Program-made: the position numbers and the translations under genes
The notes under the pieces: model-generated
What the model saw: only the letters and a program-made list of their open reading frames with translations
What the model was told of the DNA's origin: nothing
Databases searched by the model: none
Shown: one piece after another, positions 1-64,000 of the stretch
How the letters are laid out: each line of letters opens with the position of its first letter
Position numbering within the stretch: position 1 is the stretch's first letter
Source: Bacteroidales bacterium
Lineage (GTDB): Bacteria; Bacteroidota; Bacteroidia; Bacteroidales; UBA932
NCBI GenBank assembly: GCA_017443465.1
Contig: JAFRXO010000071.1
Coordinates: 1-64,000 of the forward strand
Direction: 5' to 3'
Length of the DNA: 64,000 nucleotides

Positions 1-1
1 G

Positions 2-307
2 CTTCACAAGCCCATCTACTTCGATGTTGCGGTTTCAAATGACCCGCAGGATTTCGACATACAGCCGGAAGAAACCCTTCTGCTGGAACCCGGGCGTTAC
101 TTCATCGCCTTCCAGATCGTCGGATGCGATAACGAAGCTCTACAGGCCTTCCATGCCAAAAAACAGGAGGAGCGGAAATTCTGGGAGATGAGTATGGACT
201 TCAATATCTACCTCAAGAGCAGCTATGTTAGGGAAGTGGCCCTGGGAAAGATGGAGCATCTGCCCGTCAACATCGGTGTTGCAGTTAAGGGGCTGGAGTA
301 TCGGTAA
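2..307 (+). CDS. Unidentified protein, C-terminal 101 residues (5' end outside window)
   Basis: The reading frame is open from the window edge to TAA at 305-307. The visible part alternates hydrophobic and polar residues, with short segments such as PIYFDVAVSN, GRYFIAFQIVG and MDFNIYLKSSYVREV, as in an all-beta sandwich domain. The end (LPVNIGVAVKGLEYR) looks like a final beta strand. Tyr, Phe and acidic residues are frequent, which fits an envelope or surface protein, but the signal region lies outside the window. I do not recognise the family. Only one gene end is seen, so operon context is unknown. The gene stops about 190 bp before the convergent tRNA-fMet. Confidence 0.6.
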   Translation, partial: LHKPIYFDVAVSNDPQDFDIQPEETLLLEPGRYFIAFQIVGCDNEALQAFHAKKQEERKFWEMSMDFNIYLKSSYVREVALGKMEHLPVNIGVAVKGLEYR

Positions 308-339
308 TGAGAAACCGATATAAGTAGGCATATCACGGG

Positions 340-457
340 GCGGGGGCAGGATTAATCCGCCTTCGGCGGCTTTTCCTCCTGGCGCCTCGGCAATGTGAGC
401 AAGCTCCCATTGCACTCGGCTGCTGCGTCGGTTCGAACCTTCGGTTCTCGTCCTGCC
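340..457. other. Structured, non-coding segment with UUCG hairpins and a tRNA 3'-end copy
   Basis: The 12 bases at 340-351 (GCGGGGGCAGGA) repeat exactly the 3' end of the tRNA-fMet gene at 501-512. Complementary arms at 345-351 and 451-457 (GGCAGGA / TCCTGCC) close the segment. Inside are two hairpins with a TTCG loop on the plus strand (CCGCC-TTCG-GGCGG type near 355-367; GAACC-TTCG-GGTTC type near 435-448) and a longer hairpin CAATG..GAGC..GCTC..CATTG near 393-413. No convincing ORF explains it. It may be a small structured RNA or the scar of an element that used the tRNA end. Confidence 0.45.
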
Positions 458-460
458 AAT

Positions 461-496
461 AAAAAAGATGGCTGCCAAAAGGCAACCATCTTTTTT
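461..496 (-). terminator. Intrinsic terminator after tRNA-fMet
   Basis: AAAAAAGATGG and CCATCTTTTTT form the arms of a hairpin, with inner TGCC/GGCA pairs around an AAAA loop. T-runs on both sides make it usable from either strand. On the minus strand it lies 3 nt beyond the tRNA-fMet 3' end. Confidence 0.85.
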
Positions 497-498
497 AG

Positions 499-571
<73 letters not shown>

Positions 572-582
572 GTATTGGACTG

Positions 583-614
583 CAAAGATATGTATTATTT
601 TTTAAAACACCAAA
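583..614 (-). promoter_or_regulatory. Bacteroidota promoter for tRNA-fMet
   Basis: On the minus strand a TTTG (-33) at 611-614 lies 20 nt from TATCTTTG (-7) at 583-590. This is a full match to the TTTG/TAnnTTTG consensus. The predicted start is near 576, five bases before the tRNA. Confidence 0.85.
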
Positions 615-617
615 ACA

Positions 618-1061
618 TCACAGGTCGTCATCCTCGCTTATACCGAAATGACGGGCCACTTCATCCGGAATCTCATCGATGAAAAGGCCTTCCTGAAGCA
701 TATCGATTTCGCGGCGTTCCTTCTTTGTGGGACGGCCGCTTCCACGGTCCCTTTTGATGAAGAACGTCTCCTTGGGAGCATGAGCCTTGGCAAGCTCGGA
801 TTCAGGAGTAAGGTTCTCGGCATATTCCGGCACAAGCTGGGCCCCTACCCTGTTCCCAAGCAGTTTAAGCACCTTGAAAGAATACTGTACCGGTCCTTTA
901 CGGACGGAAAGCATATCCCCGATCTTGATCATACGGGAGGGCTTTGCTGCAACTCCGTTCACCTGGACCTTGTTGCCCTTGCAGGCTTCAGTAGCCTCAG
1001 ACCGCGTCTTGTATACACGTATGGCCCAGAGGTATTTATCTATTCTGGCGACGTCGGACAT
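618..1061 (-). CDS. hslR: S4-domain RNA-binding protein, Hsp15 (HslR) family
   Basis: This 147-residue protein opens with an S4 RNA-binding domain (residues about 6-65: RIDKYLWAIRVYKTRSEA, then VQVNG and KPSRMIKIGD). That is the signature of Hsp15, which in E. coli binds stalled 50S subunits carrying nascent chains. The basic tail around RDRGSGRPTKKERREI is also typical of the family. It is the last protein gene of a minus-strand run (proS, DUF3078, tilS, manA-like), 12 bp after the ManA-like gene. It ends shortly before the independent tRNA-fMet promoter. The family is clear; stress induction in this organism is inference. Confidence 0.9.
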   Translation of the reverse strand: MSDVARIDKYLWAIRVYKTRSEATEACKGNKVQVNGVAAKPSRMIKIGDMLSVRKGPVQYSFKVLKLLGNRVGAQLVPEYAENLTPESELAKAHAPKETFFIKRDRGSGRPTKKERREIDMLQEGLFIDEIPDEVARHFGISEDDDL

Positions 1062-1073
1062 ATTACAGGAAAT

Positions 1074-2003
1074 TTACCGTTCAACAACTGGTTTACGCCA
1101 TATTGCCTCCAGCAAAACCGTGCCAGAAGCGCGTGGCACCAGCAAGAATTCATCCAAATCAGCAGGCACGAGCACCACTTCCCCTTTCTTCACTACCGTC
1201 TCCTCCTCACCACGCACCCGCATCCCGGCCTCTCCGTCCAGGCATATGTAAACCTCGAATGCTGGGGCCTCATCCGAAGACACCTGCATCCCGTTCTCCA
1301 ACACGACCTTGCTGAGGATGAACATCTCACACTCATCCGGAGCGCACTTTGCCGGATCATATGCCTTGAAATCGAGGAAGTCGATGGCTTCAGACAACGT
1401 CAATGGAAGGTCCGACTCGCTCTCCACGTCCCGGCCCCAATTGTAGAGGGCGAAATCCAGGTCAGAAGACTCCGACACCTCCAGGATTACTACTCCGTCA
1501 CCGGCGCCATGAACCATCCCGGGATATATGCGATACACATCCCCATCATGCGGAACGACCTCATTCAGAAGAGATTCAGCCCTTCCAGACTGGCATGCAT
1601 CCCAGAATTCATATGCACTGACATCCTCCTTCATTCCAAGCCAGAGCCTGGCATCCGGACCGGCCTTGAGGACATACCATATCTTCTCCTTTCCCAAAAG
1701 GTCATATCTCTGCACAGCCGTCCCGTCATCGGGATGTGCAAGCAGGGGAAGCCTTCCCCTGACATCCAGCTGCTTCACCATCAACGGGAACTGCCTGCCA
1801 TAGAGAGAAAAAACCTCATCTCCCGTCATGTCATCGCAGTACATATCCATGATTTCCCCGATGGTGTTGCCTTTCAGCCAGCCATTGGAAATCTCGGAAT
1901 CACGCCATCCCAAATCCGCAAGCAACCACTTCTCCTCTCCCCACACAGCATTGTCCGACAGCGGGGTGAATTTCAAAGGATAGAGTTTCCTTTCTTCTTC
2001 CAT
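1074..2003 (-). CDS. ManA-like class I mannose-6-phosphate isomerase (cupin), divergent metal site
   Basis: The 309-residue protein matches the short type I phosphomannose isomerase fold. HPDD lies at residues 90-93, a GK..IWYVL segment at 104-112, YPGMVHGAG at 160-168 and YNWGRD follows later, with a second cupin half at the C terminus. The normal reaction interconverts mannose 6-phosphate and fructose 6-phosphate at a zinc site. The usual GKTEMWY zinc-ligand motif reads GKEKIWY here, so Lys sits where the ligand Glu is expected. HPDDE reads HPDDG. It may have a shifted site, altered activity or none. It lies 3 bp after tilS in the same operon. Confidence 0.8.
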   Translation of the reverse strand: MEEERKLYPLKFTPLSDNAVWGEEKWLLADLGWRDSEISNGWLKGNTIGEIMDMYCDDMTGDEVFSLYGRQFPLMVKQLDVRGRLPLLAHPDDGTAVQRYDLLGKEKIWYVLKAGPDARLWLGMKEDVSAYEFWDACQSGRAESLLNEVVPHDGDVYRIYPGMVHGAGDGVVILEVSESSDLDFALYNWGRDVESESDLPLTLSEAIDFLDFKAYDPAKCAPDECEMFILSKVVLENGMQVSSDEAPAFEVYICLDGEAGMRVRGEEETVVKKGEVVLVPADLDEFLLVPRASGTVLLEAIWRKPVVER

Positions 2004-2006
2004 ATT

Positions 2007-3386
2007 CTAGAGATTCTTGATAATCAAAACTTTAGAGCATTTACCCGTCACCTTCAAGCTCTCATCTATCCGTAAACCGGCCAGCGCAGAAACATGGGAT
2101 GTTTCCCCGTCAGCTGCAAATATGACGGCCCCTGCCTTGTCAAGAGCAGAGAAATGCAGATCCACGAACAGATCGCTGAGTTTCTTGCGTCCGTGAAGTC
2201 CCAGGGGACGTATCCAGTCCCCTTCACGCCAATGCCTGGCTACAAAAGGAAACGGCATCGCGGACGCATCCATTACCAGGATCCCGGCAGGCTGCACCAA
2301 AGACATGGAGGGGTCGCGCTCCATCTCTTCAACAGAAAAAACGAGGGAGCCTAATTCATATATCCCCGGCGCCTCAATCACAAGGGTATCAGCACTTTCT
2401 GCGACAGCACTCCCCTTCTCTGCCACCAGGATCGAGCCGGATGCGATCAGAAGCATATGCTCCGGAGCATAGAAAGACTTTCCGGAAGAGGTCACCCTCC
2501 CAAGCGATTCAATCACCGAAGCTGCAGTCCCCGAGGGGAATGCATATGGTTCGAGCAGCCTGTAAAGCACATAGCATGGATGCCTCAGGGCCATCAGGGC
2601 GTCGGTATCCACTCTCAGCACTTCCCCGCTTACAGGCCCTCTCATCACAGAAGGAGCAACAGATTCGAAATAATCATCCACTATTGCCGAGGCCTGTGCG
2701 AACAGGCCGGCTTCACGGTTCAGCGTCCTCACGCATGAAGGATTGACCTTGCCGAAAAGCGGGAAAATCTCATTCCGGATCAGATTGCGCTTTATCGCTG
2801 AATCGGAATTGGTTCTGTCCTCCCTGTGAGAGGTCCCCACACTCTGGAGGAACTCCAGAATCTCCTCCCTGGAAAAGTCCAGGAGAGGCCGTATGAGCCT
2901 TACATCCGGATGACCTGGGACCTTCCCGGACGCATCCATTCCCTTCAGCCCCTTCAATCCTGTCCCTCTCAGCAGATTCAGCACAAGGGTCTCCGCGTTG
3001 TCATTACTGTTATGCGCAACGGCAACAGCCGAAAACCCTCTCTCCGCGCACACTGACGCGAACCATCCATATCTCAGCTCGCGGGCCGCCATCTCAATGC
3101 TCAGGCCACCTGCTGAAGCATATGTGCAAGTATCGAATCCAGTGCTGATAAATTCAACGGAATGCGCTGCGCACCAGTTCCTTACAAATTCCTCATCCGC
3201 ATCACTTTCCTCGCCGCGCAGATGGAAATTACAATGCGCGACGCTGAAAGAGGGATGAAGAGAAGACCTTAGGAAAAGTTCTGCCATGCATATGGAGTCA
3301 GCACCTCCGCTTACGGCGACAAGCACATTCTCCCCGGCAGAGACCTGCCCGGACAGCACGCTATCGAACTTCTCCTGACATCTCAC
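2007..3386 (-). CDS. tilS: tRNA(Ile)-lysidine synthetase
   Basis: The protein ligates lysine to C34 of tRNA-Ile(CAU) using ATP, converting its specificity from AUG to AUA codons. The N-terminal PP-loop is intact (VAVSGGADS, residues 23-31), followed by the VAVAHNSNDNAETL segment and RLIRPLLDFSREEI. The C-terminal substrate-binding domain is present (REGDWIRPLGLHGRKKLSD). At 459 residues it has the usual length. The ATG overlaps the stop of the DUF3078 gene by 4 bp, suggesting translational coupling. ATA codons decoded through this enzyme occur often here inside CATATG sites. Confidence 0.95.
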   Translation of the reverse strand: MRCQEKFDSVLSGQVSAGENVLVAVSGGADSICMAELFLRSSLHPSFSVAHCNFHLRGEESDADEEFVRNWCAAHSVEFISTGFDTCTYASAGGLSIEMAARELRYGWFASVCAERGFSAVAVAHNSNDNAETLVLNLLRGTGLKGLKGMDASGKVPGHPDVRLIRPLLDFSREEILEFLQSVGTSHREDRTNSDSAIKRNLIRNEIFPLFGKVNPSCVRTLNREAGLFAQASAIVDDYFESVAPSVMRGPVSGEVLRVDTDALMALRHPCYVLYRLLEPYAFPSGTAASVIESLGRVTSSGKSFYAPEHMLLIASGSILVAEKGSAVAESADTLVIEAPGIYELGSLVFSVEEMERDPSMSLVQPAGILVMDASAMPFPFVARHWREGDWIRPLGLHGRKKLSDLFVDLHFSALDKAGAVIFAADGETSHVSALAGLRIDESLKVTGKCSKVLIIKNL

Positions 3387-4450
3387 TTCTTGGAAGCAAA
3401 AGTATAGGTAAAGCCGAACTGCAAGGCTTCGCTGAACTGAGCGATCCTGCGTCCGTTGGGATGGTCATCATCCACGATAAGCACAGTGTCATCGTAGATG
3501 AAGTTGGTGGTAAGGTTGAGAGAGAAGAACTTGCTGAGCTTCCACATCAGGCGGTTGTCCCAGTTAACCCTCAGGTTCTGAGGATTGTGAAGGTAGTTGG
3601 AGAACACCAGGATATGGGTCGAACCGGAGAAGTTGTCATTAATCTTCACCTTCGCATCGACAGTCAGCTGGGCACCGAACTCAAACCTGGCCGGACGGTA
3701 ATAATTACCGGTGATGTAATATCTCTTCTGCTCATCTTTCGCATCAGGATAGGTCTCAACGTCTTTGTACTCCCTCTTGCGCTCCATACCATAGTTCTTG
3801 CGAAGTTTCTCGTTTCCAACTATCGTGAAACCTCCGGTAAGGGGTGCGAAGTTCACGGTTAGCCACTTGTTAGGCACCCAGTCAATACCGATACCGACCG
3901 TAGCGATAGCCGGGGCGAAGAATCCGGATTTAAGCACGCGCGCATCTTTCCAGTCCTGCCTTGTGGGCTCGTCGGCAGTAGGAGTGCCATATGTGTAACC
4001 CGACGCGAACTGGTTCAGGAAAGTGAACTTAGCGGTATAACTGAGAGTCTTGGTAGCCTTGTGTCCCCAGGTACTTTCGAAAAGGATACGGTCCTTGTTC
4101 TTCTGGAGTATGGGTTTGTCTTCGGAGTACAGGAAGCCGTAGTCAAGCTGGAGACGGTTGTTCCAGTACATGTCGTCCTTCTTCCAGTTCCTGTTGCCGT
4201 CAATGTAGGTACTCAGGGAGTAGTTGTTGTATCCACCCTTCGCCCAGTTCATGAAGCTGGACTGGACAAAGTTGATGTTGGTCATCAGAGAAGACGTCCA
4301 ATATTTGGGTTTGGGTGCCTCGACCTTTACCTCAGGTGCTTCCGCGATGGCCTGTGCGGCCTCTGCAGCAGCTTTCTGCACATCTTCCTGAGCATATGCG
4401 ACCTGCCCGAATGCGGCAGCGACGGCAATGGCAAAAAATATCTTTTTCAT
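3383..4450 (-). CDS. DUF3078 envelope protein, beta-barrel-like
   Basis: A signal peptide (MKKIFFAIAVAAAFGQVAYAQ) is followed by an Ala/Glu/Pro linker. A long series of amphipathic strands rich in Trp, Tyr and Asn then runs to the aromatic C-terminal strand FGFTYTF, as in DUF3078 proteins of Bacteroidota. These are thought to be outer-membrane or periplasmic barrels of unknown role. The start chosen is the ATG directly before KKIFF. In-frame ATGs two and eight codons upstream are possible. The start region carries two tandem CATATG motifs (4448 and 4454). It lies 13 bp after proS and overlaps tilS by 4 bp. Confidence 0.85.
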   Translation of the reverse strand: MKKIFFAIAVAAAFGQVAYAQEDVQKAAAEAAQAIAEAPEVKVEAPKPKYWTSSLMTNINFVQSSFMNWAKGGYNNYSLSTYIDGNRNWKKDDMYWNNRLQLDYGFLYSEDKPILQKNKDRILFESTWGHKATKTLSYTAKFTFLNQFASGYTYGTPTADEPTRQDWKDARVLKSGFFAPAIATVGIGIDWVPNKWLTVNFAPLTGGFTIVGNEKLRKNYGMERKREYKDVETYPDAKDEQKRYYITGNYYRPARFEFGAQLTVDAKVKINDNFSGSTHILVFSNYLHNPQNLRVNWDNRLMWKLSKFFSLNLTTNFIYDDTVLIVDDDHPNGRRIAQFSEALQFGFTYTFASKK

Positions 4451-4463
4451 ATGCATATGTTTA

Positions 4464-5942
4464 TCAATAAGCAATCGCGAATACTACACGCCTGTGAGAA
4501 GGCTTGCCGGTAAGGATGTCCTTACCCTCCTCCTCGCATACGAAGCTGTCAATCGGGATACAGCGGATCGTAGCCTTGGTCTCGTCTTTGATCCTTTGCT
4601 CGGTCTCGGTGGTACCGTCCCAGTGGCAGAGCAGGAATTTACCGGTCCCGATCTTAGCCTTGAACTCATCCCAGTCATCGCATTTCTCGACGTTGGATGC
4701 GCGGAATTCCAGGGCCTTGCGGTAGATGTTCTGCTGGATGTCATCCAGGAGGGCCTCAATGGAACCAACTATGGTTGAGAGCTCTACGGTCTGTTTCTCC
4801 ATAGTGTCGCGCCTATGTACCTCAACTGTTCCGGCTTCGAGGTCCCTCGGGCCGATTGCCAGGCGTACCGGAACTCCCTTGAGCTCCCATTCGGCGAACT
4901 TGAATCCGGGACGGAGGGTGTCGCGGTCATCGATCTCCACGCTGTGCCCGTCTGCCTCCAGTTCGGCACGCAGGGACGCCATCCTGGCCAGGATCCTCTC
5001 CCTCTCTTCCATTGTCTTGTAAATCGGGACCATTACGACCTGGATCGGGGCGAGCTTCGGGGGAAGCACGAGCCCGTTGTCATCCGAGTGTGCCATGATG
5101 AGCGCTCCCATGAGCCTGGTGGACACGCCCCAGGATGTAGCCCAGACATACTGCAGGCCTCCGTCCTTGTCAGCATATTTTACATCGAAGGCACGTGCGA
5201 AATTCTGCCCAAGGAAATGGGAAGTACCTGATTGAAGGGCTTTTCCATCCTGCATCATTGCCTCTATGGTGAGGGTGTCCAAAGCTCCGGCGAAACGCTC
5301 GTTCGGACTCTTGTGCCCAACGATTACCGGGAGGGCAAGGCAGTTACGGGCGAAATCCGCATATACATTGACCATCTGGAGCGCCCTTTCCTGAGCCTCT
5401 TCCGCGGTGAGATGGGCCGTATGTCCTTCCTGCCACAGGAATTCCGCGGTACGGAGGAAAGGTCTGGTACGCATCTCCCAGCGTACCACGTTGCACCACT
5501 GGTTGCACAGGATGGGAAGGTCCCTCCATGATTTGATCCAGTTCTTATAAGTACTCCATATGATAGTCTCGGAAGTGGGCCTGACAATAAGTTCCTCCTC
5601 GAGTTTCGCTTCGGGATCTACCACGACTCCGTTCCCTCCCGGATCATTCATAAGCCTGTGATGGGTCACCACGGCACATTCCTTTGCGAACCCTGCGACA
5701 TGCTCCGCTTCGCGGCTGAAGAAGCTCTTAGGTATGAAAAGCGGGAAATATGCATTTTTGACCCCGGTCTCCTTGAACATGGAGTCAAGCGTATGCTGCA
5801 TTTTCTCCCAGATAGCATAGCCATATGGCTTGATAACCATACATCCGCGCACGGCGGACTGCTCGGCAAGGTCTGCCTTCACCACAAGATCATTGTACCA
5901 CTGCGAATAGTTCTCCGCCCTTTTAGTTAGCTGGTCTGCCAT
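4464..5942 (-). CDS. proS: Prolyl-tRNA synthetase, archaeal/eukaryotic-like type
   Basis: This is a 492-residue class II synthetase that charges tRNA-Pro. Class II motifs are visible: motif 1 around [16 protein letters not shown] with the NAYFPLFIP segment, [14 protein letters not shown] with the [19 protein letters not shown] motif 2 loop, and motif 3 near [13 protein letters not shown]. An anticodon-binding domain follows ([11 protein letters not shown] onward). The C terminus ends VVFAIAY, as in ProRS of this type, and the editing INS domain is absent. It is the first gene of a minus-strand operon and diverges from the lipoprotein gene at 6121. Confidence 0.96.
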
Positions 5943-6079
5943 ATAATTTTGTCTTTTTATTGAATTTTTCTAACTTCCATGCAACATTTTAAGAATTAAT
6001 CTCATCATGAATGCAAAACTGCCGAAACTGGCAGCCGCATTTGACAAGGTACGAAAGTTGCAATACTCTCGTTTGAATG

Positions 6080-6087
6080 CAAAGATA
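6080..6087 (-). promoter_or_regulatory. Probable -7 box for the proS operon
   Basis: TATCTTTG followed by CATTC on the minus strand fits TAnnTTTG. No good TTTG lies 19-21 nt upstream, so the -33 element is weak. The leader before proS would be about 130 nt. Confidence 0.5.
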
Positions 6088-6105
6088 CAATTTAATTAAC
6101 AATAT

Positions 6106-6112
6106 AGGAGGT
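6106..6112 (+). promoter_or_regulatory. Strong Shine-Dalgarno site before the Trp/Tyr-rich lipoprotein
   Basis: AGGAGGT lies 8 nt before the ATG at 6121. Such complete anti-16S matches are uncommon in Bacteroidota, where most genes here lack them. It fixes the start and suggests efficient translation. Confidence 0.75.
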
Positions 6113-6120
6113 CCTAACAT

Positions 6121-7548
6121 ATGAAAACGCACATCACACTTCTCTCCTCAGCGCTTTTGGCACTCACGGCGTGCGGTTCAGCAGCGCAATACGCGAATGA
6201 AGCCTCCCAGCAGAGGTTTCAAGACGGTATCTACTATACTCAACCCTCACAGAATCAGGAAAAACAGACGTTCGCTTCCACAGAAGAGGTCCAGGACCTC
6301 GTGAAAGAGACCGCCAGTTCTACTATCTATCTTTCCAAAGGTGACAAAGACACTCTCTACATCCCCGAAGGCAAAGCGGCCAGGATCGAATTCAATCCTG
6401 AGCGCACTTCAGTAACCGTCTTTGACAACTACGGCTATTACAATGACTGGTGCTACGGCGTATGGCCCTACAGGCCATGGTACTATGGCACCTGGGCATA
6501 TGATCCCTGGTATTGGGATTCATGGTCGTGGTACGGTGGATGGTACCGTCCCTGGCGTTATGGATGGTACGGCGGCTGGTATGATCCCTGGTACTGGGAT
6601 TCATGGTATTGGGGTTACAGCCCGTGGTATTATGGCGGATGGTACGACCCCTGGTTCTACGGCGGTTGGTACGACCCGTGGTATTACGGAGGCTGGTACA
6701 GCCACTGGCACTATGGCGGATGGTATGATCCCTGGTATTATGGCGGTGGACACTATGGCTACCACGGTGGTCACAACTTCACCCACGGGGCAAGAAGCAC
6801 TACCCAGCATATAGCCGGAAGCGCTCCCACCTCATTCTCAAGGAGCAGGGCTTCAATGCCCGGCGCAGGCAGGACATCTGCCTCCAGGGTCCGCACAGGA
6901 TCAGCAGGCAGCAGGGTCGCCGGCACCCCCGGTACGGCTGCTTCCTCCGGGACCAGAAGCTCCGCAACCCGTTCAACTGCCGGAACCGTCAGGTCCGCAA
7001 GTTCCAACGCCGTCAGGACGACAAATTCCAGCGCTGTCAGGACAGCTTCCTCCTCTTACAGGCCGGCCCAGACCAGGAATTCTTCCGCAGTCAGGGTGAC
7101 CAGACCTTCAGAAGTCAGCAGGAGCACTGCAACCGGAAGCGGGGTCAGGACTGCTGCTCCCTCCAGGACAGCTACTCCTTCCAGGACTGCATCCGGCTCA
7201 TCAGTCAGCCGCGGCAGCTACCCGTCCGGTTCATCCAGCCGTTCTACCGGTTCATATAGCGGTTCTTCATCCAGGAGTTCTTCCTCTCCTTCCTACAGGT
7301 CTTCATCCAGCGGGAATTACCGCAGCAGTTCCTCCAGCTCCTACGGCGGCTACTCAGGTTCGTCCTCTTCCAGAGGCAGCTATTCCGGCAGCACTTCCAG
7401 GAGCAGCAGCTACTCCGGTAGCAGCATGAGCAGAAGCAGCGGCGGTTATTCCGGTGGCGGTGGATACTCTGGAGGTTCTTCAGGCGGCGGTTATTCCGGC
7501 GGCAGTTCCTCCGGCGGAGGTGGCGGAAGCCACGGCGGAAGACGCTAA
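6121..7548 (+). CDS. Lipoprotein with Trp/Tyr-rich repeats and Ser/Arg-rich tail
   Basis: The 475-residue protein has three parts. The first is a lipoprotein signal (SALLALTACGS, Cys about residue 18) and a short globular region up to about 100 (STIYLSKGDKDTLYIPEGK). The second, at about 105-220, is a run of aromatic repeats: YDPW occurs five times and GGWY six times. The third is a Ser/Arg/Thr/Gly-rich low-complexity tail with TRNSSAVR and SGSSSRSS-like units that ends in Gly-rich repeats and GGRR. I know of no assigned function. The composition suggests an extended, sticky surface structure. The tail resembles that of the DUF6515 protein at 15869. Start fixed by AGGAGGT at 6106. Confidence 0.85.
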   Translation: MKTHITLLSSALLALTACGSAAQYANEASQQRFQDGIYYTQPSQNQEKQTFASTEEVQDLVKETASSTIYLSKGDKDTLYIPEGKAARIEFNPERTSVTVFDNYGYYNDWCYGVWPYRPWYYGTWAYDPWYWDSWSWYGGWYRPWRYGWYGGWYDPWYWDSWYWGYSPWYYGGWYDPWFYGGWYDPWYYGGWYSHWHYGGWYDPWYYGGGHYGYHGGHNFTHGARSTTQHIAGSAPTSFSRSRASMPGAGRTSASRVRTGSAGSRVAGTPGTAASSGTRSSATRSTAGTVRSASSNAVRTTNSSAVRTASSSYRPAQTRNSSAVRVTRPSEVSRSTATGSGVRTAAPSRTATPSRTASGSSVSRGSYPSGSSSRSTGSYSGSSSRSSSSPSYRSSSSGNYRSSSSSSYGGYSGSSSSRGSYSGSTSRSSSYSGSSMSRSSGGYSGGGGYSGGSSGGGYSGGSSSGGGGGSHGGRR

Positions 7549-7602
7549 TCATAGCTATCGCTAACAATCACATTTAAGAAAGTTATCTCAACTACGACAG
7601 AT

Positions 7603-9309
7603 ATGAAAAGGTTCATTATAATTACCGCGCTCTGTCTTGTAGGACAGGCTCTATGGGGCCAGACCTACTATGACGCAGAGACATTGGGTGAGAACACTTA
7701 CTACGGCACGGCCAGGTCCATAGCAATGGGCAATGCTATGACGGCAGTCGGAGGAGATCTCGGTTCCATAGGCATCAACCCCGCCGGATCGGCGGTGGCC
7801 GGCTACAGCCAGTTCACCATTACTCCGGCGATCTCGATCGCAACCTCCAAGAGCTCCTACTCCCCTGTGGCTGGCAGTCCCTACACTGACAACTACAATG
7901 ACAGGTACACCCGTTTCTCGATGCCTAACTTCGGCGTCTCGATCAACTTCAAGACATCAAACCTGAGCGGCATCAAGAACTTCACCATCGGACTGGTCGG
8001 GAATTCCACCAACAATTTCATGTCCACGATTTACGGGGGCGGAATGAATTCCCACACGACTATGGCAGGAGCATATGCAGTCGGAGCTGACGGCTATGAG
8101 AGTTCTGTCCTCGACGGTGGGAACTACAACAACTTCAATGACTGGCGCAGCATGGTAGCTTTCAGGTCAGGACTGATCTCGACCTACGGAGGCAAAACCA
8201 ACGAGTATATTGGAGTAACCGAGAAACACGACCCGGTAAGCGGCCAGACAGGGATTGCAGGACCGATCGACCAGTATTACGGACAGAGGACTTACGGAAG
8301 CAAGTACGATTACCTCTTCAACTTCGGCATGAACTTCAATGATGTATTCTACCTTGGAGGAAACCTTGGAATTACCGGAGTCAACTACCAGTACGATTAT
8401 TACATCAAGGAGTACGCACAGAATCCCGATGATTTCACCATCGAGTACGCTGACGGAACCATCCTCAAGTTCGACAATTCCCGCTACCAGTATTCTCTCA
8501 GCAACAAGGCTTCCGGAGTCTACCTCAAGGGCGGATTCATATGGAAACCCACCGAAGGGCTGAGGATCGGAGCGGCTATCCAGACTCCCACTGTCATCGA
8601 CATCACCGAGGAGAACCAGCATGCCGCACAGGTTCATTATCTCGAGGAATCCAGCAGCGAGAAGAGCAATATCAACGAATGGCATTACCGCCTCCGCACT
8701 CCCTGGCGCTGGAATGCCGGTATCGCCTACACGTTCGGCGGATTCGGAATGGTCAGTGCAGACTATGAAATGGCTGACTACAAGTCCATGAAATACAAGA
8801 CTGACATGGAAGGCAGCTATGGCAGCAACAGCGATTATGACGGAGTAAACAGGGCCATCGAACTGTTCGGAGGCCTCCAGCAGACCGTCCGCCTCGGTGC
8901 CGAGTTCAAACCGACTCCTGAATTCTCGGTACGTGCCGGTTACAATTTCTTCTCTAACCCGGAAACTGTAATGTACGACGCTGTCGGTGCAGTGACCGCC
9001 GTCACCTATCAGGACGTCTACAACGGAGACATGTCCAACAGCGAATTCTACGCTTGGGAGAACTCCCTCAGCGGTAAGGAGAAACTCAGCCGCAACAGGC
9101 ACATGGTTTCCCTGGGAATCGGCTGGTCTTCCAAAGGCTCTTTCTTCGCAGACCTAACCGGAAGGATGACTGCATTCAACAACAACTATCTTTCCCTCTA
9201 CGAAGACTACATCACTGACGCATCAGGAAATGTAACCACCTACTCCCCCGAGATCCTTTCCACTCCGAAGCTCTGGGACGTTGTCCTCACTCTCGGCTGG
9301 AGGTTCTAA
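7603..9309 (+). CDS. OmpP1/FadL-family outer-membrane protein
   Basis: A signal peptide (MKRFIIITALCLVGQALWGQ) is followed by the Bacteroidota FadL-like N-terminal pattern. ARSIAMGNAMTAVGGDLGSIGINPAGSA forms the hatch-like start, followed by many aromatic beta strands and the C-terminal strand VVLTLGWRF. At 568 residues it fits the group often annotated as a hemin receptor or hydrophobic-compound channel. The substrate is unknown; FadL relatives let hydrophobic molecules cross the outer membrane. It lies 54 bp after the repeat lipoprotein in the same direction, so the two are probably co-transcribed. A terminator follows at 9327. Confidence 0.88.
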   Translation: MKRFIIITALCLVGQALWGQTYYDAETLGENTYYGTARSIAMGNAMTAVGGDLGSIGINPAGSAVAGYSQFTITPAISIATSKSSYSPVAGSPYTDNYNDRYTRFSMPNFGVSINFKTSNLSGIKNFTIGLVGNSTNNFMSTIYGGGMNSHTTMAGAYAVGADGYESSVLDGGNYNNFNDWRSMVAFRSGLISTYGGKTNEYIGVTEKHDPVSGQTGIAGPIDQYYGQRTYGSKYDYLFNFGMNFNDVFYLGGNLGITGVNYQYDYYIKEYAQNPDDFTIEYADGTILKFDNSRYQYSLSNKASGVYLKGGFIWKPTEGLRIGAAIQTPTVIDITEENQHAAQVHYLEESSSEKSNINEWHYRLRTPWRWNAGIAYTFGGFGMVSADYEMADYKSMKYKTDMEGSYGSNSDYDGVNRAIELFGGLQQTVRLGAEFKPTPEFSVRAGYNFFSNPETVMYDAVGAVTAVTYQDVYNGDMSNSEFYAWENSLSGKEKLSRNRHMVSLGIGWSSKGSFFADLTGRMTAFNNNYLSLYEDYITDASGNVTTYSPEILSTPKLWDVVLTLGWRF

Positions 9310-9326
9310 ACTCCTGAACAGTCATA

Positions 9327-9359
9327 AAAATAAGGCGACCGGATCGGCCGCCTTATTTT
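9327..9359. terminator. Bidirectional terminator between FadL-like gene and fba
   Basis: AAAATAAGGCG (9327-9337) pairs perfectly with CGCCTTATTTT (9349-9359). A- and T-runs on both sides let it serve the convergent genes on either strand. Confidence 0.88.
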
Positions 9360-9377
9360 ATATGATGATTTATCGGA

Positions 9378-10379
9378 TTACTCCGCTTTTCCGTCAGAGC
9401 CGAGAACGTCCGTAATCTTGTGCATATAGAGCTTCTTCATCTCCTCGCGGGCCGGTCCTAGGTACTTGCGGGGATCGAATGCATCCGGGTGCTCACTGAG
9501 ATACTGACGCACTGCTGCGGTCATGGCGAGACGGCTGTCAGAGTCGATGTTGATCTTGCAGACAGCGCTCTTGGAAGCCTCGCGGAGCTGCTCCTCGGGA
9601 ATACCTACTGCATCCGGGAGACGGCCGCCGAAGGAATTGATGGTGTCAACATATTCCTGCGGAACAGAAGAAGAGCCATGGAGAACGATCGGGAAGCCCG
9701 GGAGCTTCTTCTCAATCTCATGAAGGACATCAAAAGCCAGCGGAGGAGGAACCAGACGGCCGGTCTTCGGGTCCCTGGTGCACTGCTCGGGTTTGAACTT
9801 ATAGGCACCATGGGAAGTTCCGATGGAGATTGCGAGAGAATCGCAGCCGGTCTTGCTGGTGAAGTCGATGACTTCCTCCGGACGGGTGTAGTGAGACTCC
9901 TCTGCGGAAACCTCATCCTCTACTCCGGCCAGGACACCAAGCTCAGCCTCAACGGTAACATCATACTTGTGGGCGTACTCGACAACCTTCTTCGTAAGAG
10001 CGACATTCTCATCATATGGGAGAGCGGAACCGTCGATCATCACTGAAGAGAAACCCTTGTCAACGCAGTCCTTGCAGAGTTCGAAGCTGTCACCATGGTC
10101 AAGGTGAAGGACAATCTGGGGATTCTCCCAGCCGAGGGATTTTGCGAACTGCACTGCGCCTTCAGCCATGTAACGGAGAAGGATGGCATTGGCATAATTG
10201 CGTGCTCCCTTGGAAATCTGGAGGATGACAGGAGACTTGAGTTCAGCTGCAGCCATGATGATAGCCTGAAGCTGCTCCATATTGTTGAAGTTGAAGGCAG
10301 GAATGGCATATCCGCCCTTGACAGCCTTGTCAAACATCTCTCTGGTGTTTACAAGACCAATTTCTTTGTATGATACCAT
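9378..10379 (-). CDS. fba: Class II fructose-bisphosphate aldolase
   Basis: This zinc aldolase cleaves fructose 1,6-bisphosphate to dihydroxyacetone phosphate and glyceraldehyde 3-phosphate in glycolysis. Diagnostic segments are AIPAFNFNNMEQ, the zinc-ligand and catalytic region VLHLDHGDSFE, EAELGVLAGVEDEV, ISIGTSHGAYKF and FPIVLHGSSSVP with the DSDSRLAMTAAVR phosphate-binding region. The ATG of MVSYKEIG was chosen because family members begin close to this point. An upstream ATG would add 11 residues without homology. It closes the minus-strand run starting at fumarase, 49 bp after the CYTH gene. Confidence 0.95.
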   Translation of the reverse strand: MVSYKEIGLVNTREMFDKAVKGGYAIPAFNFNNMEQLQAIIMAAAELKSPVILQISKGARNYANAILLRYMAEGAVQFAKSLGWENPQIVLHLDHGDSFELCKDCVDKGFSSVMIDGSALPYDENVALTKKVVEYAHKYDVTVEAELGVLAGVEDEVSAEESHYTRPEEVIDFTSKTGCDSLAISIGTSHGAYKFKPEQCTRDPKTGRLVPPPLAFDVLHEIEKKLPGFPIVLHGSSSVPQEYVDTINSFGGRLPDAVGIPEEQLREASKSAVCKINIDSDSRLAMTAAVRQYLSEHPDAFDPRKYLGPAREEMKKLYMHKITDVLGSDGKAE

Positions 10380-10428
10380 ATTTTTAAAAATTAAACGTTT
10401 CGTGTGTTCCAATTTGTAAATATACGAA

Positions 10429-10920
10429 TTATTTCCATTCTTTGAAAGGGTTAGCCAGCAAAGCGGAATTGTAATATCTCCTGTCCCCCGTCACTTCTTC
10501 TCCCAGCCAATCCGGACGGATAAAGTCCTCGTCCTCACTCCCGAGTTCGATTTCAGCAACCGTGAGTCCGGCATTGTCCCCGAAGAATTCGTCAACTTCG
10601 AAGAAGCGTCCGGACGGCTTTCCTGATGCATCCAGCGCAGGAACTATCCAGCGGGTCTTCTCAATCCGGCCGCCATGGCAGAGGAGGAACAGGTCTTCGG
10701 CATCCCGGAGCGGGATCTCCTTCTCCCACTCCATACGGCTGATCCCGTTGGCCGAGGGACCTTTGATGGTCAGCCACCCTGACCCGTCAGAGATCCTGAC
10801 CCGGACAGTCCTCCCCTTCTCATGCGCGATGTAGCCCTGCCTGATGGAATGGCTTCCGACCGCAAGGGCCTTGTAACTATCGCTCAGCACCAGGAATTTC
10901 CTTTCAGTTTCTATATGCAT
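10429..10920 (-). CDS. CYTH-domain triphosphate tunnel enzyme
   Basis: This 163-residue protein begins with the hallmark ExExK motif (ETERKFLV), followed by alternating charged strands of a tunnel fold: RVRISDGSGWLTIKG, RMEWEKEIP, FEVDEFFG and AEIELGSEDE. CYTH proteins bind triphosphates with divalent metal. Bacterial members are mostly inorganic triphosphatases, with some adenylate cyclases. The size matches the small bacterial triphosphatase group, but the substrate is not settled by sequence. It lies 18 bp after nadD and 49 bp before fba. Confidence 0.9.
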   Translation of the reverse strand: MHIETERKFLVLSDSYKALAVGSHSIRQGYIAHEKGRTVRVRISDGSGWLTIKGPSANGISRMEWEKEIPLRDAEDLFLLCHGGRIEKTRWIVPALDASGKPSGRFFEVDEFFGDNAGLTVAEIELGSEDEDFIRPDWLGEEVTGDRRYYNSALLANPFKEWK

Positions 10921-10938
10921 GGATTCTCTTGTTTACGG

Positions 10939-11496
10939 TTACATCAACACAGAGGACATATCCTCTCCCCTGGAGAGACCCTCGCGTATCCGTGTGGAAG
11001 AAATATCGACCTGCGGAGCTCTCAGGACCTTTATCCTGAAAAGCGGATTCACAGCCTTGAGATTCCTCACGTCGCGTACGGGATGGAAGCCTTCCCTGGG
11101 AAAGACCACTACGCCGTACTCCAGAAGGATACGGCTATAGTCCTTCCAGCCTTTGAAACGGGGCAGATTGTCAGCTCCGACTACAAGGGTAAAGGAATTG
11201 TCTTTCTCCCGTTCACGGAGGGCATCCAGGGTGCGGATCGTATAATGGGGCGGATCCATTCCAAGCTCGATGTCATCGACTTTCACGCGGAGTTCAGGAT
11301 GACGCTTCACAGCCTCGACGGCCGCCGCATAACGCTCCGCTCCTGTCAATGCATTCGAAGCGTCCTTGAAAGGATTCTGGGGAGAGACTACAAGATATAC
11401 GACATCGAATCCGGCAGTACGCGTAAGATACTCCATGATGGCCATATGCCCCACATGAAGGGGATTGAATGACCCGGAGTATACCGCAACCTTCAT
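10939..11496 (-). CDS. nadD: Nicotinate-nucleotide adenylyltransferase
   Basis: This 185-residue nucleotidyltransferase makes nicotinate adenine dinucleotide from nicotinate mononucleotide and ATP in NAD synthesis. The N-terminal phosphate-binding motif GSFNPLHVGHMAI (residues 8-20) is intact. Other family features are VYLVVSPQNPFK, FTLVVGADNLPRFKGWKDY and the C-terminal ISSTRIREGLSRG (ISSTxIR motif). It sits between gmk (7 bp gap) and the CYTH gene (18 bp gap). Confidence 0.95.
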   Translation of the reverse strand: MKVAVYSGSFNPLHVGHMAIMEYLTRTAGFDVVYLVVSPQNPFKDASNALTGAERYAAAVEAVKRHPELRVKVDDIELGMDPPHYTIRTLDALREREKDNSFTLVVGADNLPRFKGWKDYSRILLEYGVVVFPREGFHPVRDVRNLKAVNPLFRIKVLRAPQVDISSTRIREGLSRGEDMSSVLM

Positions 11497-11503
11497 CTCG
11501 CCG

Positions 11504-12067
11504 TCATTTTAGGAAATCGGCCACCATCGCCTCTGCCTCGTCAAGCGCCGTCTTAAGATCATCGTTCACCAGCACCTTGTCGAACTGAGGAGCATATGTA
11601 AGCTCTTCTTCGGCCTTCGCCACACGCTTTTCTATGTCCTCCATGCTGTCGGTGCCCCTGCTGATCAGGCGCTCCCTCAGGACCTCGACCGAAGGTGCCT
11701 GTATGAAAACGGACAAAGCCTTGTCCCCGAAGTACTTCTTGAGATTCACCCCACCCTTGACATCCACGTCGAATATGATCACATTACCTTTCGACCATAT
11801 GCGCTCGACCTCTGACTTGAGGGTACCGTAGAAACGGCCTGGATAGACTTCTTCGTATTCAACGAACTTGTCCTCGTCAATCAGGCCCCTGAACTTTTCC
11901 TCAGTCAGGAACCAGTACTCGACCCCGTTCTTCTCCTCACCGCGAGGCTTACGGGAAGTAGCAGAGACAGAGAACTCCAGCTCAGGATGGAGCCGCAGCA
12001 GATGCGAAACTACCGTACTCTTCCCGGAGCCTGAAGGAGCTGAAAAAATCAAAACTTTCCCATCCAT
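11504..12067 (-). CDS. gmk: Guanylate kinase
   Basis: The protein phosphorylates GMP to GDP with ATP. The P-loop APSGSGKSTVV is at residues 10-20. The GMP-binding segment SVSATSRKPRGEEKNGVEYWFLT and the lid and core region NVIIFDVDVKGGVNLKKYFG follow. At 187 residues it has the usual length. The start codon is the ATG of a CATATG hexamer (12065-12070 on the plus strand). It is second in the fumarase-led minus-strand operon. Confidence 0.96.
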   Translation of the reverse strand: MDGKVLIFSAPSGSGKSTVVSHLLRLHPELEFSVSATSRKPRGEEKNGVEYWFLTEEKFRGLIDEDKFVEYEEVYPGRFYGTLKSEVERIWSKGNVIIFDVDVKGGVNLKKYFGDKALSVFIQAPSVEVLRERLISRGTDSMEDIEKRVAKAEEELTYAPQFDKVLVNDDLKTALDEAEAMVADFLK

Positions 12068-12084
12068 ATGCTTACCCGCGGGAC

Positions 12085-13740
12085 TCAGAGTCCCAGCTTC
12101 TTGAAAAAATCATTCCCCTTGTCATCAACAAGGATAAATGCCGGGAAGTCCTCGACGCGGATCTTCCATATGGCCTCCATCCCGAGTTCAGGGTACTCGA
12201 CGCATTCTATGGAACGGATACAATTCTGGGAAAGGACAGCTGCGACACCACCGATAGTGCCGAGATAGAAGCCTCCGTGCTTCTTGCAGGCATCGGTGAC
12301 GACCTGGGTGCGGTTGCCCTTCGCGATCATGACCAGAGATGCCCCGTGATCCTGGAATTCGTCCACGTACGGATCCATACGGTTAGCCGTAGTCGGGCCC
12401 ATAGAGCCGCAGGGATATCCTTCCGGCGTCTTTGCAGGACCGGCATAAAGGATCGGATGGTCCTTGAAATAAGCGGGCATATCCTCTCCTGCATCGAGAC
12501 GGGCCTTCAGCTTTGCATGGGCGATGTCGCGGGCGACGATGATTGTGCCCTTGAGATTCACGCGGGTACTGACAGGGTACTTGGTGAGTTCGGCACGGAC
12601 TGAGTCTATCCCCTTGTCGAGGTCGATCTCAATACCCTTAGGGCCTTCGCCTGCCCTGCGGTACTCCTCAGGGATGAGCTCGGACGGATTGATGTCCATC
12701 TTCTCGATCCACACGCCGTCAGCATTGATCTTGCTCTTGATGTTACGGTCTGCAGAACAGCTGACACCCATTCCTATAGGACAGCTTGCACCGTGACGGG
12801 GAAGGCGGATAACCCTGATATCATGGGCCAGGTACTTACCGCCGAACTGGGCGCCAAGGCCAATTTTCCTGGCTTCTTCCATGAGTTTCTCCTCGAGGCC
12901 GGTGTCGCGGAATGCACGGCCGGTTTCGTCACCCGTAGTGGGCAGGTTGTCATAATATTTGATGCTGGCCAGCTTCACTGTCAGCAGGTTCTTCTCTGCA
13001 CTGGTGCCGCCGATCACAAATGCTATATGGTAAGGCGGGCATGCCGCTGTACCGAGGCTCTTCATCTTCTCCACCAGGAACGGCAGAAGCGTACCTTCGT
13101 TCTGGATGGTAGCCTTGGTCATCGGGTAGAAATAGGTCTTATTGGCCGAACCGCCGCCCTTGGCAACCATCACGAAGCGATATTCGCTGCCCTGGGTCGC
13201 CTCAATGTCGATCTGGGCGGGAAGGTTGCACTTCGTATTGACTTCGTTGTACATATCCAGAGGTGCATTCTGGCTGTAACGGAGATTCTCCTGGGTATAT
13301 GTATTGAACACACCGCGGCTCAAGGCTTCCTCATCCTCGAAATCCGTCCATACATGCTGACCCTTCTCGCCGTGGATGATGGCTGTACCTGTATCCTGGC
13401 AGAACGGAAGGACTCCCTTAACGGATGTTTCGGCGTTGCGAAGGAACTGTAACGCAACATATTTGTCGTTCTCTGAGGCCTCGGGATCGCTGAGGATCGC
13501 CGCCACCTGCTCATTGTGAGAGCGGCGGAGCATGAACTGGCAATCATGGAACGACTGCTGGGAGACCAGCGTCAGGGCCTCGGGGGAAACTTCGAGGATA
13601 GTCCTGACTCCACATCCGGACTTATCGCACAGCTGCGTTGTCTTTACCAGTTTCTCAGAGCCGGGAATCTTGTAATACTCTGTCTTGTCTTCTCCCAACT
13701 GGAACATGGGAGCGTACTTGAAAACCATAGAATTCAGCAT
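12085..13740 (-). CDS. fum: Class I (iron-sulfur) fumarate hydratase
   Basis: This enzyme interconverts fumarate and malate. The sequence is the class I, FumA/FumB-like single chain. The N-terminal half contains [26 protein letters not shown] and [16 protein letters not shown]. The C-terminal half contains [39 protein letters not shown] and KGNRTQVV. Conserved Cys residues can hold a 4Fe-4S cluster. The start is the ATG of MLNSMVF. A longer frame would begin upstream of the predicted transcription start. The promoter at 13760-13767 is back to back with that of prfB. Confidence 0.94.
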
Positions 13741-13759
13741 TTTGGGGTTTAGTGGATTG

Positions 13760-13767
13760 CAAAAATA
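13760..13767 (-). promoter_or_regulatory. -7 box for the fumarase operon
   Basis: TATTTTTG on the minus strand fits TAnnTTTG and places transcription start about 13 bases before the chosen ATG at 13740. The -33 element is weak. Confidence 0.6.
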
Positions 13768-13788
13768 GCGATTTTCCTTAAATATGAC

Positions 13789-13796
13789 TAATTTTG
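13789..13796 (+). promoter_or_regulatory. -7 box for prfB
   Basis: TAATTTTG fits TAnnTTTG. The transcript would begin near 13803, about 28 nt before prfB. No clear TTTG is found 19-21 nt upstream. Confidence 0.55.
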
Positions 13797-13830
13797 CGAA
13801 TGACAATTCCGAACCAGAAGGATCAAGATA

Positions 13831-14979
13831 ATGACAAACCAAGAGCAGATAAATTCACTTCATGAAAGGATCGACGCCCTTTCGGGGATCCTGGACATCG
13901 AGGCCAAGAGGCGGCAGGTAGAGCAGTTGCAGGAGAAGACCCTGGCACCGGATTTCTGGAATGACCCCAAGGCGGCAGAGGCATTCATGAAAAAGATGAA
14001 CTCCGTAAAGTCCTGGGTAACGGCCTATGACAAAGCCTTCAGCGGGACGGAGGACCTGGACGTGCTCCTGGAATTTGCCAGGGAAAGTCTTTCCGGAATC
14101 GAGGACGAGGCCGCAGAAACGCCAGAAAGCAAAGAGCTTGACGAAGCATATGCCAAGGTAGAGAGCGACATAGCCGCCCTTGAGCTGCGGAACATGCTCG
14201 GCTCGGAAGGAGACAGCCTCGGAGCCATTCTCACCATCAACTCCGGAGCAGGCGGCACCGAATCCAACGACTGGTCAGCCATGCTCATGCGAATGTACAT
14301 GCGATGGGGAGAGCGTAACGGCTACAAGATGACGGTCACCGACCTCCTCGACGGAGACGAGGCCGGCATCAAATCCGCCACGATACAGGTCGAGGGCGAT
14401 TATGCATATGGCTACCTGAAAGCGGAAAACGGAGTTCACCGGCTCGTCCGTATCTCCCCCTTCAACGCCCAGGGAAAGCGCCAGACCACATTCTCCTCCG
14501 TCTTCGTATATCCCCTCATCGACGAGACCATAAACATCGAGATCAGTCCTTCGGACATCGAATGGGACACCTTCCGGTCCGGCGGACACGGCGGCCAGAA
14601 CGTCAACAAGGTGGAAACCGGTGTCAGGGTACGCCATATCCCGACAGGGATCACGGTCGAGAACACCGAGACACGTTCACAACAGGACAACAGGCAGAAC
14701 GCCCTGAGGATCCTCAAATCCAGGCTATACGACCTCGAGCTCAAGAAGCGCCAGGAGAAACAGGCAGAGCTTGAAGGCCAGAAGAAAAAGATCGAATGGG
14801 GCTCCCAGATCCGCTCATATGTACTCCACCCCTACAAAATGGTCAAGGACCTGCGTACGGGCTACTCCACCGCAGACACCCAGGGTGTCCTCGACGGCGA
14901 CCTCAACGAATTTATGCGCCGCTTCCTCATGCAGGAAGGCAGCGGCACTGTGTCCGAACCTATAGAAGACATAGACTGA
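13831..14979 (+). CDS. prfB: Peptide chain release factor 2
   Basis: RF2 ends translation at UAA and UGA. The stop-recognition tripeptide SPF is at residues 209-211 ([12 protein letters not shown]) and the catalytic GGQ at 254-256 ([11 protein letters not shown]). In many bacteria the gene has a programmed +1 frameshift near codon 25. Here that position reads [10 protein letters not shown] with ATC CTG GAC, without TGA, so the gene is continuous and lacks this autoregulation. Length is 382 residues. It lies 7 bp ahead of murI and diverges from fumarase. Confidence 0.96.
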
Positions 14980-14986
14980 CACTTTC

Positions 14987-15817
14987 ATGATAGGGATCTT
15001 CGACTCAGGCGCAGGCGGGATGTCCGTCCTAAGGGAGATTCTCAAGCTTCTCCCCCAGGAGAAATACGTTTATTACTCGGACAATGCAAACTGCCCCTAC
15101 GGAGAGAAGACCAGGGAGTTCATCATTGAGCGCAGCCGCGCCATCACCCGCGAGCTGCTCGGCAAAGGCTGCGGGATAATAGTCGTCGCCTGCAACACGG
15201 CGACCAGTGCGGCTATAGAGACCCTCCGGGAGGAATTCGCCCCCGTAAAATTCATCGGGATGGAGCCGGCCATCAAACCCGCCGTGCTCAGCACCCGAAC
15301 CGGAGTAATAGGGGTACTCGCCACTGCCGGAACCCTCAAAGGCTCGAAGTACCTGATCAGCAAAGGCATCTATGAAGACGACGTCCGGATTGAGGAGCAT
15401 GTCGGGCAGGGATATGTCGAGCTGGTGGAAAACGGCGAACTGGAAGGACCTCATGCCGAAGAGGTTGTCAGGAAAAGCCTGCAGCCCCTGCTCGACGCAG
15501 GTGCGGACAACATAGTACTCGGATGCACACATTATCCGTTCCTCCGGCCACTTATCCGCAAGATCGCAGGCCCCTCAGTGAAGATACTCGATCCTGCGCC
15601 GGCCACTGCAAGGCACCTGATTTATGTGATGGTCCAGGAAAAGCTCATTTCCGAGACTGATGCCACCCATGCCCTGGCTAAGGTGATCGAACTGGCAGAG
15701 GCGGCTGACCGGAATGAAGAACCCGGAAAAGCAGGCCTCCAGAACATCCCGGACATCGAGCTGATCTCATCCGGAGACCCCCAGCCACTGAAAAACATCT
15801 GCCGGCAGATCCTGTAA
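14987..15817 (+). CDS. murI: Glutamate racemase
   Basis: The protein converts L- to D-glutamate for peptidoglycan. The N terminus IGIFDSGAGGMSV and the segment YSDNANCPYGEK are diagnostic. The two catalytic cysteines are visible in VVACNTATS and VLGCTHYPFL. At 276 residues it has normal length. It starts 7 bp after prfB and is probably co-transcribed. Its stop codon lies in the loop of the downstream terminator hairpin. Confidence 0.96.
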   Translation: MIGIFDSGAGGMSVLREILKLLPQEKYVYYSDNANCPYGEKTREFIIERSRAITRELLGKGCGIIVVACNTATSAAIETLREEFAPVKFIGMEPAIKPAVLSTRTGVIGVLATAGTLKGSKYLISKGIYEDDVRIEEHVGQGYVELVENGELEGPHAEEVVRKSLQPLLDAGADNIVLGCTHYPFLRPLIRKIAGPSVKILDPAPATARHLIYVMVQEKLISETDATHALAKVIELAEAADRNEEPGKAGLQNIPDIELISSGDPQPLKNICRQIL

Positions 15818-15837
15818 CCTGCCGGCAGATTCATTTT
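15799..15837 (+). terminator. Terminator enclosing the murI stop codon
   Basis: Two copies of CTGCCGGCAG (15799-15808 and 15819-15828) pair to a 10-bp stem. The loop contains the murI TAA (15815-15817), and ATTCATTTTT follows. Each arm is itself palindromic. Confidence 0.65.
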
Positions 15838-15868
15838 TCCGAGAATGTCTCTCTGGCAAGAGACTTCC

Positions 15869-17443
15869 CTATCTGTACTGATTGTGCCTGGCGGCCAGGT
15901 CGCCGTACATCTGTCCGAGGACCTCAAGGTAGGGATTACCGTCAACCAGGGTGAGCCTGTAAACGGTGTCGTCAACCTTGTAATAGTCATTGCCGTTCAG
16001 CGATATCACATCGTAGTCATCCGGGAGTGAGGAGACCAGGGCTCCTGCGGGAGGAACGATCACCTGATACTGTCCGGTGGAGTTGATGATGTAGAACACA
16101 CCATCCTGATAGTAATACTCCTGATTGGCATATGCATAGCTTTGCGCGAGCCCGAGAGTGTTGGCGACCGAGTAGGAATCGTTCGCACGATTCATGTTCA
16201 GGGCCATGGCTGCATTCTGGGCAGCAATGGTAGCATTGTTCTGCGCAATTATGCGGTTCTGCTCATCGATGTAGCGGTTGTTGGCGTCAATCGCCCTGTA
16301 CACCCTGTAGGTGCTGTTGTAGAACGAGAAGCGTACCGCGTCGAAAAGGACTCCGACAGGATCGATGCAAACTCCGAAGGGAGGCCTGCATATGTACCAT
16401 CCTGTGCCCCAGGGCCTGTAATAGACACCGTTGTAAAAGCGGTAGTCGATGCCCCAGTAGGTAACTATCCTGCAACGGGGAGGCAGGGCGTGAATCCTGT
16501 AGCCGAAGTAGTGCGGCTCCGGTCCCCAGAACCTTCCCGGACGGTCCCAGTAGATGAGATCGCGCTCGCGGGGCGGGATCCTGTGGACGTTGCGGTCTTC
16601 CCCGACCCTGAGGAAGTCGCTTGCGTCGTTCCCGTTGTCCCTTGATGCACGGCCACGGACATCGGCATTGGCGTTTCCGCCTGCTTTTGGCTGGGCATTG
16701 TCAGTACTGACGGCAGACAGGCCGCCGCGGGTAACATTGGAGTTGGAGCGCACATCAGATGTGCGGGCTACGGTTGTTCCTACGCGCTGTGTACCGCTGC
16801 TGCGGACAGTGCCGTCATTGGAAGAGACGGTAGCAGCGCTGCTGCGGCTTGTGGAGGAGCCTGTACGGACCTGGGAAGTACCAGTCGTCCTGCTGGTAGA
16901 GGAGCCTGTGCGGACCTGGGAGGTGCCGGTGCTCCTGCTGGTGGAGGAGCCTGTACGGACTTGGGAGGTACCGGTGCTCCTGCTGGTGGAGGTGGAACCG
17001 GTGCGGACTTGCGGGCTGCTGGTAGAACCAGAGCTGCGGACCGTGCTGGTGCCGGTGCTCCTGCTGGTGGAGGAAGAACCCGTGCGGACCTGGGAGGTGC
17101 CGGTGCTCCTGCTGGAGGAGGAGGAACCGGTACGGACCTGCGGGCTGCGGCTTGAACCGGAGCTGCGGACCGTGCTGGTACCAGAGCTTCTGCTGGAAGA
17201 AGAACTGCTGCGGACCGTGCTGGAGCCTGTGCTCCTGCTGGCGGAAGAGCTTCTGCTGACAGATGATGATGAAGACGAACTCCTGCTCACCTGCGACCCA
17301 CTTCTGGAAGAGGAAGAGCGGGAAGTCGTGGAAGAAGAACTACGGGAACCCGTGGTCCTGGACTGAGCGAAGGAAACGGACGGAGCCGCCATCAACGCAA
17401 AGGAGACAAGCACTGCTATGAGTGAGTTAACGTTCGTTTTCAT
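15869..17443 (-). CDS. DUF6515-type secreted protein with Ser/Arg tandem repeats
   Basis: The 524-residue protein has a signal peptide (residues 1-26, ending SVSFAQ). A long Ser/Arg/Thr tract follows to about residue 215, containing repeated units such as TGTSQVRTGSSTSRS. A linker (DNAQPKAGGNANADVRG) leads to a conserved C-terminal domain from about 280. There GYRIHALPPRCR, YNGVYYRPWGTGWYICRPPFG and a repeat of the same pattern near the end (YYYQDGVFYIINSTGQYQVIVPP) match DUF6515. A predicted helix rich in Asn/Ala lies between. The function of the family is unknown. It is last in the NamZ/AmpG operon, 19 bp after namZ. Confidence 0.85.
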   Translation of the reverse strand: MKTNVNSLIAVLVSFALMAAPSVSFAQSRTTGSRSSSSTTSRSSSSRSGSQVSRSSSSSSSVSRSSSASRSTGSSTVRSSSSSSRSSGTSTVRSSGSSRSPQVRTGSSSSSRSTGTSQVRTGSSSTSRSTGTSTVRSSGSTSSPQVRTGSTSTSRSTGTSQVRTGSSTSRSTGTSQVRTGSSTSRTTGTSQVRTGSSTSRSSAATVSSNDGTVRSSGTQRVGTTVARTSDVRSNSNVTRGGLSAVSTDNAQPKAGGNANADVRGRASRDNGNDASDFLRVGEDRNVHRIPPRERDLIYWDRPGRFWGPEPHYFGYRIHALPPRCRIVTYWGIDYRFYNGVYYRPWGTGWYICRPPFGVCIDPVGVLFDAVRFSFYNSTYRVYRAIDANNRYIDEQNRIIAQNNATIAAQNAAMALNMNRANDSYSVANTLGLAQSYAYANQEYYYQDGVFYIINSTGQYQVIVPPAGALVSSLPDDYDVISLNGNDYYKVDDTVYRLTLVDGNPYLEVLGQMYGDLAARHNQYR

Positions 17444-17462
17444 GATAATAGAGTTTTAAGTG

Positions 17463-18743
17463 TCAATAATACAAGTAATACTTTCTTGAAAGTGTCCTGA
17501 AAGTTTCAACATCTTTCATCCAGTAACTTTCGATATCCGACACCTTCATATCCTTTGCAAAGTTCAATCTTACATAATCCGTACCACAAATTTTATCAAG
17601 CATTCCGCCGCGGCTCAAAGACTTAAATGGATTATGCCCAGGCCACAGTTCATTGACCGCCTGCATCACGTAGAATTGCGTCATGGTGAGTACCGCAGCA
17701 GGATAGTCGGTGTAGAAGAACTGGACCCCGTGCAGCAGCTTGCCGGCTGCTCCGCCAAAGAACGGCTTATAGTGGATAACCCTGAAATCCACCCCGGGAA
17801 GGTCATATGAATCCAGACGTGCCTTGAGGCGGTCGGCGTCAATCCACTCGGCCGCGAAAGTAGCAAACGGAAGAGTGTAGCCTATGCCGATATTGAGGAA
17901 ACCGCTGAATTCACCGCATATGCCTGATGAAGGATAGCATATGGCTGTCTCCGGATACGGGATGTTCGGCGAAGGGAGGACCCATGGAAGACGTGTGTCG
18001 TCATAGATCATGTCGCGGTGCCATCCCTCCATCGGAACTACTGTCAGGCGGCATTTCAGCGGTGGCTGGTCGCCTTTCTGCCCGCGGTTCATTCCCTCCT
18101 CGTTGATCATGCGTGCCAGTTCGCCGACAGTCAGTCCGTAAACATATGGGATGGCGAACTCTCCGACGAATGAGAAGAATCCGCTCTCAACCAGGCAGCC
18201 TTCCACCTTGTTGCCGCCGAGGGGATTCGGACGGTCAAGGACCATGACCTCGATGTCGTTGCGGGCACATGCGCGCATGACCAGGCCAAGAGTGGAAATA
18301 AATGTGTATGAGCGGGTCCCGACATCCTGGATGTCGTACACCATCACGTCGATCCCGCGCAGCATCTCATCGGTAGGCTCCCTTGTCGCGCCATATATCG
18401 AATAGACCGGAAGGCCTGTGGAGGCATCCTTGGAGTCGGCGACATGACCGCCGGCATATGCATCTCCGCGCACCCCATGTTCCGGACCGAAGAGGGCCAC
18501 AAGGTTGACACCAGGGGCCTCATGAAGGATATCTATGGTTGAGCGGAGGTTTCTGTCCACTCCGGAGGGGTTCGTGACAAGGCCGACGCGCTTGCCCTCA
18601 AGGCCTTTGAAACCGCTGTCGCGGAGCACCTCGATTCCGGTCCGGACGACCGTCGCTTCGGAGGATGAGGCGGAGGAGCCGCCGGCACATGCCGGAATGG
18701 CGGCAAGCAGCAGCAATGAATAGAGCAGGAACTTGGTCTTCAT
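17463..18743 (-). CDS. namZ: DUF1343 / NamZ-family exo-beta-N-acetylmuramidase (GH171), lipoprotein
   Basis: NamZ, known from Bacillus subtilis and Tannerella forsythia, removes terminal MurNAc from cell-wall glycan fragments. This 426-residue copy has a lipoprotein signal (LLLAAIPACAG). The DUF1343 core follows: GKRVGLVTNPSGV, ALFGPEHGVRGDAYAGGHV, LPVYSIYG, VYDIQDVGTRSYTFI, VLDRPNPLGG and PSPNIPYPETAICYPS. It sits between an AmpG-like carrier (8 bp) and the DUF6515 gene. This supports a role in recovering MurNAc or muropeptides; that link is inference. The start ATG is part of CATATG at 18741. Confidence 0.92.
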   Translation of the reverse strand: MKTKFLLYSLLLLAAIPACAGGSSASSSEATVVRTGIEVLRDSGFKGLEGKRVGLVTNPSGVDRNLRSTIDILHEAPGVNLVALFGPEHGVRGDAYAGGHVADSKDASTGLPVYSIYGATREPTDEMLRGIDVMVYDIQDVGTRSYTFISTLGLVMRACARNDIEVMVLDRPNPLGGNKVEGCLVESGFFSFVGEFAIPYVYGLTVGELARMINEEGMNRGQKGDQPPLKCRLTVVPMEGWHRDMIYDDTRLPWVLPSPNIPYPETAICYPSSGICGEFSGFLNIGIGYTLPFATFAAEWIDADRLKARLDSYDLPGVDFRVIHYKPFFGGAAGKLLHGVQFFYTDYPAAVLTMTQFYVMQAVNELWPGHNPFKSLSRGGMLDKICGTDYVRLNFAKDMKVSDIESYWMKDVETFRTLSRKYYLYY

Positions 18744-18751
18744 ATGATATC

Positions 18752-20089
18752 TTATTTACGCCCGAAGTCTTCGGGAACCTTTTTCCGTACGATGAAAGTG
18801 ACAGCAAAGGTCAGCAGGCTGCAGACCATTACGAGGCAGAAGAACGGGACATATCCGCCGATCCATTTCCAGAGGTAGCCGGCGAACATGCCGGGGATCA
18901 TCATGCTGAGCGCCATGAATGCAGTGCATATGGCATAATGGGACGTCTTGAATTCTCCGGTGGAGAACCAGATCATATAGAGCATGTAAGCCGTGAAGCC
19001 ATATCCGTATCCAAACTGTTCCACGGCTACGCAGGCACTTACTATGCCGATGCTTGAAGGATGGCAGAGGCCCATATAGACGTACACGGCGCAAGGCAGC
19101 GTCAGGGCCAGGGCCATGGGCCAGAGGCTGCGCCTAAGACCCTTCCTGGACGCATAGACTCCGCCGAAAATACCGCCGAGGGTAAGGGCTATTATGCCTA
19201 TGGTCCCGTAAACGATACCCATTTCCTTGGTCGTCAGACCCATTCCTCCAGCATCCGGCCCGTCCAGGAAGAACGGGCTCACCATCTTCAGCATCAAGGC
19301 CTCCGGGAACCTGTAGAGAAGGAGGAAGAGCATGGCGGTCAGGACACCTGCCTTCTTGAAGAAGGTGGCGAAGGCCTGTGCGAACTCAGTCAGGATCTCT
19401 TTCGCACTGCGGGCCGGTTCTCCGGTCGAAGTCATCCTGGGTGCATCTTGAAGGGGCTTGGGGATGAAGAAGGTGTGGTAAATGGTGATGGCTGCGAAAA
19501 GGACGGCGGTCCCCATCAGGGTAAGGCGCCACGCAAGCGGGATGTTGTCTGTGGATTCTTCCAGGACGCCTGCCACATAGACCAGGATTCCCTGTCCGAA
19601 AATGGAGGAAAGGCGGTAGAATGTGCTGCGGATCCCTACGAAGAAGGACTGGGATTTCTCGCTGAGGGCCAGCATGTAGAAGCCATCGGCAGCTATGTCA
19701 TGGGTGGCCGAGGCGAAGGCGGTGACCAGGAAGAGGATCAGGGTGAAGGTAAAAAGCCCAACAGGAGTCTCCTTGGCCGCGATCGTCGTGGAAGACAGGT
19801 CGAACGGGATGGAGAAGGCCAGCAAGGCGAACGCGACCGCCATCAGGGCCTGCATGGCCACTATCCACCAGCGCTTGGTCTTGAGGATATCCACGAACGG
19901 GCTCCAAAGCGGCTTGATGGTCCATGGCAGGTACAACAGTCCTGTGTACAAGGCCATGGTCTCATTCGGGACTCCGAGACGGGTGAACATTATCACCGAA
20001 ATGTTGTTTACGATGAAATACGGGATTCCCTCCGCAAAATACAGGGTGGGAATCCAGAGCCACGGGGATCCTGCCTCTGTTTGTTTCAT
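18752..20089 (-). CDS. AmpG-like major facilitator (muropeptide carrier)
   Basis: The 445-residue protein has about 12 hydrophobic segments and an AmpG-like N terminus (LYFAEGIPYFIVNNI, VPNETMALYTGLLYLPWTIKPLWSPFVDI). AmpG carriers bring anhydro-muropeptides or amino sugars into the cytoplasm for recycling. The start is the ATG of MKQTEAG, which overlaps the stop of the preceding gene as ATGA. The longer upstream frame is non-homologous. Neighbouring namZ and a SpoIID-domain protein make a cell-wall sugar substrate likely. Specificity cannot be read from the sequence. Confidence 0.88.
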   Translation of the reverse strand: MKQTEAGSPWLWIPTLYFAEGIPYFIVNNISVIMFTRLGVPNETMALYTGLLYLPWTIKPLWSPFVDILKTKRWWIVAMQALMAVAFALLAFSIPFDLSSTTIAAKETPVGLFTFTLILFLVTAFASATHDIAADGFYMLALSEKSQSFFVGIRSTFYRLSSIFGQGILVYVAGVLEESTDNIPLAWRLTLMGTAVLFAAITIYHTFFIPKPLQDAPRMTSTGEPARSAKEILTEFAQAFATFFKKAGVLTAMLFLLLYRFPEALMLKMVSPFFLDGPDAGGMGLTTKEMGIVYGTIGIIALTLGGIFGGVYASRKGLRRSLWPMALALTLPCAVYVYMGLCHPSSIGIVSACVAVEQFGYGYGFTAYMLYMIWFSTGEFKTSHYAICTAFMALSMMIPGMFAGYLWKWIGGYVPFFCLVMVCSLLTFAVTFIVRKKVPEDFGRK

Positions 20090-22440
20090 TTCTCTTCTTT
20101 TATTTCTGCCCCGGGATAGTAATGCCCGAGAATATCCCTGTACGTGAATCCCTTGCCTGCCATGACGGCCCCTCCTATCTGGCACAGGCCGACACCATGG
20201 CCCCAGCCCCGTCCGTGAAGGATTACCTTGCCGGGGGTGAACTCTATGTCAAAAGCAGAGCTCTTCAAGGTGTTATCCGAAAGGATCTGCCTGATTTCCA
20301 GCTCCTTCCCAACGATGAAAGAAGCCTGGCTGCCTGTTACCTTCAGCTTCTTGATCCTTCCTGAAGGCCCCCTCTCCAGGGCCTCAAGAGCTTCCAGGTT
20401 TCCGATTATGATCCCGGAGCGCCTGGATATGAGTTCGGAAAGGGTATCCACATCGTATTCTACAGTCCACTCGTAATAGTCCGTCGTCTGCCTGTCATAG
20501 TCTTTCATGACACGCGAAAGGGTCTTTTCGTCAGCCTGGCCGCACCAGGGATCCTCGACGCTCTGGAGATAGGGATAATCCGTGTCTTCCCAGCAGGTAC
20601 TGAAGAGTTCCGTGCGTCCTCCACAGCATTTGGAGAAACGGGCATCGCATATGCTTCCGTCATATGTAAGCACCTGTCCCCAAGTCTGGTCCACGGCCTT
20701 GACTGCCGTCTCCCCTATTTCTCCGCTTAAGCCTTGGTAACGCTGGCAATGGTCGTCCGCGCATACGTCGAAGGAACGGTGGTCGCTGTGGTCCTGCCAC
20801 CTGCAGATTTCCGGGACTGCCTTTCCGTGAACCGGAGAAAGGTTCTTGTGCCTGTCCGCGTCCAGCCAGGTGACCAGGTCGGCCTCGGTGTGGATACGGC
20901 TCATCTCTTCCGGGAGTTTCTTCACGAGTGACCTCCTCCGGATCTGGGCGATAAGCCAGGAGCGGGAAATGACGGCATGCGCCTTGAGATACTCCAGCGG
21001 GGAGGATGGGCTCATTTCAGAGGATATGACGCTCAGGAGGTAGTCCTCAAGGCCTATGATGTTGACAGCCTGGACCTTTCCTCCTACAACCATAAACTTG
21101 AGGGAACCGGCGTACTTCATGGTGACCTTCCTCTCCCAATGGAAACCTATGCCGATCACAACATCATGGAGGATGAATGTGGGCTCGGCGAAGAGGGTGG
21201 ACATCGTCTGGGCCTCGAAATACAGTTCATCGTAAAGGACTCCGTTGTAGCATATCTTTCCTTCCTGGTAAAGGACTTTCTGCGGGCCGGCGCCGTCGGA
21301 AATCATCTCAAAAGTGATCTCTGGTGCGGACAGGATGCCTACCTCGATCTTGGGCTGGGTCCTGACAAGACGCCATATTATGTGTTTTTCAGTTTCTTCC
21401 GAAATGGAAACTTCCTCCATGACTTCTTTCAGGAGGGACGGAGTCATCTTGTCGAAGTCGCCTTCTTCCGGGAGCACGAAATGTCCCGCCATCTCAGCGC
21501 ATCCGGCCCCAAGGGTGAGATGGTCCGGACCGTCGCTGAACCAGTGATGGGAACGGAGCGACGCGCGGAGCGCCACAACCGCCCTGTACTCATATGAGGA
21601 CAGTCCGTGGGTGCTCCCCTGGACAGGCTGAGCCCCTGGAAGGGAACCTGCCGCCGGACCGTACCATGTCAGGACATTGAACATGGGTTCACTGTGTCCT
21701 TCGGGCACCGGCGAACAATCGAGAAGACGGTAGAAGAGCTTGGCCAGGGACTTGGATGTACGCGCCCTCAGGGCGAAGATGCCGCGCGTAAAATGCTTGT
21801 AATGGAACAGCTGGGCATCCTGTACTGAGGATATGTACTCTATGTCATCTTTCAGGGAGTCAGGTATTTCCGGCTTCTCTTCACCATTGGGCACTCCCTC
21901 TTCCACATCTGAGACCGTGATGCTGTCGAGCAGGCGGTCTATCTCGGACTCGAGGGGAAGTGAATGACGCGGACAGGCCTGAAAATGGAAATGGTCCGGA
22001 GCCGAGGCCCCGCTGAATGGGCCGTTGTAGTAGATAGTGAAATCGGTGAAGTTCCTCGCCAGGTCAGCCATATCGACATAATGATGCCATATGGACTGGG
22101 GGACGTGTTCGAGACGGGATATGACGAAATGGCTGGGGAAGATCGGATACGGGTTCACCGTGATGTCGTACTCCCTCCCCTTTCGCCCGCCGAAACGCAT
22201 GGAGAGCTGTTCGGGAGGCCGGTTGGCGGCACACAGGAAACACGGGCGGGCCTTCAGTGATGCTTCATCTATCTCGGCCGCGGTGGAAAGGATCCTGGCC
22301 GGATTGTGCTGGAGCCTCACGACAAGGCCGTCAAGGGTGATCTCCCTCATCCGAGCATTCTTGAGCGAGCGGTAGTTGGCGGTTGCAAGGGGCCAGACTG
22401 ACAGCTGGTCCTGCAACAATTTTGTCAATTGGTTCGGCAT
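20086..22440 (-). CDS. Fusion protein: HIT-like DUF4922 domain and SpoIID/LytB domain
   Basis: This is a 784-residue two-part protein. Residues about 1-320 resemble the HIT-like DUF4922 / GDP-galactose phosphorylase group (PCFLCAANRPPEQ, NPYPIFPSHFVI, APDHFHFQACPRHSLPLE). From about 440, a SpoIID/LytB amidase-enhancer-type domain follows (VQAVNIIGLEDYLLSVISSEM, PLEYLKAHAVISRSW, SKCCGGRTEL, GRGWGHGVGLCQIGG). SpoIID proteins cut denuded glycan strands, whereas HIT-like proteins act on nucleotide sugars in the cytoplasm. No signal peptide is visible, so a cytoplasmic glycan-fragment enzyme is plausible. It overlaps ampG by 4 bp. Confidence 0.85.
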   Translation of the reverse strand: MPNQLTKLLQDQLSVWPLATANYRSLKNARMREITLDGLVVRLQHNPARILSTAAEIDEASLKARPCFLCAANRPPEQLSMRFGGRKGREYDITVNPYPIFPSHFVISRLEHVPQSIWHHYVDMADLARNFTDFTIYYNGPFSGASAPDHFHFQACPRHSLPLESEIDRLLDSITVSDVEEGVPNGEEKPEIPDSLKDDIEYISSVQDAQLFHYKHFTRGIFALRARTSKSLAKLFYRLLDCSPVPEGHSEPMFNVLTWYGPAAGSLPGAQPVQGSTHGLSSYEYRAVVALRASLRSHHWFSDGPDHLTLGAGCAEMAGHFVLPEEGDFDKMTPSLLKEVMEEVSISEETEKHIIWRLVRTQPKIEVGILSAPEITFEMISDGAGPQKVLYQEGKICYNGVLYDELYFEAQTMSTLFAEPTFILHDVVIGIGFHWERKVTMKYAGSLKFMVVGGKVQAVNIIGLEDYLLSVISSEMSPSSPLEYLKAHAVISRSWLIAQIRRRSLVKKLPEEMSRIHTEADLVTWLDADRHKNLSPVHGKAVPEICRWQDHSDHRSFDVCADDHCQRYQGLSGEIGETAVKAVDQTWGQVLTYDGSICDARFSKCCGGRTELFSTCWEDTDYPYLQSVEDPWCGQADEKTLSRVMKDYDRQTTDYYEWTVEYDVDTLSELISRRSGIIIGNLEALEALERGPSGRIKKLKVTGSQASFIVGKELEIRQILSDNTLKSSAFDIEFTPGKVILHGRGWGHGVGLCQIGGAVMAGKGFTYRDILGHYYPGAEIKEEK

Positions 22441-22443
22441 GTC

Positions 22444-23043
22444 TCAGAGCAGAGCCTTCAGTTGACCGGAAATCCGGGTGAACTCTCCTTCAAAGTTAGG
22501 AGTAAAGACCGACTTGCCCAAATTTTTTTGTATGTCCTCGAAGGGCCACCACTTTACCTGGATGACTTCCTCTGGGTCAGGGGTCACCTCGAAATCCCCA
22601 ACGGCTGCGAAAATGCATACGAGTTCACGCTCATGTGAGTTTTCATAGACATATGAGTCGATGAAGAGCGGATTGAAATCCCGCAGCCCAAGCTCCTCGG
22701 ATGCCTCCCTGAAGAGGGCTTCCTGGATCTGCTCGCCATATGTTACATGGCCCCCGACTGCGGTGTCCCACATGAGCGGACATATGTCCTTTTTCGGAGA
22801 ACGCTTCTGCATGAGGAGCTTCTCGTAGCGGCTGACCACATGCAGGTGGACAACCGGATGAAGCAGCCGAGAGCCTCCATGGACATATGAACGGGCCGCC
22901 TGGCCGGTCACTATCCCGTTTTCATCAATGAGCGGGAACATCTCTGTGACAGGGCGATGAGCCTGCTGAGTCCTGGCTCCGGCCATCATCGCGGGAATCT
23001 CGGGAGCGGGAACGGGGGGATAAATAAGGTCAAACATCTTCAA
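22444..23043 (-). CDS. NUDIX hydrolase
   Basis: The 199-residue protein contains a complete Nudix box, GHVTYGEQIQEALFREASEE, completed by LGL, which binds metal and hydrolyses nucleoside diphosphate-linked substrates. The preceding part (FPLIDENGIVTGQAARSYVH, LHPVVHLHVVSR) resembles the isopentenyl-diphosphate-isomerase-like NUDIX group. The substrate is unknown. It lies 3 bp before the DUF4922-SpoIID gene, and its start overlaps the end of the thioesterase gene by 14 bp. The overlap region and the gene's 3' part carry a cluster of CATATG sites. Confidence 0.88.
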   Translation of the reverse strand: MKMFDLIYPPVPAPEIPAMMAGARTQQAHRPVTEMFPLIDENGIVTGQAARSYVHGGSRLLHPVVHLHVVSRYEKLLMQKRSPKKDICPLMWDTAVGGHVTYGEQIQEALFREASEELGLRDFNPLFIDSYVYENSHERELVCIFAAVGDFEVTPDPEEVIQVKWWPFEDIQKNLGKSVFTPNFEGEFTRISGQLKALL

Positions 23044-23791
23044 ACTCTATCCTGCATATGAACGAGGGACGGCCTTCTGACAGGCCTTCCACGAAATATG
23101 CATTGCCTTCCTTCGCGATGCATATGTCCACGTCTTCGCCCGGACGGGTTTCCTTGTTGAAATTGATCTGGACGTCGGCGACCCTGCGGCCGAAAGTCTC
23201 GGATGAGGGGATCGCATCCATGGCCCAGACGATGTAGCTTGCATTGTTGGTGTGGCCGATGATGTCGACGTCAGAGTACGTAACCCGGTGGGTGACAACT
23301 TTTTCCGCCTCAACATCCTTGGGCATCACTATCTTTCCGCAGTGCTCTGGGATTGCGTCATCCTGGCACTGGGTGTCAGGCGAAACAAGTCCGAGAAGTT
23401 CGTCGGAACGTACGAGATGACGGGTGTCTGTCCTCAGGACGAGCCATGAGCTGGTACATGCGGCCAGGCGGGTCCCGTCGCTGGAGGAAAGGTTGAAATC
23501 CCTGAGGAAGAACAAGCCGTCGAGCCCCTTGTGCCAGGTCTCGAGCTTTACATCATCCCGCCATTTCGGAGCATCATAGAAGTGGAAATGCATCCTGGAC
23601 AGCACCCAGGCAATCCCATGGACATGCAGTGCCTCATAGCCGAAGCCTAGGGCCTTGGCAGCCCTGTAGGCCAGTTCCTGCATCATGTCCATGAAGGATG
23701 CGGGTTTCAGGCAGAATGAATGGTCGGTCTGGTAGCACGGGACAGTGATCCACTGTGCATATTTCTTTTCTTCGGTGAATTCTTCCTTCAT
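23030..23791 (-). CDS. Acyl-ACP thioesterase
   Basis: The 253-residue protein has two hotdog-like halves. The N-terminal half includes FMDMMQELAYRAAKALGFG and AWVLSRMHFHF. The second half holds YSDVDIIGHTNNASYIVWAM, matching the thioesterase pattern of an Asp/Asn and His near GHVNN. It would release fatty acids from acyl carrier protein. The start is MKEEFTEEK; the 59 extra upstream codons in frame have no family resemblance. Its presence in a cell-wall recovery operon is unexplained. Confidence 0.88.
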   Translation of the reverse strand: MKEEFTEEKKYAQWITVPCYQTDHSFCLKPASFMDMMQELAYRAAKALGFGYEALHVHGIAWVLSRMHFHFYDAPKWRDDVKLETWHKGLDGLFFLRDFNLSSSDGTRLAACTSSWLVLRTDTRHLVRSDELLGLVSPDTQCQDDAIPEHCGKIVMPKDVEAEKVVTHRVTYSDVDIIGHTNNASYIVWAMDAIPSSETFGRRVADVQINFNKETRPGEDVDICIAKEGNAYFVEGLSEGRPSFICRIEFEDV

Positions 23792-23817
23792 TTCTTGCGC
23801 ATTCACTTCACTCCAGA

Positions 23818-24750
23818 CTAATAGTTTATGATCCTCAGTTCTTCCGGAGTGTAGAGAAGAGAGTCGATGAAATCGGGAGCGATCTGGGCGAGCAGCAGGA
23901 AAACCAGAAGGGCCAGCAGAAGCAGTCCGATAACGGACATAAGGCTTATGAGGGTGACCTTCAGCCATGATGGCATTCCGGCTTTGGTTTCCGGGACAAC
24001 GGCAGGTTCTGCAGATTCCGTTGGTTCTGCAGGTTCCGCGACTGCCTTCTCTGCGGGTGCTGTAACTATCTCCTCGACTGGAGCTTCAACTGATTCCGGG
24101 ACTGGTTCCGGGACTGGTTCCTCGACGGATCCTTGCGGTTGCATTGGTTCAGGAGCTGGCTCCTGAGGGACCGATGGCTGCTCTTCCTGTACTGCTTCGG
24201 GGACAGCCCGGAGTACTTCCGGGACATCCTGGACTGCTTCAGGGACATTGTCAGCTACCGCCGTGGAGTCGCCGTGGAGTATCTCCTCCAGGGATGAAAC
24301 TGCTGCCGAGACCTCCTGGGGCGTTTCCTGGTGCGTCTTCAGGGACACCGGTTCAAGCCCGAACCCATCGGGATAGATGTCCAGGTCCTCATCCGGAACG
24401 AAAAAGAAATTATTCTCCTTTGTAGCCCTCAGCCTTCCAAGCCCCGGAAAGACGATGGTCTTTTTCTGCTGCAGGACCCCCTTCAGTTCCACGAGGTAAT
24501 CGGTAAGGATCTTCAGCGCGAGCTCCTTGTCCACGCTGTTGGACTGGGAATACAAGGCAGCCAGTGAATCGTCATCACCCTGCTGCTGGCGGAAATACAG
24601 CCTCCGGTAAGGAGGATTGATCGTGTAACCCCTGTCAGAGAAAGAGGAAGGCACTATTTCGGCCACGAACGACCCCAATCCCGGAAGGCAGACTGAGTCT
24701 TTGTCCAGGATCAGTTCCCTGATCATCTTTGATAGAAGGTCGATATCCAT
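23818..24750 (-). CDS. Membrane-anchored HU-CCDC81-like domain protein
   Basis: The 310-residue protein begins with an HU-like CCDC81 domain (IRELILDKDSVCLPGLGSFV, GYTINPPYRRLYF) and a second similar stretch (LQQKKTIVFPGLGRLRA) up to about 130. A Pro/Glu/Val-rich linker of repeated PEAVQ and PEPVPE-like units follows. One membrane helix (VTLISLMSVIGLLLLALLVF) lies near the C terminus. In Bacteroidota, HU-CCDC81 domains often pair with a C-terminal SPOR domain, but here the chain ends about 20 residues after the helix with no SPOR. The start is MDIDLL, because transcription is predicted to begin near 24767. It is first in the seven-gene operon. Confidence 0.82.
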   Translation of the reverse strand: MDIDLLSKMIRELILDKDSVCLPGLGSFVAEIVPSSFSDRGYTINPPYRRLYFRQQQGDDDSLAALYSQSNSVDKELALKILTDYLVELKGVLQQKKTIVFPGLGRLRATKENNFFFVPDEDLDIYPDGFGLEPVSLKTHQETPQEVSAAVSSLEEILHGDSTAVADNVPEAVQDVPEVLRAVPEAVQEEQPSVPQEPAPEPMQPQGSVEEPVPEPVPESVEAPVEEIVTAPAEKAVAEPAEPTESAEPAVVPETKAGMPSWLKVTLISLMSVIGLLLLALLVFLLLAQIAPDFIDSLLYTPEELRIINY

Positions 24751-24773
24751 AGTCCGGATGAACAATCTGGACA

Positions 24774-24781
24774 CAAAGGTA
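24774..24781 (-). promoter_or_regulatory. -7 box for the cell-wall recovery operon
   Basis: TACCTTTG on the minus strand predicts a transcript start near 24767, 17 nt before the MDIDLL ATG. It diverges from the tRNA-Asn promoter. No matching -33 TTTG is seen. Confidence 0.6.
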
Positions 24782-24801
24782 ACAAAAAAACGTCAAAATA
24801 A

Positions 24802-24832
24802 TTTGGAGAATCATTTTTTTAGACTACCTTTG
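24802..24832 (+). promoter_or_regulatory. Promoter of tRNA-Asn
   Basis: TTTG at 24802-24805, 19 nt, then TACCTTTG at 24825-24832. This is a full Bacteroidota promoter match ending about 30 nt before the tRNA. Confidence 0.85.
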
Positions 24833-24861
24833 CAATCCCGAAGAAAAAATAACGGGAATTT

Positions 24862-24935
24862 GCCTGAATAGCTCAGTCGGTTAGAGCACCTGACTGTTAA
24901 TCAGGGGGTCCTAGGTTCAAGTCCTTGTTCAGGCG
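24862..24935 (+). tRNA. tRNA-Asn (GTT)
   Basis: A 74-nt cloverleaf. Acceptor GCCTGAA pairs with TTCAGGC and the discriminator is G. The anticodon stem is CCTGA/TCAGG with loop CTGTTAA, giving anticodon GTT. The D-arm is AGCTCAGTCGGTTAGAGC and the T-loop TTCAAGT, with one mismatch in the T-stem. CCA is not encoded. Confidence 0.95.
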
Positions 24936-24936
24936 C

Positions 24937-24974
24937 AAAGAGGCTGGCTCAAAAGTGAGTCAGCCTCTTTTTCT
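24937..24974 (+). terminator. Terminator after tRNA-Asn
   Basis: AAAGAGGCTGGCTCA pairs with TGAGTCAGCCTCTTT (one G.T pair) and a T-run follows. It starts two bases beyond the tRNA. Confidence 0.9.
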
Positions 24975-24985
24975 TCGCACACAAA

Positions 24986-26344
24986 ATGAGATATCATTTA
25001 TTACAAGCGCTCCGGACGCTTGCCGTAGCAATCCTGTCAATTGGGCCGATAGCATCGGCCAAAGATTTCACAATCACGGACTTCGGGGCCGTTCCTGATA
25101 CTTCTGTGCTCAGTACCCGTGCCATTCAGGCGGCTATCGATGCCTGCGCGGCAGCCGGCGGCGGGAGGGTCATCGTGCCTGCAGGGCGATTCAAGACCGG
25201 ATCGGTCTTTTTGAAGAGCCATGTCAATCTGCATCTGGAAAACGGAGCCTTCCTATACGGAAGTTCCCGTCTGGAAGACTATATTCCAGTTAAGCCGGAC
25301 TATCTGTCACTGCGGACGCAATCATCTACTATCCAACTGATCTACGCCTTCGGTGCGGAGCACGTATCCATTGACGGGCAGGGTACGATCGACGGATGCG
25401 GTCATACCTTCAAAAAGTTAAAAACGACGGATGAAGGAATTACGCGTCCTCATCTTCTGCGTTTCATATGTTGCCGGGATGCCTCTGTCAGCGGGGTCAC
25501 CTTACGCAACTCCGGCTGCTGGATGCAGCATTATCTGGCCTGCGACCGGGTCCGAATCCATGGGATTACAGTCTTTAACCACAATAATTTCAATAATGAT
25601 GCGCTGGACATCGACGGATGCCATGACGTGGTGATATCCGACGTGATTGCGGACACTGATGACGATGGGTTGACGCTGAAAAGCACCTCTCCGCGCCTGT
25701 GTGAGAATGTAACGGTTACCAACTGCATTTTCAGCAGTTTCTGCAACGCCATCAAACTCGGGACGGAAACGACCGGCGGATTCCGGAATATCAGCATCAG
25801 CCATTGTATCGTACGTCCTTCCGTATTCAAGGGACATCAGTTCTATGGTCACAAAGCCCGCCGAGGCATCTCTGCAATTTCCCTGGAAATGGTCGACGGA
25901 GGCATCTTGCAGCATGTCCATGTTTCCGACATTCTGGTGGAGGGGACTGAAACGCCGTTTTTCATACGCCTGGGCAACCGGGCCCGTCCATACGCAGAGG
26001 GGCAGCCCGTTCCCGGAACAGGAATCCTTGAAGATGTCTTGCTGAGCCATATCTCCGTGCATGATGCCGGGAAGACCGGGAGCTCGATCACTGGACTGCC
26101 CGGTCATCCGGTCCGGAATATCCGGTTAGATCATATCCGGGTCCACCAGCAGGGAGGTTGTGCAAAAGTCGCAGTGCCACAGGATGAAAAGGAAACAGCC
26201 TATCCGGAGGGGACCATGTGGGGACTGCTGCCGGCCAAAGGCTTCTTTGTCCGGCATGCGGAGAATGTAGTTTTCGAGGATGTAACTATCACAACGGAGC
26301 AGCCTGACGCCCGTCCGGATTTCCTGAAGCTGGATGTGAAATAA
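24986..26344 (+). CDS. Glycoside hydrolase family 28 (polygalacturonase-like), secreted
   Basis: The 452-residue protein has a signal peptide (about residues 1-24, ending IASA) followed by the right-handed beta-helix start typical of GH28: DFTITDFGAVPD, AIQAAIDACAAAGGGRVIVPAG. Catalytic-region motifs NNDALDIDGCHD and TDDDGLTLKS supply the aspartates, and FCNAIKLGTE is the RIK-like segment. The usual GHG motif is not evident. Substrates of the family are galacturonans and rhamnogalacturonans, so pectin-type glycan is likely but unproven. It lies just after tRNA-Asn and converges on the PL8 gene 7 bp away. Confidence 0.9.
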   Translation: MRYHLLQALRTLAVAILSIGPIASAKDFTITDFGAVPDTSVLSTRAIQAAIDACAAAGGGRVIVPAGRFKTGSVFLKSHVNLHLENGAFLYGSSRLEDYIPVKPDYLSLRTQSSTIQLIYAFGAEHVSIDGQGTIDGCGHTFKKLKTTDEGITRPHLLRFICCRDASVSGVTLRNSGCWMQHYLACDRVRIHGITVFNHNNFNNDALDIDGCHDVVISDVIADTDDDGLTLKSTSPRLCENVTVTNCIFSSFCNAIKLGTETTGGFRNISISHCIVRPSVFKGHQFYGHKARRGISAISLEMVDGGILQHVHVSDILVEGTETPFFIRLGNRARPYAEGQPVPGTGILEDVLLSHISVHDAGKTGSSITGLPGHPVRNIRLDHIRVHQQGGCAKVAVPQDEKETAYPEGTMWGLLPAKGFFVRHAENVVFEDVTITTEQPDARPDFLKLDVK

Positions 26345-26351
26345 CCTGGAA

Positions 26352-28334
26352 TCAAGGCAGCTTTTTTATGATATGCTGCTTCTTCACGATATACAGTGAC
26401 GGCCCGGACAGAGTGATCTTCTTCCCGCTGCCGGGGATACGGAACCGCACATCGCTTCCGAAAGCAGCCAGATAAAAGGTGTCTGTTTTCCTGTCATGCA
26501 CGCAATGGAGGTCGGCCGTGTTCGACACCACCTCTATGTCAGCACATTTCCTGGAAAGATCCTCATCCGATGAGACGTTCGGGCATATGATGTAACAGGA
26601 TGCCCTTCCACCGCCTGATTTCCCCAGGTTTTCCGCGAGGGTGAAGACATCCTCGCTGATTGTCTCCCTGGAATATGCCTGGTTGATTTCATACCAGCTG
26701 CCGCTTTGCCTTTTCGCCAGGACTACGACATTTGACTTGCCTGGGAAATAATAGCCCGTGGAATCCTGCCAGACCGACTTGACCGGCCCGGAGAGGGAAT
26801 CAGTTTCCATCCTGGAGTTATTGACATATACGTCAGTACGCTGGAAAGCCTGGTTGACGGTCTGCCAGACATCGTGCCCTTTTTCAAAAGAAAGGTCAGA
26901 AGACATATGGATTATCTTCCCGCCTATGCAGAACCAGCTACGGTTGGCGCTGATACCGTCCCGGGTGGCCTGGATGGAAAAGAAGCCGGCGTCCCCGTCT
27001 GTAAGTCCATATGCGAATGTCTTTGGGCCTTCGTTGCCTTTGCCCCAGTCACGAGCTGGCTTGAGGCTCCCGCTCCCCTGTTCGATGATCGATCCGGGCA
27101 GACGCCTCCAGTTCCATATGGGGAAGATTCTGTCATATTCATCTCCCCGCCTTGCGAGGAACTGCGTACCGTCCCCAAGATAGAGGCCCTTGAGGTTCTC
27201 TTTGTTGCCGCTTTCAGTGTAAATAATTGGATAAGCAGCGTTTTTCACTGAGAAGAAATAATCCCCTCCCTGATGGACCAGCAGCTTGATCCGGTCAAAG
27301 TAGCGGCTCCCTTCCAGCAATTTCTTCCTCGGCCGGCCTTCCAGCTGGGCAATGTAATCATCATATTCGCCCTGCCTCGACGCGTCCACCTTCCGCATAA
27401 GTTCCATCGCTCTTACAATACTCCCGGTCTTGTCATCCGGACGGGAGATTTCACGTCCCATAGCAGTGTATTCCAACAACTTATGGTAGGAGCACCACTG
27501 CTGGCCTTCCAGGATATAGTTGGACAATATCCCGACTTTTTCCCGTGGCATATCAAAAGATGTCCCGCTGACCGCATAAAGGATCTGGGCTGCCGTCAGG
27601 CTGAACGCCTTGCCATAACCGAAAGCATATGACTGGATTCCGTGCTGATAAAAACTGTAATCAGGCTGGATGCCCTCCTTTTCTGTTATCGCAATTGCTC
27701 CGGCAGAAGCATTGACAGCCCTTTTTATCCCTTCGACATCCTTAGTCAAAACGCAGGTGGCGATGTGGTTGAATGTCTCCCAAAGCAGGTTCTCTCCGGT
27801 TGCAGGACCGTGATAATCATAGTAATCCGGCTTTACCGCATAATTCAGCAAAGGGATGGAAGACCTGACCAGTTCCGGGCCGATCTCATTCTCCATGAGG
27901 ACAAAAATCCGGGCCATCTCCGTCGGGACGCCAATAAGATTCCACCAGCCGTTGTTGGCAATCGGTGGTTGTGCAACCCAAGTACGTATTGCTTTTATGA
28001 CACAGCTTTTAACCTTGTCACTGTGCCAGTTAGGGCTCCTCGGATCCTGATACTCCACGGCCAGCCTCGTCAGGCGCCTCCAGTGATAGCCAGGCTGCCA
28101 CTGGGAAGCCGTCTGGTCCTTGTAATCGATGTCCGTGAAAAGCCCTGTCTTTTCATCAAAATTCTTCAGCAGGTCTTCGATGTCATGGTTGTTGCTTTTT
28201 TGGCTCATGGCCAGTTCATACAACCTCGTTTTTATAGTATTCAAATCCCCTTCGACATCATATGCATATGCATTTGATGTGGTCAGGACGACGGCTGCGG
28301 ATAGGATCCAAATAGCCAGAAATAATTTACGCAT
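26352..28334 (-). CDS. Polysaccharide lyase family 8
   Basis: The 660-residue secreted protein (signal about 1-24, ending NAYA) has the PL8 alpha/alpha toroid N-terminal half. NNGWWNLIGVPTEMARI gives the Trp patch and Asn, and QPDYSFYQHGIQSYAFGYG the catalytic His/Tyr region; GREISRP also matches. The beta-sandwich C-terminal half contains YDRIFPIWNWRRLPGS. The family cleaves uronic-acid polymers such as chondroitin, hyaluronan or xanthan by beta-elimination. The start is the ATG before RKLFLAIW; a longer frame adds 12 residues. Tandem CATATG copies (28259, 28265) lie in the signal peptide region. Confidence 0.92.
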   Translation of the reverse strand: MRKLFLAIWILSAAVVLTTSNAYAYDVEGDLNTIKTRLYELAMSQKSNNHDIEDLLKNFDEKTGLFTDIDYKDQTASQWQPGYHWRRLTRLAVEYQDPRSPNWHSDKVKSCVIKAIRTWVAQPPIANNGWWNLIGVPTEMARIFVLMENEIGPELVRSSIPLLNYAVKPDYYDYHGPATGENLLWETFNHIATCVLTKDVEGIKRAVNASAGAIAITEKEGIQPDYSFYQHGIQSYAFGYGKAFSLTAAQILYAVSGTSFDMPREKVGILSNYILEGQQWCSYHKLLEYTAMGREISRPDDKTGSIVRAMELMRKVDASRQGEYDDYIAQLEGRPRKKLLEGSRYFDRIKLLVHQGGDYFFSVKNAAYPIIYTESGNKENLKGLYLGDGTQFLARRGDEYDRIFPIWNWRRLPGSIIEQGSGSLKPARDWGKGNEGPKTFAYGLTDGDAGFFSIQATRDGISANRSWFCIGGKIIHMSSDLSFEKGHDVWQTVNQAFQRTDVYVNNSRMETDSLSGPVKSVWQDSTGYYFPGKSNVVVLAKRQSGSWYEINQAYSRETISEDVFTLAENLGKSGGGRASCYIICPNVSSDEDLSRKCADIEVVSNTADLHCVHDRKTDTFYLAAFGSDVRFRIPGSGKKITLSGPSLYIVKKQHIIKKLP

Positions 28335-28385
28335 AATATTTCTTTTCTCTTTCGAGGTAAATATAAACAAATAAAATTACATCGC

Positions 28386-28393
28386 TATATTTG
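28386..28393 (+). promoter_or_regulatory. -7 box for the metallophosphoesterase gene
   Basis: TATATTTG. The predicted start is only a few bases from the ATG at 28402, so the leader would be nearly absent. An in-frame ATG at 28411 is an alternative. Confidence 0.5.
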
Positions 28394-28401
28394 TAACTGC
28401 C

Positions 28402-30135
28402 ATGAAGACGATGACACGACTTATAGCCATCCTGCTCTGTCTTACGGCGGTTTTCGCCTGCAAGAAAACAGAGCAGCCTCACGTTCAGCCACACACCACA
28501 GAACTGAACGGGACCCCGCTTGTGAACGGGAACGACCTTATAGGCATAATCAGTGACGCCAAAACGGGTAAAGGCGTCCCCGGAGTAGTCGTATCCGATG
28601 GCTATGATTGCGTCATGACCGACAAGAACGGAGTCTATCAGTTCAAGTCAAATTCCCGCTCCCGCATTGTCTATTACTCGATTCCGGCGGAATACAAGGT
28701 CGCGACAGGAGCCGGGCCAAGCATTCCTAAGTTCTATCAGCCGGTCAATCCTAAGGATAAACAAAGCCGGGCAGATTTCATCCTTGAACCCCTTGACGGA
28801 GGGAAAGAAACGACTTGGACCTTCCTCGGAATCGGAGATCCGCAGTGTGCGACTTCAGGTAATGCCAACCGTTATACCGACGAAACGATCCAGGACATCA
28901 AGCAATCCGTAGCCAACAGGAATAATGTCTATGCAATGACCCTCGGCGACATCATCTACGACAGCAACGACATGTGGCCGACCATGGTGGCGTCAATGTC
29001 CTCCGTCCCGACGGGAACGGGTTGGCATGTCCCCTTCTTCCAGACAATAGGGAACCATGACCATGATTCCCTCAAGCCGGATACAGCGGACGATGCCTTG
29101 GATGATTATAATGCCACCGCTACCTTCGAGAAATATTTCGGGCCGGAGAATTACTCCTTCAACCGCGGGGATGTGCATGTCGTCTCAATGGACAACATCA
29201 TGGTTGCCAGCCAGAAGAGTTCCTCAAAAAGCAACGGCAAGACGTGGGAATACAGCGGAGGATTTACTGACTGGCAGCTCGAATGGCTGAAAAAAGACCT
29301 GGCCCTCGTCCCGGACAAAGAGAACAAGATGATCATTCTCTGCTGCCACATCCCGCTGCGCAATTCAAAGTCCGGACACTGCCAGGATGTCCTCAAACTC
29401 ATGGAAGAGTTCAAAGAGGCGCATCTGATGATCGGGCACACACACTACACCCAGAACTTCGTCTACCCGTCATCCCATAAGGCCAAAGGCGGACTTCCCG
29501 TATATGAACATATCCATGGTTCCGCTTGCGGGTCCTGGTGGACAAAGAACTGCAGTTCTACCACCAGCGGAGAGCCCTCCGGTTACACAATCTATGAAAT
29601 CAAAGGTGCCCACATAAACAACTGGCGCCTTAAAGGGACACGCAGGGATGCCGGTTTCCAACTCAGGGTTTTTGACGGGAATGAGATATACTATCAGACC
29701 TCTTATCCTCTCAATTGGTACACAGCGAGCCAGACCGTAGAATCCTCCGTACCCATCAGTGTCAAAGGGAATACCGTTCTAAGGGACTGCTTCGTCGCCC
29801 AGGTTTTCAATGATGATGATACGTACTGGACGGTTGAATTATATAAAAAGAGCACAGGAGAAAAAATCGGAGATTTCAAGCGGCTCTCCAACGGCACCTG
29901 CTCAAATATCGCGGCGGCTGCCTACTACTATAACCTGAAGCGGAAGACCTCTGACAGTTACCGCACATCGACTGCCAGCCATTATTGGTACTTCAAGCCC
30001 TCATCCGGCAATCCAGCCGCAGAAACGGACTGGGAGGTAATCGCCACTCACAGGCTGCCAGGCTACGAAAACGTCTCCAATACATATGACTGTTCCGTAT
30101 TGACCAGGGAAATGGATTTCGAGAATGAATTCTAA
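28402..30135 (+). CDS. Calcineurin-like metallophosphoesterase lipoprotein
   Basis: The 577-residue protein has a lipoprotein signal (LLCLTAVFACKK). An N-terminal beta domain follows (GIISDAKTGKGVPGVVVSDG, carboxypeptidase-regulatory-like). The metallophosphatase core has IGDPQ, LGDIIYD, GNHDHD, CCHIP and GHTHYTQNF, together supplying the two-metal site. A C-terminal domain (about 430 on) matches the MetallophosC type. The substrate is unknown. It stands between PL8 (divergent) and GH2, 49 bp before the latter, so removal of phosphate from glycan breakdown products is a reasonable guess. Confidence 0.9.
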   Translation: MKTMTRLIAILLCLTAVFACKKTEQPHVQPHTTELNGTPLVNGNDLIGIISDAKTGKGVPGVVVSDGYDCVMTDKNGVYQFKSNSRSRIVYYSIPAEYKVATGAGPSIPKFYQPVNPKDKQSRADFILEPLDGGKETTWTFLGIGDPQCATSGNANRYTDETIQDIKQSVANRNNVYAMTLGDIIYDSNDMWPTMVASMSSVPTGTGWHVPFFQTIGNHDHDSLKPDTADDALDDYNATATFEKYFGPENYSFNRGDVHVVSMDNIMVASQKSSSKSNGKTWEYSGGFTDWQLEWLKKDLALVPDKENKMIILCCHIPLRNSKSGHCQDVLKLMEEFKEAHLMIGHTHYTQNFVYPSSHKAKGGLPVYEHIHGSACGSWWTKNCSSTTSGEPSGYTIYEIKGAHINNWRLKGTRRDAGFQLRVFDGNEIYYQTSYPLNWYTASQTVESSVPISVKGNTVLRDCFVAQVFNDDDTYWTVELYKKSTGEKIGDFKRLSNGTCSNIAAAAYYYNLKRKTSDSYRTSTASHYWYFKPSSGNPAAETDWEVIATHRLPGYENVSNTYDCSVLTREMDFENEF

Positions 30136-30147
30136 TGAGCAATTGAT

Positions 30148-30155
30148 TATATTTG
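30148..30155 (+). promoter_or_regulatory. -7 box for the GH2 gene
   Basis: TATATTTG followed by CATATAC. Transcription would start near 30162, 23 nt before the chosen ATG, which supports the 30185 start over an ATG at 30125. Confidence 0.5.
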
Positions 30156-30184
30156 CATATACTTCCAAACAGCTTCTAAATATC

Positions 30185-32914
30185 ATGAGAAAACTGACCG
30201 CAGTCCTTCTTGCCGCAGCCTTGATGCTTGGCGTTTCATGCAGTGTTAACCAGAGCCAGAAAAACATCCCGCTGCCCGAACATCCCCGCCCGGATTTCGA
30301 GCGCGCTGAATGGATGAACCTCAACGGATACTGGTCTTTCACCTTCGAAAAAGCAGCCGCGGATAAAGCCCTCCAGGCAAATGACCTCAGCACGATGAAC
30401 CAGAAGATCATGGTGCCATTCCCCTGGGGATCAAAACTTTCCGAAGTTGAAGACAATGGAGACATCGCATGGTATGCACGCAAGGTCTCCATCCCGGCCG
30501 AGTGGAAAGGGAAAAGGGTTTTCCTTGTAGTCGGTGCCTCTGACTGGGACACCCAGGTGTGGTGCGACGGACAGGAAATCGGACGTCACCAGGGGGGATA
30601 CACACCCTTCGAATGCGAGATAAAGGATCCCAAATTCGGAGACAGCCAGATGTTCCTGATCAAGGCCGACGACACCTCAAGCGACGCGCACCTCTACGGA
30701 AAGCAGGGCTACGGAAACGCTCGTGGCATATGGCAGACCGTCTATCTGGAAGCCCGCGGGGACAACTTCATCCGCTCGCTTCACTTCACCCCTGACATCG
30801 ACCGCTCGCTGGTCCACGTAGATGTGGCCCTGGATTCACCTGCAGGGAAGGACGACCTTTTCAAGCTGGATTTCAAGACAGGAGGGCAGCAGCCTTTCGC
30901 AGCCTCAATGGACGGAAAAGACAATGCCTGCTTCGACATTCCGATCAAGGACCAGCACCTGTGGGACCTCGACGACCCGTTCCTCTATGAGGTCACTGCA
31001 TCCCTGGGAGACAAAGACGCAGTCAACACCTATTTCGGCCAGAGGAAGGTCAGCGTAATGCCCTTCCCGGGCGCAGACTACAACTACGTCGCCCTCAACA
31101 ACAAGCCCATATACCTCCAGCTCTGTCTGGACCAGAGCTATCATCCGGACGGATTCTACACCTTCCCCAGCGACGAATTCATGAAGAATGAGATCCTCAT
31201 CTCCAAGAAGCTCGGCCTGAACGGAAACAGGATCCACATCAAGGTCGAAATCCCCCGCAAGCTCTACTGGGCTGACAAGCTCGGCCTCCTGATAATGGCC
31301 GACACCCCGAATTTCTGGGGAGAGCCGGTGCCGGAGGCCCGTCAGGACTGGGAGAACTGCCTCCGCGGACAGGTTGAACGCGACTACAACCACCCGTCTA
31401 TCTTCGCATGGGTCAACTTCAACGAGACCTGGGGACTGTTCACGAACAAAGTGTACACCGAGGAAACCCAGGAGTGGGTCCGCTCCATGTACCATCTGAC
31501 AAAAGCCCTGGACCCCTCACGTCTGGTCGAGGACCAGTCAGCATGCAACCACGACCACGTCGAGTCTGACATAAATTCCTGGCACGCCTACCGCAGGGGA
31601 TATGTCTGGGAAAGCACCATCAGGAATTATGTCGAAAACACCTATCCCGGAAGCACTTACAATTACATAGGCGGCAATGTCCAGAACGGGGCCCCGATGA
31701 TCAACAGCGAGTGCGGCAACGTATGGGGCTATGAGGGCAGTGCAGGCGACTGCGACTACACCTGGGACTACCACGTAATGATGGATGCCTTCAGGCGCTA
31801 TCCCAAATGTGCAGGATGGCTCTACACTGAGCATCATGACGTCATAAACGAGTGGAACGGTTACGTGAAATACGACCGCTCGGAGAAGATCGACGGACTG
31901 GATGAGCTTGTGCCCGGAATGACCATGGCCGATTTCCAGAGCCTCTATTACATAAGCCCTGAGCGCTATCTCTACACCGAAGCCGAAGCCGGTTCATCGA
32001 TCGACCTGCCGTTCTACGCCTCTTTCATGACTGACAAGGATCCCGGGAAGCTCACCCTTGAGACAGAACTCGTGGGATGGAATTCCATGGGTGTGTTCAA
32101 GAATTTCCAGAAGAAGTCAACCCCGATTGAATTTGAGCCTTACATGAGCAGGACGGCAGCCAGAGAGCTCGTCCAGATGCCGCAGGAGAACGGACTCTAC
32201 CTGCTCCGCATGGTGCTCAGGGACGGCAATGGCAAGGCCCTGCACCACAATTTCAGCACCTTCAGGATCAAGGACGGGACTGAGCCGCAGATTGAGAACC
32301 TCCGCCTGGTCCCCTTCGCCCCGGCATCATTCACCGCCAGCGAATGGTCAGCCAAGCAGACTTCGATCTACGACGGACTTAAGGTTGACGGATTCGGACA
32401 CGGCTACTTCGAATACACCGTAGCCCTCCCGGATGATGTAGACACCCAGAAGATCGTTTCCGCCGAGCTCCTGTTCGAGGCCTCCGCGAAGGAACAATTC
32501 GGAAAAGACAAGGAAGGGAATGAAATCTCCGGAGAATACATGCTGGGCAAGGGCACATTCGACCATTGCAAGTCTCCGAACGCATATGCGATGACAGACG
32601 GCATATATTTCCCTTCACGGGTAGAGGTTTCCGTAGGCGGAAAGGCCATCGGGAAATACGAACTGAAGGACGACCCGGCCGACCACAGGGGAATACTGTC
32701 CTGGGGTTCCCAGCCGAATGTGAACCGCATCCGTGAAGCAGGTTCCTACGGGGAACTGGTGCAGATGGAAATCCCCACAGAAGCCCTCCGCAAGGACAGG
32801 AACGTTGTGATACGCTTCACGGTGCCTGCCGAGTCGGACGGTGGCCTGGCAATATATGGCAAGGACTTCGGCCGCTATCCGATGGATCCGACCCTTGTCC
32901 TGAGGTTCAAATAA
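30185..32914 (+). CDS. Glycoside hydrolase family 2 lipoprotein
   Basis: The 909-residue protein has a lipoprotein signal (LAAALMLGVSCS). The GH2 domain order follows: sugar-binding jelly roll (MNLNGYWSFTFEK, VGASDWDTQVWCDGQEIG), immunoglobulin-like domain, TIM barrel with acid/base region FAWVNFNETWG and a probable nucleophile in INSECGNVWG, and a C-terminal extension from about 600. GH2 includes beta-galactosidases, beta-glucuronidases and beta-mannosidases; specificity is not clear. With PL8 upstream, a glycosaminoglycan or uronic-acid polymer is possible. It converges on the M23-LysM gene with a 15 bp gap. Confidence 0.9.
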   Translation: MRKLTAVLLAAALMLGVSCSVNQSQKNIPLPEHPRPDFERAEWMNLNGYWSFTFEKAAADKALQANDLSTMNQKIMVPFPWGSKLSEVEDNGDIAWYARKVSIPAEWKGKRVFLVVGASDWDTQVWCDGQEIGRHQGGYTPFECEIKDPKFGDSQMFLIKADDTSSDAHLYGKQGYGNARGIWQTVYLEARGDNFIRSLHFTPDIDRSLVHVDVALDSPAGKDDLFKLDFKTGGQQPFAASMDGKDNACFDIPIKDQHLWDLDDPFLYEVTASLGDKDAVNTYFGQRKVSVMPFPGADYNYVALNNKPIYLQLCLDQSYHPDGFYTFPSDEFMKNEILISKKLGLNGNRIHIKVEIPRKLYWADKLGLLIMADTPNFWGEPVPEARQDWENCLRGQVERDYNHPSIFAWVNFNETWGLFTNKVYTEETQEWVRSMYHLTKALDPSRLVEDQSACNHDHVESDINSWHAYRRGYVWESTIRNYVENTYPGSTYNYIGGNVQNGAPMINSECGNVWGYEGSAGDCDYTWDYHVMMDAFRRYPKCAGWLYTEHHDVINEWNGYVKYDRSEKIDGLDELVPGMTMADFQSLYYISPERYLYTEAEAGSSIDLPFYASFMTDKDPGKLTLETELVGWNSMGVFKNFQKKSTPIEFEPYMSRTAARELVQMPQENGLYLLRMVLRDGNGKALHHNFSTFRIKDGTEPQIENLRLVPFAPASFTASEWSAKQTSIYDGLKVDGFGHGYFEYTVALPDDVDTQKIVSAELLFEASAKEQFGKDKEGNEISGEYMLGKGTFDHCKSPNAYAMTDGIYFPSRVEVSVGGKAIGKYELKDDPADHRGILSWGSQPNVNRIREAGSYGELVQMEIPTEALRKDRNVVIRFTVPAESDGGLAIYGKDFGRYPMDPTLVLRFK

Positions 32915-32929
32915 CTCTTTGATAATCAA

Positions 32930-34000
32930 TCACTTCACCCTGAGGCGTTTCCCCACTCGGAGAATCGTCCTCTCGGTGATTCCGTTAAGCGAACAGATCT
33001 TGCGCACTGTGGTGTGGTAACGCTGGGCTATGCCTGAGAGCGTGTCGCCTGAACGGACCGTATGGTACTGGGCTGCCGCCAGTTCCTTGGCTTTCTGCTC
33101 GGCCTCGGCTTTCGCCTTCGCTGCCTTTTCTTCGGCTATGGCTTTCTCCTTGGCGTCTCCCTCATTGATTTCGAACTCTTCGTCGTCAGACTCCGGGACA
33201 TAGCTGCTGTGGGCATCCAGATACTTCTTCTTCAGGACGAAGACTCCATGACGGAGCATGGCCTGGGGAAAATCCACTATCCACTCAGGATCGAAGGCAT
33301 ATCCCTTGTAACGGGTCTCGAAATGCAGGTGCGGACCGGTCGCGCGCCCGGTAGAGCCGCAAAGTCCCAGCTGCTGTCCGGCATGGACCCAGTCTCCCTC
33401 GGAGACAAGGATCTTTGACATATGCGAATAGAATGTCTCCAGGCCATTCTCATGGCGCAGGATCACCAAGTTGCCGTAGCCGTGGTAGTACTTCGCCATC
33501 CTGACCTTGCCGTCGAATGCTGCGCAGACAGGATCCCCGAAATGGAGCGGGAGGTCGACGCCCATATGGTTACGGCCGTGCCTGCGGCCGAACTTGGAAT
33601 AGACCTTCCCCTTGAACGGGCTGAAGAAAGTATTCACGCTGTCCACAATGGGTATGATGACCTCTTCGGAGAGGGAATCCAGGGGCATATGGTACGGATT
33701 CGGATACTCGTTGTTCCAGTTCGAGGTAAATATCCTGTCGGACATCCTGTCCTCGGGATTCTTCCAATAGTGCCATGTGAAGTCCTCGAGCAGGATGATC
33801 TTGATGAGAGGATCAGAGGTGCTCAGGGTGTCTATGGCATTGGCCTCTATCAGGGACTTGACGGGCTCAAGGGCAGGACGCGGCACGACAACCGCCGCCT
33901 GTTTCTTGTTCTGGATCGAAGGTTTTATGTCAGGCCCTGCAACCGCGAACACGGGCAATGCAATCGCCGCAGCGGTCAGGATACATTTTCTAAAATTCAT
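32930..34000 (-). CDS. M23 peptidase with C-terminal LysM
   Basis: The 356-residue secreted protein has a signal near MNFRKCILTAAAIALPVFAVAG. A lysostaphin-like M23 domain contains NHMGVDLP (HxxxD), FYSHM and GPHLHFE (HxH), so the zinc site is complete. A charged Ala/Lys/Glu helix follows, then LysM (YHTVRSGDTLSGIAQRYHTT...LRVGKRLRVK). It would cut peptidoglycan cross-bridges while bound to the wall. The ATG at 34000 is preferred because the longer frame starts with TTG. It is last of the ruvX-def-pmm run, 51 bp after pmm. Confidence 0.93.
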   Translation of the reverse strand: MNFRKCILTAAAIALPVFAVAGPDIKPSIQNKKQAAVVVPRPALEPVKSLIEANAIDTLSTSDPLIKIILLEDFTWHYWKNPEDRMSDRIFTSNWNNEYPNPYHMPLDSLSEEVIIPIVDSVNTFFSPFKGKVYSKFGRRHGRNHMGVDLPLHFGDPVCAAFDGKVRMAKYYHGYGNLVILRHENGLETFYSHMSKILVSEGDWVHAGQQLGLCGSTGRATGPHLHFETRYKGYAFDPEWIVDFPQAMLRHGVFVLKKKYLDAHSSYVPESDDEEFEINEGDAKEKAIAEEKAAKAKAEAEQKAKELAAAQYHTVRSGDTLSGIAQRYHTTVRKICSLNGITERTILRVGKRLRVK

Positions 34001-34057
34001 TTGCAATTGTTTTCACATGCTTTCACAGCATCGGGTTCAGGTTTCAGTACTTACGGC

Positions 34058-35419
34058 TCAGCTTCTTACGGCTCCGAACTTCTCAGCGAGCAGAGAGACT
34101 GTCTCGTCTATCTTCGCGGCGAGCATTTCGGTCGTCGCGGCCTCGCATATGAACCGCAGGTAAGGCTCGGTGTTGGACGGCCTCACGTTGAACCACCAGT
34201 CTTTGAATTCTATCCTGTAACCGTCGAAATCCATGACCGCGGTCGGAGTCTCATCCTTGGTGAAATGTGCCTTGAGAGCCTCTATCGCGCCTTCCTTGTC
34301 AACTACCTTGAAATTGACCTCGCCTGAGTTCTCATAATGCTTGATTCCGGCTACCATTTCGCTGAGCTTGACGCCTTTGCGCTTGGCTTCGGCCACAACG
34401 CGGAGCATCAGCAGGGAAGCCAGCATGCCGCTGTCGGAGTAGAAGAAATCGCGGAAATAATAGTGTCCGGCAAGTTCTCCGCCCCACAGACCTCCGAGTT
34501 CGCGGAGCCTCGGTGCGGCATTCGCACGGCCCACCTTCCAGGTCGCGACCTGGCATCCCATGGGCTCAAGGTACTCGGTTACTGACTTGGATGAACGGAT
34601 GTCCTGGAGGACAATCCCCTTCTCTCCCCTTTCACCCACGAAGTAATTGCCCAGCAGGGCGATGACCAGGTCCGGAGGAACCACCTCGGCCTTGTCGTCC
34701 ACGAACATGACGCGGTCGGCGTCGCCATCGTAGATCACTCCCACGTCAGCGCCTGTCTCGCGCACCAGGTTCTGGAGGTCAACGTCGTTTGCGGGGATCA
34801 ACGGATTGGGCTCATGGCTGGGGAAACGCCCGTCCATGACGTCATTGACATATGCATGTCCTTCGCCGAAGATGTCTTTGGCGAGGAGGGTGGCCATTCC
34901 GCTGGAAAGGTCGAAGGCTATCTTGAGGTTGGAGATGTCTCCCATGTAGCCACGCAGGAACTCCAGGTAGTCTTCACGGACGTCCAGCTTGTGCACCGTA
35001 CCGGGCTTGACAGCCGGAGGGGTGGGCCTGCCGACATCGATCCATTCCTTGATGGTCCCAAGACCGCTTTCCAGTCCGACGGGAAGGGCGTTCTCACGTG
35101 AGACCTTCATTCCGTTGTACTGTGGAGGGTTGTGGGAAGCGGTAATCTGGACTGAAGCCTTGAAGCCATGCTTGGCTGTCCCGAAATAGACCATAGGAGT
35201 AGAGCTGAGACCTATGTCATATACATCCGCTCCCGCATCCATGATTCCCCTGAGGAGGTACTCATGCACCTCGTCCGAGGAAAGCCTGCAGTCGCGTCCT
35301 ACCAGGACACGGTCTGTGCCGAGAAGTTCTGGAAGGAAATATCCGACCTTGTAAACAGTGTCCTTGTTGAAATCCAGATTGTATATGCCCCGGATGTCGT
35401 AAGCGTGGAATGCACCCAT
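34058..35419 (-). CDS. Phosphomannomutase / phosphoglucomutase
   Basis: The 453-residue alpha-D-phosphohexomutase interconverts hexose 6- and 1-phosphates for nucleotide-sugar synthesis. It has all four family motifs: the active-site serine loop VQITASHNPPQYNGMK, metal loop VIYDGDADRVMFVD, sugar loop GGLWGGELAGHYYF and phosphate loop RPSNTEPYLRFICE. Bifunctional PMM/PGM activity is common for this group and sequence does not decide between sugars. It lies 7 bp after def. Confidence 0.94.
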   Translation of the reverse strand: MGAFHAYDIRGIYNLDFNKDTVYKVGYFLPELLGTDRVLVGRDCRLSSDEVHEYLLRGIMDAGADVYDIGLSSTPMVYFGTAKHGFKASVQITASHNPPQYNGMKVSRENALPVGLESGLGTIKEWIDVGRPTPPAVKPGTVHKLDVREDYLEFLRGYMGDISNLKIAFDLSSGMATLLAKDIFGEGHAYVNDVMDGRFPSHEPNPLIPANDVDLQNLVRETGADVGVIYDGDADRVMFVDDKAEVVPPDLVIALLGNYFVGERGEKGIVLQDIRSSKSVTEYLEPMGCQVATWKVGRANAAPRLRELGGLWGGELAGHYYFRDFFYSDSGMLASLLMLRVVAEAKRKGVKLSEMVAGIKHYENSGEVNFKVVDKEGAIEALKAHFTKDETPTAVMDFDGYRIEFKDWWFNVRPSNTEPYLRFICEAATTEMLAAKIDETVSLLAEKFGAVRS

Positions 35420-35426
35420 ATTCTTC

Positions 35427-35981
35427 TTAAATTAGTTTTGTGTTATAATGAGCCGAAGCCTTGCCGCGGGAAATGGCCTGGAGTTTCTTGGATATGATCT
35501 TCTTGCGGATAGGAGAGACATGGTCGGTGAACATGTCCCCGTCCAGGTGAGAAAGCTCATGCTCCACCATGCGGGCCGCGAACTTGTCAAAGGTCTCGGT
35601 GATCTTGGTCAGGTTCTCATCGTAATATTCAACCGTAATGGACTTGGGACGGACGACGTCGCAGAATATGCCCGGTATCGACAGGCAGCCCTCCTGGTAG
35701 GACACCATCTCCTTGCTCCTGTCCACTATGACGGGATTGACAAGCACCCTGCGGAAGTCCTTGAGATAGTCATATGTCTCGGAAACGGGGACGCCGTCCA
35801 CAATTACCACGCGCTTCCCCACGCCGATCTGAGGGGCGGCAAGCCCGACCCCGTCGGCGTGTGCAAGGGTGTCCCTGAGGTCCTGCACAAGGGCCTTGAG
35901 CCCTTCCCTGTCATTGAGGTCCACCTCGGAAGCCCTTTCGCGGAGCACCTTGGAACCATATAAATATATCGGTTGTATCAT
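35427..35981 (-). CDS. def: Peptide deformylase
   Basis: The protein removes the formyl group from nascent chains. All three motifs are present: GVGLAAPQIGV, EGCLSIPG and the metal-binding HELSHLDG. At 184 residues it fits the standard bacterial enzyme with an extended C-terminal helix. Its start overlaps the ruvX stop by 4 bp and it precedes pmm by 7 bp. Confidence 0.96.
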   Translation of the reverse strand: MIQPIYLYGSKVLRERASEVDLNDREGLKALVQDLRDTLAHADGVGLAAPQIGVGKRVVIVDGVPVSETYDYLKDFRRVLVNPVIVDRSKEMVSYQEGCLSIPGIFCDVVRPKSITVEYYDENLTKITETFDKFAARMVEHELSHLDGDMFTDHVSPIRKKIISKKLQAISRGKASAHYNTKLI

Positions 35982-36403
35982 ATTATCCTGTCTTTGCGGT
36001 CCAACCAGTCCTGCAAAATTATTGCCGCACTGATCTTGTCCACGTTCTCCTTATTCCTCCGCTGTGAGGACTTCATGCCCCCGTCAATCATGGCCCGGTG
36101 CGCAAGAACCGACGTAAACCTCTCGTCTTCAAGACTCTGAGGAATGTCAGGGAATGCTTTCGAAAGCTCTTTCAGGAAAGCCTTCACATCCCCCGCGGCC
36201 TCTGAAGGGCGTCCGTCGAGATTGACGGGCCAGCCGACGACAAAGCGGACTATATGCTCTTTTTGAGCATATTTTTTGATATAATCTATTAACTTTGCAC
36301 CTGGAACGGTGTCAAGGGCAGATGCGAAGATGCCGAGCGGATCGCTTACTGCTATCCCGGAGCGCTTTCTTCCGTAATCTATGCCAATGACCCTGTCCAT
36401 CAT
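35978..36403 (-). CDS. ruvX: RuvX/YqgF-family nuclease
   Basis: This 141-residue RNase H-like protein has the N-terminal VIGIDYGRKRSGIAVSD motif, the VGWPVNLDG segment and the catalytic LEDERFTS and DKISAAIILQDWL regions. YqgF in E. coli processes the 5' end of pre-16S rRNA, and the family is also named a putative Holliday-junction resolvase. It is the first gene of a minus-strand operon. The predicted transcript start is almost at the ATG; a second ATG is one codon on. Confidence 0.94.
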   Translation of the reverse strand: MMDRVIGIDYGRKRSGIAVSDPLGIFASALDTVPGAKLIDYIKKYAQKEHIVRFVVGWPVNLDGRPSEAAGDVKAFLKELSKAFPDIPQSLEDERFTSVLAHRAMIDGGMKSSQRRNKENVDKISAAIILQDWLDRKDRII

Positions 36404-36411
36404 GTAACCTG

Positions 36412-36419
36412 CAAAGGTA
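36412..36419 (-). promoter_or_regulatory. -7 box for the ruvX operon
   Basis: TACCTTTG on the minus strand, with predicted start near 36405, two bases from the ATG. It is back to back with the box at 36424. Confidence 0.6.
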
Positions 36420-36423
36420 ATGA

Positions 36424-36431
36424 TATTTTTG
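36424..36431 (+). promoter_or_regulatory. -7 box for the M23-like/dxr/rseP operon
   Basis: TATTTTTG fits TAnnTTTG. The predicted start is near 36438, 16 nt before the ATG at 36454, which supports that start. Confidence 0.6.
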
Positions 36432-36453
36432 CAAAATTAAGAATTTGATTATC

Positions 36454-37299
36454 ATGCCGAAGAAGATCAAAGAGGAAAGAGTGCGGGACTTCAGGGTCAC
36501 CCTGACGAACGACGAGACCCACAGGGAGCTGGGTGTGCTGCGTTTTACCCGTTTCTCATTCTTCCTCACCCTCTCCTCCGTCATCCTCATAATAATCATC
36601 CTCGTTTACTGCCTGATAGCCTTCACTCCCCTGCGCAAGAACATCCCGGGCTATCCGGATGAGTACACCAAGAAGGCCGCCATCCAGAACGTAATCACCA
36701 TCGATTCCCTGGAGAGCGTGATCACCCGCTGGCAGCTCTACACCGTCAACCTGGACAGGATCATAAAAGGCGAGGCCCCAATTCCGATGGACAGCATTAT
36801 CAAGATACAGTCCAGGGGGAATGTCGCCGACGATGAGAAAGCCTTCCTCTCTTCCAGGGACTCCGTACTAAGGGACAGGGTCCAGAAAGCCGAACAGTTC
36901 CAGATCAGCGAGGTGCTCAGGGACCTGCCCATCGAGGGCATGCATTTTTTCCCTCCGATCAAAGGTGTGGTTTTCAAGGGCTTCGAGCTTGTGCAGCACC
37001 CTTCCGTGGACATCAATGCACCTAATGGCAGCATAGTGAAGGCCGTCCTGGGAGGGACCGTAGTCTTCACCGGATGGAGCGCATCCACCGGCTACACCCT
37101 CGGAATCCAGCACCAGGGAGACCTGCTTTCCATCTACAGGCACCTGGACAAGCTCCTGAAATCCGAAGGGGACGAGGTCGCCGCCGGTGTTCCGGTCGCC
37201 ATGTACGGCAATGACAGCATAAGTTACGGAGAGCATTTCAATTTCGAACTCTGGTACAAAGGATCTGCGGTTGACCCTGCCAGATATATCAATTTCTGA
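36454..37299 (+). CDS. Membrane-anchored M23-like protein with a substituted zinc ligand
   Basis: The 281-residue protein has a cytoplasmic basic N terminus, one membrane helix at about 38-58 (TLSSVILIIIILVYCLIAF), a linker and an M23 (LytM) domain from about 165. The first zinc ligands are in HPSVD (H180, D184), and YRHL has H228. The HxH motif reads HFNFE, so H260 remains but Asn262 replaces the last zinc ligand. It may be inactive and act as a regulator, as EnvC/NlpD-type LytM proteins do. It directly abuts dxr. ATG 36454 is preferred; the longer frame begins with TTG. Confidence 0.88.
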   Translation: MPKKIKEERVRDFRVTLTNDETHRELGVLRFTRFSFFLTLSSVILIIIILVYCLIAFTPLRKNIPGYPDEYTKKAAIQNVITIDSLESVITRWQLYTVNLDRIIKGEAPIPMDSIIKIQSRGNVADDEKAFLSSRDSVLRDRVQKAEQFQISEVLRDLPIEGMHFFPPIKGVVFKGFELVQHPSVDINAPNGSIVKAVLGGTVVFTGWSASTGYTLGIQHQGDLLSIYRHLDKLLKSEGDEVAAGVPVAMYGNDSISYGEHFNFELWYKGSAVDPARYINF

Positions 37300-38466
37300 A
37301 TGGAAGGAAAACGCCATATAGCAATACTCGGATCCACGGGATCCATCGGAAAACAGACCCTGGACGTAGTGCGCCAGCACCCCGGTCTCTTTGATATCGA
37401 CCTGCTTACAGCCAACAATTCCGCGGAGCTGCTCATCAGCCAGGCGCGGGAATTCGATGCAAACAATGTGGTCATATGCAACAAAGAGCTCTACGGGCAG
37501 GTCCGGGACGGACTGAAGGACACCCCTACAAAGGTCTGGGCCGGGATCGACTCCGCCTGCAGCCTGGTCACCGCCGGGAGCGTTGACATAGTCGTGGCCT
37601 CCATGGTAGGCTTCAGCGGCCTCCGTCCTACCCTTGCGGCGATAGACGCATCAAAGGCGATAGCCCTCGCCAACAAAGAGACGCTCGTCGCGGCCGGGTC
37701 GATAGTCATGCGCAGGGCATATGAGCGTCACGCCCCCATCCTACCGGTCGATTCCGAGCACTCCGCGATCTTCCAATGCCTGCTGGCCGCAGGAGGGAAT
37801 CCCGTCAGGAAAATCCATCTCACAGCCTCAGGAGGACCTTTCCGGACCTGGACACGCGAGAGGATCGCAGCGGCTACGAAGGACCAGGCCCTCAGGCATC
37901 CCAACTGGAACATGGGAGCCAAGATCACCATCGATTCCGCCACCATGATGAACAAGGGTTTCGAAGTCATCGAGGCCAAATGGCTCTTCGACAAGGATCC
38001 CTCCGACATCAATGTCGTCATACAGCCCGAGTCCCTGATCCACTCCATGATTGAATTCGAGGACGGTGCGGTCATCGCCCAGCTTGGGAGCCCGGACATG
38101 AGGGAGCCCATCCAGTTTGCCCTGAGTTTTCCGGAGAGGCTACCCCTGGACAACAAGAAGCTGGACTTCTCCGAGATCGGGAACATCAGTTTCTTCAAGC
38201 CTGACACAGAAAAGTTTCCGTGTTTACAACTGGCTTTTGACGCCATCGGTCGCGGAGGGAACATCCCATGTGTACTCAATGCGGCGAACGAGGCCGCAGT
38301 TGCGGCATACCTCCATGACGAAATCGGATTTTACGGCATTTCCGAAGTCGTCAGCCGCTGCATGGACGAGGCCCGTTTCATACCCGAGCCGACAATCGAC
38401 GAGATCTATGCCACCAATGAAGAGGCCAGGGAGAGGGCCGCAGACATCATAAAGACGCTGAAATGA
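37300..38466 (+). CDS. dxr: 1-deoxy-D-xylulose-5-phosphate reductoisomerase
   Basis: This NADPH-dependent enzyme makes 2-C-methyl-D-erythritol 4-phosphate in the MEP isoprenoid pathway. The nucleotide-binding start ILGSTGSIGKQTLDV, the ALANKETLVAAG loop, PVDSEHSAIFQCL and the substrate segment KITIDSATMMNKGFEVIEAKWLF (metal and substrate residues) are intact. At 388 residues it is typical. It begins right after the stop of the M23-like gene and overlaps rseP by 4 bp. Confidence 0.96.
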   Translation: MEGKRHIAILGSTGSIGKQTLDVVRQHPGLFDIDLLTANNSAELLISQAREFDANNVVICNKELYGQVRDGLKDTPTKVWAGIDSACSLVTAGSVDIVVASMVGFSGLRPTLAAIDASKAIALANKETLVAAGSIVMRRAYERHAPILPVDSEHSAIFQCLLAAGGNPVRKIHLTASGGPFRTWTRERIAAATKDQALRHPNWNMGAKITIDSATMMNKGFEVIEAKWLFDKDPSDINVVIQPESLIHSMIEFEDGAVIAQLGSPDMREPIQFALSFPERLPLDNKKLDFSEIGNISFFKPDTEKFPCLQLAFDAIGRGGNIPCVLNAANEAAVAAYLHDEIGFYGISEVVSRCMDEARFIPEPTIDEIYATNEEARERAADIIKTLK

Positions 38467-39797
38467 CCCTTATCCTGAAGATATTGCAGGTCATCCTTGC
38501 CCTGTCCGTGCTCATAGTCATCCACGAAGCCGGCCACTTCATGTGGGCCAAGCTCTTCGGAATAAGGGTGGACAAGTTCTTCCTTTTCTTCGACGCCGGC
38601 GGCTTCAAGTTATTGAGCACCAAGGAAGGATGGTTCTCCCGTCTCTTCCCCAAATGGAAAGGCAAGGAGACTGAGTATGGCATAGGATGGCTCCCGCTGG
38701 GAGGCTACTGCAAGATCAACGGGATGATCGACGAGTCGATGGACACCTCCTGGCAGGCACACGAGCCCCAGCCATATGAATTCCGTTCCAAGAAGCCATG
38801 GCAGAGGCTCCTGGTGATGGCTGGAGGAGTGCTGAACAATTTCATCTTCGCCGTCCTGGTGTTCATTGTGATCTCCGGCATATGGGGAAGGTCCTACATC
38901 GCCAATGAGGGGAACTGCATATATGTAACTCCCCTGGGCGAGGAGATGGGTTTTGCCACCGGAGACAGGATCCTGTCCCTCGACGGGAAGGTTCCTGAGA
39001 ATTTCGGAACCATCCAGGCTGACATTGTACGCAACAACGTGCAGAAGGTGCAGGTGCTCAGGGGAACCGACACCACTGACATATACCTGGACCAGTCCAT
39101 GTTCGGGCAGGTCCTGAATTCACCCGAGGGGATGTTCACCGTCGCTGTCCCGTTTACCGTAAGCGGGATAGCAGAAGGGTCTCCCAACACTGGCAGGCTG
39201 GCCGCAGGTGACCGTATAATGTCCCTGGACGGGCAGCCATGTCCATTCCTCCAGGATGCCAGGCCTGTCCTGGCATCACACGCGAACGCAACGGTCGATG
39301 CCAGCGTCATACGCGCAGGCGACACGCTGCTTGTCCCCCTGCAGGTGGACTCGGCCGGGATGATCGGGGTTTATCCCGCAATGCCGGGAGTGGTATCCGA
39401 GACCTATAATGCCATTACCGCCATTCCGGCGGGAATAAGCCTGGCCGGCAAGACGATCGGAGGCTACCTGAAAGACCTCCGGCTGGTTGCCACCCCGAAG
39501 ACACAGGCCTACAAATCCGTGGGCAGCTTCATCGCCATAGGACAGGTCTTCCCGAACAAATGGGACTGGTACCAGTTCCTGTACATCCTGGCCCTGCTTT
39601 CGATCATGCTCGGAGTGATGAACCTGCTCCCGATTCCGGGACTGGACGGAGGGCACATAGTCTTTACCTTGTACGAGATGATTACGGGCAAGAAACCCTC
39701 GGACGGATTCCTTATGGTCGCACAGCTGATAGGGATGGCTTTCCTACTGCTGTTGATGTTCCTTGCTTTCGGGAATGACATACGTCGGTTCCTGTGA
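38463..39797 (+). CDS. rseP: RseP-type site-2 zinc metalloprotease
   Basis: The 444-residue inner-membrane protease has the N-terminal HEAGH zinc motif (VIVIHEAGHFMWAK), two PDZ-like domains in the middle (GFATGDRILSLDGK; RLAAGDRIMSLDGQ) and the C-terminal MNLLPIPGLDGGHI motif with the third ligand. It cleaves transmembrane segments, classically anti-sigma factors in envelope stress. The pairing with dxr is common in bacteria. The start overlaps dxr as ATGA. Confidence 0.95.
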   Translation: MTLILKILQVILALSVLIVIHEAGHFMWAKLFGIRVDKFFLFFDAGGFKLLSTKEGWFSRLFPKWKGKETEYGIGWLPLGGYCKINGMIDESMDTSWQAHEPQPYEFRSKKPWQRLLVMAGGVLNNFIFAVLVFIVISGIWGRSYIANEGNCIYVTPLGEEMGFATGDRILSLDGKVPENFGTIQADIVRNNVQKVQVLRGTDTTDIYLDQSMFGQVLNSPEGMFTVAVPFTVSGIAEGSPNTGRLAAGDRIMSLDGQPCPFLQDARPVLASHANATVDASVIRAGDTLLVPLQVDSAGMIGVYPAMPGVVSETYNAITAIPAGISLAGKTIGGYLKDLRLVATPKTQAYKSVGSFIAIGQVFPNKWDWYQFLYILALLSIMLGVMNLLPIPGLDGGHIVFTLYEMITGKKPSDGFLMVAQLIGMAFLLLLMFLAFGNDIRRFL

Positions 39798-39863
39798 TTA
39801 GACTATTTAATCTAACTTATTGATTATAAATATGATTCATATGCGCTTGATGAGACTTTCCGC

Positions 39864-39894
39864 ATTGGATCAAGATATATTTCACGTAACTTTG
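39864..39894 (+). promoter_or_regulatory. Promoter of the DUF4837 gene
   Basis: ATTG at 39864-39867, 19 nt, then TAACTTTG at 39887-39894. The transcript start is near 39901, about 23 nt before the ATG at 39924. Confidence 0.75.
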
Positions 39895-39923
39895 CATTGT
39901 TGTTTTAATTGATCTCTGCTCTC

Positions 39924-40919
39924 ATGAAAAGAATCCTGACGCTTCTTTCACTGGCAGTCCTAGCGACGCTCACTTCCTGCAAGGGTGCCAAGGCCCTGCT
40001 GCCGAACGTGAGCGGGAAAGCGGGCGAAGTCCTGGTCGTGCTGGACAAGTCGAACTGGGAGGGGGCACTCGGAGAGGATGTCCGTTCCGTCATGGCCGCC
40101 GACTGTCCGATGCTTCCGCAGCCTGAGCCCCTCTATTCCCTGATCAACGTACTGCCTTCCGGATTCACGGACCTCTTCAAGGTGCACAGGAACATACTCC
40201 TGTTCCAGATCGATCCGCAGAACACGGAAGAGGGCGTCAGCGTCAGGAAGGATGTCTGGTCGGAACCGCAGCTCATAGTTGCGGTTTCCGCCTGGACAGC
40301 TGAGACCGCCGACAGCCTTTTCAAGGCCAACTCGGAGATGATAGTTTCCGCATTTGAGCAGATTGAGCGTAACCGCGTCATCCAGAACACCTTCCAGTTC
40401 GAGAAACCCGAGCTCTACAAGCAGGTAAGCGAAGTGTTCGGCGGTTCACCCCACTTCCCCACCGGTTACTTCCTCAAGAAGAAAACCGACGATTTCGTCT
40501 GGATCTCAGAAGAGAGGCAGTACACCCAGCAGGCGGTCATAATCTACAAGTATCCGGCCCTCCAGACCGACAACTTCACCTTGAAGAACATAATCGAAAA
40601 ACGGAACGAGATCCTCAAGGCCAACATTCCGGGGATGTTCGACAACACCTATATGACAACGGGTACCTTCTACACTCCCATCACCAAGTACATAAAGTTC
40701 CAGGACAGGGAGTTTGCCGAGACAAGGGGCCTGTGGGAGGTCTACAACGACTACATGGGAGGCCCGTTCGTCTCGCACTCATTCTACAGCCCTGACGGGA
40801 AGGAGATAATCGTGGCTGAAGCCTTCGTCTATGCCCCCCGTTTCGAGAAGCGCCAGTACATGCGGCAGACCGAAAGCCTGCTCTGGTCATGGGAATGGGC
40901 CGGGTCTTCTTCGAAATAA
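39924..40919 (+). CDS. DUF4837 lipoprotein
   Basis: The 331-residue protein has a lipoprotein signal (LAVLATLTSCKG) and the DUF4837 core. Segments include PNVSGKAGEVLVVLDKSNWE, LINVLPSGFTDLFKVHRNIL, FLKKKTDDFVWISEER and RGLWEVYNDYMGGPFVSHSF. The role is unknown; the family is common in Bacteroidota and predicted to sit in the periplasm or outer membrane. The start is the ATG before KRILTLL, consistent with the promoter just upstream; a TTG five codons earlier is unlikely. It is probably a single-gene unit. Confidence 0.9.
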   Translation: MKRILTLLSLAVLATLTSCKGAKALLPNVSGKAGEVLVVLDKSNWEGALGEDVRSVMAADCPMLPQPEPLYSLINVLPSGFTDLFKVHRNILLFQIDPQNTEEGVSVRKDVWSEPQLIVAVSAWTAETADSLFKANSEMIVSAFEQIERNRVIQNTFQFEKPELYKQVSEVFGGSPHFPTGYFLKKKTDDFVWISEERQYTQQAVIIYKYPALQTDNFTLKNIIEKRNEILKANIPGMFDNTYMTTGTFYTPITKYIKFQDREFAETRGLWEVYNDYMGGPFVSHSFYSPDGKEIIVAEAFVYAPRFEKRQYMRQTESLLWSWEWAGSSSK

Positions 40920-40952
40920 GACGAAAATCATGAAGAAAATCGGCAGAAATAT

Positions 40953-40983
40953 TTTGCCGGGTTGAAAATAATAGTTACCTTTG
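40953..40983 (+). promoter_or_regulatory. Promoter for tRNA-Glu and rpsT
   Basis: TTTG at 40953-40956, 19 nt, then TACCTTTG at 40976-40983. This is a full consensus match, about 38 nt before tRNA-Glu. No terminator separates tRNA-Glu, rpsT and tRNA-Pro, so one transcript may carry all three. Confidence 0.82.
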
Positions 40984-41021
40984 CAGTCCTAATTGCCGAA
41001 AAGGACAGTTTAGGCCAACGC

Positions 41022-41096
41022 GGTGGGTTCGTATAACGGTTAGTACTCGGGATTTTCATTCCCGCAATAGGAGTTCGATTCTCCTACCCACTACCA
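41022..41096 (+). tRNA. tRNA-Glu (TTC)
   Basis: A cloverleaf of 72 nt plus encoded CCA (41094-41096). Acceptor GGTGGGT pairs with ACCCACT. The anticodon stem is CGGGA/TCCCG with loop TTTTCAT, giving anticodon TTC. The T-loop is TTCGATT. Confidence 0.94.
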
Positions 41097-41117
41097 AAAT
41101 ATTAAAAGACAAAAACA

Positions 41118-41372
41118 ATGGCAAACAGTTCATCCGCTGAAAAGCGCATCCGCCAGAATGAAAGGCATCGGCTGCATAACCGTTATTATGCAAAGACTAC
41201 CCGCAATGCTATCCGCGACCTCAGGAACACTACTGACAAGAAGACTGCGGAAGAAGGCGCACCGAAAGTTTACGCTATGATCGACAAGCTCGCGAAGATC
41301 GGAGTCATCCACAAGAACAAGGCTTCCAACCTCAAGAGCGGTCTCCAGCTCTTCATCAACAAGCTGGCTTAG
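41118..41372 (+). CDS. rpsT: 30S ribosomal protein S20
   Basis: The 84-residue basic protein matches S20, which binds 16S rRNA early in 30S assembly. The N terminus [21 protein letters not shown], the RNAIRDLR segment and the C-terminal [18 protein letters not shown] are diagnostic. It lies between tRNA-Glu and tRNA-Pro, 21 bp and 7 bp away. Confidence 0.96.
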
Positions 41373-41379
41373 TGACCAT

Positions 41380-41453
41380 CGAGATGTAGCGCAGTTGGCT
41401 AGCGCACCACGTTCGGGACGTGGGGGTCGTCCGTTCGAGTCGGATCATCTCGA
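41380..41453 (+). tRNA. tRNA-Pro (CGG)
   Basis: A 74-nt cloverleaf. Acceptor CGAGATG pairs with CATCTCG and the discriminator is A. The anticodon stem is CCACG/CGTGG with loop TTCGGGA, giving anticodon CGG. The T-loop is TTCGAGT. It is 7 bp after rpsT and is followed by a terminator. Confidence 0.94.
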
Positions 41454-41468
41454 CACTGACAAGACAGA

Positions 41469-41510
41469 AAACAAGGTGACTGGACATTTCAGTCACCTTG
41501 TTTCTTTTTT
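41469..41510 (+). terminator. Terminator after tRNA-Pro
   Basis: AAACAAGGTGACT (41469-41481) pairs with AGTCACCTTGTTT (41491-41503) and a T-run follows. It ends 10 bases before a palindromic repeat element. Confidence 0.92.
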
Positions 41511-41520
41511 ATCTTTCCTA

Positions 41521-41648
41521 TCCGGCAGGCTATATGCACTGAAAACCTTCCGCTTCGCTCCATTCCTCCCACCGCTTCGCGGCGGGCCCTTCCCGCTCAA
41601 CGATGCCGCGGGCGGCTACGGGTGTTTCAGTGCATATAGCCTGCCGGA
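41521..41648 (-). repeat. Palindromic element, copy 1 (variable arms, conserved core)
   Basis: A perfect 24-bp inverted repeat (41521-41544 with 41625-41648) encloses about 80 nt. Read on the minus strand, the enclosed core matches that of copy 2 at 55179-55308 closely (CCCGTAGCCGCCCGCGGC, TCGTTGAGCGGGA, GCGAAGCGG). The arms differ apart from a CAGGCTATATGC-like stretch. It lies just after the tRNA-Pro terminator and before the convergent 3' end of the BASS transporter gene. Confidence 0.85.
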
Positions 41649-41659
41649 AAGAAGCAGCG

Positions 41660-42643
41660 CTAAACGGAATGCTTGCGGGCCTCATACAATTCATATGAAT
41701 TGACAAGGTTCTGCCAGATCGCGTAGAATCCTCCGGCCACCGACGTCACGGGCGTAAGGAACATGAAGCCCAGCCATATGACAAAACCAGTGTTCTTCTG
41801 CCCAAGGGCTTGTCCGGCGGTGACTTTGTCAGCACGGTACTCTGCAGTGCCCTTTTCCATACGGGTGATTCCGGGGGCCCTGCGGCCAGCCCAGAACTGG
41901 AACAGGCAGCAAAGGAGGGACACCAGTCCGATCAGAATGGTTTCCCAGACTCCGATTCCGCTGCCTACCAGGGCGCCCGTAGCAAGGGCTAGAGCCAGGG
42001 TCAGCGTGATGCCCCAAATGTAGAATGCCCATCCGGCACGGGCAGAGAGCCACTTCTGCAAAGGAGGGCAGGTGTAACGGATCAGCCATGCTATGGCGCA
42101 AGGCAGCACAAGGATTGAAAAGACACGCTTGAGAATCTTCCAGAAACTGGCCAGGAATCCGATGTCGGCGGACGGATTGACTATCGGCACCATCAGTGGG
42201 ATCAGAAGCGCTGCAAGGACGTTTATGACTACGGTGTAAGCCATTATGTGCGAAATGCTCCCACCGATCTTGGCAGTAATGACTCCGGCGGCAGCTGCGG
42301 TCGGGGCGATAAGGCATAACATTGCGCACTCGACCAGGATCCGCCAAAGTCCCGGTTCCATCCTGGAGGCCAGGAGGGAGAAAAGCACGAAGGACAGGCA
42401 CTGTACGGCTCCGAGAACGATGAACCACTTCCTGGGCTTCAGGTCAGAAGGAGCCACAACGGTCAGTTGCATGAACAACATGAAGCTGACAAGGACAGGC
42501 TGTACATGGGAGGCTGACCTGAGAAATGCCGGCTCAGCCTGGGAGAGAAAAGGCAGGAAATGGAATGCAAGGAAAAGGGATATGCCCGCCACTATCGCAA
42601 TCGGCAACATCCAGTTCTTAATAAAGCGTATGACCTCGTTCAT
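41660..42643 (-). CDS. BASS-family (bile acid:sodium symporter-like) transporter
   Basis: The 327-residue integral membrane protein has about nine to ten hydrophobic helices. The C-terminal segment TAGQALGQKNTGFVIWLG and the LCLIAPTAAAAGVITAKIGG region resemble the BASS/SBF family, whose members move organic anions with sodium. The substrate is unknown. It is a single-gene unit with its own -7 box at 42663. Its start ATG lies in CATATG (42641). The 3' end faces the tRNA-Pro terminator across a palindromic element. Confidence 0.8.
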   Translation of the reverse strand: MNEVIRFIKNWMLPIAIVAGISLFLAFHFLPFLSQAEPAFLRSASHVQPVLVSFMLFMQLTVVAPSDLKPRKWFIVLGAVQCLSFVLFSLLASRMEPGLWRILVECAMLCLIAPTAAAAGVITAKIGGSISHIMAYTVVINVLAALLIPLMVPIVNPSADIGFLASFWKILKRVFSILVLPCAIAWLIRYTCPPLQKWLSARAGWAFYIWGITLTLALALATGALVGSGIGVWETILIGLVSLLCCLFQFWAGRRAPGITRMEKGTAEYRADKVTAGQALGQKNTGFVIWLGFMFLTPVTSVAGGFYAIWQNLVNSYELYEARKHSV

Positions 42644-42662
42644 ATGACCTGAGAAACCGCCG

Positions 42663-42670
42663 CAAATTTA
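42663..42670 (-). promoter_or_regulatory. -7 box for the BASS transporter
   Basis: TAAATTTG on the minus strand. Transcription start is near 42656, about 13 nt before the ATG. A CATATG (42685) lies in the -33/-7 spacer. Confidence 0.55.
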
Positions 42671-42739
42671 CTGCATTTTCTTTTCATATGAAATCTGTTC
42701 CCGGTTGTAGCGTACTGTCATTCACAAATACCACACATA

Positions 42740-42774
42740 AAGAAGCGGACAGGATAGGTTCCTGCCCGCTTCTT
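42740..42774 (-). terminator. Hairpin after the fimbrillin-like lipoprotein gene
   Basis: AAGAAGCGG (42740-42748) pairs with CCGCTTCTT (42766-42774), and inner CAGGA pairs with TCCTG. The T-tract on the minus strand is short, so termination strength is uncertain. Confidence 0.65.
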
Positions 42775-42794
42775 AACAAACTTAAGTCTAATGC

Positions 42795-44729
42795 TTATTC
42801 GTAATCAATCGTTATCGACTTGATATAAACAGCGCCTACTGTATCCGTCAATTTGAGCTGAGAGTGGTTGCCCGAGACAGAATATCCAGCTCTCAGATCA
42901 TCAGCAGCAACTTGTCCAATAGCAGTCCCATTAGCATCAGAAAGGTCCAATGCTCTGGTGCCGGCCCCTGTTCCATCACTATTATATGCTAACTCAACTG
43001 TAATCTTAGTAATCTTACCATTTACAGCAGGAGTCAGAATATAACAACCTTTATCTTTATTCATCTGAAGGGTAACCTGCCCCTTATTGCCATAAGTGTT
43101 ATATGCTGTCCACTCCGATCCATCAGCTGCTGTGATTTTCTTCAATCCACTAGTATAATTCCACGACTCTGAGTGAGCAGCAGCAATCGAATTGGAATCA
43201 AGAGTGTACGAAGTAACTACAGAACCCGCCTGGGTAAGAGAAACAGTCTTGTCAAGACCGGAACCAACTTCGACATCGATGTCACAATCCCTGGCTACTC
43301 CACTGGTATTTGCAGCAACTGTAACAGTCACTGTGGCAGGACCTTTACCAGATTCAGGCTCACAGGTAACCCATGACTGCTGGGGGAAGACTTCCCACTC
43401 CTGGTCGTCAAGACAGGAAATAGTAAATGTAGTGCTTCCTCCTGCTGCCGCGACTGACAGAGTCTCAGGATTGACTTTTAAGAACGGAGCTCTCTTCAAT
43501 GAGACGATCTCATTGTTCTGCCCCATTTCCTTCGTCGTATTGTAGAGAACCAAGTTCCCCTTTACGATAACCTCATCACCAACACCGATCTGGTCTGTCG
43601 AAGTGAAGTTGGCGCCTCCCAGGTACTTACCCCTGAAAATTTCGAACTGGCCGGCAGTAGTGCCATCATCGGAGATGTAATAAGTTGCATTGCCATGCTG
43701 GGTGCTGATCTCATCAATCTTCGAAATAATACCCTTTACGAAAACCACATTGGTCGGCAGAGTGCCTTCATAGAGCGCAACAGCCTCGGCCACAGTGAAC
43801 GGATTGTCAGCAGTAGTGCCCTTTTCGGTACTGAATCCATCTACAGTCACATTGACGGTCTTAATGGAGCCGGCTTTGAACTGGGCATCGACAGTGATGT
43901 TATCCTTGATGAAGGACTGGCCGTTGGCATCGGTAACGGTAATGGTGAGAGGAGTTTTCTGAGTAACCGAAACGGGCTTGATAGCGAAATAGAATTTCGC
44001 GGAAGAGCCGGGGGCGATTGCCTCGCCATCCTTGACTGTAAGTCTTGCCGTACCGCCGACATAGTTTTCACCGCTTCCGGTGTAAGCCGGAGTCTCTCCG
44101 GTGATATTGATGTAATACGTGCCGACGATATCCTGTCCTGCAACGGTGAATGTAACCTCAGACACCGTCAGGGGATCGGAAGTTCCGTTGGTGACGTTCA
44201 TGGCAACCACGGAAGTCAGACGGTGCATAGCCATTTCAGGAGTTGTGCCTGCCGCAGCGGAAGTCTTACCGTAAACAGGAAGGTAGGTACTTCCAAGATG
44301 AGCCATGTCATCATTGCCCTTCTGAGTCTGGAACCCGGCCTTGCTGCTGCCGACGGTAATGTACCCGCTGGAGGTTGTTCCCGCCGGATCCTTGATGTTG
44401 CTGTTATACGGATAGATAGCATACCAGTTGTAAGAAACACCTTCTTCAAGTTCCCCGCCGAGCTCACCGGTAAAGAAACCGTCGCCGGTGGTAGTAAACT
44501 TCCCGTCAGAAACAAATGTTCCAGCGGCGGAAGGGTTCTCATGGAAAAGATTGATGGCATCATTCGGCGACCAGGTTGAAGTCAGGCCGTCATTTACGAT
44601 CTTGGTGTCAGGAGCAGAAGCGAAAATAGAGAATGTACCCTTCTTTGCGATGGGTGATGACTCTTCTTTGGCGCAGCCTGCGAAAACGAGCACAGCAGCT
44701 GCAATGGAAAGGAATATTGACTTTTTCAT
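42795..44729 (-). CDS. Fimbrillin-like lipoprotein with OB-like and BACON domains
   Basis: The 644-residue protein has a lipoprotein signal (AAAVLVFAGCAKE). A fimbrillin-like N-terminal half (TWSPNDAINLF, YNWYAIYPYNS, MHRLTSVVAMNVTN) runs to about residue 300. An OB-like domain follows (NPFTVAEAVALYEG, VVFVKGIISKIDE, IGVGDEVIVKGNLVLYN). A BACON domain follows (FLKVNPETLSVAAAGGSTTF, WVTCEPESG), then a C-terminal beta domain. Such proteins are exposed on the surface and may form pilus-like fibres or bind glycans. Base composition looks more AT-rich than its neighbours and the gene holds no CATATG, which may mean recent acquisition. A 43-codon ORF precedes it by 12 bp. Confidence 0.85.
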   Translation of the reverse strand: MKKSIFLSIAAAVLVFAGCAKEESSPIAKKGTFSIFASAPDTKIVNDGLTSTWSPNDAINLFHENPSAAGTFVSDGKFTTTGDGFFTGELGGELEEGVSYNWYAIYPYNSNIKDPAGTTSSGYITVGSSKAGFQTQKGNDDMAHLGSTYLPVYGKTSAAAGTTPEMAMHRLTSVVAMNVTNGTSDPLTVSEVTFTVAGQDIVGTYYINITGETPAYTGSGENYVGGTARLTVKDGEAIAPGSSAKFYFAIKPVSVTQKTPLTITVTDANGQSFIKDNITVDAQFKAGSIKTVNVTVDGFSTEKGTTADNPFTVAEAVALYEGTLPTNVVFVKGIISKIDEISTQHGNATYYISDDGTTAGQFEIFRGKYLGGANFTSTDQIGVGDEVIVKGNLVLYNTTKEMGQNNEIVSLKRAPFLKVNPETLSVAAAGGSTTFTISCLDDQEWEVFPQQSWVTCEPESGKGPATVTVTVAANTSGVARDCDIDVEVGSGLDKTVSLTQAGSVVTSYTLDSNSIAAAHSESWNYTSGLKKITAADGSEWTAYNTYGNKGQVTLQMNKDKGCYILTPAVNGKITKITVELAYNSDGTGAGTRALDLSDANGTAIGQVAADDLRAGYSVSGNHSQLKLTDTVGAVYIKSITIDYE

Positions 44730-44741
44730 GGCAACTGTGGA

Positions 44742-44873
44742 TTAAACGTTAATAGGATCATCGTCCTCAATCCAGTCGTCGATCTTCTGACCGCCGACAC
44801 TCTGGACGAAATTACTCTCAACCATCAGGTCAGCATATTTGACCTGAGGAACTACGTAGAATTTCTTGTTCAT
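44742..44873 (-). CDS. 43-residue acidic-tailed small protein upstream of the surface lipoprotein
   Basis: The ATG at 44873 opens MNKKFYVVPQVKYADLMVES, continues through NFVQSVGGQKIDDWIEDDDP and ends INV before TAA at 44742-44744. It sits about 40 nt after a full promoter and 12 bp before the lipoprotein ATG, so it is the first frame of that transcript. There is a basic start and an acidic, Trp-containing tail, with no signal peptide or membrane helix. Short ORFs of this style occur beside surface lipoprotein genes in Bacteroidales, to my recollection. The function is unknown. Confidence 0.7.
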   Translation of the reverse strand: MNKKFYVVPQVKYADLMVESNFVQSVGGQKIDDWIEDDDPINV

Positions 44874-44917
44874 GTGACTAAATATGGTTATTGTTATTAA
44901 CTGTCGCTAAATCGTGG

Positions 44918-44948
44918 CAAAATTACCAATTATCTTAAGATAATACAA
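44918..44948 (-). promoter_or_regulatory. Promoter for the small ORF and fimbrillin-like lipoprotein
   Basis: On the minus strand a TTG at 44946-44948 lies 20 nt from TAATTTTG at 44918-44925. The predicted transcript start is near 44911, 38 nt before the small ORF. Confidence 0.75.
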
Positions 44949-44960
44949 CGAAAAACCGAA

Positions 44961-45905
44961 TTATTTTTTACCGTTCAGCTGGTCCAGCCTGGTCTGGGAA
45001 GCCAGTTTCTCGGATTCTGATTCTGTAACCTTTATCAGCTGCGCCAGATATTTCTTCTCCATCTTGACATTGTTCTCATTCCTGGCCATCAGGACGCAGT
45101 TCTTGATAGCAGTGTAATCGTTCGGATCCTGCTTCAGGACCTTCGTGTAATACTTCAGGGCGGTCTTCGGATCCTGGGCTGAGACCAGATAGTAGGAACC
45201 CATGTTCGACAGGAAGAGGTGCTCATCAGGCCTGTACTGAAGCATAAGTTCGGAAATGGATTTGAACGCATCGAAGCACTTCTGTCCGCCGCGCTGGAAC
45301 AGGGCTACGCAATACTCCTGAACGCCGGCACAGAAAAACTCGTCATCTACTTTCTCGACGCCTTTATACGCCCAGGTCGGCTTCTCGGTGTAATTGTACG
45401 TTATCAGGGACTTAAGGTCCTGGCACGCCATGTCCGGGCTGTCTTTCTCATATGCCAGCTCAGAAGAAATCTTGGAAAAGCGCATATCGAGCCGGTCCGG
45501 GTTCAGGGCAATCGCCCTGTCTATCGACTTCGTCGCATTTCCGAAGAGTTCATCATCAAAGAAAGTCTCCTGGTAGAACCACACATCCTTCCCGAGGGAA
45601 TCCTTCAGGGACAGGATGGGTTTCATCCCGAGATAGCGGGAGACATCCTTGCGGACGACTTCCTGTTTCTGAGACTTGGCCAGGTAATAACGGAAACTCG
45701 CGACCAGCATGTCCGTGTCATCGGGATAAGCAGCCTTCCAGTTGTCCAGAAGCGTCTCGATTCCGACCCCCGTCTCCCCCAGGTTCTTTACGAGGAGATT
45801 GTAACGGTCAGCATATTCTTCCTTAGTCGATTGGGCGAAAGACGCGACTGAGCACAGCAAAAGGGCACAGCACGCGAAAAAACTATAGATTCTGTTCATA
45901 TTCAT
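44961..45905 (-). CDS. Secreted TPR-repeat protein
   Basis: The 314-residue protein has a signal peptide (IYSFFACCALLLCSVASFAQ). Helical repeats of TPR type follow, clearest near the C terminus (HLFLSNMGSYYLVSAQDPKTALKYY and DPNDYTAIKNCVLMARNENN). It is probably periplasmic and has no catalytic motif. The start ATG at 45905 overlaps the rsmF stop as ATGA, implying coupling; an ATG two codons on is the alternative. It is the third gene of a START-like/rsmF/TPR operon. The function is unknown. Confidence 0.82.
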   Translation of the reverse strand: MNMNRIYSFFACCALLLCSVASFAQSTKEEYADRYNLLVKNLGETGVGIETLLDNWKAAYPDDTDMLVASFRYYLAKSQKQEVVRKDVSRYLGMKPILSLKDSLGKDVWFYQETFFDDELFGNATKSIDRAIALNPDRLDMRFSKISSELAYEKDSPDMACQDLKSLITYNYTEKPTWAYKGVEKVDDEFFCAGVQEYCVALFQRGGQKCFDAFKSISELMLQYRPDEHLFLSNMGSYYLVSAQDPKTALKYYTKVLKQDPNDYTAIKNCVLMARNENNVKMEKKYLAQLIKVTESESEKLASQTRLDQLNGKK

Positions 45906-47272
45906 ATGTTTACATCCATAAGGACCCTCTTGTGCAACGGACGGAGGTTGTTGCACCTGCTTCCAAGGTTCTTCACGACTCCGTAGCGCAGACCCGAAAA
46001 GGAGAGGGTTATCAACCCGCGGGGGGCGTCCGGAAGCCGGAAAGAATCGCGGTGCAGATATGCAAGAGCAGTGCCACGATCAGTCTCCACGCATGGAAAA
46101 ACACCATCGCGGAGCATATGGTTCAGGATGAGGTCTTCCGAAGGCACAAGCGCTCCTCCTTTCAGGGAGCCCAGAGCGACTCCCGTCTGGATTGGATGCA
46201 GCGCCTCGAGAGCCGCAGCCTCCGCCGCGATGCTGTCAGGAACCGCGACTAGCAAATCCGCACCCCGGCGCATCACGGTCGCAGGACGGTCCAGCATATC
46301 TGCATATGCCCCGGCCGCGTCCCTCGATCTCTTAGGAGGCTTGACGGCATATGCATTCTGTGATGAGCCGGTCTTGAGCATGGCGCAGCACCATTGCCCC
46401 TCCCCGGGAACGAAGCCCGGAGCCAGCAGGAAACCGCATCCAGTCGGTATTATGCCCTCGAAACCGGCTTTGAGTTCTATCCGGGATGCGCCGAGGTTCT
46501 CCATGAACCACTCGGCGTTGCCGTCATCTTCGCTGCGGTTGAAAGTACACGTAGAGTATATGAATGCCCCCCCGCCCCTGAGAGCAGGCCACACATCCGA
46601 CACTATGCGTCTCTGGCGGGAACAGCACAGGTCCACAGTAGCGGGAGACCAGTCCCTCACCGCCTTGGCATCCTTCCGGAACATGCCCTCACCTGAGCAT
46701 GGCACGTCGGCAATTACCGCATCGAAGAAACCGGGAAGGGAAGCAAAGGCCCCGGGATCCACGCTCGTCACCACCACATTCGGATCCCCCCATATGGCTA
46801 CATTGTCGGCTAATACTCCGGCCCGCTGGGAAACGACTTCGTTGGCGACCAGGAGGAAACGGTCCCCGCAGGCTTCTCGGAGTGAGGCGGCCAGATCCGT
46901 AGTCTTTCCGCCCGGTGCAGCACATAGGTCCAGCACCCTCAAGGGCCTGTCTCCGGCATCCGCCAGAAGGGCGGGCAAGACCTGCCTGAATGCCCATCCG
47001 GGGAACATTGCAGAGGAATCCTGAACGTAATATGCACCGGCATGCATCAGGGGGTCAAGTGTAAAGACGGGCCTTTCCGGAAGAAGCCTTCCGTACTTGC
47101 TCCAAGGCACAGCAGTGGAATCCGGGAACGGATCCGACGAAGGGACCTTCAGCGGATTCAGGCGCGCCGAAACCGAGGCAGGCGAACCAAGCGCATCCAC
47201 CAACGTCGCGGCGCCGTCGGCGCCGATGACGTCAACTAGCATATCCCTGAAGCCGGAGGGAAGAGAGGTCAT
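45902..47272 (-). CDS. rsmF: rRNA (cytosine-C5) methyltransferase, RsmF/NOL1-NOP2-Sun type
   Basis: The 456-residue protein has a full SAM-dependent m5C methyltransferase core. GAYYVQDSSAMFPGWA and VLDLCAAPGGKTTDLA form the SAM-binding part. The two catalytic cysteines are in DVPCSGEGMFRKD (motif IV) and YSTCTFNRSEDD (motif VI). The C-terminal part with LRDGVFPCVETDRGTALAYL matches the RsmF group, which methylates 16S rRNA in E. coli. The start ATG is within CATATG and overlaps the START-like gene. Confidence 0.92.
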   Translation of the reverse strand: MTSLPSGFRDMLVDVIGADGAATLVDALGSPASVSARLNPLKVPSSDPFPDSTAVPWSKYGRLLPERPVFTLDPLMHAGAYYVQDSSAMFPGWAFRQVLPALLADAGDRPLRVLDLCAAPGGKTTDLAASLREACGDRFLLVANEVVSQRAGVLADNVAIWGDPNVVVTSVDPGAFASLPGFFDAVIADVPCSGEGMFRKDAKAVRDWSPATVDLCCSRQRRIVSDVWPALRGGGAFIYSTCTFNRSEDDGNAEWFMENLGASRIELKAGFEGIIPTGCGFLLAPGFVPGEGQWCCAMLKTGSSQNAYAVKPPKRSRDAAGAYADMLDRPATVMRRGADLLVAVPDSIAAEAAALEALHPIQTGVALGSLKGGALVPSEDLILNHMLRDGVFPCVETDRGTALAYLHRDSFRLPDAPRGLITLSFSGLRYGVVKNLGSRCNNLRPLHKRVLMDVNI

Positions 47273-47736
47273 ATGTTGTACTTTTTCCTGATTTCGTCAA
47301 GATCCTTAGGATCAAATCCTTCCGGCATACGGCCTTCTGAAGCGGCAGCAAGGGTGTCCACCAGTTTGTCCATGGCGTCCTTCAGCTTGGACCCCAGGAG
47401 CATCTTCATCATCACGCTCAGCTCAGCAGAGACATCGATGTGGAAGTCTGTCTTGTAAGTCTCTCCCTGGACGAGGTCGAAATAAAGGGCGGCGCTGAAC
47501 TTGAAAGGAGCGCCGCTGTCCCCGTAGAGTATCTTGGAATATGGTGTCCTCTCCAGGACTTTGATCCCTATGGTGAAGCCCTGGATCCGGGCGGATATGG
47601 AATCATAATCCGCAGTCACATCCTCCTTCTTGTCTTCAGGAAGGAACTGGATGAGATTGCGCAAGTCAGTGAACACCATGTAGAGCTCCGCCGGAGCCTT
47701 GGACACGACAGCGTGTTTTGAATGTATTTCAGTCAT
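47269..47736 (-). CDS. SRPBCC (START-like) domain protein
   Basis: The 155-residue protein has the START/polyketide-cyclase-like pattern. It begins with a beta strand and helix (KHAVVSKAPAELYMVFTDLRNLIQFLP), continues with strands (SISARIQGFTIGIKVLER, ALYFDLVQGETYKTDFHIDV) and ends with a long C-terminal helix (LGSKLKDAMDKLVDTLAAA). The fold binds lipids or other hydrophobic ligands. The ligand is unknown. It is first in the operon with rsmF, overlapping it by 4 bp, and divergent from the NUDIX gene. Confidence 0.82.
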   Translation of the reverse strand: MTEIHSKHAVVSKAPAELYMVFTDLRNLIQFLPEDKKEDVTADYDSISARIQGFTIGIKVLERTPYSKILYGDSGAPFKFSAALYFDLVQGETYKTDFHIDVSAELSVMMKMLLGSKLKDAMDKLVDTLAAASEGRMPEGFDPKDLDEIRKKYNI

Positions 47737-47764
47737 TGCCGGATGAATTCTTGGATAATAATGC

Positions 47765-47780
47765 TAACTTTGCAAAGATA
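47765..47780. promoter_or_regulatory. Overlapping face-to-face promoters (TAACTTTG / TATCTTTG)
   Basis: TAACTTTG (plus, 47765-47772) abuts the reverse complement of TATCTTTG (minus, 47773-47780), giving TAACTTTGCAAAGATA. The plus box serves the NUDIX gene at 47790 and the minus box the START-like operon at 47736. Each predicted start falls in or near the other box, so simultaneous use seems unlikely. Confidence 0.6.
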
Positions 47781-47789
47781 GCAATTTTC

Positions 47790-48401
47790 ATGCACAGGAT
47801 TTATTTCGAACAGAGGGCGATCATCATCTGCCAGTCGGACGACCAGGCACTTTCCGACCCCAACGCGATCCAGTTCCACGTCGGCGAGAAAGTGGACCTG
47901 CATTCCCTCATAGGGATGTTCGAACTGTCAGACACCCTTCGCAGGATCTACATCCCGTCCGAAGACAGCGAGAAGACATATGAACGGCTCTGCGCCGAGT
48001 TCAAGGAGGTGAATGCCGCCGGCGGGCTGGTCCGCAACAGGCGCGGTGACTACCTCCTCATACGCCGCTACGGGTGCTGGGACCTGCCCAAAGGGCACCA
48101 GGAAAAAGGAGAGGACATCCGTCTGACCGCGATAAGGGAGGTCCAGGAGGAGACAGGGGTCAAAGCCCTCGAGCTGGAAAACCGCATATGCGTGACAGAC
48201 CATTGCTACTGGAGGGACAATGTGTGGCACCTCAAGCACACCTGGTGGTACAACATGCTCTACACCAACCCTGTCGACCTCACGCCGCAGAGGGAAGAAG
48301 ACATCAGCAAAGCCGCATGGGTCGCCAAAGGGAGCCTTCCTCCATACCTGAAAAACACCTATCCTTCCATCCAGGAAGTATTCCGTGAAGCAAAAGTGTA
48401 A
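47790..48401 (+). CDS. NUDIX hydrolase
   Basis: The 203-residue protein has an N-terminal part (RIYFEQRAIIICQSDDQALS) followed by a NUDIX domain from about 95 (AAGGLVRNRRGDYLLIRRYG). Its box GHQEKGEDIRLTAIREVQEE, completed by TGV, is intact. WYNMLYTNPVDLTPQREEDI follows. Substrates of this group in Bacteroidota are not established. The start MHRIYFEQR is chosen because transcription starts near 47779, which excludes a longer frame from 47718. Confidence 0.88.
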   Translation: MHRIYFEQRAIIICQSDDQALSDPNAIQFHVGEKVDLHSLIGMFELSDTLRRIYIPSEDSEKTYERLCAEFKEVNAAGGLVRNRRGDYLLIRRYGCWDLPKGHQEKGEDIRLTAIREVQEETGVKALELENRICVTDHCYWRDNVWHLKHTWWYNMLYTNPVDLTPQREEDISKAAWVAKGSLPPYLKNTYPSIQEVFREAKV

Positions 48402-48470
48402 AAAACCTGTCCGAAGTGAAACTTTTTCAATGGTTTCACCGTATTATAATTCCTACAGGTTTTTTTGTTA
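48401..48470 (+). promoter_or_regulatory. Nested hairpin with T-run directly before queA
   Basis: AAAAACCTGT (48401-48410) pairs with ACAGGTTTTT (48455-48464), and an inner GTGAAAC (48416-48422) pairs with GTTTCAC (48433-48439). A run of T follows, ending about 8 nt before the queA ATG. It could terminate the NUDIX transcript or act as an attenuator in the queA leader. Confidence 0.55.
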
Positions 48471-48473
48471 CAC

Positions 48474-49523
48474 ATGAAACTATCTCAATTCCAATTCGAC
48501 CTGCCCAAGGAACGCCTGGCTCAGGAGCCCACACGTTGGAGGGATGAATGCAAGATGATGGTAGTCCACAAGGACACCGGCGACATCGAACACAAACTTT
48601 TCAAAGACATTATCAATTATTTCGGCAAGGGAGATACCTTCGTCCTCAACGACACCAAGGTCTTCCCCGCAAGGCTTTTCGGAAAGAAAGAGAAGACCGG
48701 AGCCGACATAATGGTCTTCCTTCTGAGGGAGCTCAACCAGGAGCAGAGGCTCTGGGATGTAATCGTAGAACCCGCCCGCAAGATCCGCATCGGGAACAAG
48801 CTGTATTTCGGCGAAGACGAGAGTCTCGTGGCCGAAGTGATTGACAACACCACTTCCCGCGGACGCACCCTCAGGTTCCTGTACGACGGCCCGTACGAGG
48901 AGTTCAAGCAGACCCTCTTCTCTCTCGGAGAAACGCCTGTCCCCGAATGGGTTAAGCCTTCTGTCAATGAGGAGGATGCGGTAAACTACCAGACTATCTT
49001 CGCTTCCAGCGAAGGAGCGGTTGCGGCCCCTGCAGCAGGCCTGCATTTCAGCCGCGAGCTCTTCAACAGGATGATCCTCAAGGACATCGACAAAGTATTC
49101 ATCACGGAACATATGGGCATCGGCCTCTTCCGCGGAGTTGACGTGGAGGACCTGTCGAAGCACCGCATGGATTCCGAGAGGCTTATCATCTCACCGGAGA
49201 CCGCGAAGAAAGTCAATGCCACCAAGGCTAACGGGCATAAGGTCCTCGCCGTCGGAGTTACCGTCGCGCGCGGACTTGAGACATATGTAACCACAAACCG
49301 GGAGATCAACGCATATGACGGATGGACCAACAAGTTCATCTTCCCGCCATATGATTTCATGATCGCCGACGCGCTGGTGTCCAATTTCCACCTGCCGCAG
49401 TCCACAATGCTGATGTGCGTCACCGCATTCGGCGGTTTCAAGAACGTGATGAACGCCTATTCCGTCGCACTGGAGCAGGACTACAGGTTCGGTCCCTACG
49501 GCGACGCGATGCTGATTATCTGA
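48474..49523 (+). CDS. queA: S-adenosylmethionine:tRNA ribosyltransferase-isomerase
   Basis: QueA transfers ribose from SAM to preQ1-modified tRNA to form epoxyqueuosine. The 349-residue sequence has the family start (LSQFQFDLPKERLAQEP). TFVLNDTKVFPARLFGKK, NYQTIFASSEGAVAAPAAGL, FITEHMGIGLFRGV and DALVSNFHLPQSTMLMCVTA also match. The ATG before KLSQF is used; one three codons earlier is possible. It lies 72 bp after the NUDIX gene, with a nested hairpin between. Confidence 0.96.
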   Translation: MKLSQFQFDLPKERLAQEPTRWRDECKMMVVHKDTGDIEHKLFKDIINYFGKGDTFVLNDTKVFPARLFGKKEKTGADIMVFLLRELNQEQRLWDVIVEPARKIRIGNKLYFGEDESLVAEVIDNTTSRGRTLRFLYDGPYEEFKQTLFSLGETPVPEWVKPSVNEEDAVNYQTIFASSEGAVAAPAAGLHFSRELFNRMILKDIDKVFITEHMGIGLFRGVDVEDLSKHRMDSERLIISPETAKKVNATKANGHKVLAVGVTVARGLETYVTTNREINAYDGWTNKFIFPPYDFMIADALVSNFHLPQSTMLMCVTAFGGFKNVMNAYSVALEQDYRFGPYGDAMLII

Positions 49524-49562
49524 CGCACGGAGCAAAGGAAGATACATCTTTCATAAGAAAGG

Positions 49563-49570
49563 TAAATTTG
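49563..49570 (+). promoter_or_regulatory. Possible -7 box upstream of dprA
   Basis: TAAATTTG fits TAnnTTTG without a clear -33. A transcript from here would begin at about the base of the hairpin at 49576. Confidence 0.35.
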
Positions 49571-49575
49571 TGGTG

Positions 49576-49615
49576 AAGGCCCTGTTCCCATCATTCCGGG
49601 GACAGGGCCTTTTCC
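49576..49615 (+). terminator. Terminator between queA and dprA
   Basis: AAGGCCCTGTTCC (49576-49588) pairs with GGGGACAGGGCCTT (49598-49611, one G.T pair) and TTTCC follows. It lies 52 bp after queA. Confidence 0.75.
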
Positions 49616-49652
49616 ATATTTTAGCATATGCGAAATAATAATCTGGAAAGAT

Positions 49653-50819
49653 ATGACCGGACTCGACGAACGCATATGCGTATGCGCACTTAACACCATT
49701 TTCGGCTTCAAGCCGCAGATCCCGTTGTCCCTTATGCGGACCCTCGGCAGCGCCTCGGCGGTCTTCGGACTCGACAGGGAGGCCCTCAGGGATATTTTCG
49801 GCCCATATAATACCGATGCTGACATGATCAGGCCCTCAGCCCTGGACAAGGCGGCTGATGAACTGGAAAAGATCCGACGGTACGGGGCCCGGTTCATCAC
49901 CATTGACGACCCGTCCTACCCCCAGGCACTAAAATCCTGCCCTGACCCGCCGGTAGGCCTGTATTTCAAAGGGACCGACCCGCCGGAAAAGGTGTTCGGA
50001 GAAGGGCCATTCATCTCAATTGTCGGGACGAGGGACCAGACCCCATATGGGAAAGAAATGTGTATCAGGACGGTACAGGCCCTGTCTAAGTCTTCTTCTC
50101 CTCCCGCCATCGTAAGCGGTCTGGCGCTCGGAGTGGACGTGACGGCACACTCGGCCGCACTGTCCTGCGGCCTTCCCACGATCGCAGTGATCCCGACCGG
50201 AATCGACATGGTTTACCCGTCACAGCACACCTACATAGCCGACAGGATAGTCTCAGCACCCGGAAGTGCCCTTATCACCGACTACCCTACTGACACTCCC
50301 CCGCTAAGGCCCCATTTCCTCAGGAGGAACAGGATAATCGCCGGCCTGAGCAGATGCACCGTCCTGATAGAATCGAAAGTCAAGGGCGGAGGGATGATGA
50401 CCGCGAGGCTCGCCTGGTCATATGACCGGGACGTTTTCGCTCTCCCCGGAAGGATCGATGACGTGCATTCGCAAGGCTGCAACGTGCTCATCCGGCAGAA
50501 GACAGCAGAGGCGCTCGTGGAGTTCCCGGACTTCATCAAGAGTATCGGACTGGGGAAAGCCACGCTGACGGAAGCGACTGACATAGAAGCGTGTATCGAC
50601 TCCCTGCCGGAGGCTTTGAGGCCGGTTGGCAAGATCGCACATATGAAAAAGATCGCTTCATGCATACGTTCGAACCGCGGGATCTCCGTCCAGGAGATCT
50701 GTGAAAGGACCGGGATGGAATATGCCCTGGTGTCTTCCCTGACCGGTATCCTGAGGATGGCTGGAATAATCGACATGGACCTGCTCCACAGATGTTCCAT
50801 TAATCTGAAAAATACGTAA
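49653..50819 (+). CDS. dprA: DNA-processing protein DprA
   Basis: DprA loads RecA on incoming single-stranded DNA in transformation. The 388-residue protein has an N-terminal helical part. The Rossmann-like core has FISIVGTRDQTPYGKEM, AIVSGLALGVDVTAHSAAL, IAVIPTGIDMVYPSQH, HFLRRNRIIAGLSRCTVLIE and FALPGRIDDVHSQGCN. A C-terminal winged-helix-like domain follows (SCIRSNRGISVQEICERTGM). It is present in many bacteria without known competence. It ends 24 bp before tatD, whose -7 box overlaps its stop codon. Confidence 0.95.
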   Translation: MTGLDERICVCALNTIFGFKPQIPLSLMRTLGSASAVFGLDREALRDIFGPYNTDADMIRPSALDKAADELEKIRRYGARFITIDDPSYPQALKSCPDPPVGLYFKGTDPPEKVFGEGPFISIVGTRDQTPYGKEMCIRTVQALSKSSSPPAIVSGLALGVDVTAHSAALSCGLPTIAVIPTGIDMVYPSQHTYIADRIVSAPGSALITDYPTDTPPLRPHFLRRNRIIAGLSRCTVLIESKVKGGGMMTARLAWSYDRDVFALPGRIDDVHSQGCNVLIRQKTAEALVEFPDFIKSIGLGKATLTEATDIEACIDSLPEALRPVGKIAHMKKIASCIRSNRGISVQEICERTGMEYALVSSLTGILRMAGIIDMDLLHRCSINLKNT

Positions 50820-50824
50820 ATTTG
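50817..50824 (+). promoter_or_regulatory. -7 box for tatD, overlapping the dprA stop codon
   Basis: TAAATTTG starts at the TAA of dprA (50817-50819). Transcription would start near 50831, 13 nt before the tatD ATG. Confidence 0.55.
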
Positions 50825-50843
50825 CAAGACTATACGACTGCAT

Positions 50844-51611
50844 ATGGAATTCATCGATACTCACTCCCACAATTCGGATCCGGCCTTCAAAGGCGAAGAG
50901 GATGAAGTCATCCAGAGGGCAGTCGAAGCCGGAGTCTCGGTCCTCATCCAGGCAGACATAGATTCTTCAGAGAGGGAGGCGATGTTCGAACTGGTCGGAC
51001 GCCACCCCGGGGTCCTATATCCTATGCTGGGACTCTATCCCTGTTCAGTAGATTCTGGCTGGAGGGACGAGATCGACAGCATGCTGAAGTGGAAGGACCG
51101 CGGGATAGTGGCCATCGGCGAGATCGGGCTCGACTACCATGAGACAAAGGAATTCGCCGAGGAGCAGAAGGAGGCCCTTCGCACCCAATTGGAACTGGCC
51201 TCCGAACTGGACCTTCCGGTCAGCATCCACCTGAGGGACGCCACGGAGGATTTCCTCAGGATAATCGAGGATTCCAAGGTATTGCATCTGCGCGGTATCC
51301 TCCACGCATTTTCCTCCAGCCACGAGTTCTATGAGAGGGTAGCAAGGACCGGAGACTGGTACGTGGGAATCGGAGGGGTAGTCACATTCAAGAATGCTTC
51401 GATAGCGGAAGAGATAAAGCATATCCCTCTGGACAGGATAGTCCTCGAGACTGATTCTCCGTGTCTTTCCCCCACTCCGTTCCGCGGGACCAGGAACGAA
51501 AATTCACGGATCCCGATCATCGCGGCGAAGGTCGCGGCACAGAAAGAAGTAAGCATTGAAGAAGTCGCTTCCGTCACCACGGCAAGCGCCAGAAGAATAT
51601 TCGGCATATGA
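50844..51611 (+). CDS. tatD: TatD-family metal-dependent hydrolase
   Basis: This 255-residue TIM-barrel hydrolase has metal-binding DTHSH, VAIGEIGLDYH, LPVSIHLRDA, GILHAFSSS and VLETDSPCLSPTPFRG. Members act as 3'-5' DNA exonucleases or related hydrolases. The second motif residue is Ser where Cys is common (DTHCH), which does not affect the metal ligands. The ATG lies within CATATG (50841). The stop overlaps ansA as ATGA. Confidence 0.93.
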   Translation: MEFIDTHSHNSDPAFKGEEDEVIQRAVEAGVSVLIQADIDSSEREAMFELVGRHPGVLYPMLGLYPCSVDSGWRDEIDSMLKWKDRGIVAIGEIGLDYHETKEFAEEQKEALRTQLELASELDLPVSIHLRDATEDFLRIIEDSKVLHLRGILHAFSSSHEFYERVARTGDWYVGIGGVVTFKNASIAEEIKHIPLDRIVLETDSPCLSPTPFRGTRNENSRIPIIAAKVAAQKEVSIEEVASVTTASARRIFGI

Positions 51612-52660
51612 GCACATCACCCCTGCAAGGCAGGCCGTCCATCCTGCTGATCTACACCGGAGGGACAATCGGAATGAAGGTCGATCCTTCCGACCAGACG
51701 CTGAAGCCGTTCGATTTCAGCCAGATAACTGAAGAGGTCCCTGAGCTGAGGAAGTTCGCCGGAAAGACTGACAGCATCACTTTCGACCCGCTGATAGACT
51801 CCTCCGACGTAGAACCTTCATTCTGGCAGATGCTCGCCCGCACGATCCGGGATAATTACGAAGCATATGACGGCTTCGTGATTCTGCACGGCACGGACAC
51901 TATGTCCTATTCCGCTTCCGTCCTCAGTTTCATGGTCCGCGGGCTCACCAAGCCGGTGATTTTCACCGGAAGCCAGCTCCCTGTAGGAATCCCCAGGACT
52001 GACGGGAAGGAGAACCTGGTCTCGGCGGTAGAAATCGCTGCCGCCAAAGATCCTTCCGGGCATGCCCTGGTTCCTGAAGTCTGCATCTATTTCAACGAGA
52101 AGCTGATGAGGGGGAACCGCACGACGAAGGTAAATTCCGAAGGCTTCTCCGCATTCCGGTCCCCGAATTACCCGCCCCTTGCCGAAGCCGGGATCAACAT
52201 CAGGTACAGCAACTCCCTGGTACGTTACCCCCTCTCATGGGAAGAGACCCCTTCATGGGACACGGAATTAGACACAAGGGTGTCAATCCTCAAAGTCCAT
52301 CCCGGAATCACGCCGCAGACCGTCCGGGACATCCTGCTGGGTTCGGACACAAGGGCGGTCATCATGGAAACTTTCGGTTCCGGGAACGCCCCCTCAAGAG
52401 GGTGGTTCATCGACCTGGTAAGGGAAGCGGCCGCCGAAGGCAAGATCCTCGTAAATGTGAGCCAGTGCATATGGGGAAGCGTGGATATGGGCCTGTACGC
52501 TACTGGAAGGGCGCTTCGCGAAGCCGGGGTGCTGTCAGGTTTCGACTCGACTACAGAGAGCGCACTGGGGAAACTCTTCCACCTGATGGGCATGAGCGGG
52601 GACAACGAATGGGTCAAGAAGCATATGCTCGAAAATCTGCGAGGTGAAATTGACGTATAA
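51608..52660 (+). CDS. ansA: Type I asparaginase
   Basis: The 350-residue enzyme hydrolyses asparagine to aspartate and ammonia. Both catalytic threonine regions are visible: LIYTGGTIGMKVD near the N terminus and VILHGTDTMSYSAS. IFTGSQLPVGIPRTDGKENL and the C-terminal IMETFGSGNAPS segment also match. No signal peptide, so cytoplasmic type I. Its start overlaps the tatD stop by 4 bp, and the ATG is part of CATATG (51605). Confidence 0.94.
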   Translation: MSTSPLQGRPSILLIYTGGTIGMKVDPSDQTLKPFDFSQITEEVPELRKFAGKTDSITFDPLIDSSDVEPSFWQMLARTIRDNYEAYDGFVILHGTDTMSYSASVLSFMVRGLTKPVIFTGSQLPVGIPRTDGKENLVSAVEIAAAKDPSGHALVPEVCIYFNEKLMRGNRTTKVNSEGFSAFRSPNYPPLAEAGINIRYSNSLVRYPLSWEETPSWDTELDTRVSILKVHPGITPQTVRDILLGSDTRAVIMETFGSGNAPSRGWFIDLVREAAAEGKILVNVSQCIWGSVDMGLYATGRALREAGVLSGFDSTTESALGKLFHLMGMSGDNEWVKKHMLENLRGEIDV

Positions 52661-52788
52661 AACCCATTGATTTTTGAAAATATTTTTCTAAATTGCAGCG
52701 TTTTTAAGTAACCATACAGCAACTGGAGACTGAATAGAACATTTAACTTTTTAATACCTTATCAATTAAAACAACAACAAAAAAAATT

Positions 52789-53580
52789 ATGAAAAAGTTT
52801 TTCATGTTTTTGGCAGTAATCGGTGTAATGACCGTATCTGCTAGCATTGCGGCCGCACAGGATGGCGCTGCTTCCGCTCCCGCCACTGAGCAAGTCGCTC
52901 AGATGTCAGGTGCTGACCTCCTCAAAGGATCAGGCGAAGAGGTCCCCCTGCACCAGCAGATCAAATCCTACTTCATCCAGGGTGGTGCCGGCTTCATGTC
53001 GATCATCATTCTCTGCTTGATCTTCGGTCTCGCACTTGCTATCGAGAGGATCATCTATCTCTCTCTGTCCAAGACCAACACCAAGAAGCTCCTCGCTGAG
53101 ATCGAGAAAGCTCTTGAAGATGGCGGAATCGAGAAAGCTAAGGAAGTATGCCGTAACACCCGTGGTCCTGTAGCCAGCATCTTCTATCAGGGCCTCCTCA
53201 GGTACGACCAGGGTATCGACACCGTCGAGAAGACTGTCGTTTCCTACGGCTCAGTCCAGATGTCCCTCATGGAAAACAACCTCTCTTGGATCGGCCTCTT
53301 CATCGCCGTTGCCCCGTCTCTGGGATTCCTCGGAACGGTTATCGGTATGGTTCAGGCATTCGACGCTATCGAGAAAGCTGGTGACATCTCCCCGAACATC
53401 GTCGCTGGAGGTATGAAGGTCGCCCTTATCACCACTATCGCCGGTCTTATCGTCGCTATGATTCTTCAGGTCTTCTACAACTACATCCTTTCCAAGATCG
53501 ACTCTCTCACCATTGATATGGAGGACGCTTCCATTTCTCTGGTTGATACCCTCGTCAAATACGAGAAAAAGCAGAAATAA
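52789..53580 (+). CDS. exbB: ExbB/TolQ/MotA-type proton channel subunit
   Basis: The 263-residue protein begins with a hydrophobic signal-like segment and a linker. It has three membrane helices: about 70-90 (FMSIIILCLIFGLALAIERI), about 165-185 (NLSWIGLFIAVAPSLGFLG) and about 205-230 (VALITTIAGLIVAMILQVFY). LGTVIGMVQAF is the conserved core motif. It harnesses the proton gradient for TonB-dependent transport. The 128-bp leader is AT-rich with an A-rich stretch before the ATG and no clear TAnnTTTG. It opens the exbB operon and begins a 4-kb stretch without CATATG. Confidence 0.93.
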   Translation: MKKFFMFLAVIGVMTVSASIAAAQDGAASAPATEQVAQMSGADLLKGSGEEVPLHQQIKSYFIQGGAGFMSIIILCLIFGLALAIERIIYLSLSKTNTKKLLAEIEKALEDGGIEKAKEVCRNTRGPVASIFYQGLLRYDQGIDTVEKTVVSYGSVQMSLMENNLSWIGLFIAVAPSLGFLGTVIGMVQAFDAIEKAGDISPNIVAGGMKVALITTIAGLIVAMILQVFYNYILSKIDSLTIDMEDASISLVDTLVKYEKKQK

Positions 53581-53607
53581 AAACCTGACTCATTAGAATC
53601 ATCTGCA

Positions 53608-54036
53608 ATGAAATACGGAAAAATAGCAAAACTGATCATGTGGGCACTGCTGCTCATCGGTCTCGTTCTGCTCATTGTCGGAAGCACTTCGGGCTTCGAC
53701 GGTGGCTCAGGGATCGTTGACATGTTCTTGCGCTATGCTTATCTCTGCGCCATCATAGCAGTGGCTCTGGTGGTGATACTCGGCATAGCGATCGCAGTCG
53801 CCAACAACCCGAAGAGCCTCATCAAGCTTTTGCTGGGGATCATCGTGGCAGCTGCCATTGTCGCCGTGGTTTACTTCACGGCAGCAGGCAACCCCGCACT
53901 GAATGTCAGCCAGCAGCCCAGCCAGGCTACTCTCAAACTCACCGACACTCTTCTTCACCTCACCTATCTCCTTGGCGGATTCGCAATCCTCGCAATCCTC
54001 GCAGGAGAGGTTGTTAAGGTAACACGTAACAAGTAA
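53608..54036 (+). CDS. Small membrane protein of the exbBD operon
   Basis: The 142-residue protein has four predicted membrane helices (LIMWALLLIGLVLLIVG, YLCAIIAVALVVILGIAIAV, LLLGIIVAAAIVAVVYF, LLGGFAILAILAGEVV). I know no catalytic motif or assigned function. It lies 27 bp after exbB and 5 bp before exbD. A protein of this type between exbB and exbD is common in Bacteroidota, so it may be a partner of the Ton complex; that is inference. Confidence 0.85.
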   Translation: MKYGKIAKLIMWALLLIGLVLLIVGSTSGFDGGSGIVDMFLRYAYLCAIIAVALVVILGIAIAVANNPKSLIKLLLGIIVAAAIVAVVYFTAAGNPALNVSQQPSQATLKLTDTLLHLTYLLGGFAILAILAGEVVKVTRNK

Positions 54037-54041
54037 CAGCA

Positions 54042-54620
54042 ATGTCCAAGAGAAAAACTCCGAGTTTAAATACACAGTCGACTGCGGATATCGCTTTCCT
54101 CCTCCTCTGCTACTTCCTGATGGTTTCCACCATGGACCAGAACAACGGTCTTCAGCGCCGTCTTCCCCCCATGCCGGACCAGAACCAGAAAGCAGAAGAC
54201 CAGAAGGTCAACCGCCGCAACATCATCGTCGTGAAGATAAACTCGGCCGACAGACTTCTCGCGGGCAATGCGCCAATTGACGTTAGTCAGCTCAAGGACA
54301 AGATCAAGGAGTTCCTTACGAATCCCGCTGATGATCCCAACCTCCCCGCAAGGGAAGACACCGAGATCGAAGGATTCGGAACCTATCCGGTCTCCAAGGG
54401 AGTCATCTCCCTGCAGAATGACCGTGGTACCAGCTACAGGGCTTACATCGCCGTCCAGAACGAACTCGTAAAAGCAGTCAACGAACTGCGTGACGAATTC
54501 GGAAGGCAGCATTGGGGAAAGCCCTACGTCGCTCTTACCGAAGACCAGCAGACCATCGTCAAGAAAGCCATCCCCCAGAACATCTCTGAGGCCGAGCCTA
54601 AGGACGTCAACTCTAAATAA
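54042..54620 (+). CDS. exbD: ExbD-type biopolymer transport protein (first copy)
   Basis: The 192-residue protein has a short cytoplasmic start, one membrane helix at about 17-35 (DIAFLLLCYFLMVSTMDQ; the Asp is the conserved proton-path residue) and a periplasmic domain. It couples with ExbB to energise TonB. It is larger than the classic 140-residue ExbD, with an insert around residues 85-130. It starts 5 bp after the small membrane gene. Confidence 0.9.
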   Translation: MSKRKTPSLNTQSTADIAFLLLCYFLMVSTMDQNNGLQRRLPPMPDQNQKAEDQKVNRRNIIVVKINSADRLLAGNAPIDVSQLKDKIKEFLTNPADDPNLPAREDTEIEGFGTYPVSKGVISLQNDRGTSYRAYIAVQNELVKAVNELRDEFGRQHWGKPYVALTEDQQTIVKKAIPQNISEAEPKDVNSK

Positions 54621-54634
54621 AAGGAGAATAGAAT

Positions 54635-55093
54635 ATGGCAGCATTTAAAAGGAGCGGAAAGAAAGAAGTTCCTGAAGTAGGAACCAGTTCCGATATCGTG
54701 TTCATGTTCCTGTTCTTCTTCATGGTAACGACCCAGATGAGGCAGAATGAGGTCAAGGTTCATGTCACCCTTCCGGAAGCTTCGGAAGTCGTGAAGCTTG
54801 AACGCAAGGACCTTGCTTCCTACATCAACATCGGTCCCCCGACCAAGGCTTACCAGCAGCAGTACGGAACTGACGCCCGAATCCAGCTCAATGACTCTTT
54901 CAAGACCACGAAGGACATCCGTGACTTCATCGCCGCAGAGCGTGAGTCCATGAGTGAAGCAGACCGCTCATTCATGCAGGTTGCCATCAAGGCCGATCAA
55001 GATGTCAAGATGGGTACAATTACTGACGTAAAACAGGAGCTCAGGCGCTGCTCTGCGCTCAAGATTATGTACTTCGCAAGAAAGGCACAGTAA
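54635..55093 (+). CDS. exbD: ExbD-type biopolymer transport protein (second copy)
   Basis: The 152-residue protein has one helix near the start (DIVFMFLFFFMVTTQMR, with the conserved Asp) and a compact periplasmic domain (LRRCSALKIMYFARKAQ at the end). Paired, non-identical ExbD genes are usual in Bacteroidota. An AAGGAG 8 nt before the ATG (54621-54626) is one of few clear Shine-Dalgarno sites here. A strong terminator follows at 55114. Confidence 0.9.
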   Translation: MAAFKRSGKKEVPEVGTSSDIVFMFLFFFMVTTQMRQNEVKVHVTLPEASEVVKLERKDLASYINIGPPTKAYQQQYGTDARIQLNDSFKTTKDIRDFIAAERESMSEADRSFMQVAIKADQDVKMGTITDVKQELRRCSALKIMYFARKAQ

Positions 55094-55113
55094 TCTCCTG
55101 TTGAACGCGAGTT

Positions 55114-55153
55114 AGAAGCCGACCGGAAATCATCCGGCCGGCTTCTTTTTTTC
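55114..55153 (+). terminator. Terminator of the exbBD operon
   Basis: AGAAGCCG pairs with CGGCTTCT and inner CCGG with CCGG around an AAATCAT loop, followed by a long T-run. It lies 20 bp after the second exbD. Confidence 0.92.
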
Positions 55154-55178
55154 ATGGCATACTGTGGCATTCCTCTAA

Positions 55179-55308
55179 TGTCATCAGCCTGTATGCCCCG
55201 GAAGCCCGTAGCCACCCGCGGCTTCGTTGAGCGGGAGGGGCCCACAAGCGTAGCGAAGTGGGAGGGATGAGCGAAGCGAAGGCTTCCGGGGCATACAGGC
55301 TGATGACA
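55179..55308 (+). repeat. Palindromic element, copy 2 (variable arms, conserved core)
   Basis: A perfect 28-bp inverted repeat (55179-55206 with 55281-55308) encloses about 74 nt. The core (CGTAGCCACCCGCGGC, TTCGTTGAGCGGGA, GCGAAGCG) matches copy 1 in inverse orientation. The arms share only CAGCCTGTATGC-like sequence with copy 1. It lies 26 bp after the exbD terminator and 36 bp before the asnS -7 box. Confidence 0.85.
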
Positions 55309-55343
55309 AAAGGGAAGAATAACGCGAAACATGAATTATTTAT

Positions 55344-55351
55344 TATATTTG
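55344..55351 (+). promoter_or_regulatory. -7 box for asnS
   Basis: TATATTTG, with predicted start near 55358, 16 nt before the ATG. No clear -33 TTTG. Confidence 0.55.
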
Positions 55352-55373
55352 TAAGATTAAAAGCAATCAGGAG

Positions 55374-56774
55374 ATGGATTCTATCAAAAGAACTAAAATC
55401 AAGGACCTGCTGAAGACAGAGCCGGGCATCGAAGTGCTGGCAAAAGGCTGGGTCAGGACAAAAAGAGGCAACAAACAGGTGAAATTCATTGCCGTCAATG
55501 ACGGTTCGACGATACACAACATCCAGGTTGTAGCTCCCGCCGAGAAATTCGATGAGGAACTCATCAAGAGGATCACCACCGGCTCATCCCTTGCCGTCAA
55601 GGGGCAGCTCGTCCCCTCACCGGGCAGCGGACAGGCAGTGGAAATCCAGGCTGACGAGATCGAGGTCTACGGAGACTGCGACCCGATGCGCTATCCCCTC
55701 CAGAAGAAAGACACCTCACTGGAATACCTCCGCACCATCGCCCACCTCAGGCCCCGCACCAACACATTCGGAGCAGTTCTGAGGATCCGTCACGCAATGG
55801 CTTTCGCCATCCATAAGTTCTTCAATGACAAGGGATTCGTTTACCTCAACACCCCGCTTATCACCGAATCTGATGCTGAAGGAGCAGGTGACATGTTCGA
55901 GGTTACGACACTCAACCTGGACAATGTACCAAAGCACAACGGTAAGGTTGACTACAGCAAGGACTTCTTCGGAAAGAGGACGAGCCTGACCGTCAGCGGA
56001 CAGCTTGAAGGAGAACTCGGTGCAACCGGAGTCGGGGAAATCTACACATTCGGTCCCACCTTCCGCGCCGAGAATTCCAACACTCCCAGGCATCTCGCAG
56101 AGTTCTGGATGATAGAACCCGAAATGGCGTTCTACGACATTTCCGACAACATGGCCCTCGCCGAAGAGTTCGTGAAATACCTCGTTAAATATGCCCTTGA
56201 GAACTGCATGGATGACCTGCTCTTCCTCAATGAAAAATACGACGACGGCCTGATCGAGCGCATGCGTTCCGTCATCGAGGTAGATTTCGCCAGGGTCACC
56301 TACACCGAAGCGGTGGACATCCTCCTCAAGGCCCAGGCAGAAGGACAGACATTCGAATTCCCTGTCGCATGGGGAGTAGATTTCCAGAGCGAGCATGAGA
56401 GGTTCCTGGTCGAGAAACATTTCGGCAAGCCGGTCATCCTTACTGACTTCCCGAAAGACATCAAAGCCTTCTACATGAAGCAGAACGATGACGGAAAGAC
56501 CGTCCGCGGAATGGATGTGCTCTTCCCGAAGATCGGAGAGATCATCGGAGGAAGCGAGAGGGAGGCATCACTTGAAAAGCTTGAGAACAGGATTGATGAA
56601 CTGCATATGAGCCGTAAGAACCTGGAGTGGTACATCGACACCAGGCGCTTCGGTACCGTCCCCCACAGCGGATTCGGACTCGGATTCGAGAGGCTGCTTC
56701 TCTTCGTGACCGGTATGGCCAACATCAGGGACGTCATCCCATTCCCCAGGACTCCAAAGAACGCCGACTTCTAA
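55374..56774 (+). CDS. asnS: Asparaginyl-tRNA synthetase
   Basis: The 466-residue class IIb enzyme has an N-terminal OB anticodon-binding domain ([20 protein letters not shown]). The catalytic domain contains [38 protein letters not shown] (motif 2), [11 protein letters not shown] and the motif 3 segment [18 protein letters not shown]. It charges tRNA-Asn, so direct Asn-tRNA synthesis operates. It begins a transcript with udk and the TonB-like gene. No insert or truncation is seen. Confidence 0.96.
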
Positions 56775-56784
56775 TATCAGGATT

Positions 56785-57411
56785 ATGCTCGTTATAGGAA
56801 TAGCCGGAGGCTCCGGCTCAGGAAAGACCACAGTTGTCAACGCCATCACCAGCCAGCTCAAGGAAAAAGTGGTTGTAATCCCCCAGGATTCCTACTACAA
56901 TGATTCCAGCCACCTTCCGATGGAAGAGAGGCAGAAAATCAACTTCGACCACCCGGACGCCATAGACTGGGACCTCCTTTGCGACCAGCTCAGCCAGCTC
57001 AAGCAGGGCAAAAGCATAGAGCAGCCCATCTATTCCTACATTACCTGTTCCCGCTCCAAAACCGAAACCGTGACCGTAAAGCCGGCCGAGGTGATAATAG
57101 TGGAAGGGATCCTGATCTTTACCTGCAAGAAACTGCGTAAGCAACTGGATATCAAGATATTCGTTGATGCCGACGATGACGACCGCCTCATGCGTATCAT
57201 CACCAGGGACAACCTCGAAAGAGGAAGGAACGTAGAAGCGGTTGTGGACCACTACTCCAAGACCGTGAAGCCTATGCACCTGCAGTTCATCGAGCCCAGC
57301 AAGCGCTACGCAGACATCATTATCCCGCAAGGCGGGCACAACAAGGTTGCAATCGACATCATCTCCGCTACGATAGAAAAGACCCTTCATGAAGAAGCCA
57401 AGCAGCTCTGA
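56785..57411 (+). CDS. udk: Uridine kinase
   Basis: This 208-residue P-loop kinase phosphorylates uridine and cytidine in pyrimidine salvage. The Walker A is GIAGGSGSGKTTV (residues 5-17). The substrate region VVIPQDSYYND, NFDHPDAIDWDLL, VIIVEGILIF and the lid RDNLERGRNVEAVVDHY are intact. It starts 10 bp after asnS, and its 3' end overlaps the TonB-like gene by 23 bp. Confidence 0.95.
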   Translation: MLVIGIAGGSGSGKTTVVNAITSQLKEKVVVIPQDSYYNDSSHLPMEERQKINFDHPDAIDWDLLCDQLSQLKQGKSIEQPIYSYITCSRSKTETVTVKPAEVIIVEGILIFTCKKLRKQLDIKIFVDADDDDRLMRIITRDNLERGRNVEAVVDHYSKTVKPMHLQFIEPSKRYADIIIPQGGHNKVAIDIISATIEKTLHEEAKQL

Positions 57412-58111
57412 CAAAGCAGGCATATATCTCACAGTGATATTTCACCTCCTGGTGATAATTGTCTTGCTGCTCTGGCAGATCGGCGCCCAGCTCAAAAAAG
57501 GTGATTCTTTTGAAATCACTATCTCTGAATTCGAAAAATTCGAACGCCTTCTCGAGGTAAAGAACAAACTCGAGCAGGAAGTGGCTTACAAACAGGCCAT
57601 AAGCCAAAGGATCGATGCTGCCCTGGCTGGAACCGAGATCAGGAACATCACTACAAGCCGCAATGCCCCCCTCAAGGATGACAGGGGTACGGATGCGGAG
57701 CAATTGTACAAAGACGCTGAGAAACTGCAGAAGGACCTCAGCGGGGGCTACGAAGTGGATGAGCCCGATGATGATTATGTCCCGATGAAATCCGACAAGC
57801 AGGAGAAGAAAGCGGCCCCGAAACCTTATTCAGGCCCGTCGGTCCTGTCCTGGAACCTCGAAGGCAGAAAGGCTTCAACCCTTCCCATACCGGCCTACCG
57901 ATGCATGGGCGGCGGAGAAGTCACAGTAATCATAGGAGTGGACAAATCCGGGAAGGTAGTCTTTGCAAAAGTCCAGGAAGACACCTCATCTCCAGACCAG
58001 TGCCTGAGGAACTTTGCAATCCGCGCTGCAAGGATGTCCCGTTTCTCCTCATCGATGTCTGCTCCCGACCGTCAGATGGGAGACATTGTCTATCAATTCA
58101 TTCCGCAATAG
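57389..58111 (+). CDS. TonB-like energy transducer
   Basis: The 240-residue protein has one N-terminal membrane helix (YLTVIFHLLVIIVLLLWQIG). A charged linker with coiled-coil character (FERLLEVKNKLEQEV) and a Lys/Pro stretch follows. The TonB C-terminal domain is GGGEVTVIIGVDKSGKVVFA and CLRNFAIRAARMSRF. It would transmit proton-motive energy from ExbBD to outer-membrane transporters. It starts inside udk and is separated from exbBD by asnS. Its end overlaps the convergent regulator gene by 14 bp. Confidence 0.85.
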   Translation: MKKPSSSDKAGIYLTVIFHLLVIIVLLLWQIGAQLKKGDSFEITISEFEKFERLLEVKNKLEQEVAYKQAISQRIDAALAGTEIRNITTSRNAPLKDDRGTDAEQLYKDAEKLQKDLSGGYEVDEPDDDYVPMKSDKQEKKAAPKPYSGPSVLSWNLEGRKASTLPIPAYRCMGGGEVTVIIGVDKSGKVVFAKVQEDTSSPDQCLRNFAIRAARMSRFSSSMSAPDRQMGDIVYQFIPQ

Positions 58112-59492
58112 GAGAACCTCCCAGTCCGGAGAACAGGTTGCTTACGTACAAGGAAAGATTCGTGTCGTTAGGCCCTAGTCCGAGTTTGCTGCGTATCTTG
58201 GAGCTGATGTTATAGACATCCTTCCGAGCTACGATGTCCTGAAGCTCCTTCGTCCTGTAACCCAGCACGAAAAGGCAGCAATAGCCTATCTCATAGCGCG
58301 ACAGTCCTTTCTCTGCCAGGGCCGAGTAGAATGACGGGGAATATATGGCAAAAAGAAGTGCCAGGGTCTCAACGAATTCTCCCCTGTCAGGTGATATGCG
58401 GAGCAATTCCCTGACTGCTGACCCCAGATTGCCTGAGGCACTTCCACCGGTCATTGCAGCAAGGGAAGATATCCGCTTGCGGATTGTCTCACGTGCCTGG
58501 GCCGAAGACATGGCAGGATCCGAGAGTGGGTTGGAGGACAACCGCCTGTCATATTCCTCCTTAATAGTCATATACTCCGAACGAAGTGACTCATAACGTG
58601 CCCGGCGTTTCCGGGACAGGAAATGCCAGAGGATCCATGAGCCTGCCAGCAAAAGGAACAGGACGCCCAGCGCCGCGTACAGACGCATATTCGATCTCTC
58701 CCCCCTCTGTCTCTCGCCGGCATATGCCACATCGCTCCTGAGCGCATCCTGGAGGTCTTTCTCCTGCCTCTGGGCATATCTGGTCATATTCACCAGCGCG
58801 GAATCCACACGCCCCATGGCCCTGTCAACCTGATTCGCCAGGAAATAATACTCCGAAGGCAATCCCTGGGCAGGAGCCGGTGACAAAGCATATGTGCTCA
58901 GTGCAGAATCCGCCGCGGCCCAATTCCCGGTGTGGATGCAGCCCCGGACATATGCCAGCCAGTCAGGATCATCCTCCACTTTCAGATAACGCGCCAGTAC
59001 GGCTTCAAGAGAGTCCTGTCCGACATCGGTAGAACACATGAAATCAATCTTCTCAGCCAGGTAGCGGCCTCGCAGCGGGGCATATTTCTCCCCGGTCCAC
59101 ACCTCATATGCCCCTAGCATGCCATATGCGGCCTCGGTAGAATCTTGAACCAGATAGAGATGGGCGGCATCAAGGAGCGCAAGCCCATATGACAGGGAAT
59201 CATTTGAAGAAGAAGCATATATCAGCCTCTTCCCTGCGGCATCCATAGCCTGGGAGTAAGCATATGCGCCTTCATATACCTGCTCCAGCACCTCATAGTA
59301 TTTTATTTTCGATGAATCGGGCGCACGTGAGACGGAGCGTTCCAAACTCAGCAGTTCCCTCACGGCAGCATCATAGTTTCCGCTGTCGGCAGCCCTCTTT
59401 GCGCTTTCTACCCTTGCACCTGAATCGTCAGTCCACCTGACACAAGAAACGGCAGACAGGACAATCAGGAGGTATAGGAAGCGGCATCTCAA
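58098..59492 (-). CDS. TPR protein with membrane helix and LuxR-like HTH
   Basis: The 464-residue protein has a lipobox-like start (LIVLSAVSCVRW). A periplasmic helical-repeat part follows to about residue 265, then one membrane helix (LYAALGVLFLLLAGSWILWHFL), a cytoplasmic coiled region, and a C-terminal helix-turn-helix-like segment (LSRYEIGYCCLFVLGYRTKE, then VYNISSKIRSKLGL). Such architectures in Bacteroidota are membrane-bound regulators that sense the periplasm. The target genes are unknown. Seven CATATG sites lie in 546 bp of this gene. It is last of a five-gene minus-strand operon. Confidence 0.85.
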   Translation of the reverse strand: MRCRFLYLLIVLSAVSCVRWTDDSGARVESAKRAADSGNYDAAVRELLSLERSVSRAPDSSKIKYYEVLEQVYEGAYAYSQAMDAAGKRLIYASSSNDSLSYGLALLDAAHLYLVQDSTEAAYGMLGAYEVWTGEKYAPLRGRYLAEKIDFMCSTDVGQDSLEAVLARYLKVEDDPDWLAYVRGCIHTGNWAAADSALSTYALSPAPAQGLPSEYYFLANQVDRAMGRVDSALVNMTRYAQRQEKDLQDALRSDVAYAGERQRGERSNMRLYAALGVLFLLLAGSWILWHFLSRKRRARYESLRSEYMTIKEEYDRRLSSNPLSDPAMSSAQARETIRKRISSLAAMTGGSASGNLGSAVRELLRISPDRGEFVETLALLFAIYSPSFYSALAEKGLSRYEIGYCCLFVLGYRTKELQDIVARKDVYNISSKIRSKLGLGPNDTNLSLYVSNLFSGLGGSPIAE

Positions 59493-59500
59493 TTTACATG

Positions 59501-61099
59501 TCAGAGCTTAACCCGGGATGACGACTCCAGGGCCGTTTTGTAAGTATCGTCAGTGTCAAGATAGAAGCGGTAGAAGGCATTGTCCCCCAGCTTGGAGTAA
59601 CGGCCGACGAGAGCATATATCTGAGTCATCATATAGGCTTTTGAAGCCTGCCATTCACCGCCTTTTGGAGTGATCCCGTCACGGGAAGATGCGAAGGAAA
59701 GGAAACGAGCCTCCAGTCCGAGTCCGTCCAGATGCTTCTTGAGCTGCTGGAAATCATCTATCTTTGAAAGCTCTGCCTTGTCCTTATCGAACATATCCGA
59801 AGCAAAGCGCATCATAGTAGCCTTGCGGTTGCACTTTATGTAGAAATCGGTGGCACGGGTGGTGTCCATAGGCACAAAGACGTCAGGAATAATACCCCCG
59901 CCTCCATAAACCGTACGGCCTCCCTTGGTCGTAAATGTCTCGTCCTTATTGACTTTGATACTGTCAGCCGACAGCATCTCTCCGTCGGTGTACCTGCGGT
60001 AGATATCATTCCCATATTCTTCCGTGCCCTTGTCATATGGCTTCTGGATGCATCTCCCGGATGGAGAATAGTACCTCGCGACGGTGAGCCTTATGCCGGA
60101 TCCGTCGGTAAAATAGATCGGTTCCTGCATCACTCCCTTTCCGAAGGAGCGGCGGCCGACTATGACTCCCCTGTCATTGTCCTGGATGGCCCCGGAGAAT
60201 ATCTCGCTGGAAGAAGCGGTGTTCTCATTGATAAGGACAGAGAGTTCTACATCCCTGAGGCTTCCTTTGCCGTCAGCCTTGTACTCGTCCCTCTTCCGGT
60301 TGCGCCCCTGCGTATAGACAATCAGCTGCCCCTTGTCCAGGAACATGTCGCTCAGGAGAAGTGACTGGTCGAAATAGCCTCCTGTGTTGTCCCTCAGGTC
60401 AAAGATAAGCCGCTTCATCCCCTGCTCATGCAACTTGTCGGTAGCTGAAAGGAACTCCTTGAAAGTGGTTCTGGAGAACTTCGAGAGCCTGACATAGCCG
60501 GTGGTGTCATTAACCATGAACGAAGCATCCACGGAGTGCACCGGGATCTTACCGCGGGTTATTTCGAAAGGAATGACTGAACCGTCCCTGTTGACAGTTA
60601 CGGTAACCTTTGTCCCGGCAGGTCCTTTCATCCTCCTTACCATACTGTCCTGAGGGAATCTGACTCCGGCTATGACTTTTTCGTCCACCTTGAGTATCCT
60701 GTCTCCCGCGAGTATACCGGCCTTTTCAGAAGGCCCTCCAGCGATGACTTCGATTACCACCGCAGTGTCATTGGGAACATTGAACTGGATTCCTATGCCG
60801 TCAAAATTGCCTGCAAGCTCGGTCTCTGCCGCTTCGAGCTGGACCGGAGGCATGTAGATGGAGTGCGGATCCAGTTCGGCAAGGGCGGCGCTGACAGCTG
60901 CATCCGTCATTCCTTTCACATCCACGGTGTCAACGTAGTTCTTTCCTACCTCCTGAAGGATCAGGTTGAGCTTGCGCCATTCCCCGTAACGGGTACGCAG
61001 CATCTGTCTGCGCTGCTGATAATTCTGCACAGTCAGGGCGATGAGGATTCCGATGACTATCCCCATCAGTGCGACCCATATGGATGAGAATCTCTTCAT
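59501..61099 (-). CDS. ctpA: S41-family carboxyl-terminal processing protease
   Basis: The 532-residue protease has an N-terminal membrane anchor (WVALMGIVIGILIALTV) and a PDZ domain (GIGIQFNVPNDTAVVIEVIA, GDRILKVDEKVI). The S41 catalytic core has INENTASSSEIFSGAIQDND (nucleophile Ser) and GRRSFGKGVMQ (Lys). A C-terminal helical tail follows. It cleaves periplasmic proteins near their C terminus. It lies 1 bp after the dCMP deaminase gene and 8 bp before the regulator. Confidence 0.94.
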   Translation of the reverse strand: MKRFSSIWVALMGIVIGILIALTVQNYQQRRQMLRTRYGEWRKLNLILQEVGKNYVDTVDVKGMTDAAVSAALAELDPHSIYMPPVQLEAAETELAGNFDGIGIQFNVPNDTAVVIEVIAGGPSEKAGILAGDRILKVDEKVIAGVRFPQDSMVRRMKGPAGTKVTVTVNRDGSVIPFEITRGKIPVHSVDASFMVNDTTGYVRLSKFSRTTFKEFLSATDKLHEQGMKRLIFDLRDNTGGYFDQSLLLSDMFLDKGQLIVYTQGRNRKRDEYKADGKGSLRDVELSVLINENTASSSEIFSGAIQDNDRGVIVGRRSFGKGVMQEPIYFTDGSGIRLTVARYYSPSGRCIQKPYDKGTEEYGNDIYRRYTDGEMLSADSIKVNKDETFTTKGGRTVYGGGGIIPDVFVPMDTTRATDFYIKCNRKATMMRFASDMFDKDKAELSKIDDFQQLKKHLDGLGLEARFLSFASSRDGITPKGGEWQASKAYMMTQIYALVGRYSKLGDNAFYRFYLDTDDTYKTALESSSRVKL

Positions 61100-61100
61100 T

Positions 61101-61511
61101 TCAACCGTCTATTTTCTCAACCTCGATCCCGGCCCTGCGAAGCAGGTCCACTCCATCGGTCAAACGGTACTCGTCCCTGTAGACGACCCGCGTGATACCG
61201 GCCTGGATAATCAGTTTGGAACATTCCAGGCATGGAGATGCGGTCACGTAAAGGGTCGCCCCGCGGCTGTTGTTGCCCGATTTGGCAACCTTGGTAATTG
61301 CATTGGCCTCAGCATGAAGTACATATGGCTTGGTAACCCCGTTCTCGTCCTCGCATATGTTTTCGAATCCGGCGGGAGTGCCGTTGTATCCGTCGGAAAT
61401 GATCATATTGTCTTTCACGAGGAGGGCACCGACCTGGCGCCTCTTGCAATACGAGTTTCTGGCCCAGACTTCGGCCATTTCAATATACCTGCTGTCGAAC
61501 TTGTTGTCCAT
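61101..61511 (-). CDS. dCMP deaminase-family zinc deaminase
   Basis: The 136-residue protein has the zinc-binding deaminase motifs HAEANAI and TASPCLECSKLI, and the segment IISDGYNGTPAGFENICEDE is typical of dCMP deaminase (ComEB-like). The reaction converts dCMP to dUMP for thymidylate synthesis. The start MDNKFDSRYIEMA matches the family. A longer frame adds 59 non-homologous residues overlapping fadD. Confidence 0.93.
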   Translation of the reverse strand: MDNKFDSRYIEMAEVWARNSYCKRRQVGALLVKDNMIISDGYNGTPAGFENICEDENGVTKPYVLHAEANAITKVAKSGNNSRGATLYVTASPCLECSKLIIQAGITRVVYRDEYRLTDGVDLLRRAGIEVEKIDG

Positions 61512-61533
61512 AATTATGTTCCGGGATGGATAA

Positions 61534-63204
61534 TTAGTTCCTCTGGTAGAGGTAACGTTTGATGCTCTTCTTGGGAGTCCTCTCGAAATCCTCAGGCATG
61601 AATTCGATCTTCTTGACCTGGGCATATCCCGGTAGGAGCTTATTGATCTCGGGAAGGTCCGCCTGGAACCTGGCCTCGAGGGCTTCACTGGTCATTCCGT
61701 CAAGTTCTGCCTGATGATAATCGGGATAGATGAGAGCGGTGAGTTTGCCGTCCTCCTCGACGACGAGGGAATCGACGACATATGTCACGTTATTGATAAC
61801 AGCCTCTATCTCTTCGGGATAGATGTTCTGGCCGGAAGGACCGAGGATCATGCACTTGGACCTGCCCCTGAGGAACAGGTAACCGTCGGAGTCGATAACT
61901 CCTATATCCCCTGTACGGAACCATCCGTCCTTTGTGAAGCTGTCAGCAGTGGCCTCTGCATTCTTGAAATAGCCCATGAAAACGTTGGGGCCCTTTACCA
62001 GAACCTCGCCGGGTATATTCTGCGGATCCTCCGAGTTGATCTTAAGCTGGTTCCATGGAGCTGCCTTACCGCATGAACCCACTTTCGCTTCATTCCAATG
62101 GGCATATGCAAAGATCGGGGCTCCTTCCGTCATTCCATATCCGACCGTATAAGGGAAGCCGACCCTGTGGAAGAAGTCCTCTACCTCTGGATTGAAGGCC
62201 GCACCGCCGAGAATCACCTCCTCGAATGCGCCGCCGAAAGTCTTGTACAGTTCGTCGTGAATCTTCTTCATCAGGACCTTGTCCAGACCGGGAATCTTGA
62301 AGAACAGCTTGTTCTTGTCGATTACGGGTTTTAGCTTGGACTTGTAAATCTTCTCTATGATAAGTGGCACTGCGATGATGATTCCGGGATGGATGTCGCT
62401 GAATGCCTGCATGATTACCTTCGGGCTGGGGACCCTTGTCAGGAAATGTACATGGGCACCTATGGTCATCTCGAAAATGAATTCGTACATCAGTCCGTAC
62501 ATATGTGCGGACGGGAGCATGGAAACCACGTTGCTTTCCTTGTCCATCTGAGGCTCAGCGAGCCTGGCGAACTGGACGTTGGAGCTCAAGGCTCTGTAAG
62601 GGATCATGACTCCCTTGGAGAATCCGGAAGTACCTGACGTGTAATTGATAAGCGCGAGCTCGTCGGCAGAATCCTCATAGTAATGGATGTCATCGGGAGT
62701 GAACTCGTTCGGATAGGTACGGCCGAAAAGCTCATTGAAATGTTCGCGAGTCCGGGTTATCCTGTTGCTTCTGGAAGACAGGAGCTTGAAATTGTTGATC
62801 TGTACCGCAGCTGCGAGGCGGGGCATCTCGCTCTCCTGGAGATTATCCCATATCGCCTCATCGGTAAAGAGGACGGCCGCGTCGCTGTGGTTTACAAGAT
62901 AATGTATATTCCCTGCCTTGAACTCATGGAGGATCGGCACCGCTACAGCCCCATATGTAAGGGCCGACAGGAAAACGACACCCCAGTTCGCCTGGTTACG
63001 CGCGCATATGGCGACTTTATCCCCTTTCCTCAGGCCACAGACCCGGAATGCCACATGAAGCATGGCGATACGCATGGCCACATCCCTGTAAGCGAGGGTC
63101 GCGCCCTTGTAATTGGACAAGGCCGGACGATCCCAGTTCTCCTTGAAACTCTTTTCAAAGAGCTTGTTCAAGGATTCGAACTTAAACTCTGAATTAAACT
63201 CCAT
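61534..63204 (-). CDS. fadD: Long-chain fatty-acid-CoA ligase (AMP-binding)
   Basis: The 556-residue adenylate-forming enzyme activates fatty acids with ATP and CoA. The P-loop-like motif INYTSGTSGFSKGVMI is intact, as are MLPSAHMYGLMYE, TVGYGMTEGAPIF, WFRTGDIGVIDSDGYLFLRG and the C-terminal RTPKKSIKRY with the catalytic Lys. It is a membrane-associated cytoplasmic enzyme by family. It lies 9 bp after the long gene at the window edge. Confidence 0.93.
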   Translation of the reverse strand: MEFNSEFKFESLNKLFEKSFKENWDRPALSNYKGATLAYRDVAMRIAMLHVAFRVCGLRKGDKVAICARNQANWGVVFLSALTYGAVAVPILHEFKAGNIHYLVNHSDAAVLFTDEAIWDNLQESEMPRLAAAVQINNFKLLSSRSNRITRTREHFNELFGRTYPNEFTPDDIHYYEDSADELALINYTSGTSGFSKGVMIPYRALSSNVQFARLAEPQMDKESNVVSMLPSAHMYGLMYEFIFEMTIGAHVHFLTRVPSPKVIMQAFSDIHPGIIIAVPLIIEKIYKSKLKPVIDKNKLFFKIPGLDKVLMKKIHDELYKTFGGAFEEVILGGAAFNPEVEDFFHRVGFPYTVGYGMTEGAPIFAYAHWNEAKVGSCGKAAPWNQLKINSEDPQNIPGEVLVKGPNVFMGYFKNAEATADSFTKDGWFRTGDIGVIDSDGYLFLRGRSKCMILGPSGQNIYPEEIEAVINNVTYVVDSLVVEEDGKLTALIYPDYHQAELDGMTSEALEARFQADLPEINKLLPGYAQVKKIEFMPEDFERTPKKSIKRYLYQRN

Positions 63205-63213
63205 AAAATATGT

Positions 63214-64000
63214 TTACAATTTTATATTCCTTTCCTTGCCGTCGTAGCAGGTGACCTTTACCGAGGCACCGTCTACGGCTATCCCGCTGTCCGGGCGTAT
63301 CATCTTCTGTCCTTCGAACTTAGTCAGGGTCTCTCCTCCTTCGAAAGGATAGATGAGGGTCTGGACAGAAGTCCTTACGACCCAATACCTGCGGCCCTTG
63401 GCTTCTATAAGTTCAGGAAGGTTTTTCACCGTCTGCTGGGCTTTGATTCCCTTCCATCCCTCAGGTTTCTGGCCATGAAGGTTGTAAAGTTCCAGGCTGT
63501 TGTCCTTGTGAAGGACCATTACCCTGTAGCCCTTGGCCCCGGTGAAGTCATATACATCCGGCCCTAGGAGGACTTCCTTTCCCAGTTCGACCGGGAAACC
63601 CTTCACAAAACGCCCCAGCCTGTCGAGAAGATACAATTTCGAGGTCGAAGCGAACAGGAACTGTATCTTTCCATTGTTGTAGTAATCTACGCTTTCTACC
63701 CGGCCGCAAAGCGGGGTCTTGAACGGGATCCCCCATATGCCTTTTCCGGACATTTCCTGAAGCACGAGGTACATGTTAGGCTGCTGAAGGAGCATGTTGG
63801 ACTCTCCGGTAGCACCGTTGAGAACCTTGAAGGGACCTTTTGGTACTACCACAACTGTGTCCCGTTCTACGACAGGGGCCTTGCTCTTGACCAGATTCAT
63901 CCTGGTGACCTCAAGTCCCAGGACCGTGGCTTTCCCGTCGGCCTCGACCTTGGCAAGTATGGGGACATTCGAGACACCCTTGGCCATGGTCCTGAGTCCT
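63214..64000 (-). CDS. C-terminal part of a long protein, 5' end outside window
   Basis: The frame is open to the window edge, so the visible 262 codons are only the C-terminal part. Short beta-strand repeats (KIQFLFASTSKLYLLDRLGR, YRVMVLHKDNSLELYNLHGQ, RRYWVVRTSVQTLIYPFEGG) look like blades of a propeller. I suspect the long envelope protein often found in Bacteroidota (DUF3352-like), but this is not certain. It lies 9 bp upstream of fadD and heads the five-gene operon as seen. Confidence 0.7.
   Translation of the reverse strand, partial: GLRTMAKGVSNVPILAKVEADGKATVLGLEVTRMNLVKSKAPVVERDTVVVVPKGPFKVLNGATGESNMLLQQPNMYLVLQEMSGKGIWGIPFKTPLCGRVESVDYYNNGKIQFLFASTSKLYLLDRLGRFVKGFPVELGKEVLLGPDVYDFTGAKGYRVMVLHKDNSLELYNLHGQKPEGWKGIKAQQTVKNLPELIEAKGRRYWVVRTSVQTLIYPFEGGETLTKFEGQKMIRPDSGIAVDGASVKVTCYDGKERNIKL

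Follow-up and report, generated by a model that had tools for sequence, protein, structure and literature searches.

CATATG as a highly iterated palindrome in two sister species of Bacteroidales, possibly kept by a site-by-site bias on double-stranded DNA

HIP1 (GCGATCGC) and the alternative highly iterated palindromes (HIPs) of cyanobacteria are short palindromes that occur genome-wide about once per kb or more, with different lineages having different words, and passages of PMC4390886 name a DNA methyltransferase as their usual partner. In the model of Elhai, such a methyltransferase misdirects mismatch repair and the sites saturate near one per kb (PMC4390886, in the same passages). Four HIP1-rich strains are listed there as lacking a recognisable CGATCG methyltransferase, so this is not a strict rule. 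HIP1 itself is described in those passages as occurring across most cyanobacteria save one group. That breadth makes the birth of HIP1 hard to observe.

Other systems also shift the frequency of short words. DNA uptake sequences are about 9-12 bp in length. Very short patch repair (Vsr) corrects just T:G in one context. Chi of E. coli is recognised by the recombination machinery, is strand-biased and is common to several genera. Excerpts of PMC1939737 describe Chi (GCTGGTGG) as over-represented. In Neisseriaceae and Pasteurellaceae, the uptake sequences (DUS/USS) are presented, in parts of PMC1939737 and PMC2397512, as occurring in thousands of copies, strongly conserved amid variable flanks, through drive or selection at the level of DNA.

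The window, here the whole stretch of 64,000 bases of Bacteroidales DNA that was analysed, is rich in the word CATATG. Like the HIPs, CATATG is a palindrome far above genome-wide expectation, present at least about once per kb, in coding and intergenic DNA and in all frames. It differs from HIP1 in being a hexamer with an ATAT core and in its occurrence in Bacteroidales, here observed in just two sister species. It also differs in that no methyltransferase was found and neighbouring sites do not saturate. With Chi it shares over-representation of a short word, but Chi is non-palindromic, whereas CATATG is palindromic and belongs to one small lineage.

There are exactly 112 CATATG sites in the window (1..64000; 53.5% G+C), and base composition predicts about 13.4. 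An earlier note on this DNA had counted about 112 against about 14, and both figures stand. It had placed the other CATATN hexamers at about 20-28 copies each; two are in that range (27 and 26), while the third, with 31, is above it. In forward-strand genes the word is read as CAT-ATG 5 times, xCA-TAT-G 17 times and xxC-ATA-TG 10 times, and in reverse-strand genes 11, 39 and 22 times. Another 8 sites fall not wholly within any predicted gene. The claim that the word occupies both gene directions, three frames and intergenic DNA is thus borne out, and 16 of the 16 coordinates given for it carry CATATG, in the frame named or outside predicted genes. Examples are the xCA-TAT-G site at 14147..14152 (+; NCA-Tyr then G, inside ORF 13831-14979), the xxC-ATA-TG site at 8538..8543 (+; Ile ATA before TG, inside ORF 7603-9309), and the CAT-ATG site at 49110..49115 (+; His-Met, inside ORF 48465-49523). 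Intergenic sites are found at 39838..39843, 42685..42690, and 49625..49630, the last upstream of the DprA gene (ORF 49653-50819). Two sites abut at 4448..4459 (4448 and 4454) and again at 28259..28270 (28259 and 28265).

Shuffling of synonymous codons in the 54 predicted genes of the window gave 24.5±4.2 CATATG (at most 38 in any of 300 shuffles), whereas 101 are observed. This codon-preserving expectation is far below the figure of about 100 sites that the earlier note had named, for a model preserving codon pairs, as contrary to its claim; a model of that kind would retain CAT-ATG itself. When all 64 palindromes were compared in the window genes (100 shuffles), CATATG had a z of 17.0 and the runner-up 3.8. 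A maximal-order Markov expectation of 94.5 for the window was discarded as circular, because CATATG itself feeds most copies of its two pentamers. The over-representation of CATATG is confirmed as real.

The word is spread through the genome of the window (G000; 2,645,555 bases), which holds 4,230 CATATG against 79 of the reversed control, GTATAC; a normal density in the rest of the genome, the other outcome named as contrary, was not seen. The density is 1.84/kb in 548 kb of G000, and the window and 24 of 24 readable stretches (18.5-20 kb) lie at 1.45-2.55/kb. In 518 kb of G000 coding DNA the synonymous shuffle gave 203.6 against 932 observed (O/E 4.58), and in two comparison sets O/E was 0.43 and 1.51. 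A single 6.5-kb contig of G000 has just 0.15/kb.

The sister species G580, at about 85% nucleotide identity, has 1.80/kb in its sample, with pooled log odds of 2.79. No comparable density was present in 727 other genomes counted, the highest being about 0.68/kb. Among 86 stretches longer than 15 kb from other genomes, for palindromes seen at least 15 times, the sole near rival was ATATAT in L014 (25 against 7.7, z 6.3), followed by a z of 4.4; the weakest of 20 own stretches had a z of 6.5 (range 6.5-13.7). In L038, L020, and L051, ACCGGT has a half-site odds ratio of 4.7-5.8 on 12-13 copies apiece. No sign flip is claimed for the nearest relatives, whose apparent avoidance of CATATG partly reflects a wider scarcity of GATATG and TATATG in them. 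The state looks recent, since it is present in both sister species but absent from the nearest other relatives that were examined. We infer that a symmetric CATATG-recognising factor was gained on the stem of the lineage. No published account of a favoured CATATG was among the matches listed in the open-access literature.

The force acts on DNA and not on protein. Log odds in G000 are 2.83±0.36 for His before ATG, 3.26±0.14 for NCx-Tyr before G, and 3.32±0.22 for C-Ile before TG, against unshifted control codons TAT, AAT, and GAT before ATG (0.04, -0.09, and -0.13). In G580 these controls move the opposite way (-0.34 to -0.92). The hexamer odds ratio in G000 is 5.74 in intergenic DNA (28 sites) and 5.51 in coding DNA, although the intergenic density is the lower one (1.02 versus 1.78/kb). 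The dipeptides HM (141/87) and IC (231/140), compared with the reversed MH (83/87) and CI (159/140), show that His-Met and Ile-Cys are enriched and that the proteome is bent by a force at the level of DNA. Similar strength in three frames, equal intergenic and coding odds, and the conservation of sites described below agree with the HIP1-like selection or mutation on DNA that had been suggested.

The His contexts are transition-only and the Ile contexts transversion-only, and they are biased alike in G000; thus, no one type of mismatch accounts for the bias. Among 131 unconverted Tyr contexts, the other codon pairs are roughly at baseline proportions by hand comparison, so no one precursor has been drained. 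CATATG is not a perfectly sharp target. TAT after NCA is also favoured with A next (lnOR 2.29 in G000 and 2.79 in G580; 0.99 and 0.23 in the comparison sets), and this context test hints at CATATA also; CATATA is not elevated relative to genus genomes. Partial recognition of outer-position variants, NATATG, which an initial excess had suggested, was not borne out, as these are near par with genus genomes; base changes at such variants are mostly non-synonymous.

In blocks of G000 and G580 that are 80-92% identical, CATATG was kept in 108 of 135 site observations (0.80) against 0.441 for hexamers of the same composition and 0.364 for flanks, the maintenance by selection or drive that is a mark of HIPs. 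In blocks of 95-98% identity it was kept at 76 of 78 sites against 0.867 for the control. Where amino acids are identical, the codon was kept at sites versus elsewhere in 27/31 vs 120/281 cases for NCA, 28/31 vs 81/116 for TAT, and 15/17 vs 60/102 for ATA. Turnover of CATATG is about 0.27 of that of same-composition hexamers. By standard mutation-selection theory this implies S about 2.2, near the codon-context log odds. The window contains an 84.8% identical block at 44733..52299 (+), where 13 of 21 window sites are CATATG in G580 too, and an 84% identical block at 55328..63999 (+), with 13 of 18. The block at 29966..41104 (+) is 98.2% identical to G580 and is likely a recent exchange; within 32502-41104, 12 of 12 window sites are common to both.

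CATATG is read in 933 of 1,095 permitted contexts in G000. Between 6 and 800 bp from the neighbouring site, the converted fraction stays at 0.82-0.89 in each class of distance; with another site less than 50 bp away it is 0.818 (n=165) vs 0.86-0.89. Beyond 800 bp the fraction is lower, at 0.629 (n=35), or 0.667 (n=3) without the odd contig L194. L194 was rejected as the cause because the reduction persists when it is left out; therefore, the strength differs somewhat between regions. Gene-level overdispersion of conversion has a p of 0.052. Over 224 kb of G000, with the window counted in, the gaps between sites fit an exponential (381 gaps, CV 1.07). No flanking position carries more than 0.045 bit, and all that shows there is a weak G before CATATG and a weak C behind it. 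The sites appear to act autonomously, and neighbours do not compete below 800 bp.

A solitary methyltransferase had been proposed as a check, and five families gave no match above cut-off in G000. Profiles PF01555, PF02384, PF02086, and PF00145 had no match in this 96% complete bin; for PF07669 there were two sub-threshold matches, PrmC and an MTS-domain methyltransferase. The same profiles do match in some relatives and control genomes. The MT-A70 profile (PF05063) had 0/35 matches, but the controls were equally without one, so this result carries no weight. The motif [DNS]PP[YFWH] is carried by seven of 445 predicted proteins in the G000 sample. Four were assigned by Pfam as PrmC, the MTS-domain methyltransferase, a PF03602 protein, and an HU-CCDC81 protein; the remaining three look like chance motifs. 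The motif is absent from 196 G580 proteins. The sample examined yielded no candidate CRISPR array as a link to phages of the host.

It is tentatively proposed, at somewhat short of even confidence, that CATATG is a HIP kept by a site-by-site bias on double-stranded DNA, in which a putative recognising protein steers repair or recombination. The strength of the bias is about S 3, roughly 20-fold odds. A symmetric CATATG-recognising protein, acquired on the stem of the lineage, would bind the palindrome, and heteroduplexes of repair or recombination would be resolved in favour of the strand reading CATATG. The result would be a local conversion bias, a sequence-specific analogue of gene-conversion drive. 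A methylation-independent, site-autonomous conversion drive, due to a factor of one lineage, filling 80-85% of permitted positions, bending proteins, and leaving functionless sites, is possible but doubtful. The link to recombination comes solely from mosaic identity with G580.

The equilibrium patterns are equally predicted by selection on a bound protein with an independent benefit per site. Direct selection, in which each CATATG binds a plentiful dimeric protein, either nucleoid-associated or regulatory, for a small fitness gain, suits the palindrome, the equilibrium and turnover at S about 2-3, and the bent protein sequence. Its need for over 4,000 small benefits, each independent of the rest, together with patternless spacing, equal intergenic and coding odds ratios, and no clear diminishing return beside a close neighbour, makes it rather unlikely. 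A solitary CATATG methyltransferase acting as Elhai proposed for cyanobacteria is unlikely. It would have to belong to families beyond the five, which do exist, or to the missing part of the bin, and it should saturate where CATATG neighbours show no competition. A matching methyltransferase is a reported association of HIPs and not their definition. A type II restriction-modification site is not indicated either, the site being strongly favoured and no methyltransferase found. Spread as an uptake sequence through biased natural transformation would fit the DprA gene of G000, the long near-identical blocks common to G000 and G580, and the conservation with permissive flanks described for uptake sequences in parts of PMC2397512. 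However, the known ones are longer, and passages of PMC1939737 describe them as non-palindromic and evenly spaced, whereas CATATG is a randomly spaced 6-bp palindrome with nearly uninformative flanks. One site per fragment should also suffice, yet there is no clear weakening beside another site, and this explanation is very improbable. Thus, the DNA-level force of the earlier interpretation holds, but among its causes the methyltransferase was not found and the uptake signal is disfavoured; no chromosome-organising protein was found either, although one may be involved.

Context-dependent mutation or a Vsr-like repair of a single mismatch type would affect all DNA alike, as observed, and Vsr is likewise a form of repair that recognises a specific sequence and so shifts word frequencies across the genome. 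However, transitions and transversions are equally biased, which largely refutes the single-mismatch form, and no one-off hexamer is emptied (lowest symmetrised O/E 0.60 in G000 and 0.46 in G580). The T:G precursor TATATG has an O/E of 1.46 in G000; TATATG/CATATA number 145 against 99.3 expected there and 43 against 34.5 in G580. The chance of this explanation is slight. The excess could also be a by-product of codon usage, codon-pair preference, mRNA effects, or avoidance of a word such as CATG. A case of this kind is another genome, G285, which avoids CATG (CACATG 1 vs 14, CATGTG 1 vs 11) and has raised CATATG. G285 was rejected as a weaker carrier (lnOR 1.45) because AAT, GAT, and TAT before ATG are all shifted there. 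In G000 they are unshifted, the Tyr and Ile contexts are affected where CATG is irrelevant, and the intergenic odds ratio equals the coding one, so a by-product has a negligible probability.

The codon-context odds ratios provide a measure of strength that is usable on any genome. Since the CATATG state looks recent, comparing species offers a way to map its gain, its maintenance, and the gene behind it. If no methyltransferase takes part, the model that explains HIPs by a methyltransferase has to be revised. Conversion drive on CATATG, if true, would be a sequence-specific counterpart to biased gene conversion. In these bacteria, a force at the level of DNA is strong enough to raise specific dipeptides in the proteome.

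The window contains 112 copies of CATATG, and about 13 are predicted from its base composition (53.5% G+C). An earlier note on this DNA had given about 112 and 14, and all 16 of the CATATG coordinates it cited are right. The excess also holds under the codon-preserving null it had proposed. Synonymous shuffling of the 54 predicted window genes yielded 24.5 ± 4.2 copies (maximum of 38 in 300 shuffles), versus 101 observed. Across all 64 palindromes, CATATG had a z of 17.0 (100 shuffles of the window genes) and the runner-up 3.8. A maximal-order Markov expectation of 94.5 for the window was dismissed as an unfair null because most CATAT and ATATG copies are themselves CATATG. The longest stretch without the motif, about 4 kb (52622-56603), covers genes read by eye as ExbB/ExbD-like and AsnRS, possibly under strong codon selection. 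CTAG is scarce in the window (14 versus 68.6 expected).

The excess extends through the genome that contains the window (G000), where a whole-genome count had been suggested as a check. There are 4,230 CATATG versus 79 GTATAC in its 2,645,555 bases (81 contigs). A sample of 26 readable pieces, window included (547,743 bases), holds 1,010 copies, or 1.84 per kb, and the density is 1.45-2.55 per kb in all 24 stretches of 18.5-20 kb. The contig L194 (G000:C8, 6,506 bp) has a single CATATG, with one of nine permitted contexts converted, and is probably contaminating or very recently acquired DNA. GTCGAC is scarce in the coding DNA of G000 (24 versus 82.6 by synonymous shuffle).

Codon choice in the G000 sample depends on whether CATATG can be formed. 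Before methionine, 135 of 143 histidines are spelled CAT, compared with 1,517 of 3,131 at other positions. Of the NCx-Tyr pairs, 553 of 684 read NCA-TAT with G as the next base, and 123 of 887 without it. For isoleucine, ATA is used in 245 of 268 cases between C and TG, and in 1,181 of 4,304 other cases. The corresponding log odds are 2.83, 3.26, and 3.32, and in the sister species G580 they are 2.13, 3.07, and 2.77. Control codons before ATG are unshifted in G000 (TAT 0.04, AAT -0.09, GAT -0.13) and opposite in sign in G580 (-0.62, -0.34, and -0.92). CATATG is less dense between genes (1.02 versus 1.78 per kb in coding DNA), and its hexamer odds ratio is 5.74 there (28 sites) and 5.51 in coding DNA. 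A cause at the level of codons or RNA would hardly bias three contexts, leave the controls in G000 unshifted, and give intergenic DNA the same odds ratio. The similar log odds in three frames bear out the earlier proposal of a force on DNA rather than protein.

Among contexts defined as permitting CATATG, 933 of 1,095 are converted, or 933 of 1,173 when 78 isoleucine contexts are added in which a C-ending alternative exists for the preceding codon and is not used. Conversion stands at 0.82 for contexts with their next site at a distance of 6-50 bp, and at 0.86-0.89 for distances of 50-800 bp. Past 800 bp it is 0.629 of 35 and 0.50 of 4 contexts in two groups; omitting L194 leaves the former unaltered and makes the latter 0.667 of 3. 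In 224 kb of G000, the gaps between sites are exponential, and no flanking position holds more than 0.045 bit of information, G before the motif and C after it being weakly preferred. Neighboring sites are thus not in competition, and certain regions lag. This argues against functions for which one site per stretch would suffice, such as uptake, chromosome spacing, or the repair access of Elhai's model (Elhai, 2015; PMC4390886).

With sites of both genomes counted, 108 of 135 CATATG observations are conserved in 29.8 kb of alignment at 80-92% identity between G000 and G580. The control values are 0.441 for hexamers of the same composition, 0.412 for other palindromes, and 0.364 for flanking hexamers. 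Two window blocks at 84-85% identity give 0.73 of 71 versus 0.411, and alignments at 95-98% identity (23.2 kb) give 76 of 78 versus 0.867. At codons whose amino acid is the same in G000 and G580, retention inside CATATG versus elsewhere is 27 of 31 versus 120 of 281 for NCA, 28 of 31 versus 81 of 116 for TAT, and 15 of 17 versus 60 of 102 for ATA. Blocks at 98.2% (11.1 kb), 95.9%, and 95.7% identity interrupt a background of 81-92%, so recombination between the two species is likely. The first block, 29966-41104 of the window, is likely a recent exchange, the two other window blocks being 84-85% identical.

The CATATG-rich state seems to have been gained on the branch leading to G000 and G580, since both carry a high density (410 copies, 1.80 per kb, in 228,271 readable bases of G580) and the next-nearest genomes are low (0.05-0.20 per kb in five of six, 20 kb each). 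The organism belongs to the Bacteroidales, and its large uncultured genus may be Cryptobacteroides. A search for AsnRS across 400 genomes of the genus gave a match in 399, some of them weak; G580 was closest to G000 (98% protein identity) and the remainder were at 87% or lower. Most of these 400 fall outside the CATATG count, which took in 199 family, 151 genus, and 393 order genomes, or 728 distinct genomes including G000, 161 of them of its genus. The second-highest density in that count, after G000, was about 0.68 per kb (G224; genome sizes rounded). Whole-genome counts among the next-nearest genomes were 308 in 2.7 Mb (G309), 384 in 3.0 Mb (G149), 572 in 2.4 Mb (G214), and 369 in 2.7 Mb (G171). 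Among the open-access papers listed by literature searches, none was an earlier report of a CATATG iterated palindrome of this kind.

Among palindromes with at least 15 copies in 86 stretches of other genomes, only ATATAT in L014 (25 versus 7.7 expected) nears the weakest stretch of G000. For ACCGGT in the named Bacteroidota loci L038, L020, and L051, the half-site odds ratio is 4.7-5.8 (12-13 copies each). Both are possible weaker iterated palindromes. Words containing CATG are nearly missing from the comparison genome G285 and stretches L092, L093, and L221-L224 (CACATG 1 versus 14 and CATGTG 1 versus 11 expected), and NAT codons are almost compulsory before ATG there, a pattern that restriction avoidance of CATG would be expected to leave. 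In the nearest relatives (L146-L150), ATG is seldom preceded by the codons CAT, GAT, or TAT, which is not so for AAT, and the hexamers GATATG and TATATG have low counts.

CATATG fits the definition of a highly iterated palindrome and works similarly, and the earlier comparison with HIP1 holds, although CATATG apparently lacks the methyltransferase partner reported for such palindromes and does not show their saturation behavior. The solitary methyltransferase that had been suggested did not emerge from a search of G000, which is 96% complete, with five families. There was no match to PF01555 (present in 11 of 30 genomes searched), PF02384 (11 of 23), PF02086 (10 of 21), or PF00145 (7 of 21), and only two sub-threshold matches to PF07669 (found in 17 of 23 genomes, exceeding the cut-off in 10). 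Pfam reads these two as PrmC and an MTS-domain methyltransferase. A partner from these families is thus likely, though not proven, to be absent. The shortages of GTCGAC and CTAG coexist with this result. In the cyanobacterial survey, every genome described as having highly over-represented words has at least one putative cognate methyltransferase, and four HIP1-rich strains are listed without a recognizable CGATCG enzyme (Elhai, 2015; PMC4390886). An overlooked methyltransferase specific for CATATG is one of two main rival explanations, though an improbable one.

Vsr-like repair of one precursor mismatch would deplete its substrate. However, TATATG, the expected precursor, stands at 1.46 of expectation in G000, and no one-off word is emptied (lowest class 0.60 in G000 and 0.46 in G580). 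A single mismatch type is also contradicted by the similar bias of histidine contexts, reached by transition only, and isoleucine contexts, reached by transversions only. Relative to genus genomes, most inner one-off variants are reduced and outer ones are near par, which is to be expected if synonymous changes fall mainly at the inner positions. By one test, CATATA may be partly favored as well (context lnOR of 2.29 in G000 and 2.79 in G580 versus 0.99 ± 0.52 and 0.23 ± 0.23 in comparison sets). From the conservation values of 0.80 and 0.441, turnover of CATATG is 0.27 relative to hexamers of the same composition. Together with log odds near 3, this turnover fits an S of about 2-3 for a fixation-type bias under standard mutation-selection theory. 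Direct selection on independent CATATG binding sites, the other main rival, is a rather doubtful source of such a bias. We tentatively favor maintenance by a local conversion bias, in which a putative symmetric factor would act at repair or recombination intermediates and resolve them to the CATATG strand. The likely recombination between G000 and G580 is compatible with a conversion drive and does not prove it.

The force also reaches the proteome. His-Met is observed 141 times versus 87 expected in G000 and 56 versus 37 in G580, and Ile-Cys 231 versus 140 and 98 versus 55. For the reversed dipeptides the values are 83 versus 87 and 36 versus 37 (Met-His) and 159 versus 140 and 49 versus 55 (Cys-Ile). 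In four comparison sets, His-Met is at 0.88, 0.70, 0.83, and 1.18 of expectation (the last being G285, 19 versus 16) and Ile-Cys at 1.35, 1.22, 1.04, and 0.70. His-Met is the cleaner case because Ile-Cys is sometimes raised in comparison sets too. Ile-Trp is not enriched in G000 (146 versus 146). In the two carriers, [ASTP]Y[AVGDE] and its reverse stand in a ratio of 1.14 (G000) and 1.11 (G580), and in the other sets in a ratio of 0.70-0.95. The force on CATATG is strong enough to shift amino acids in these bacteria.
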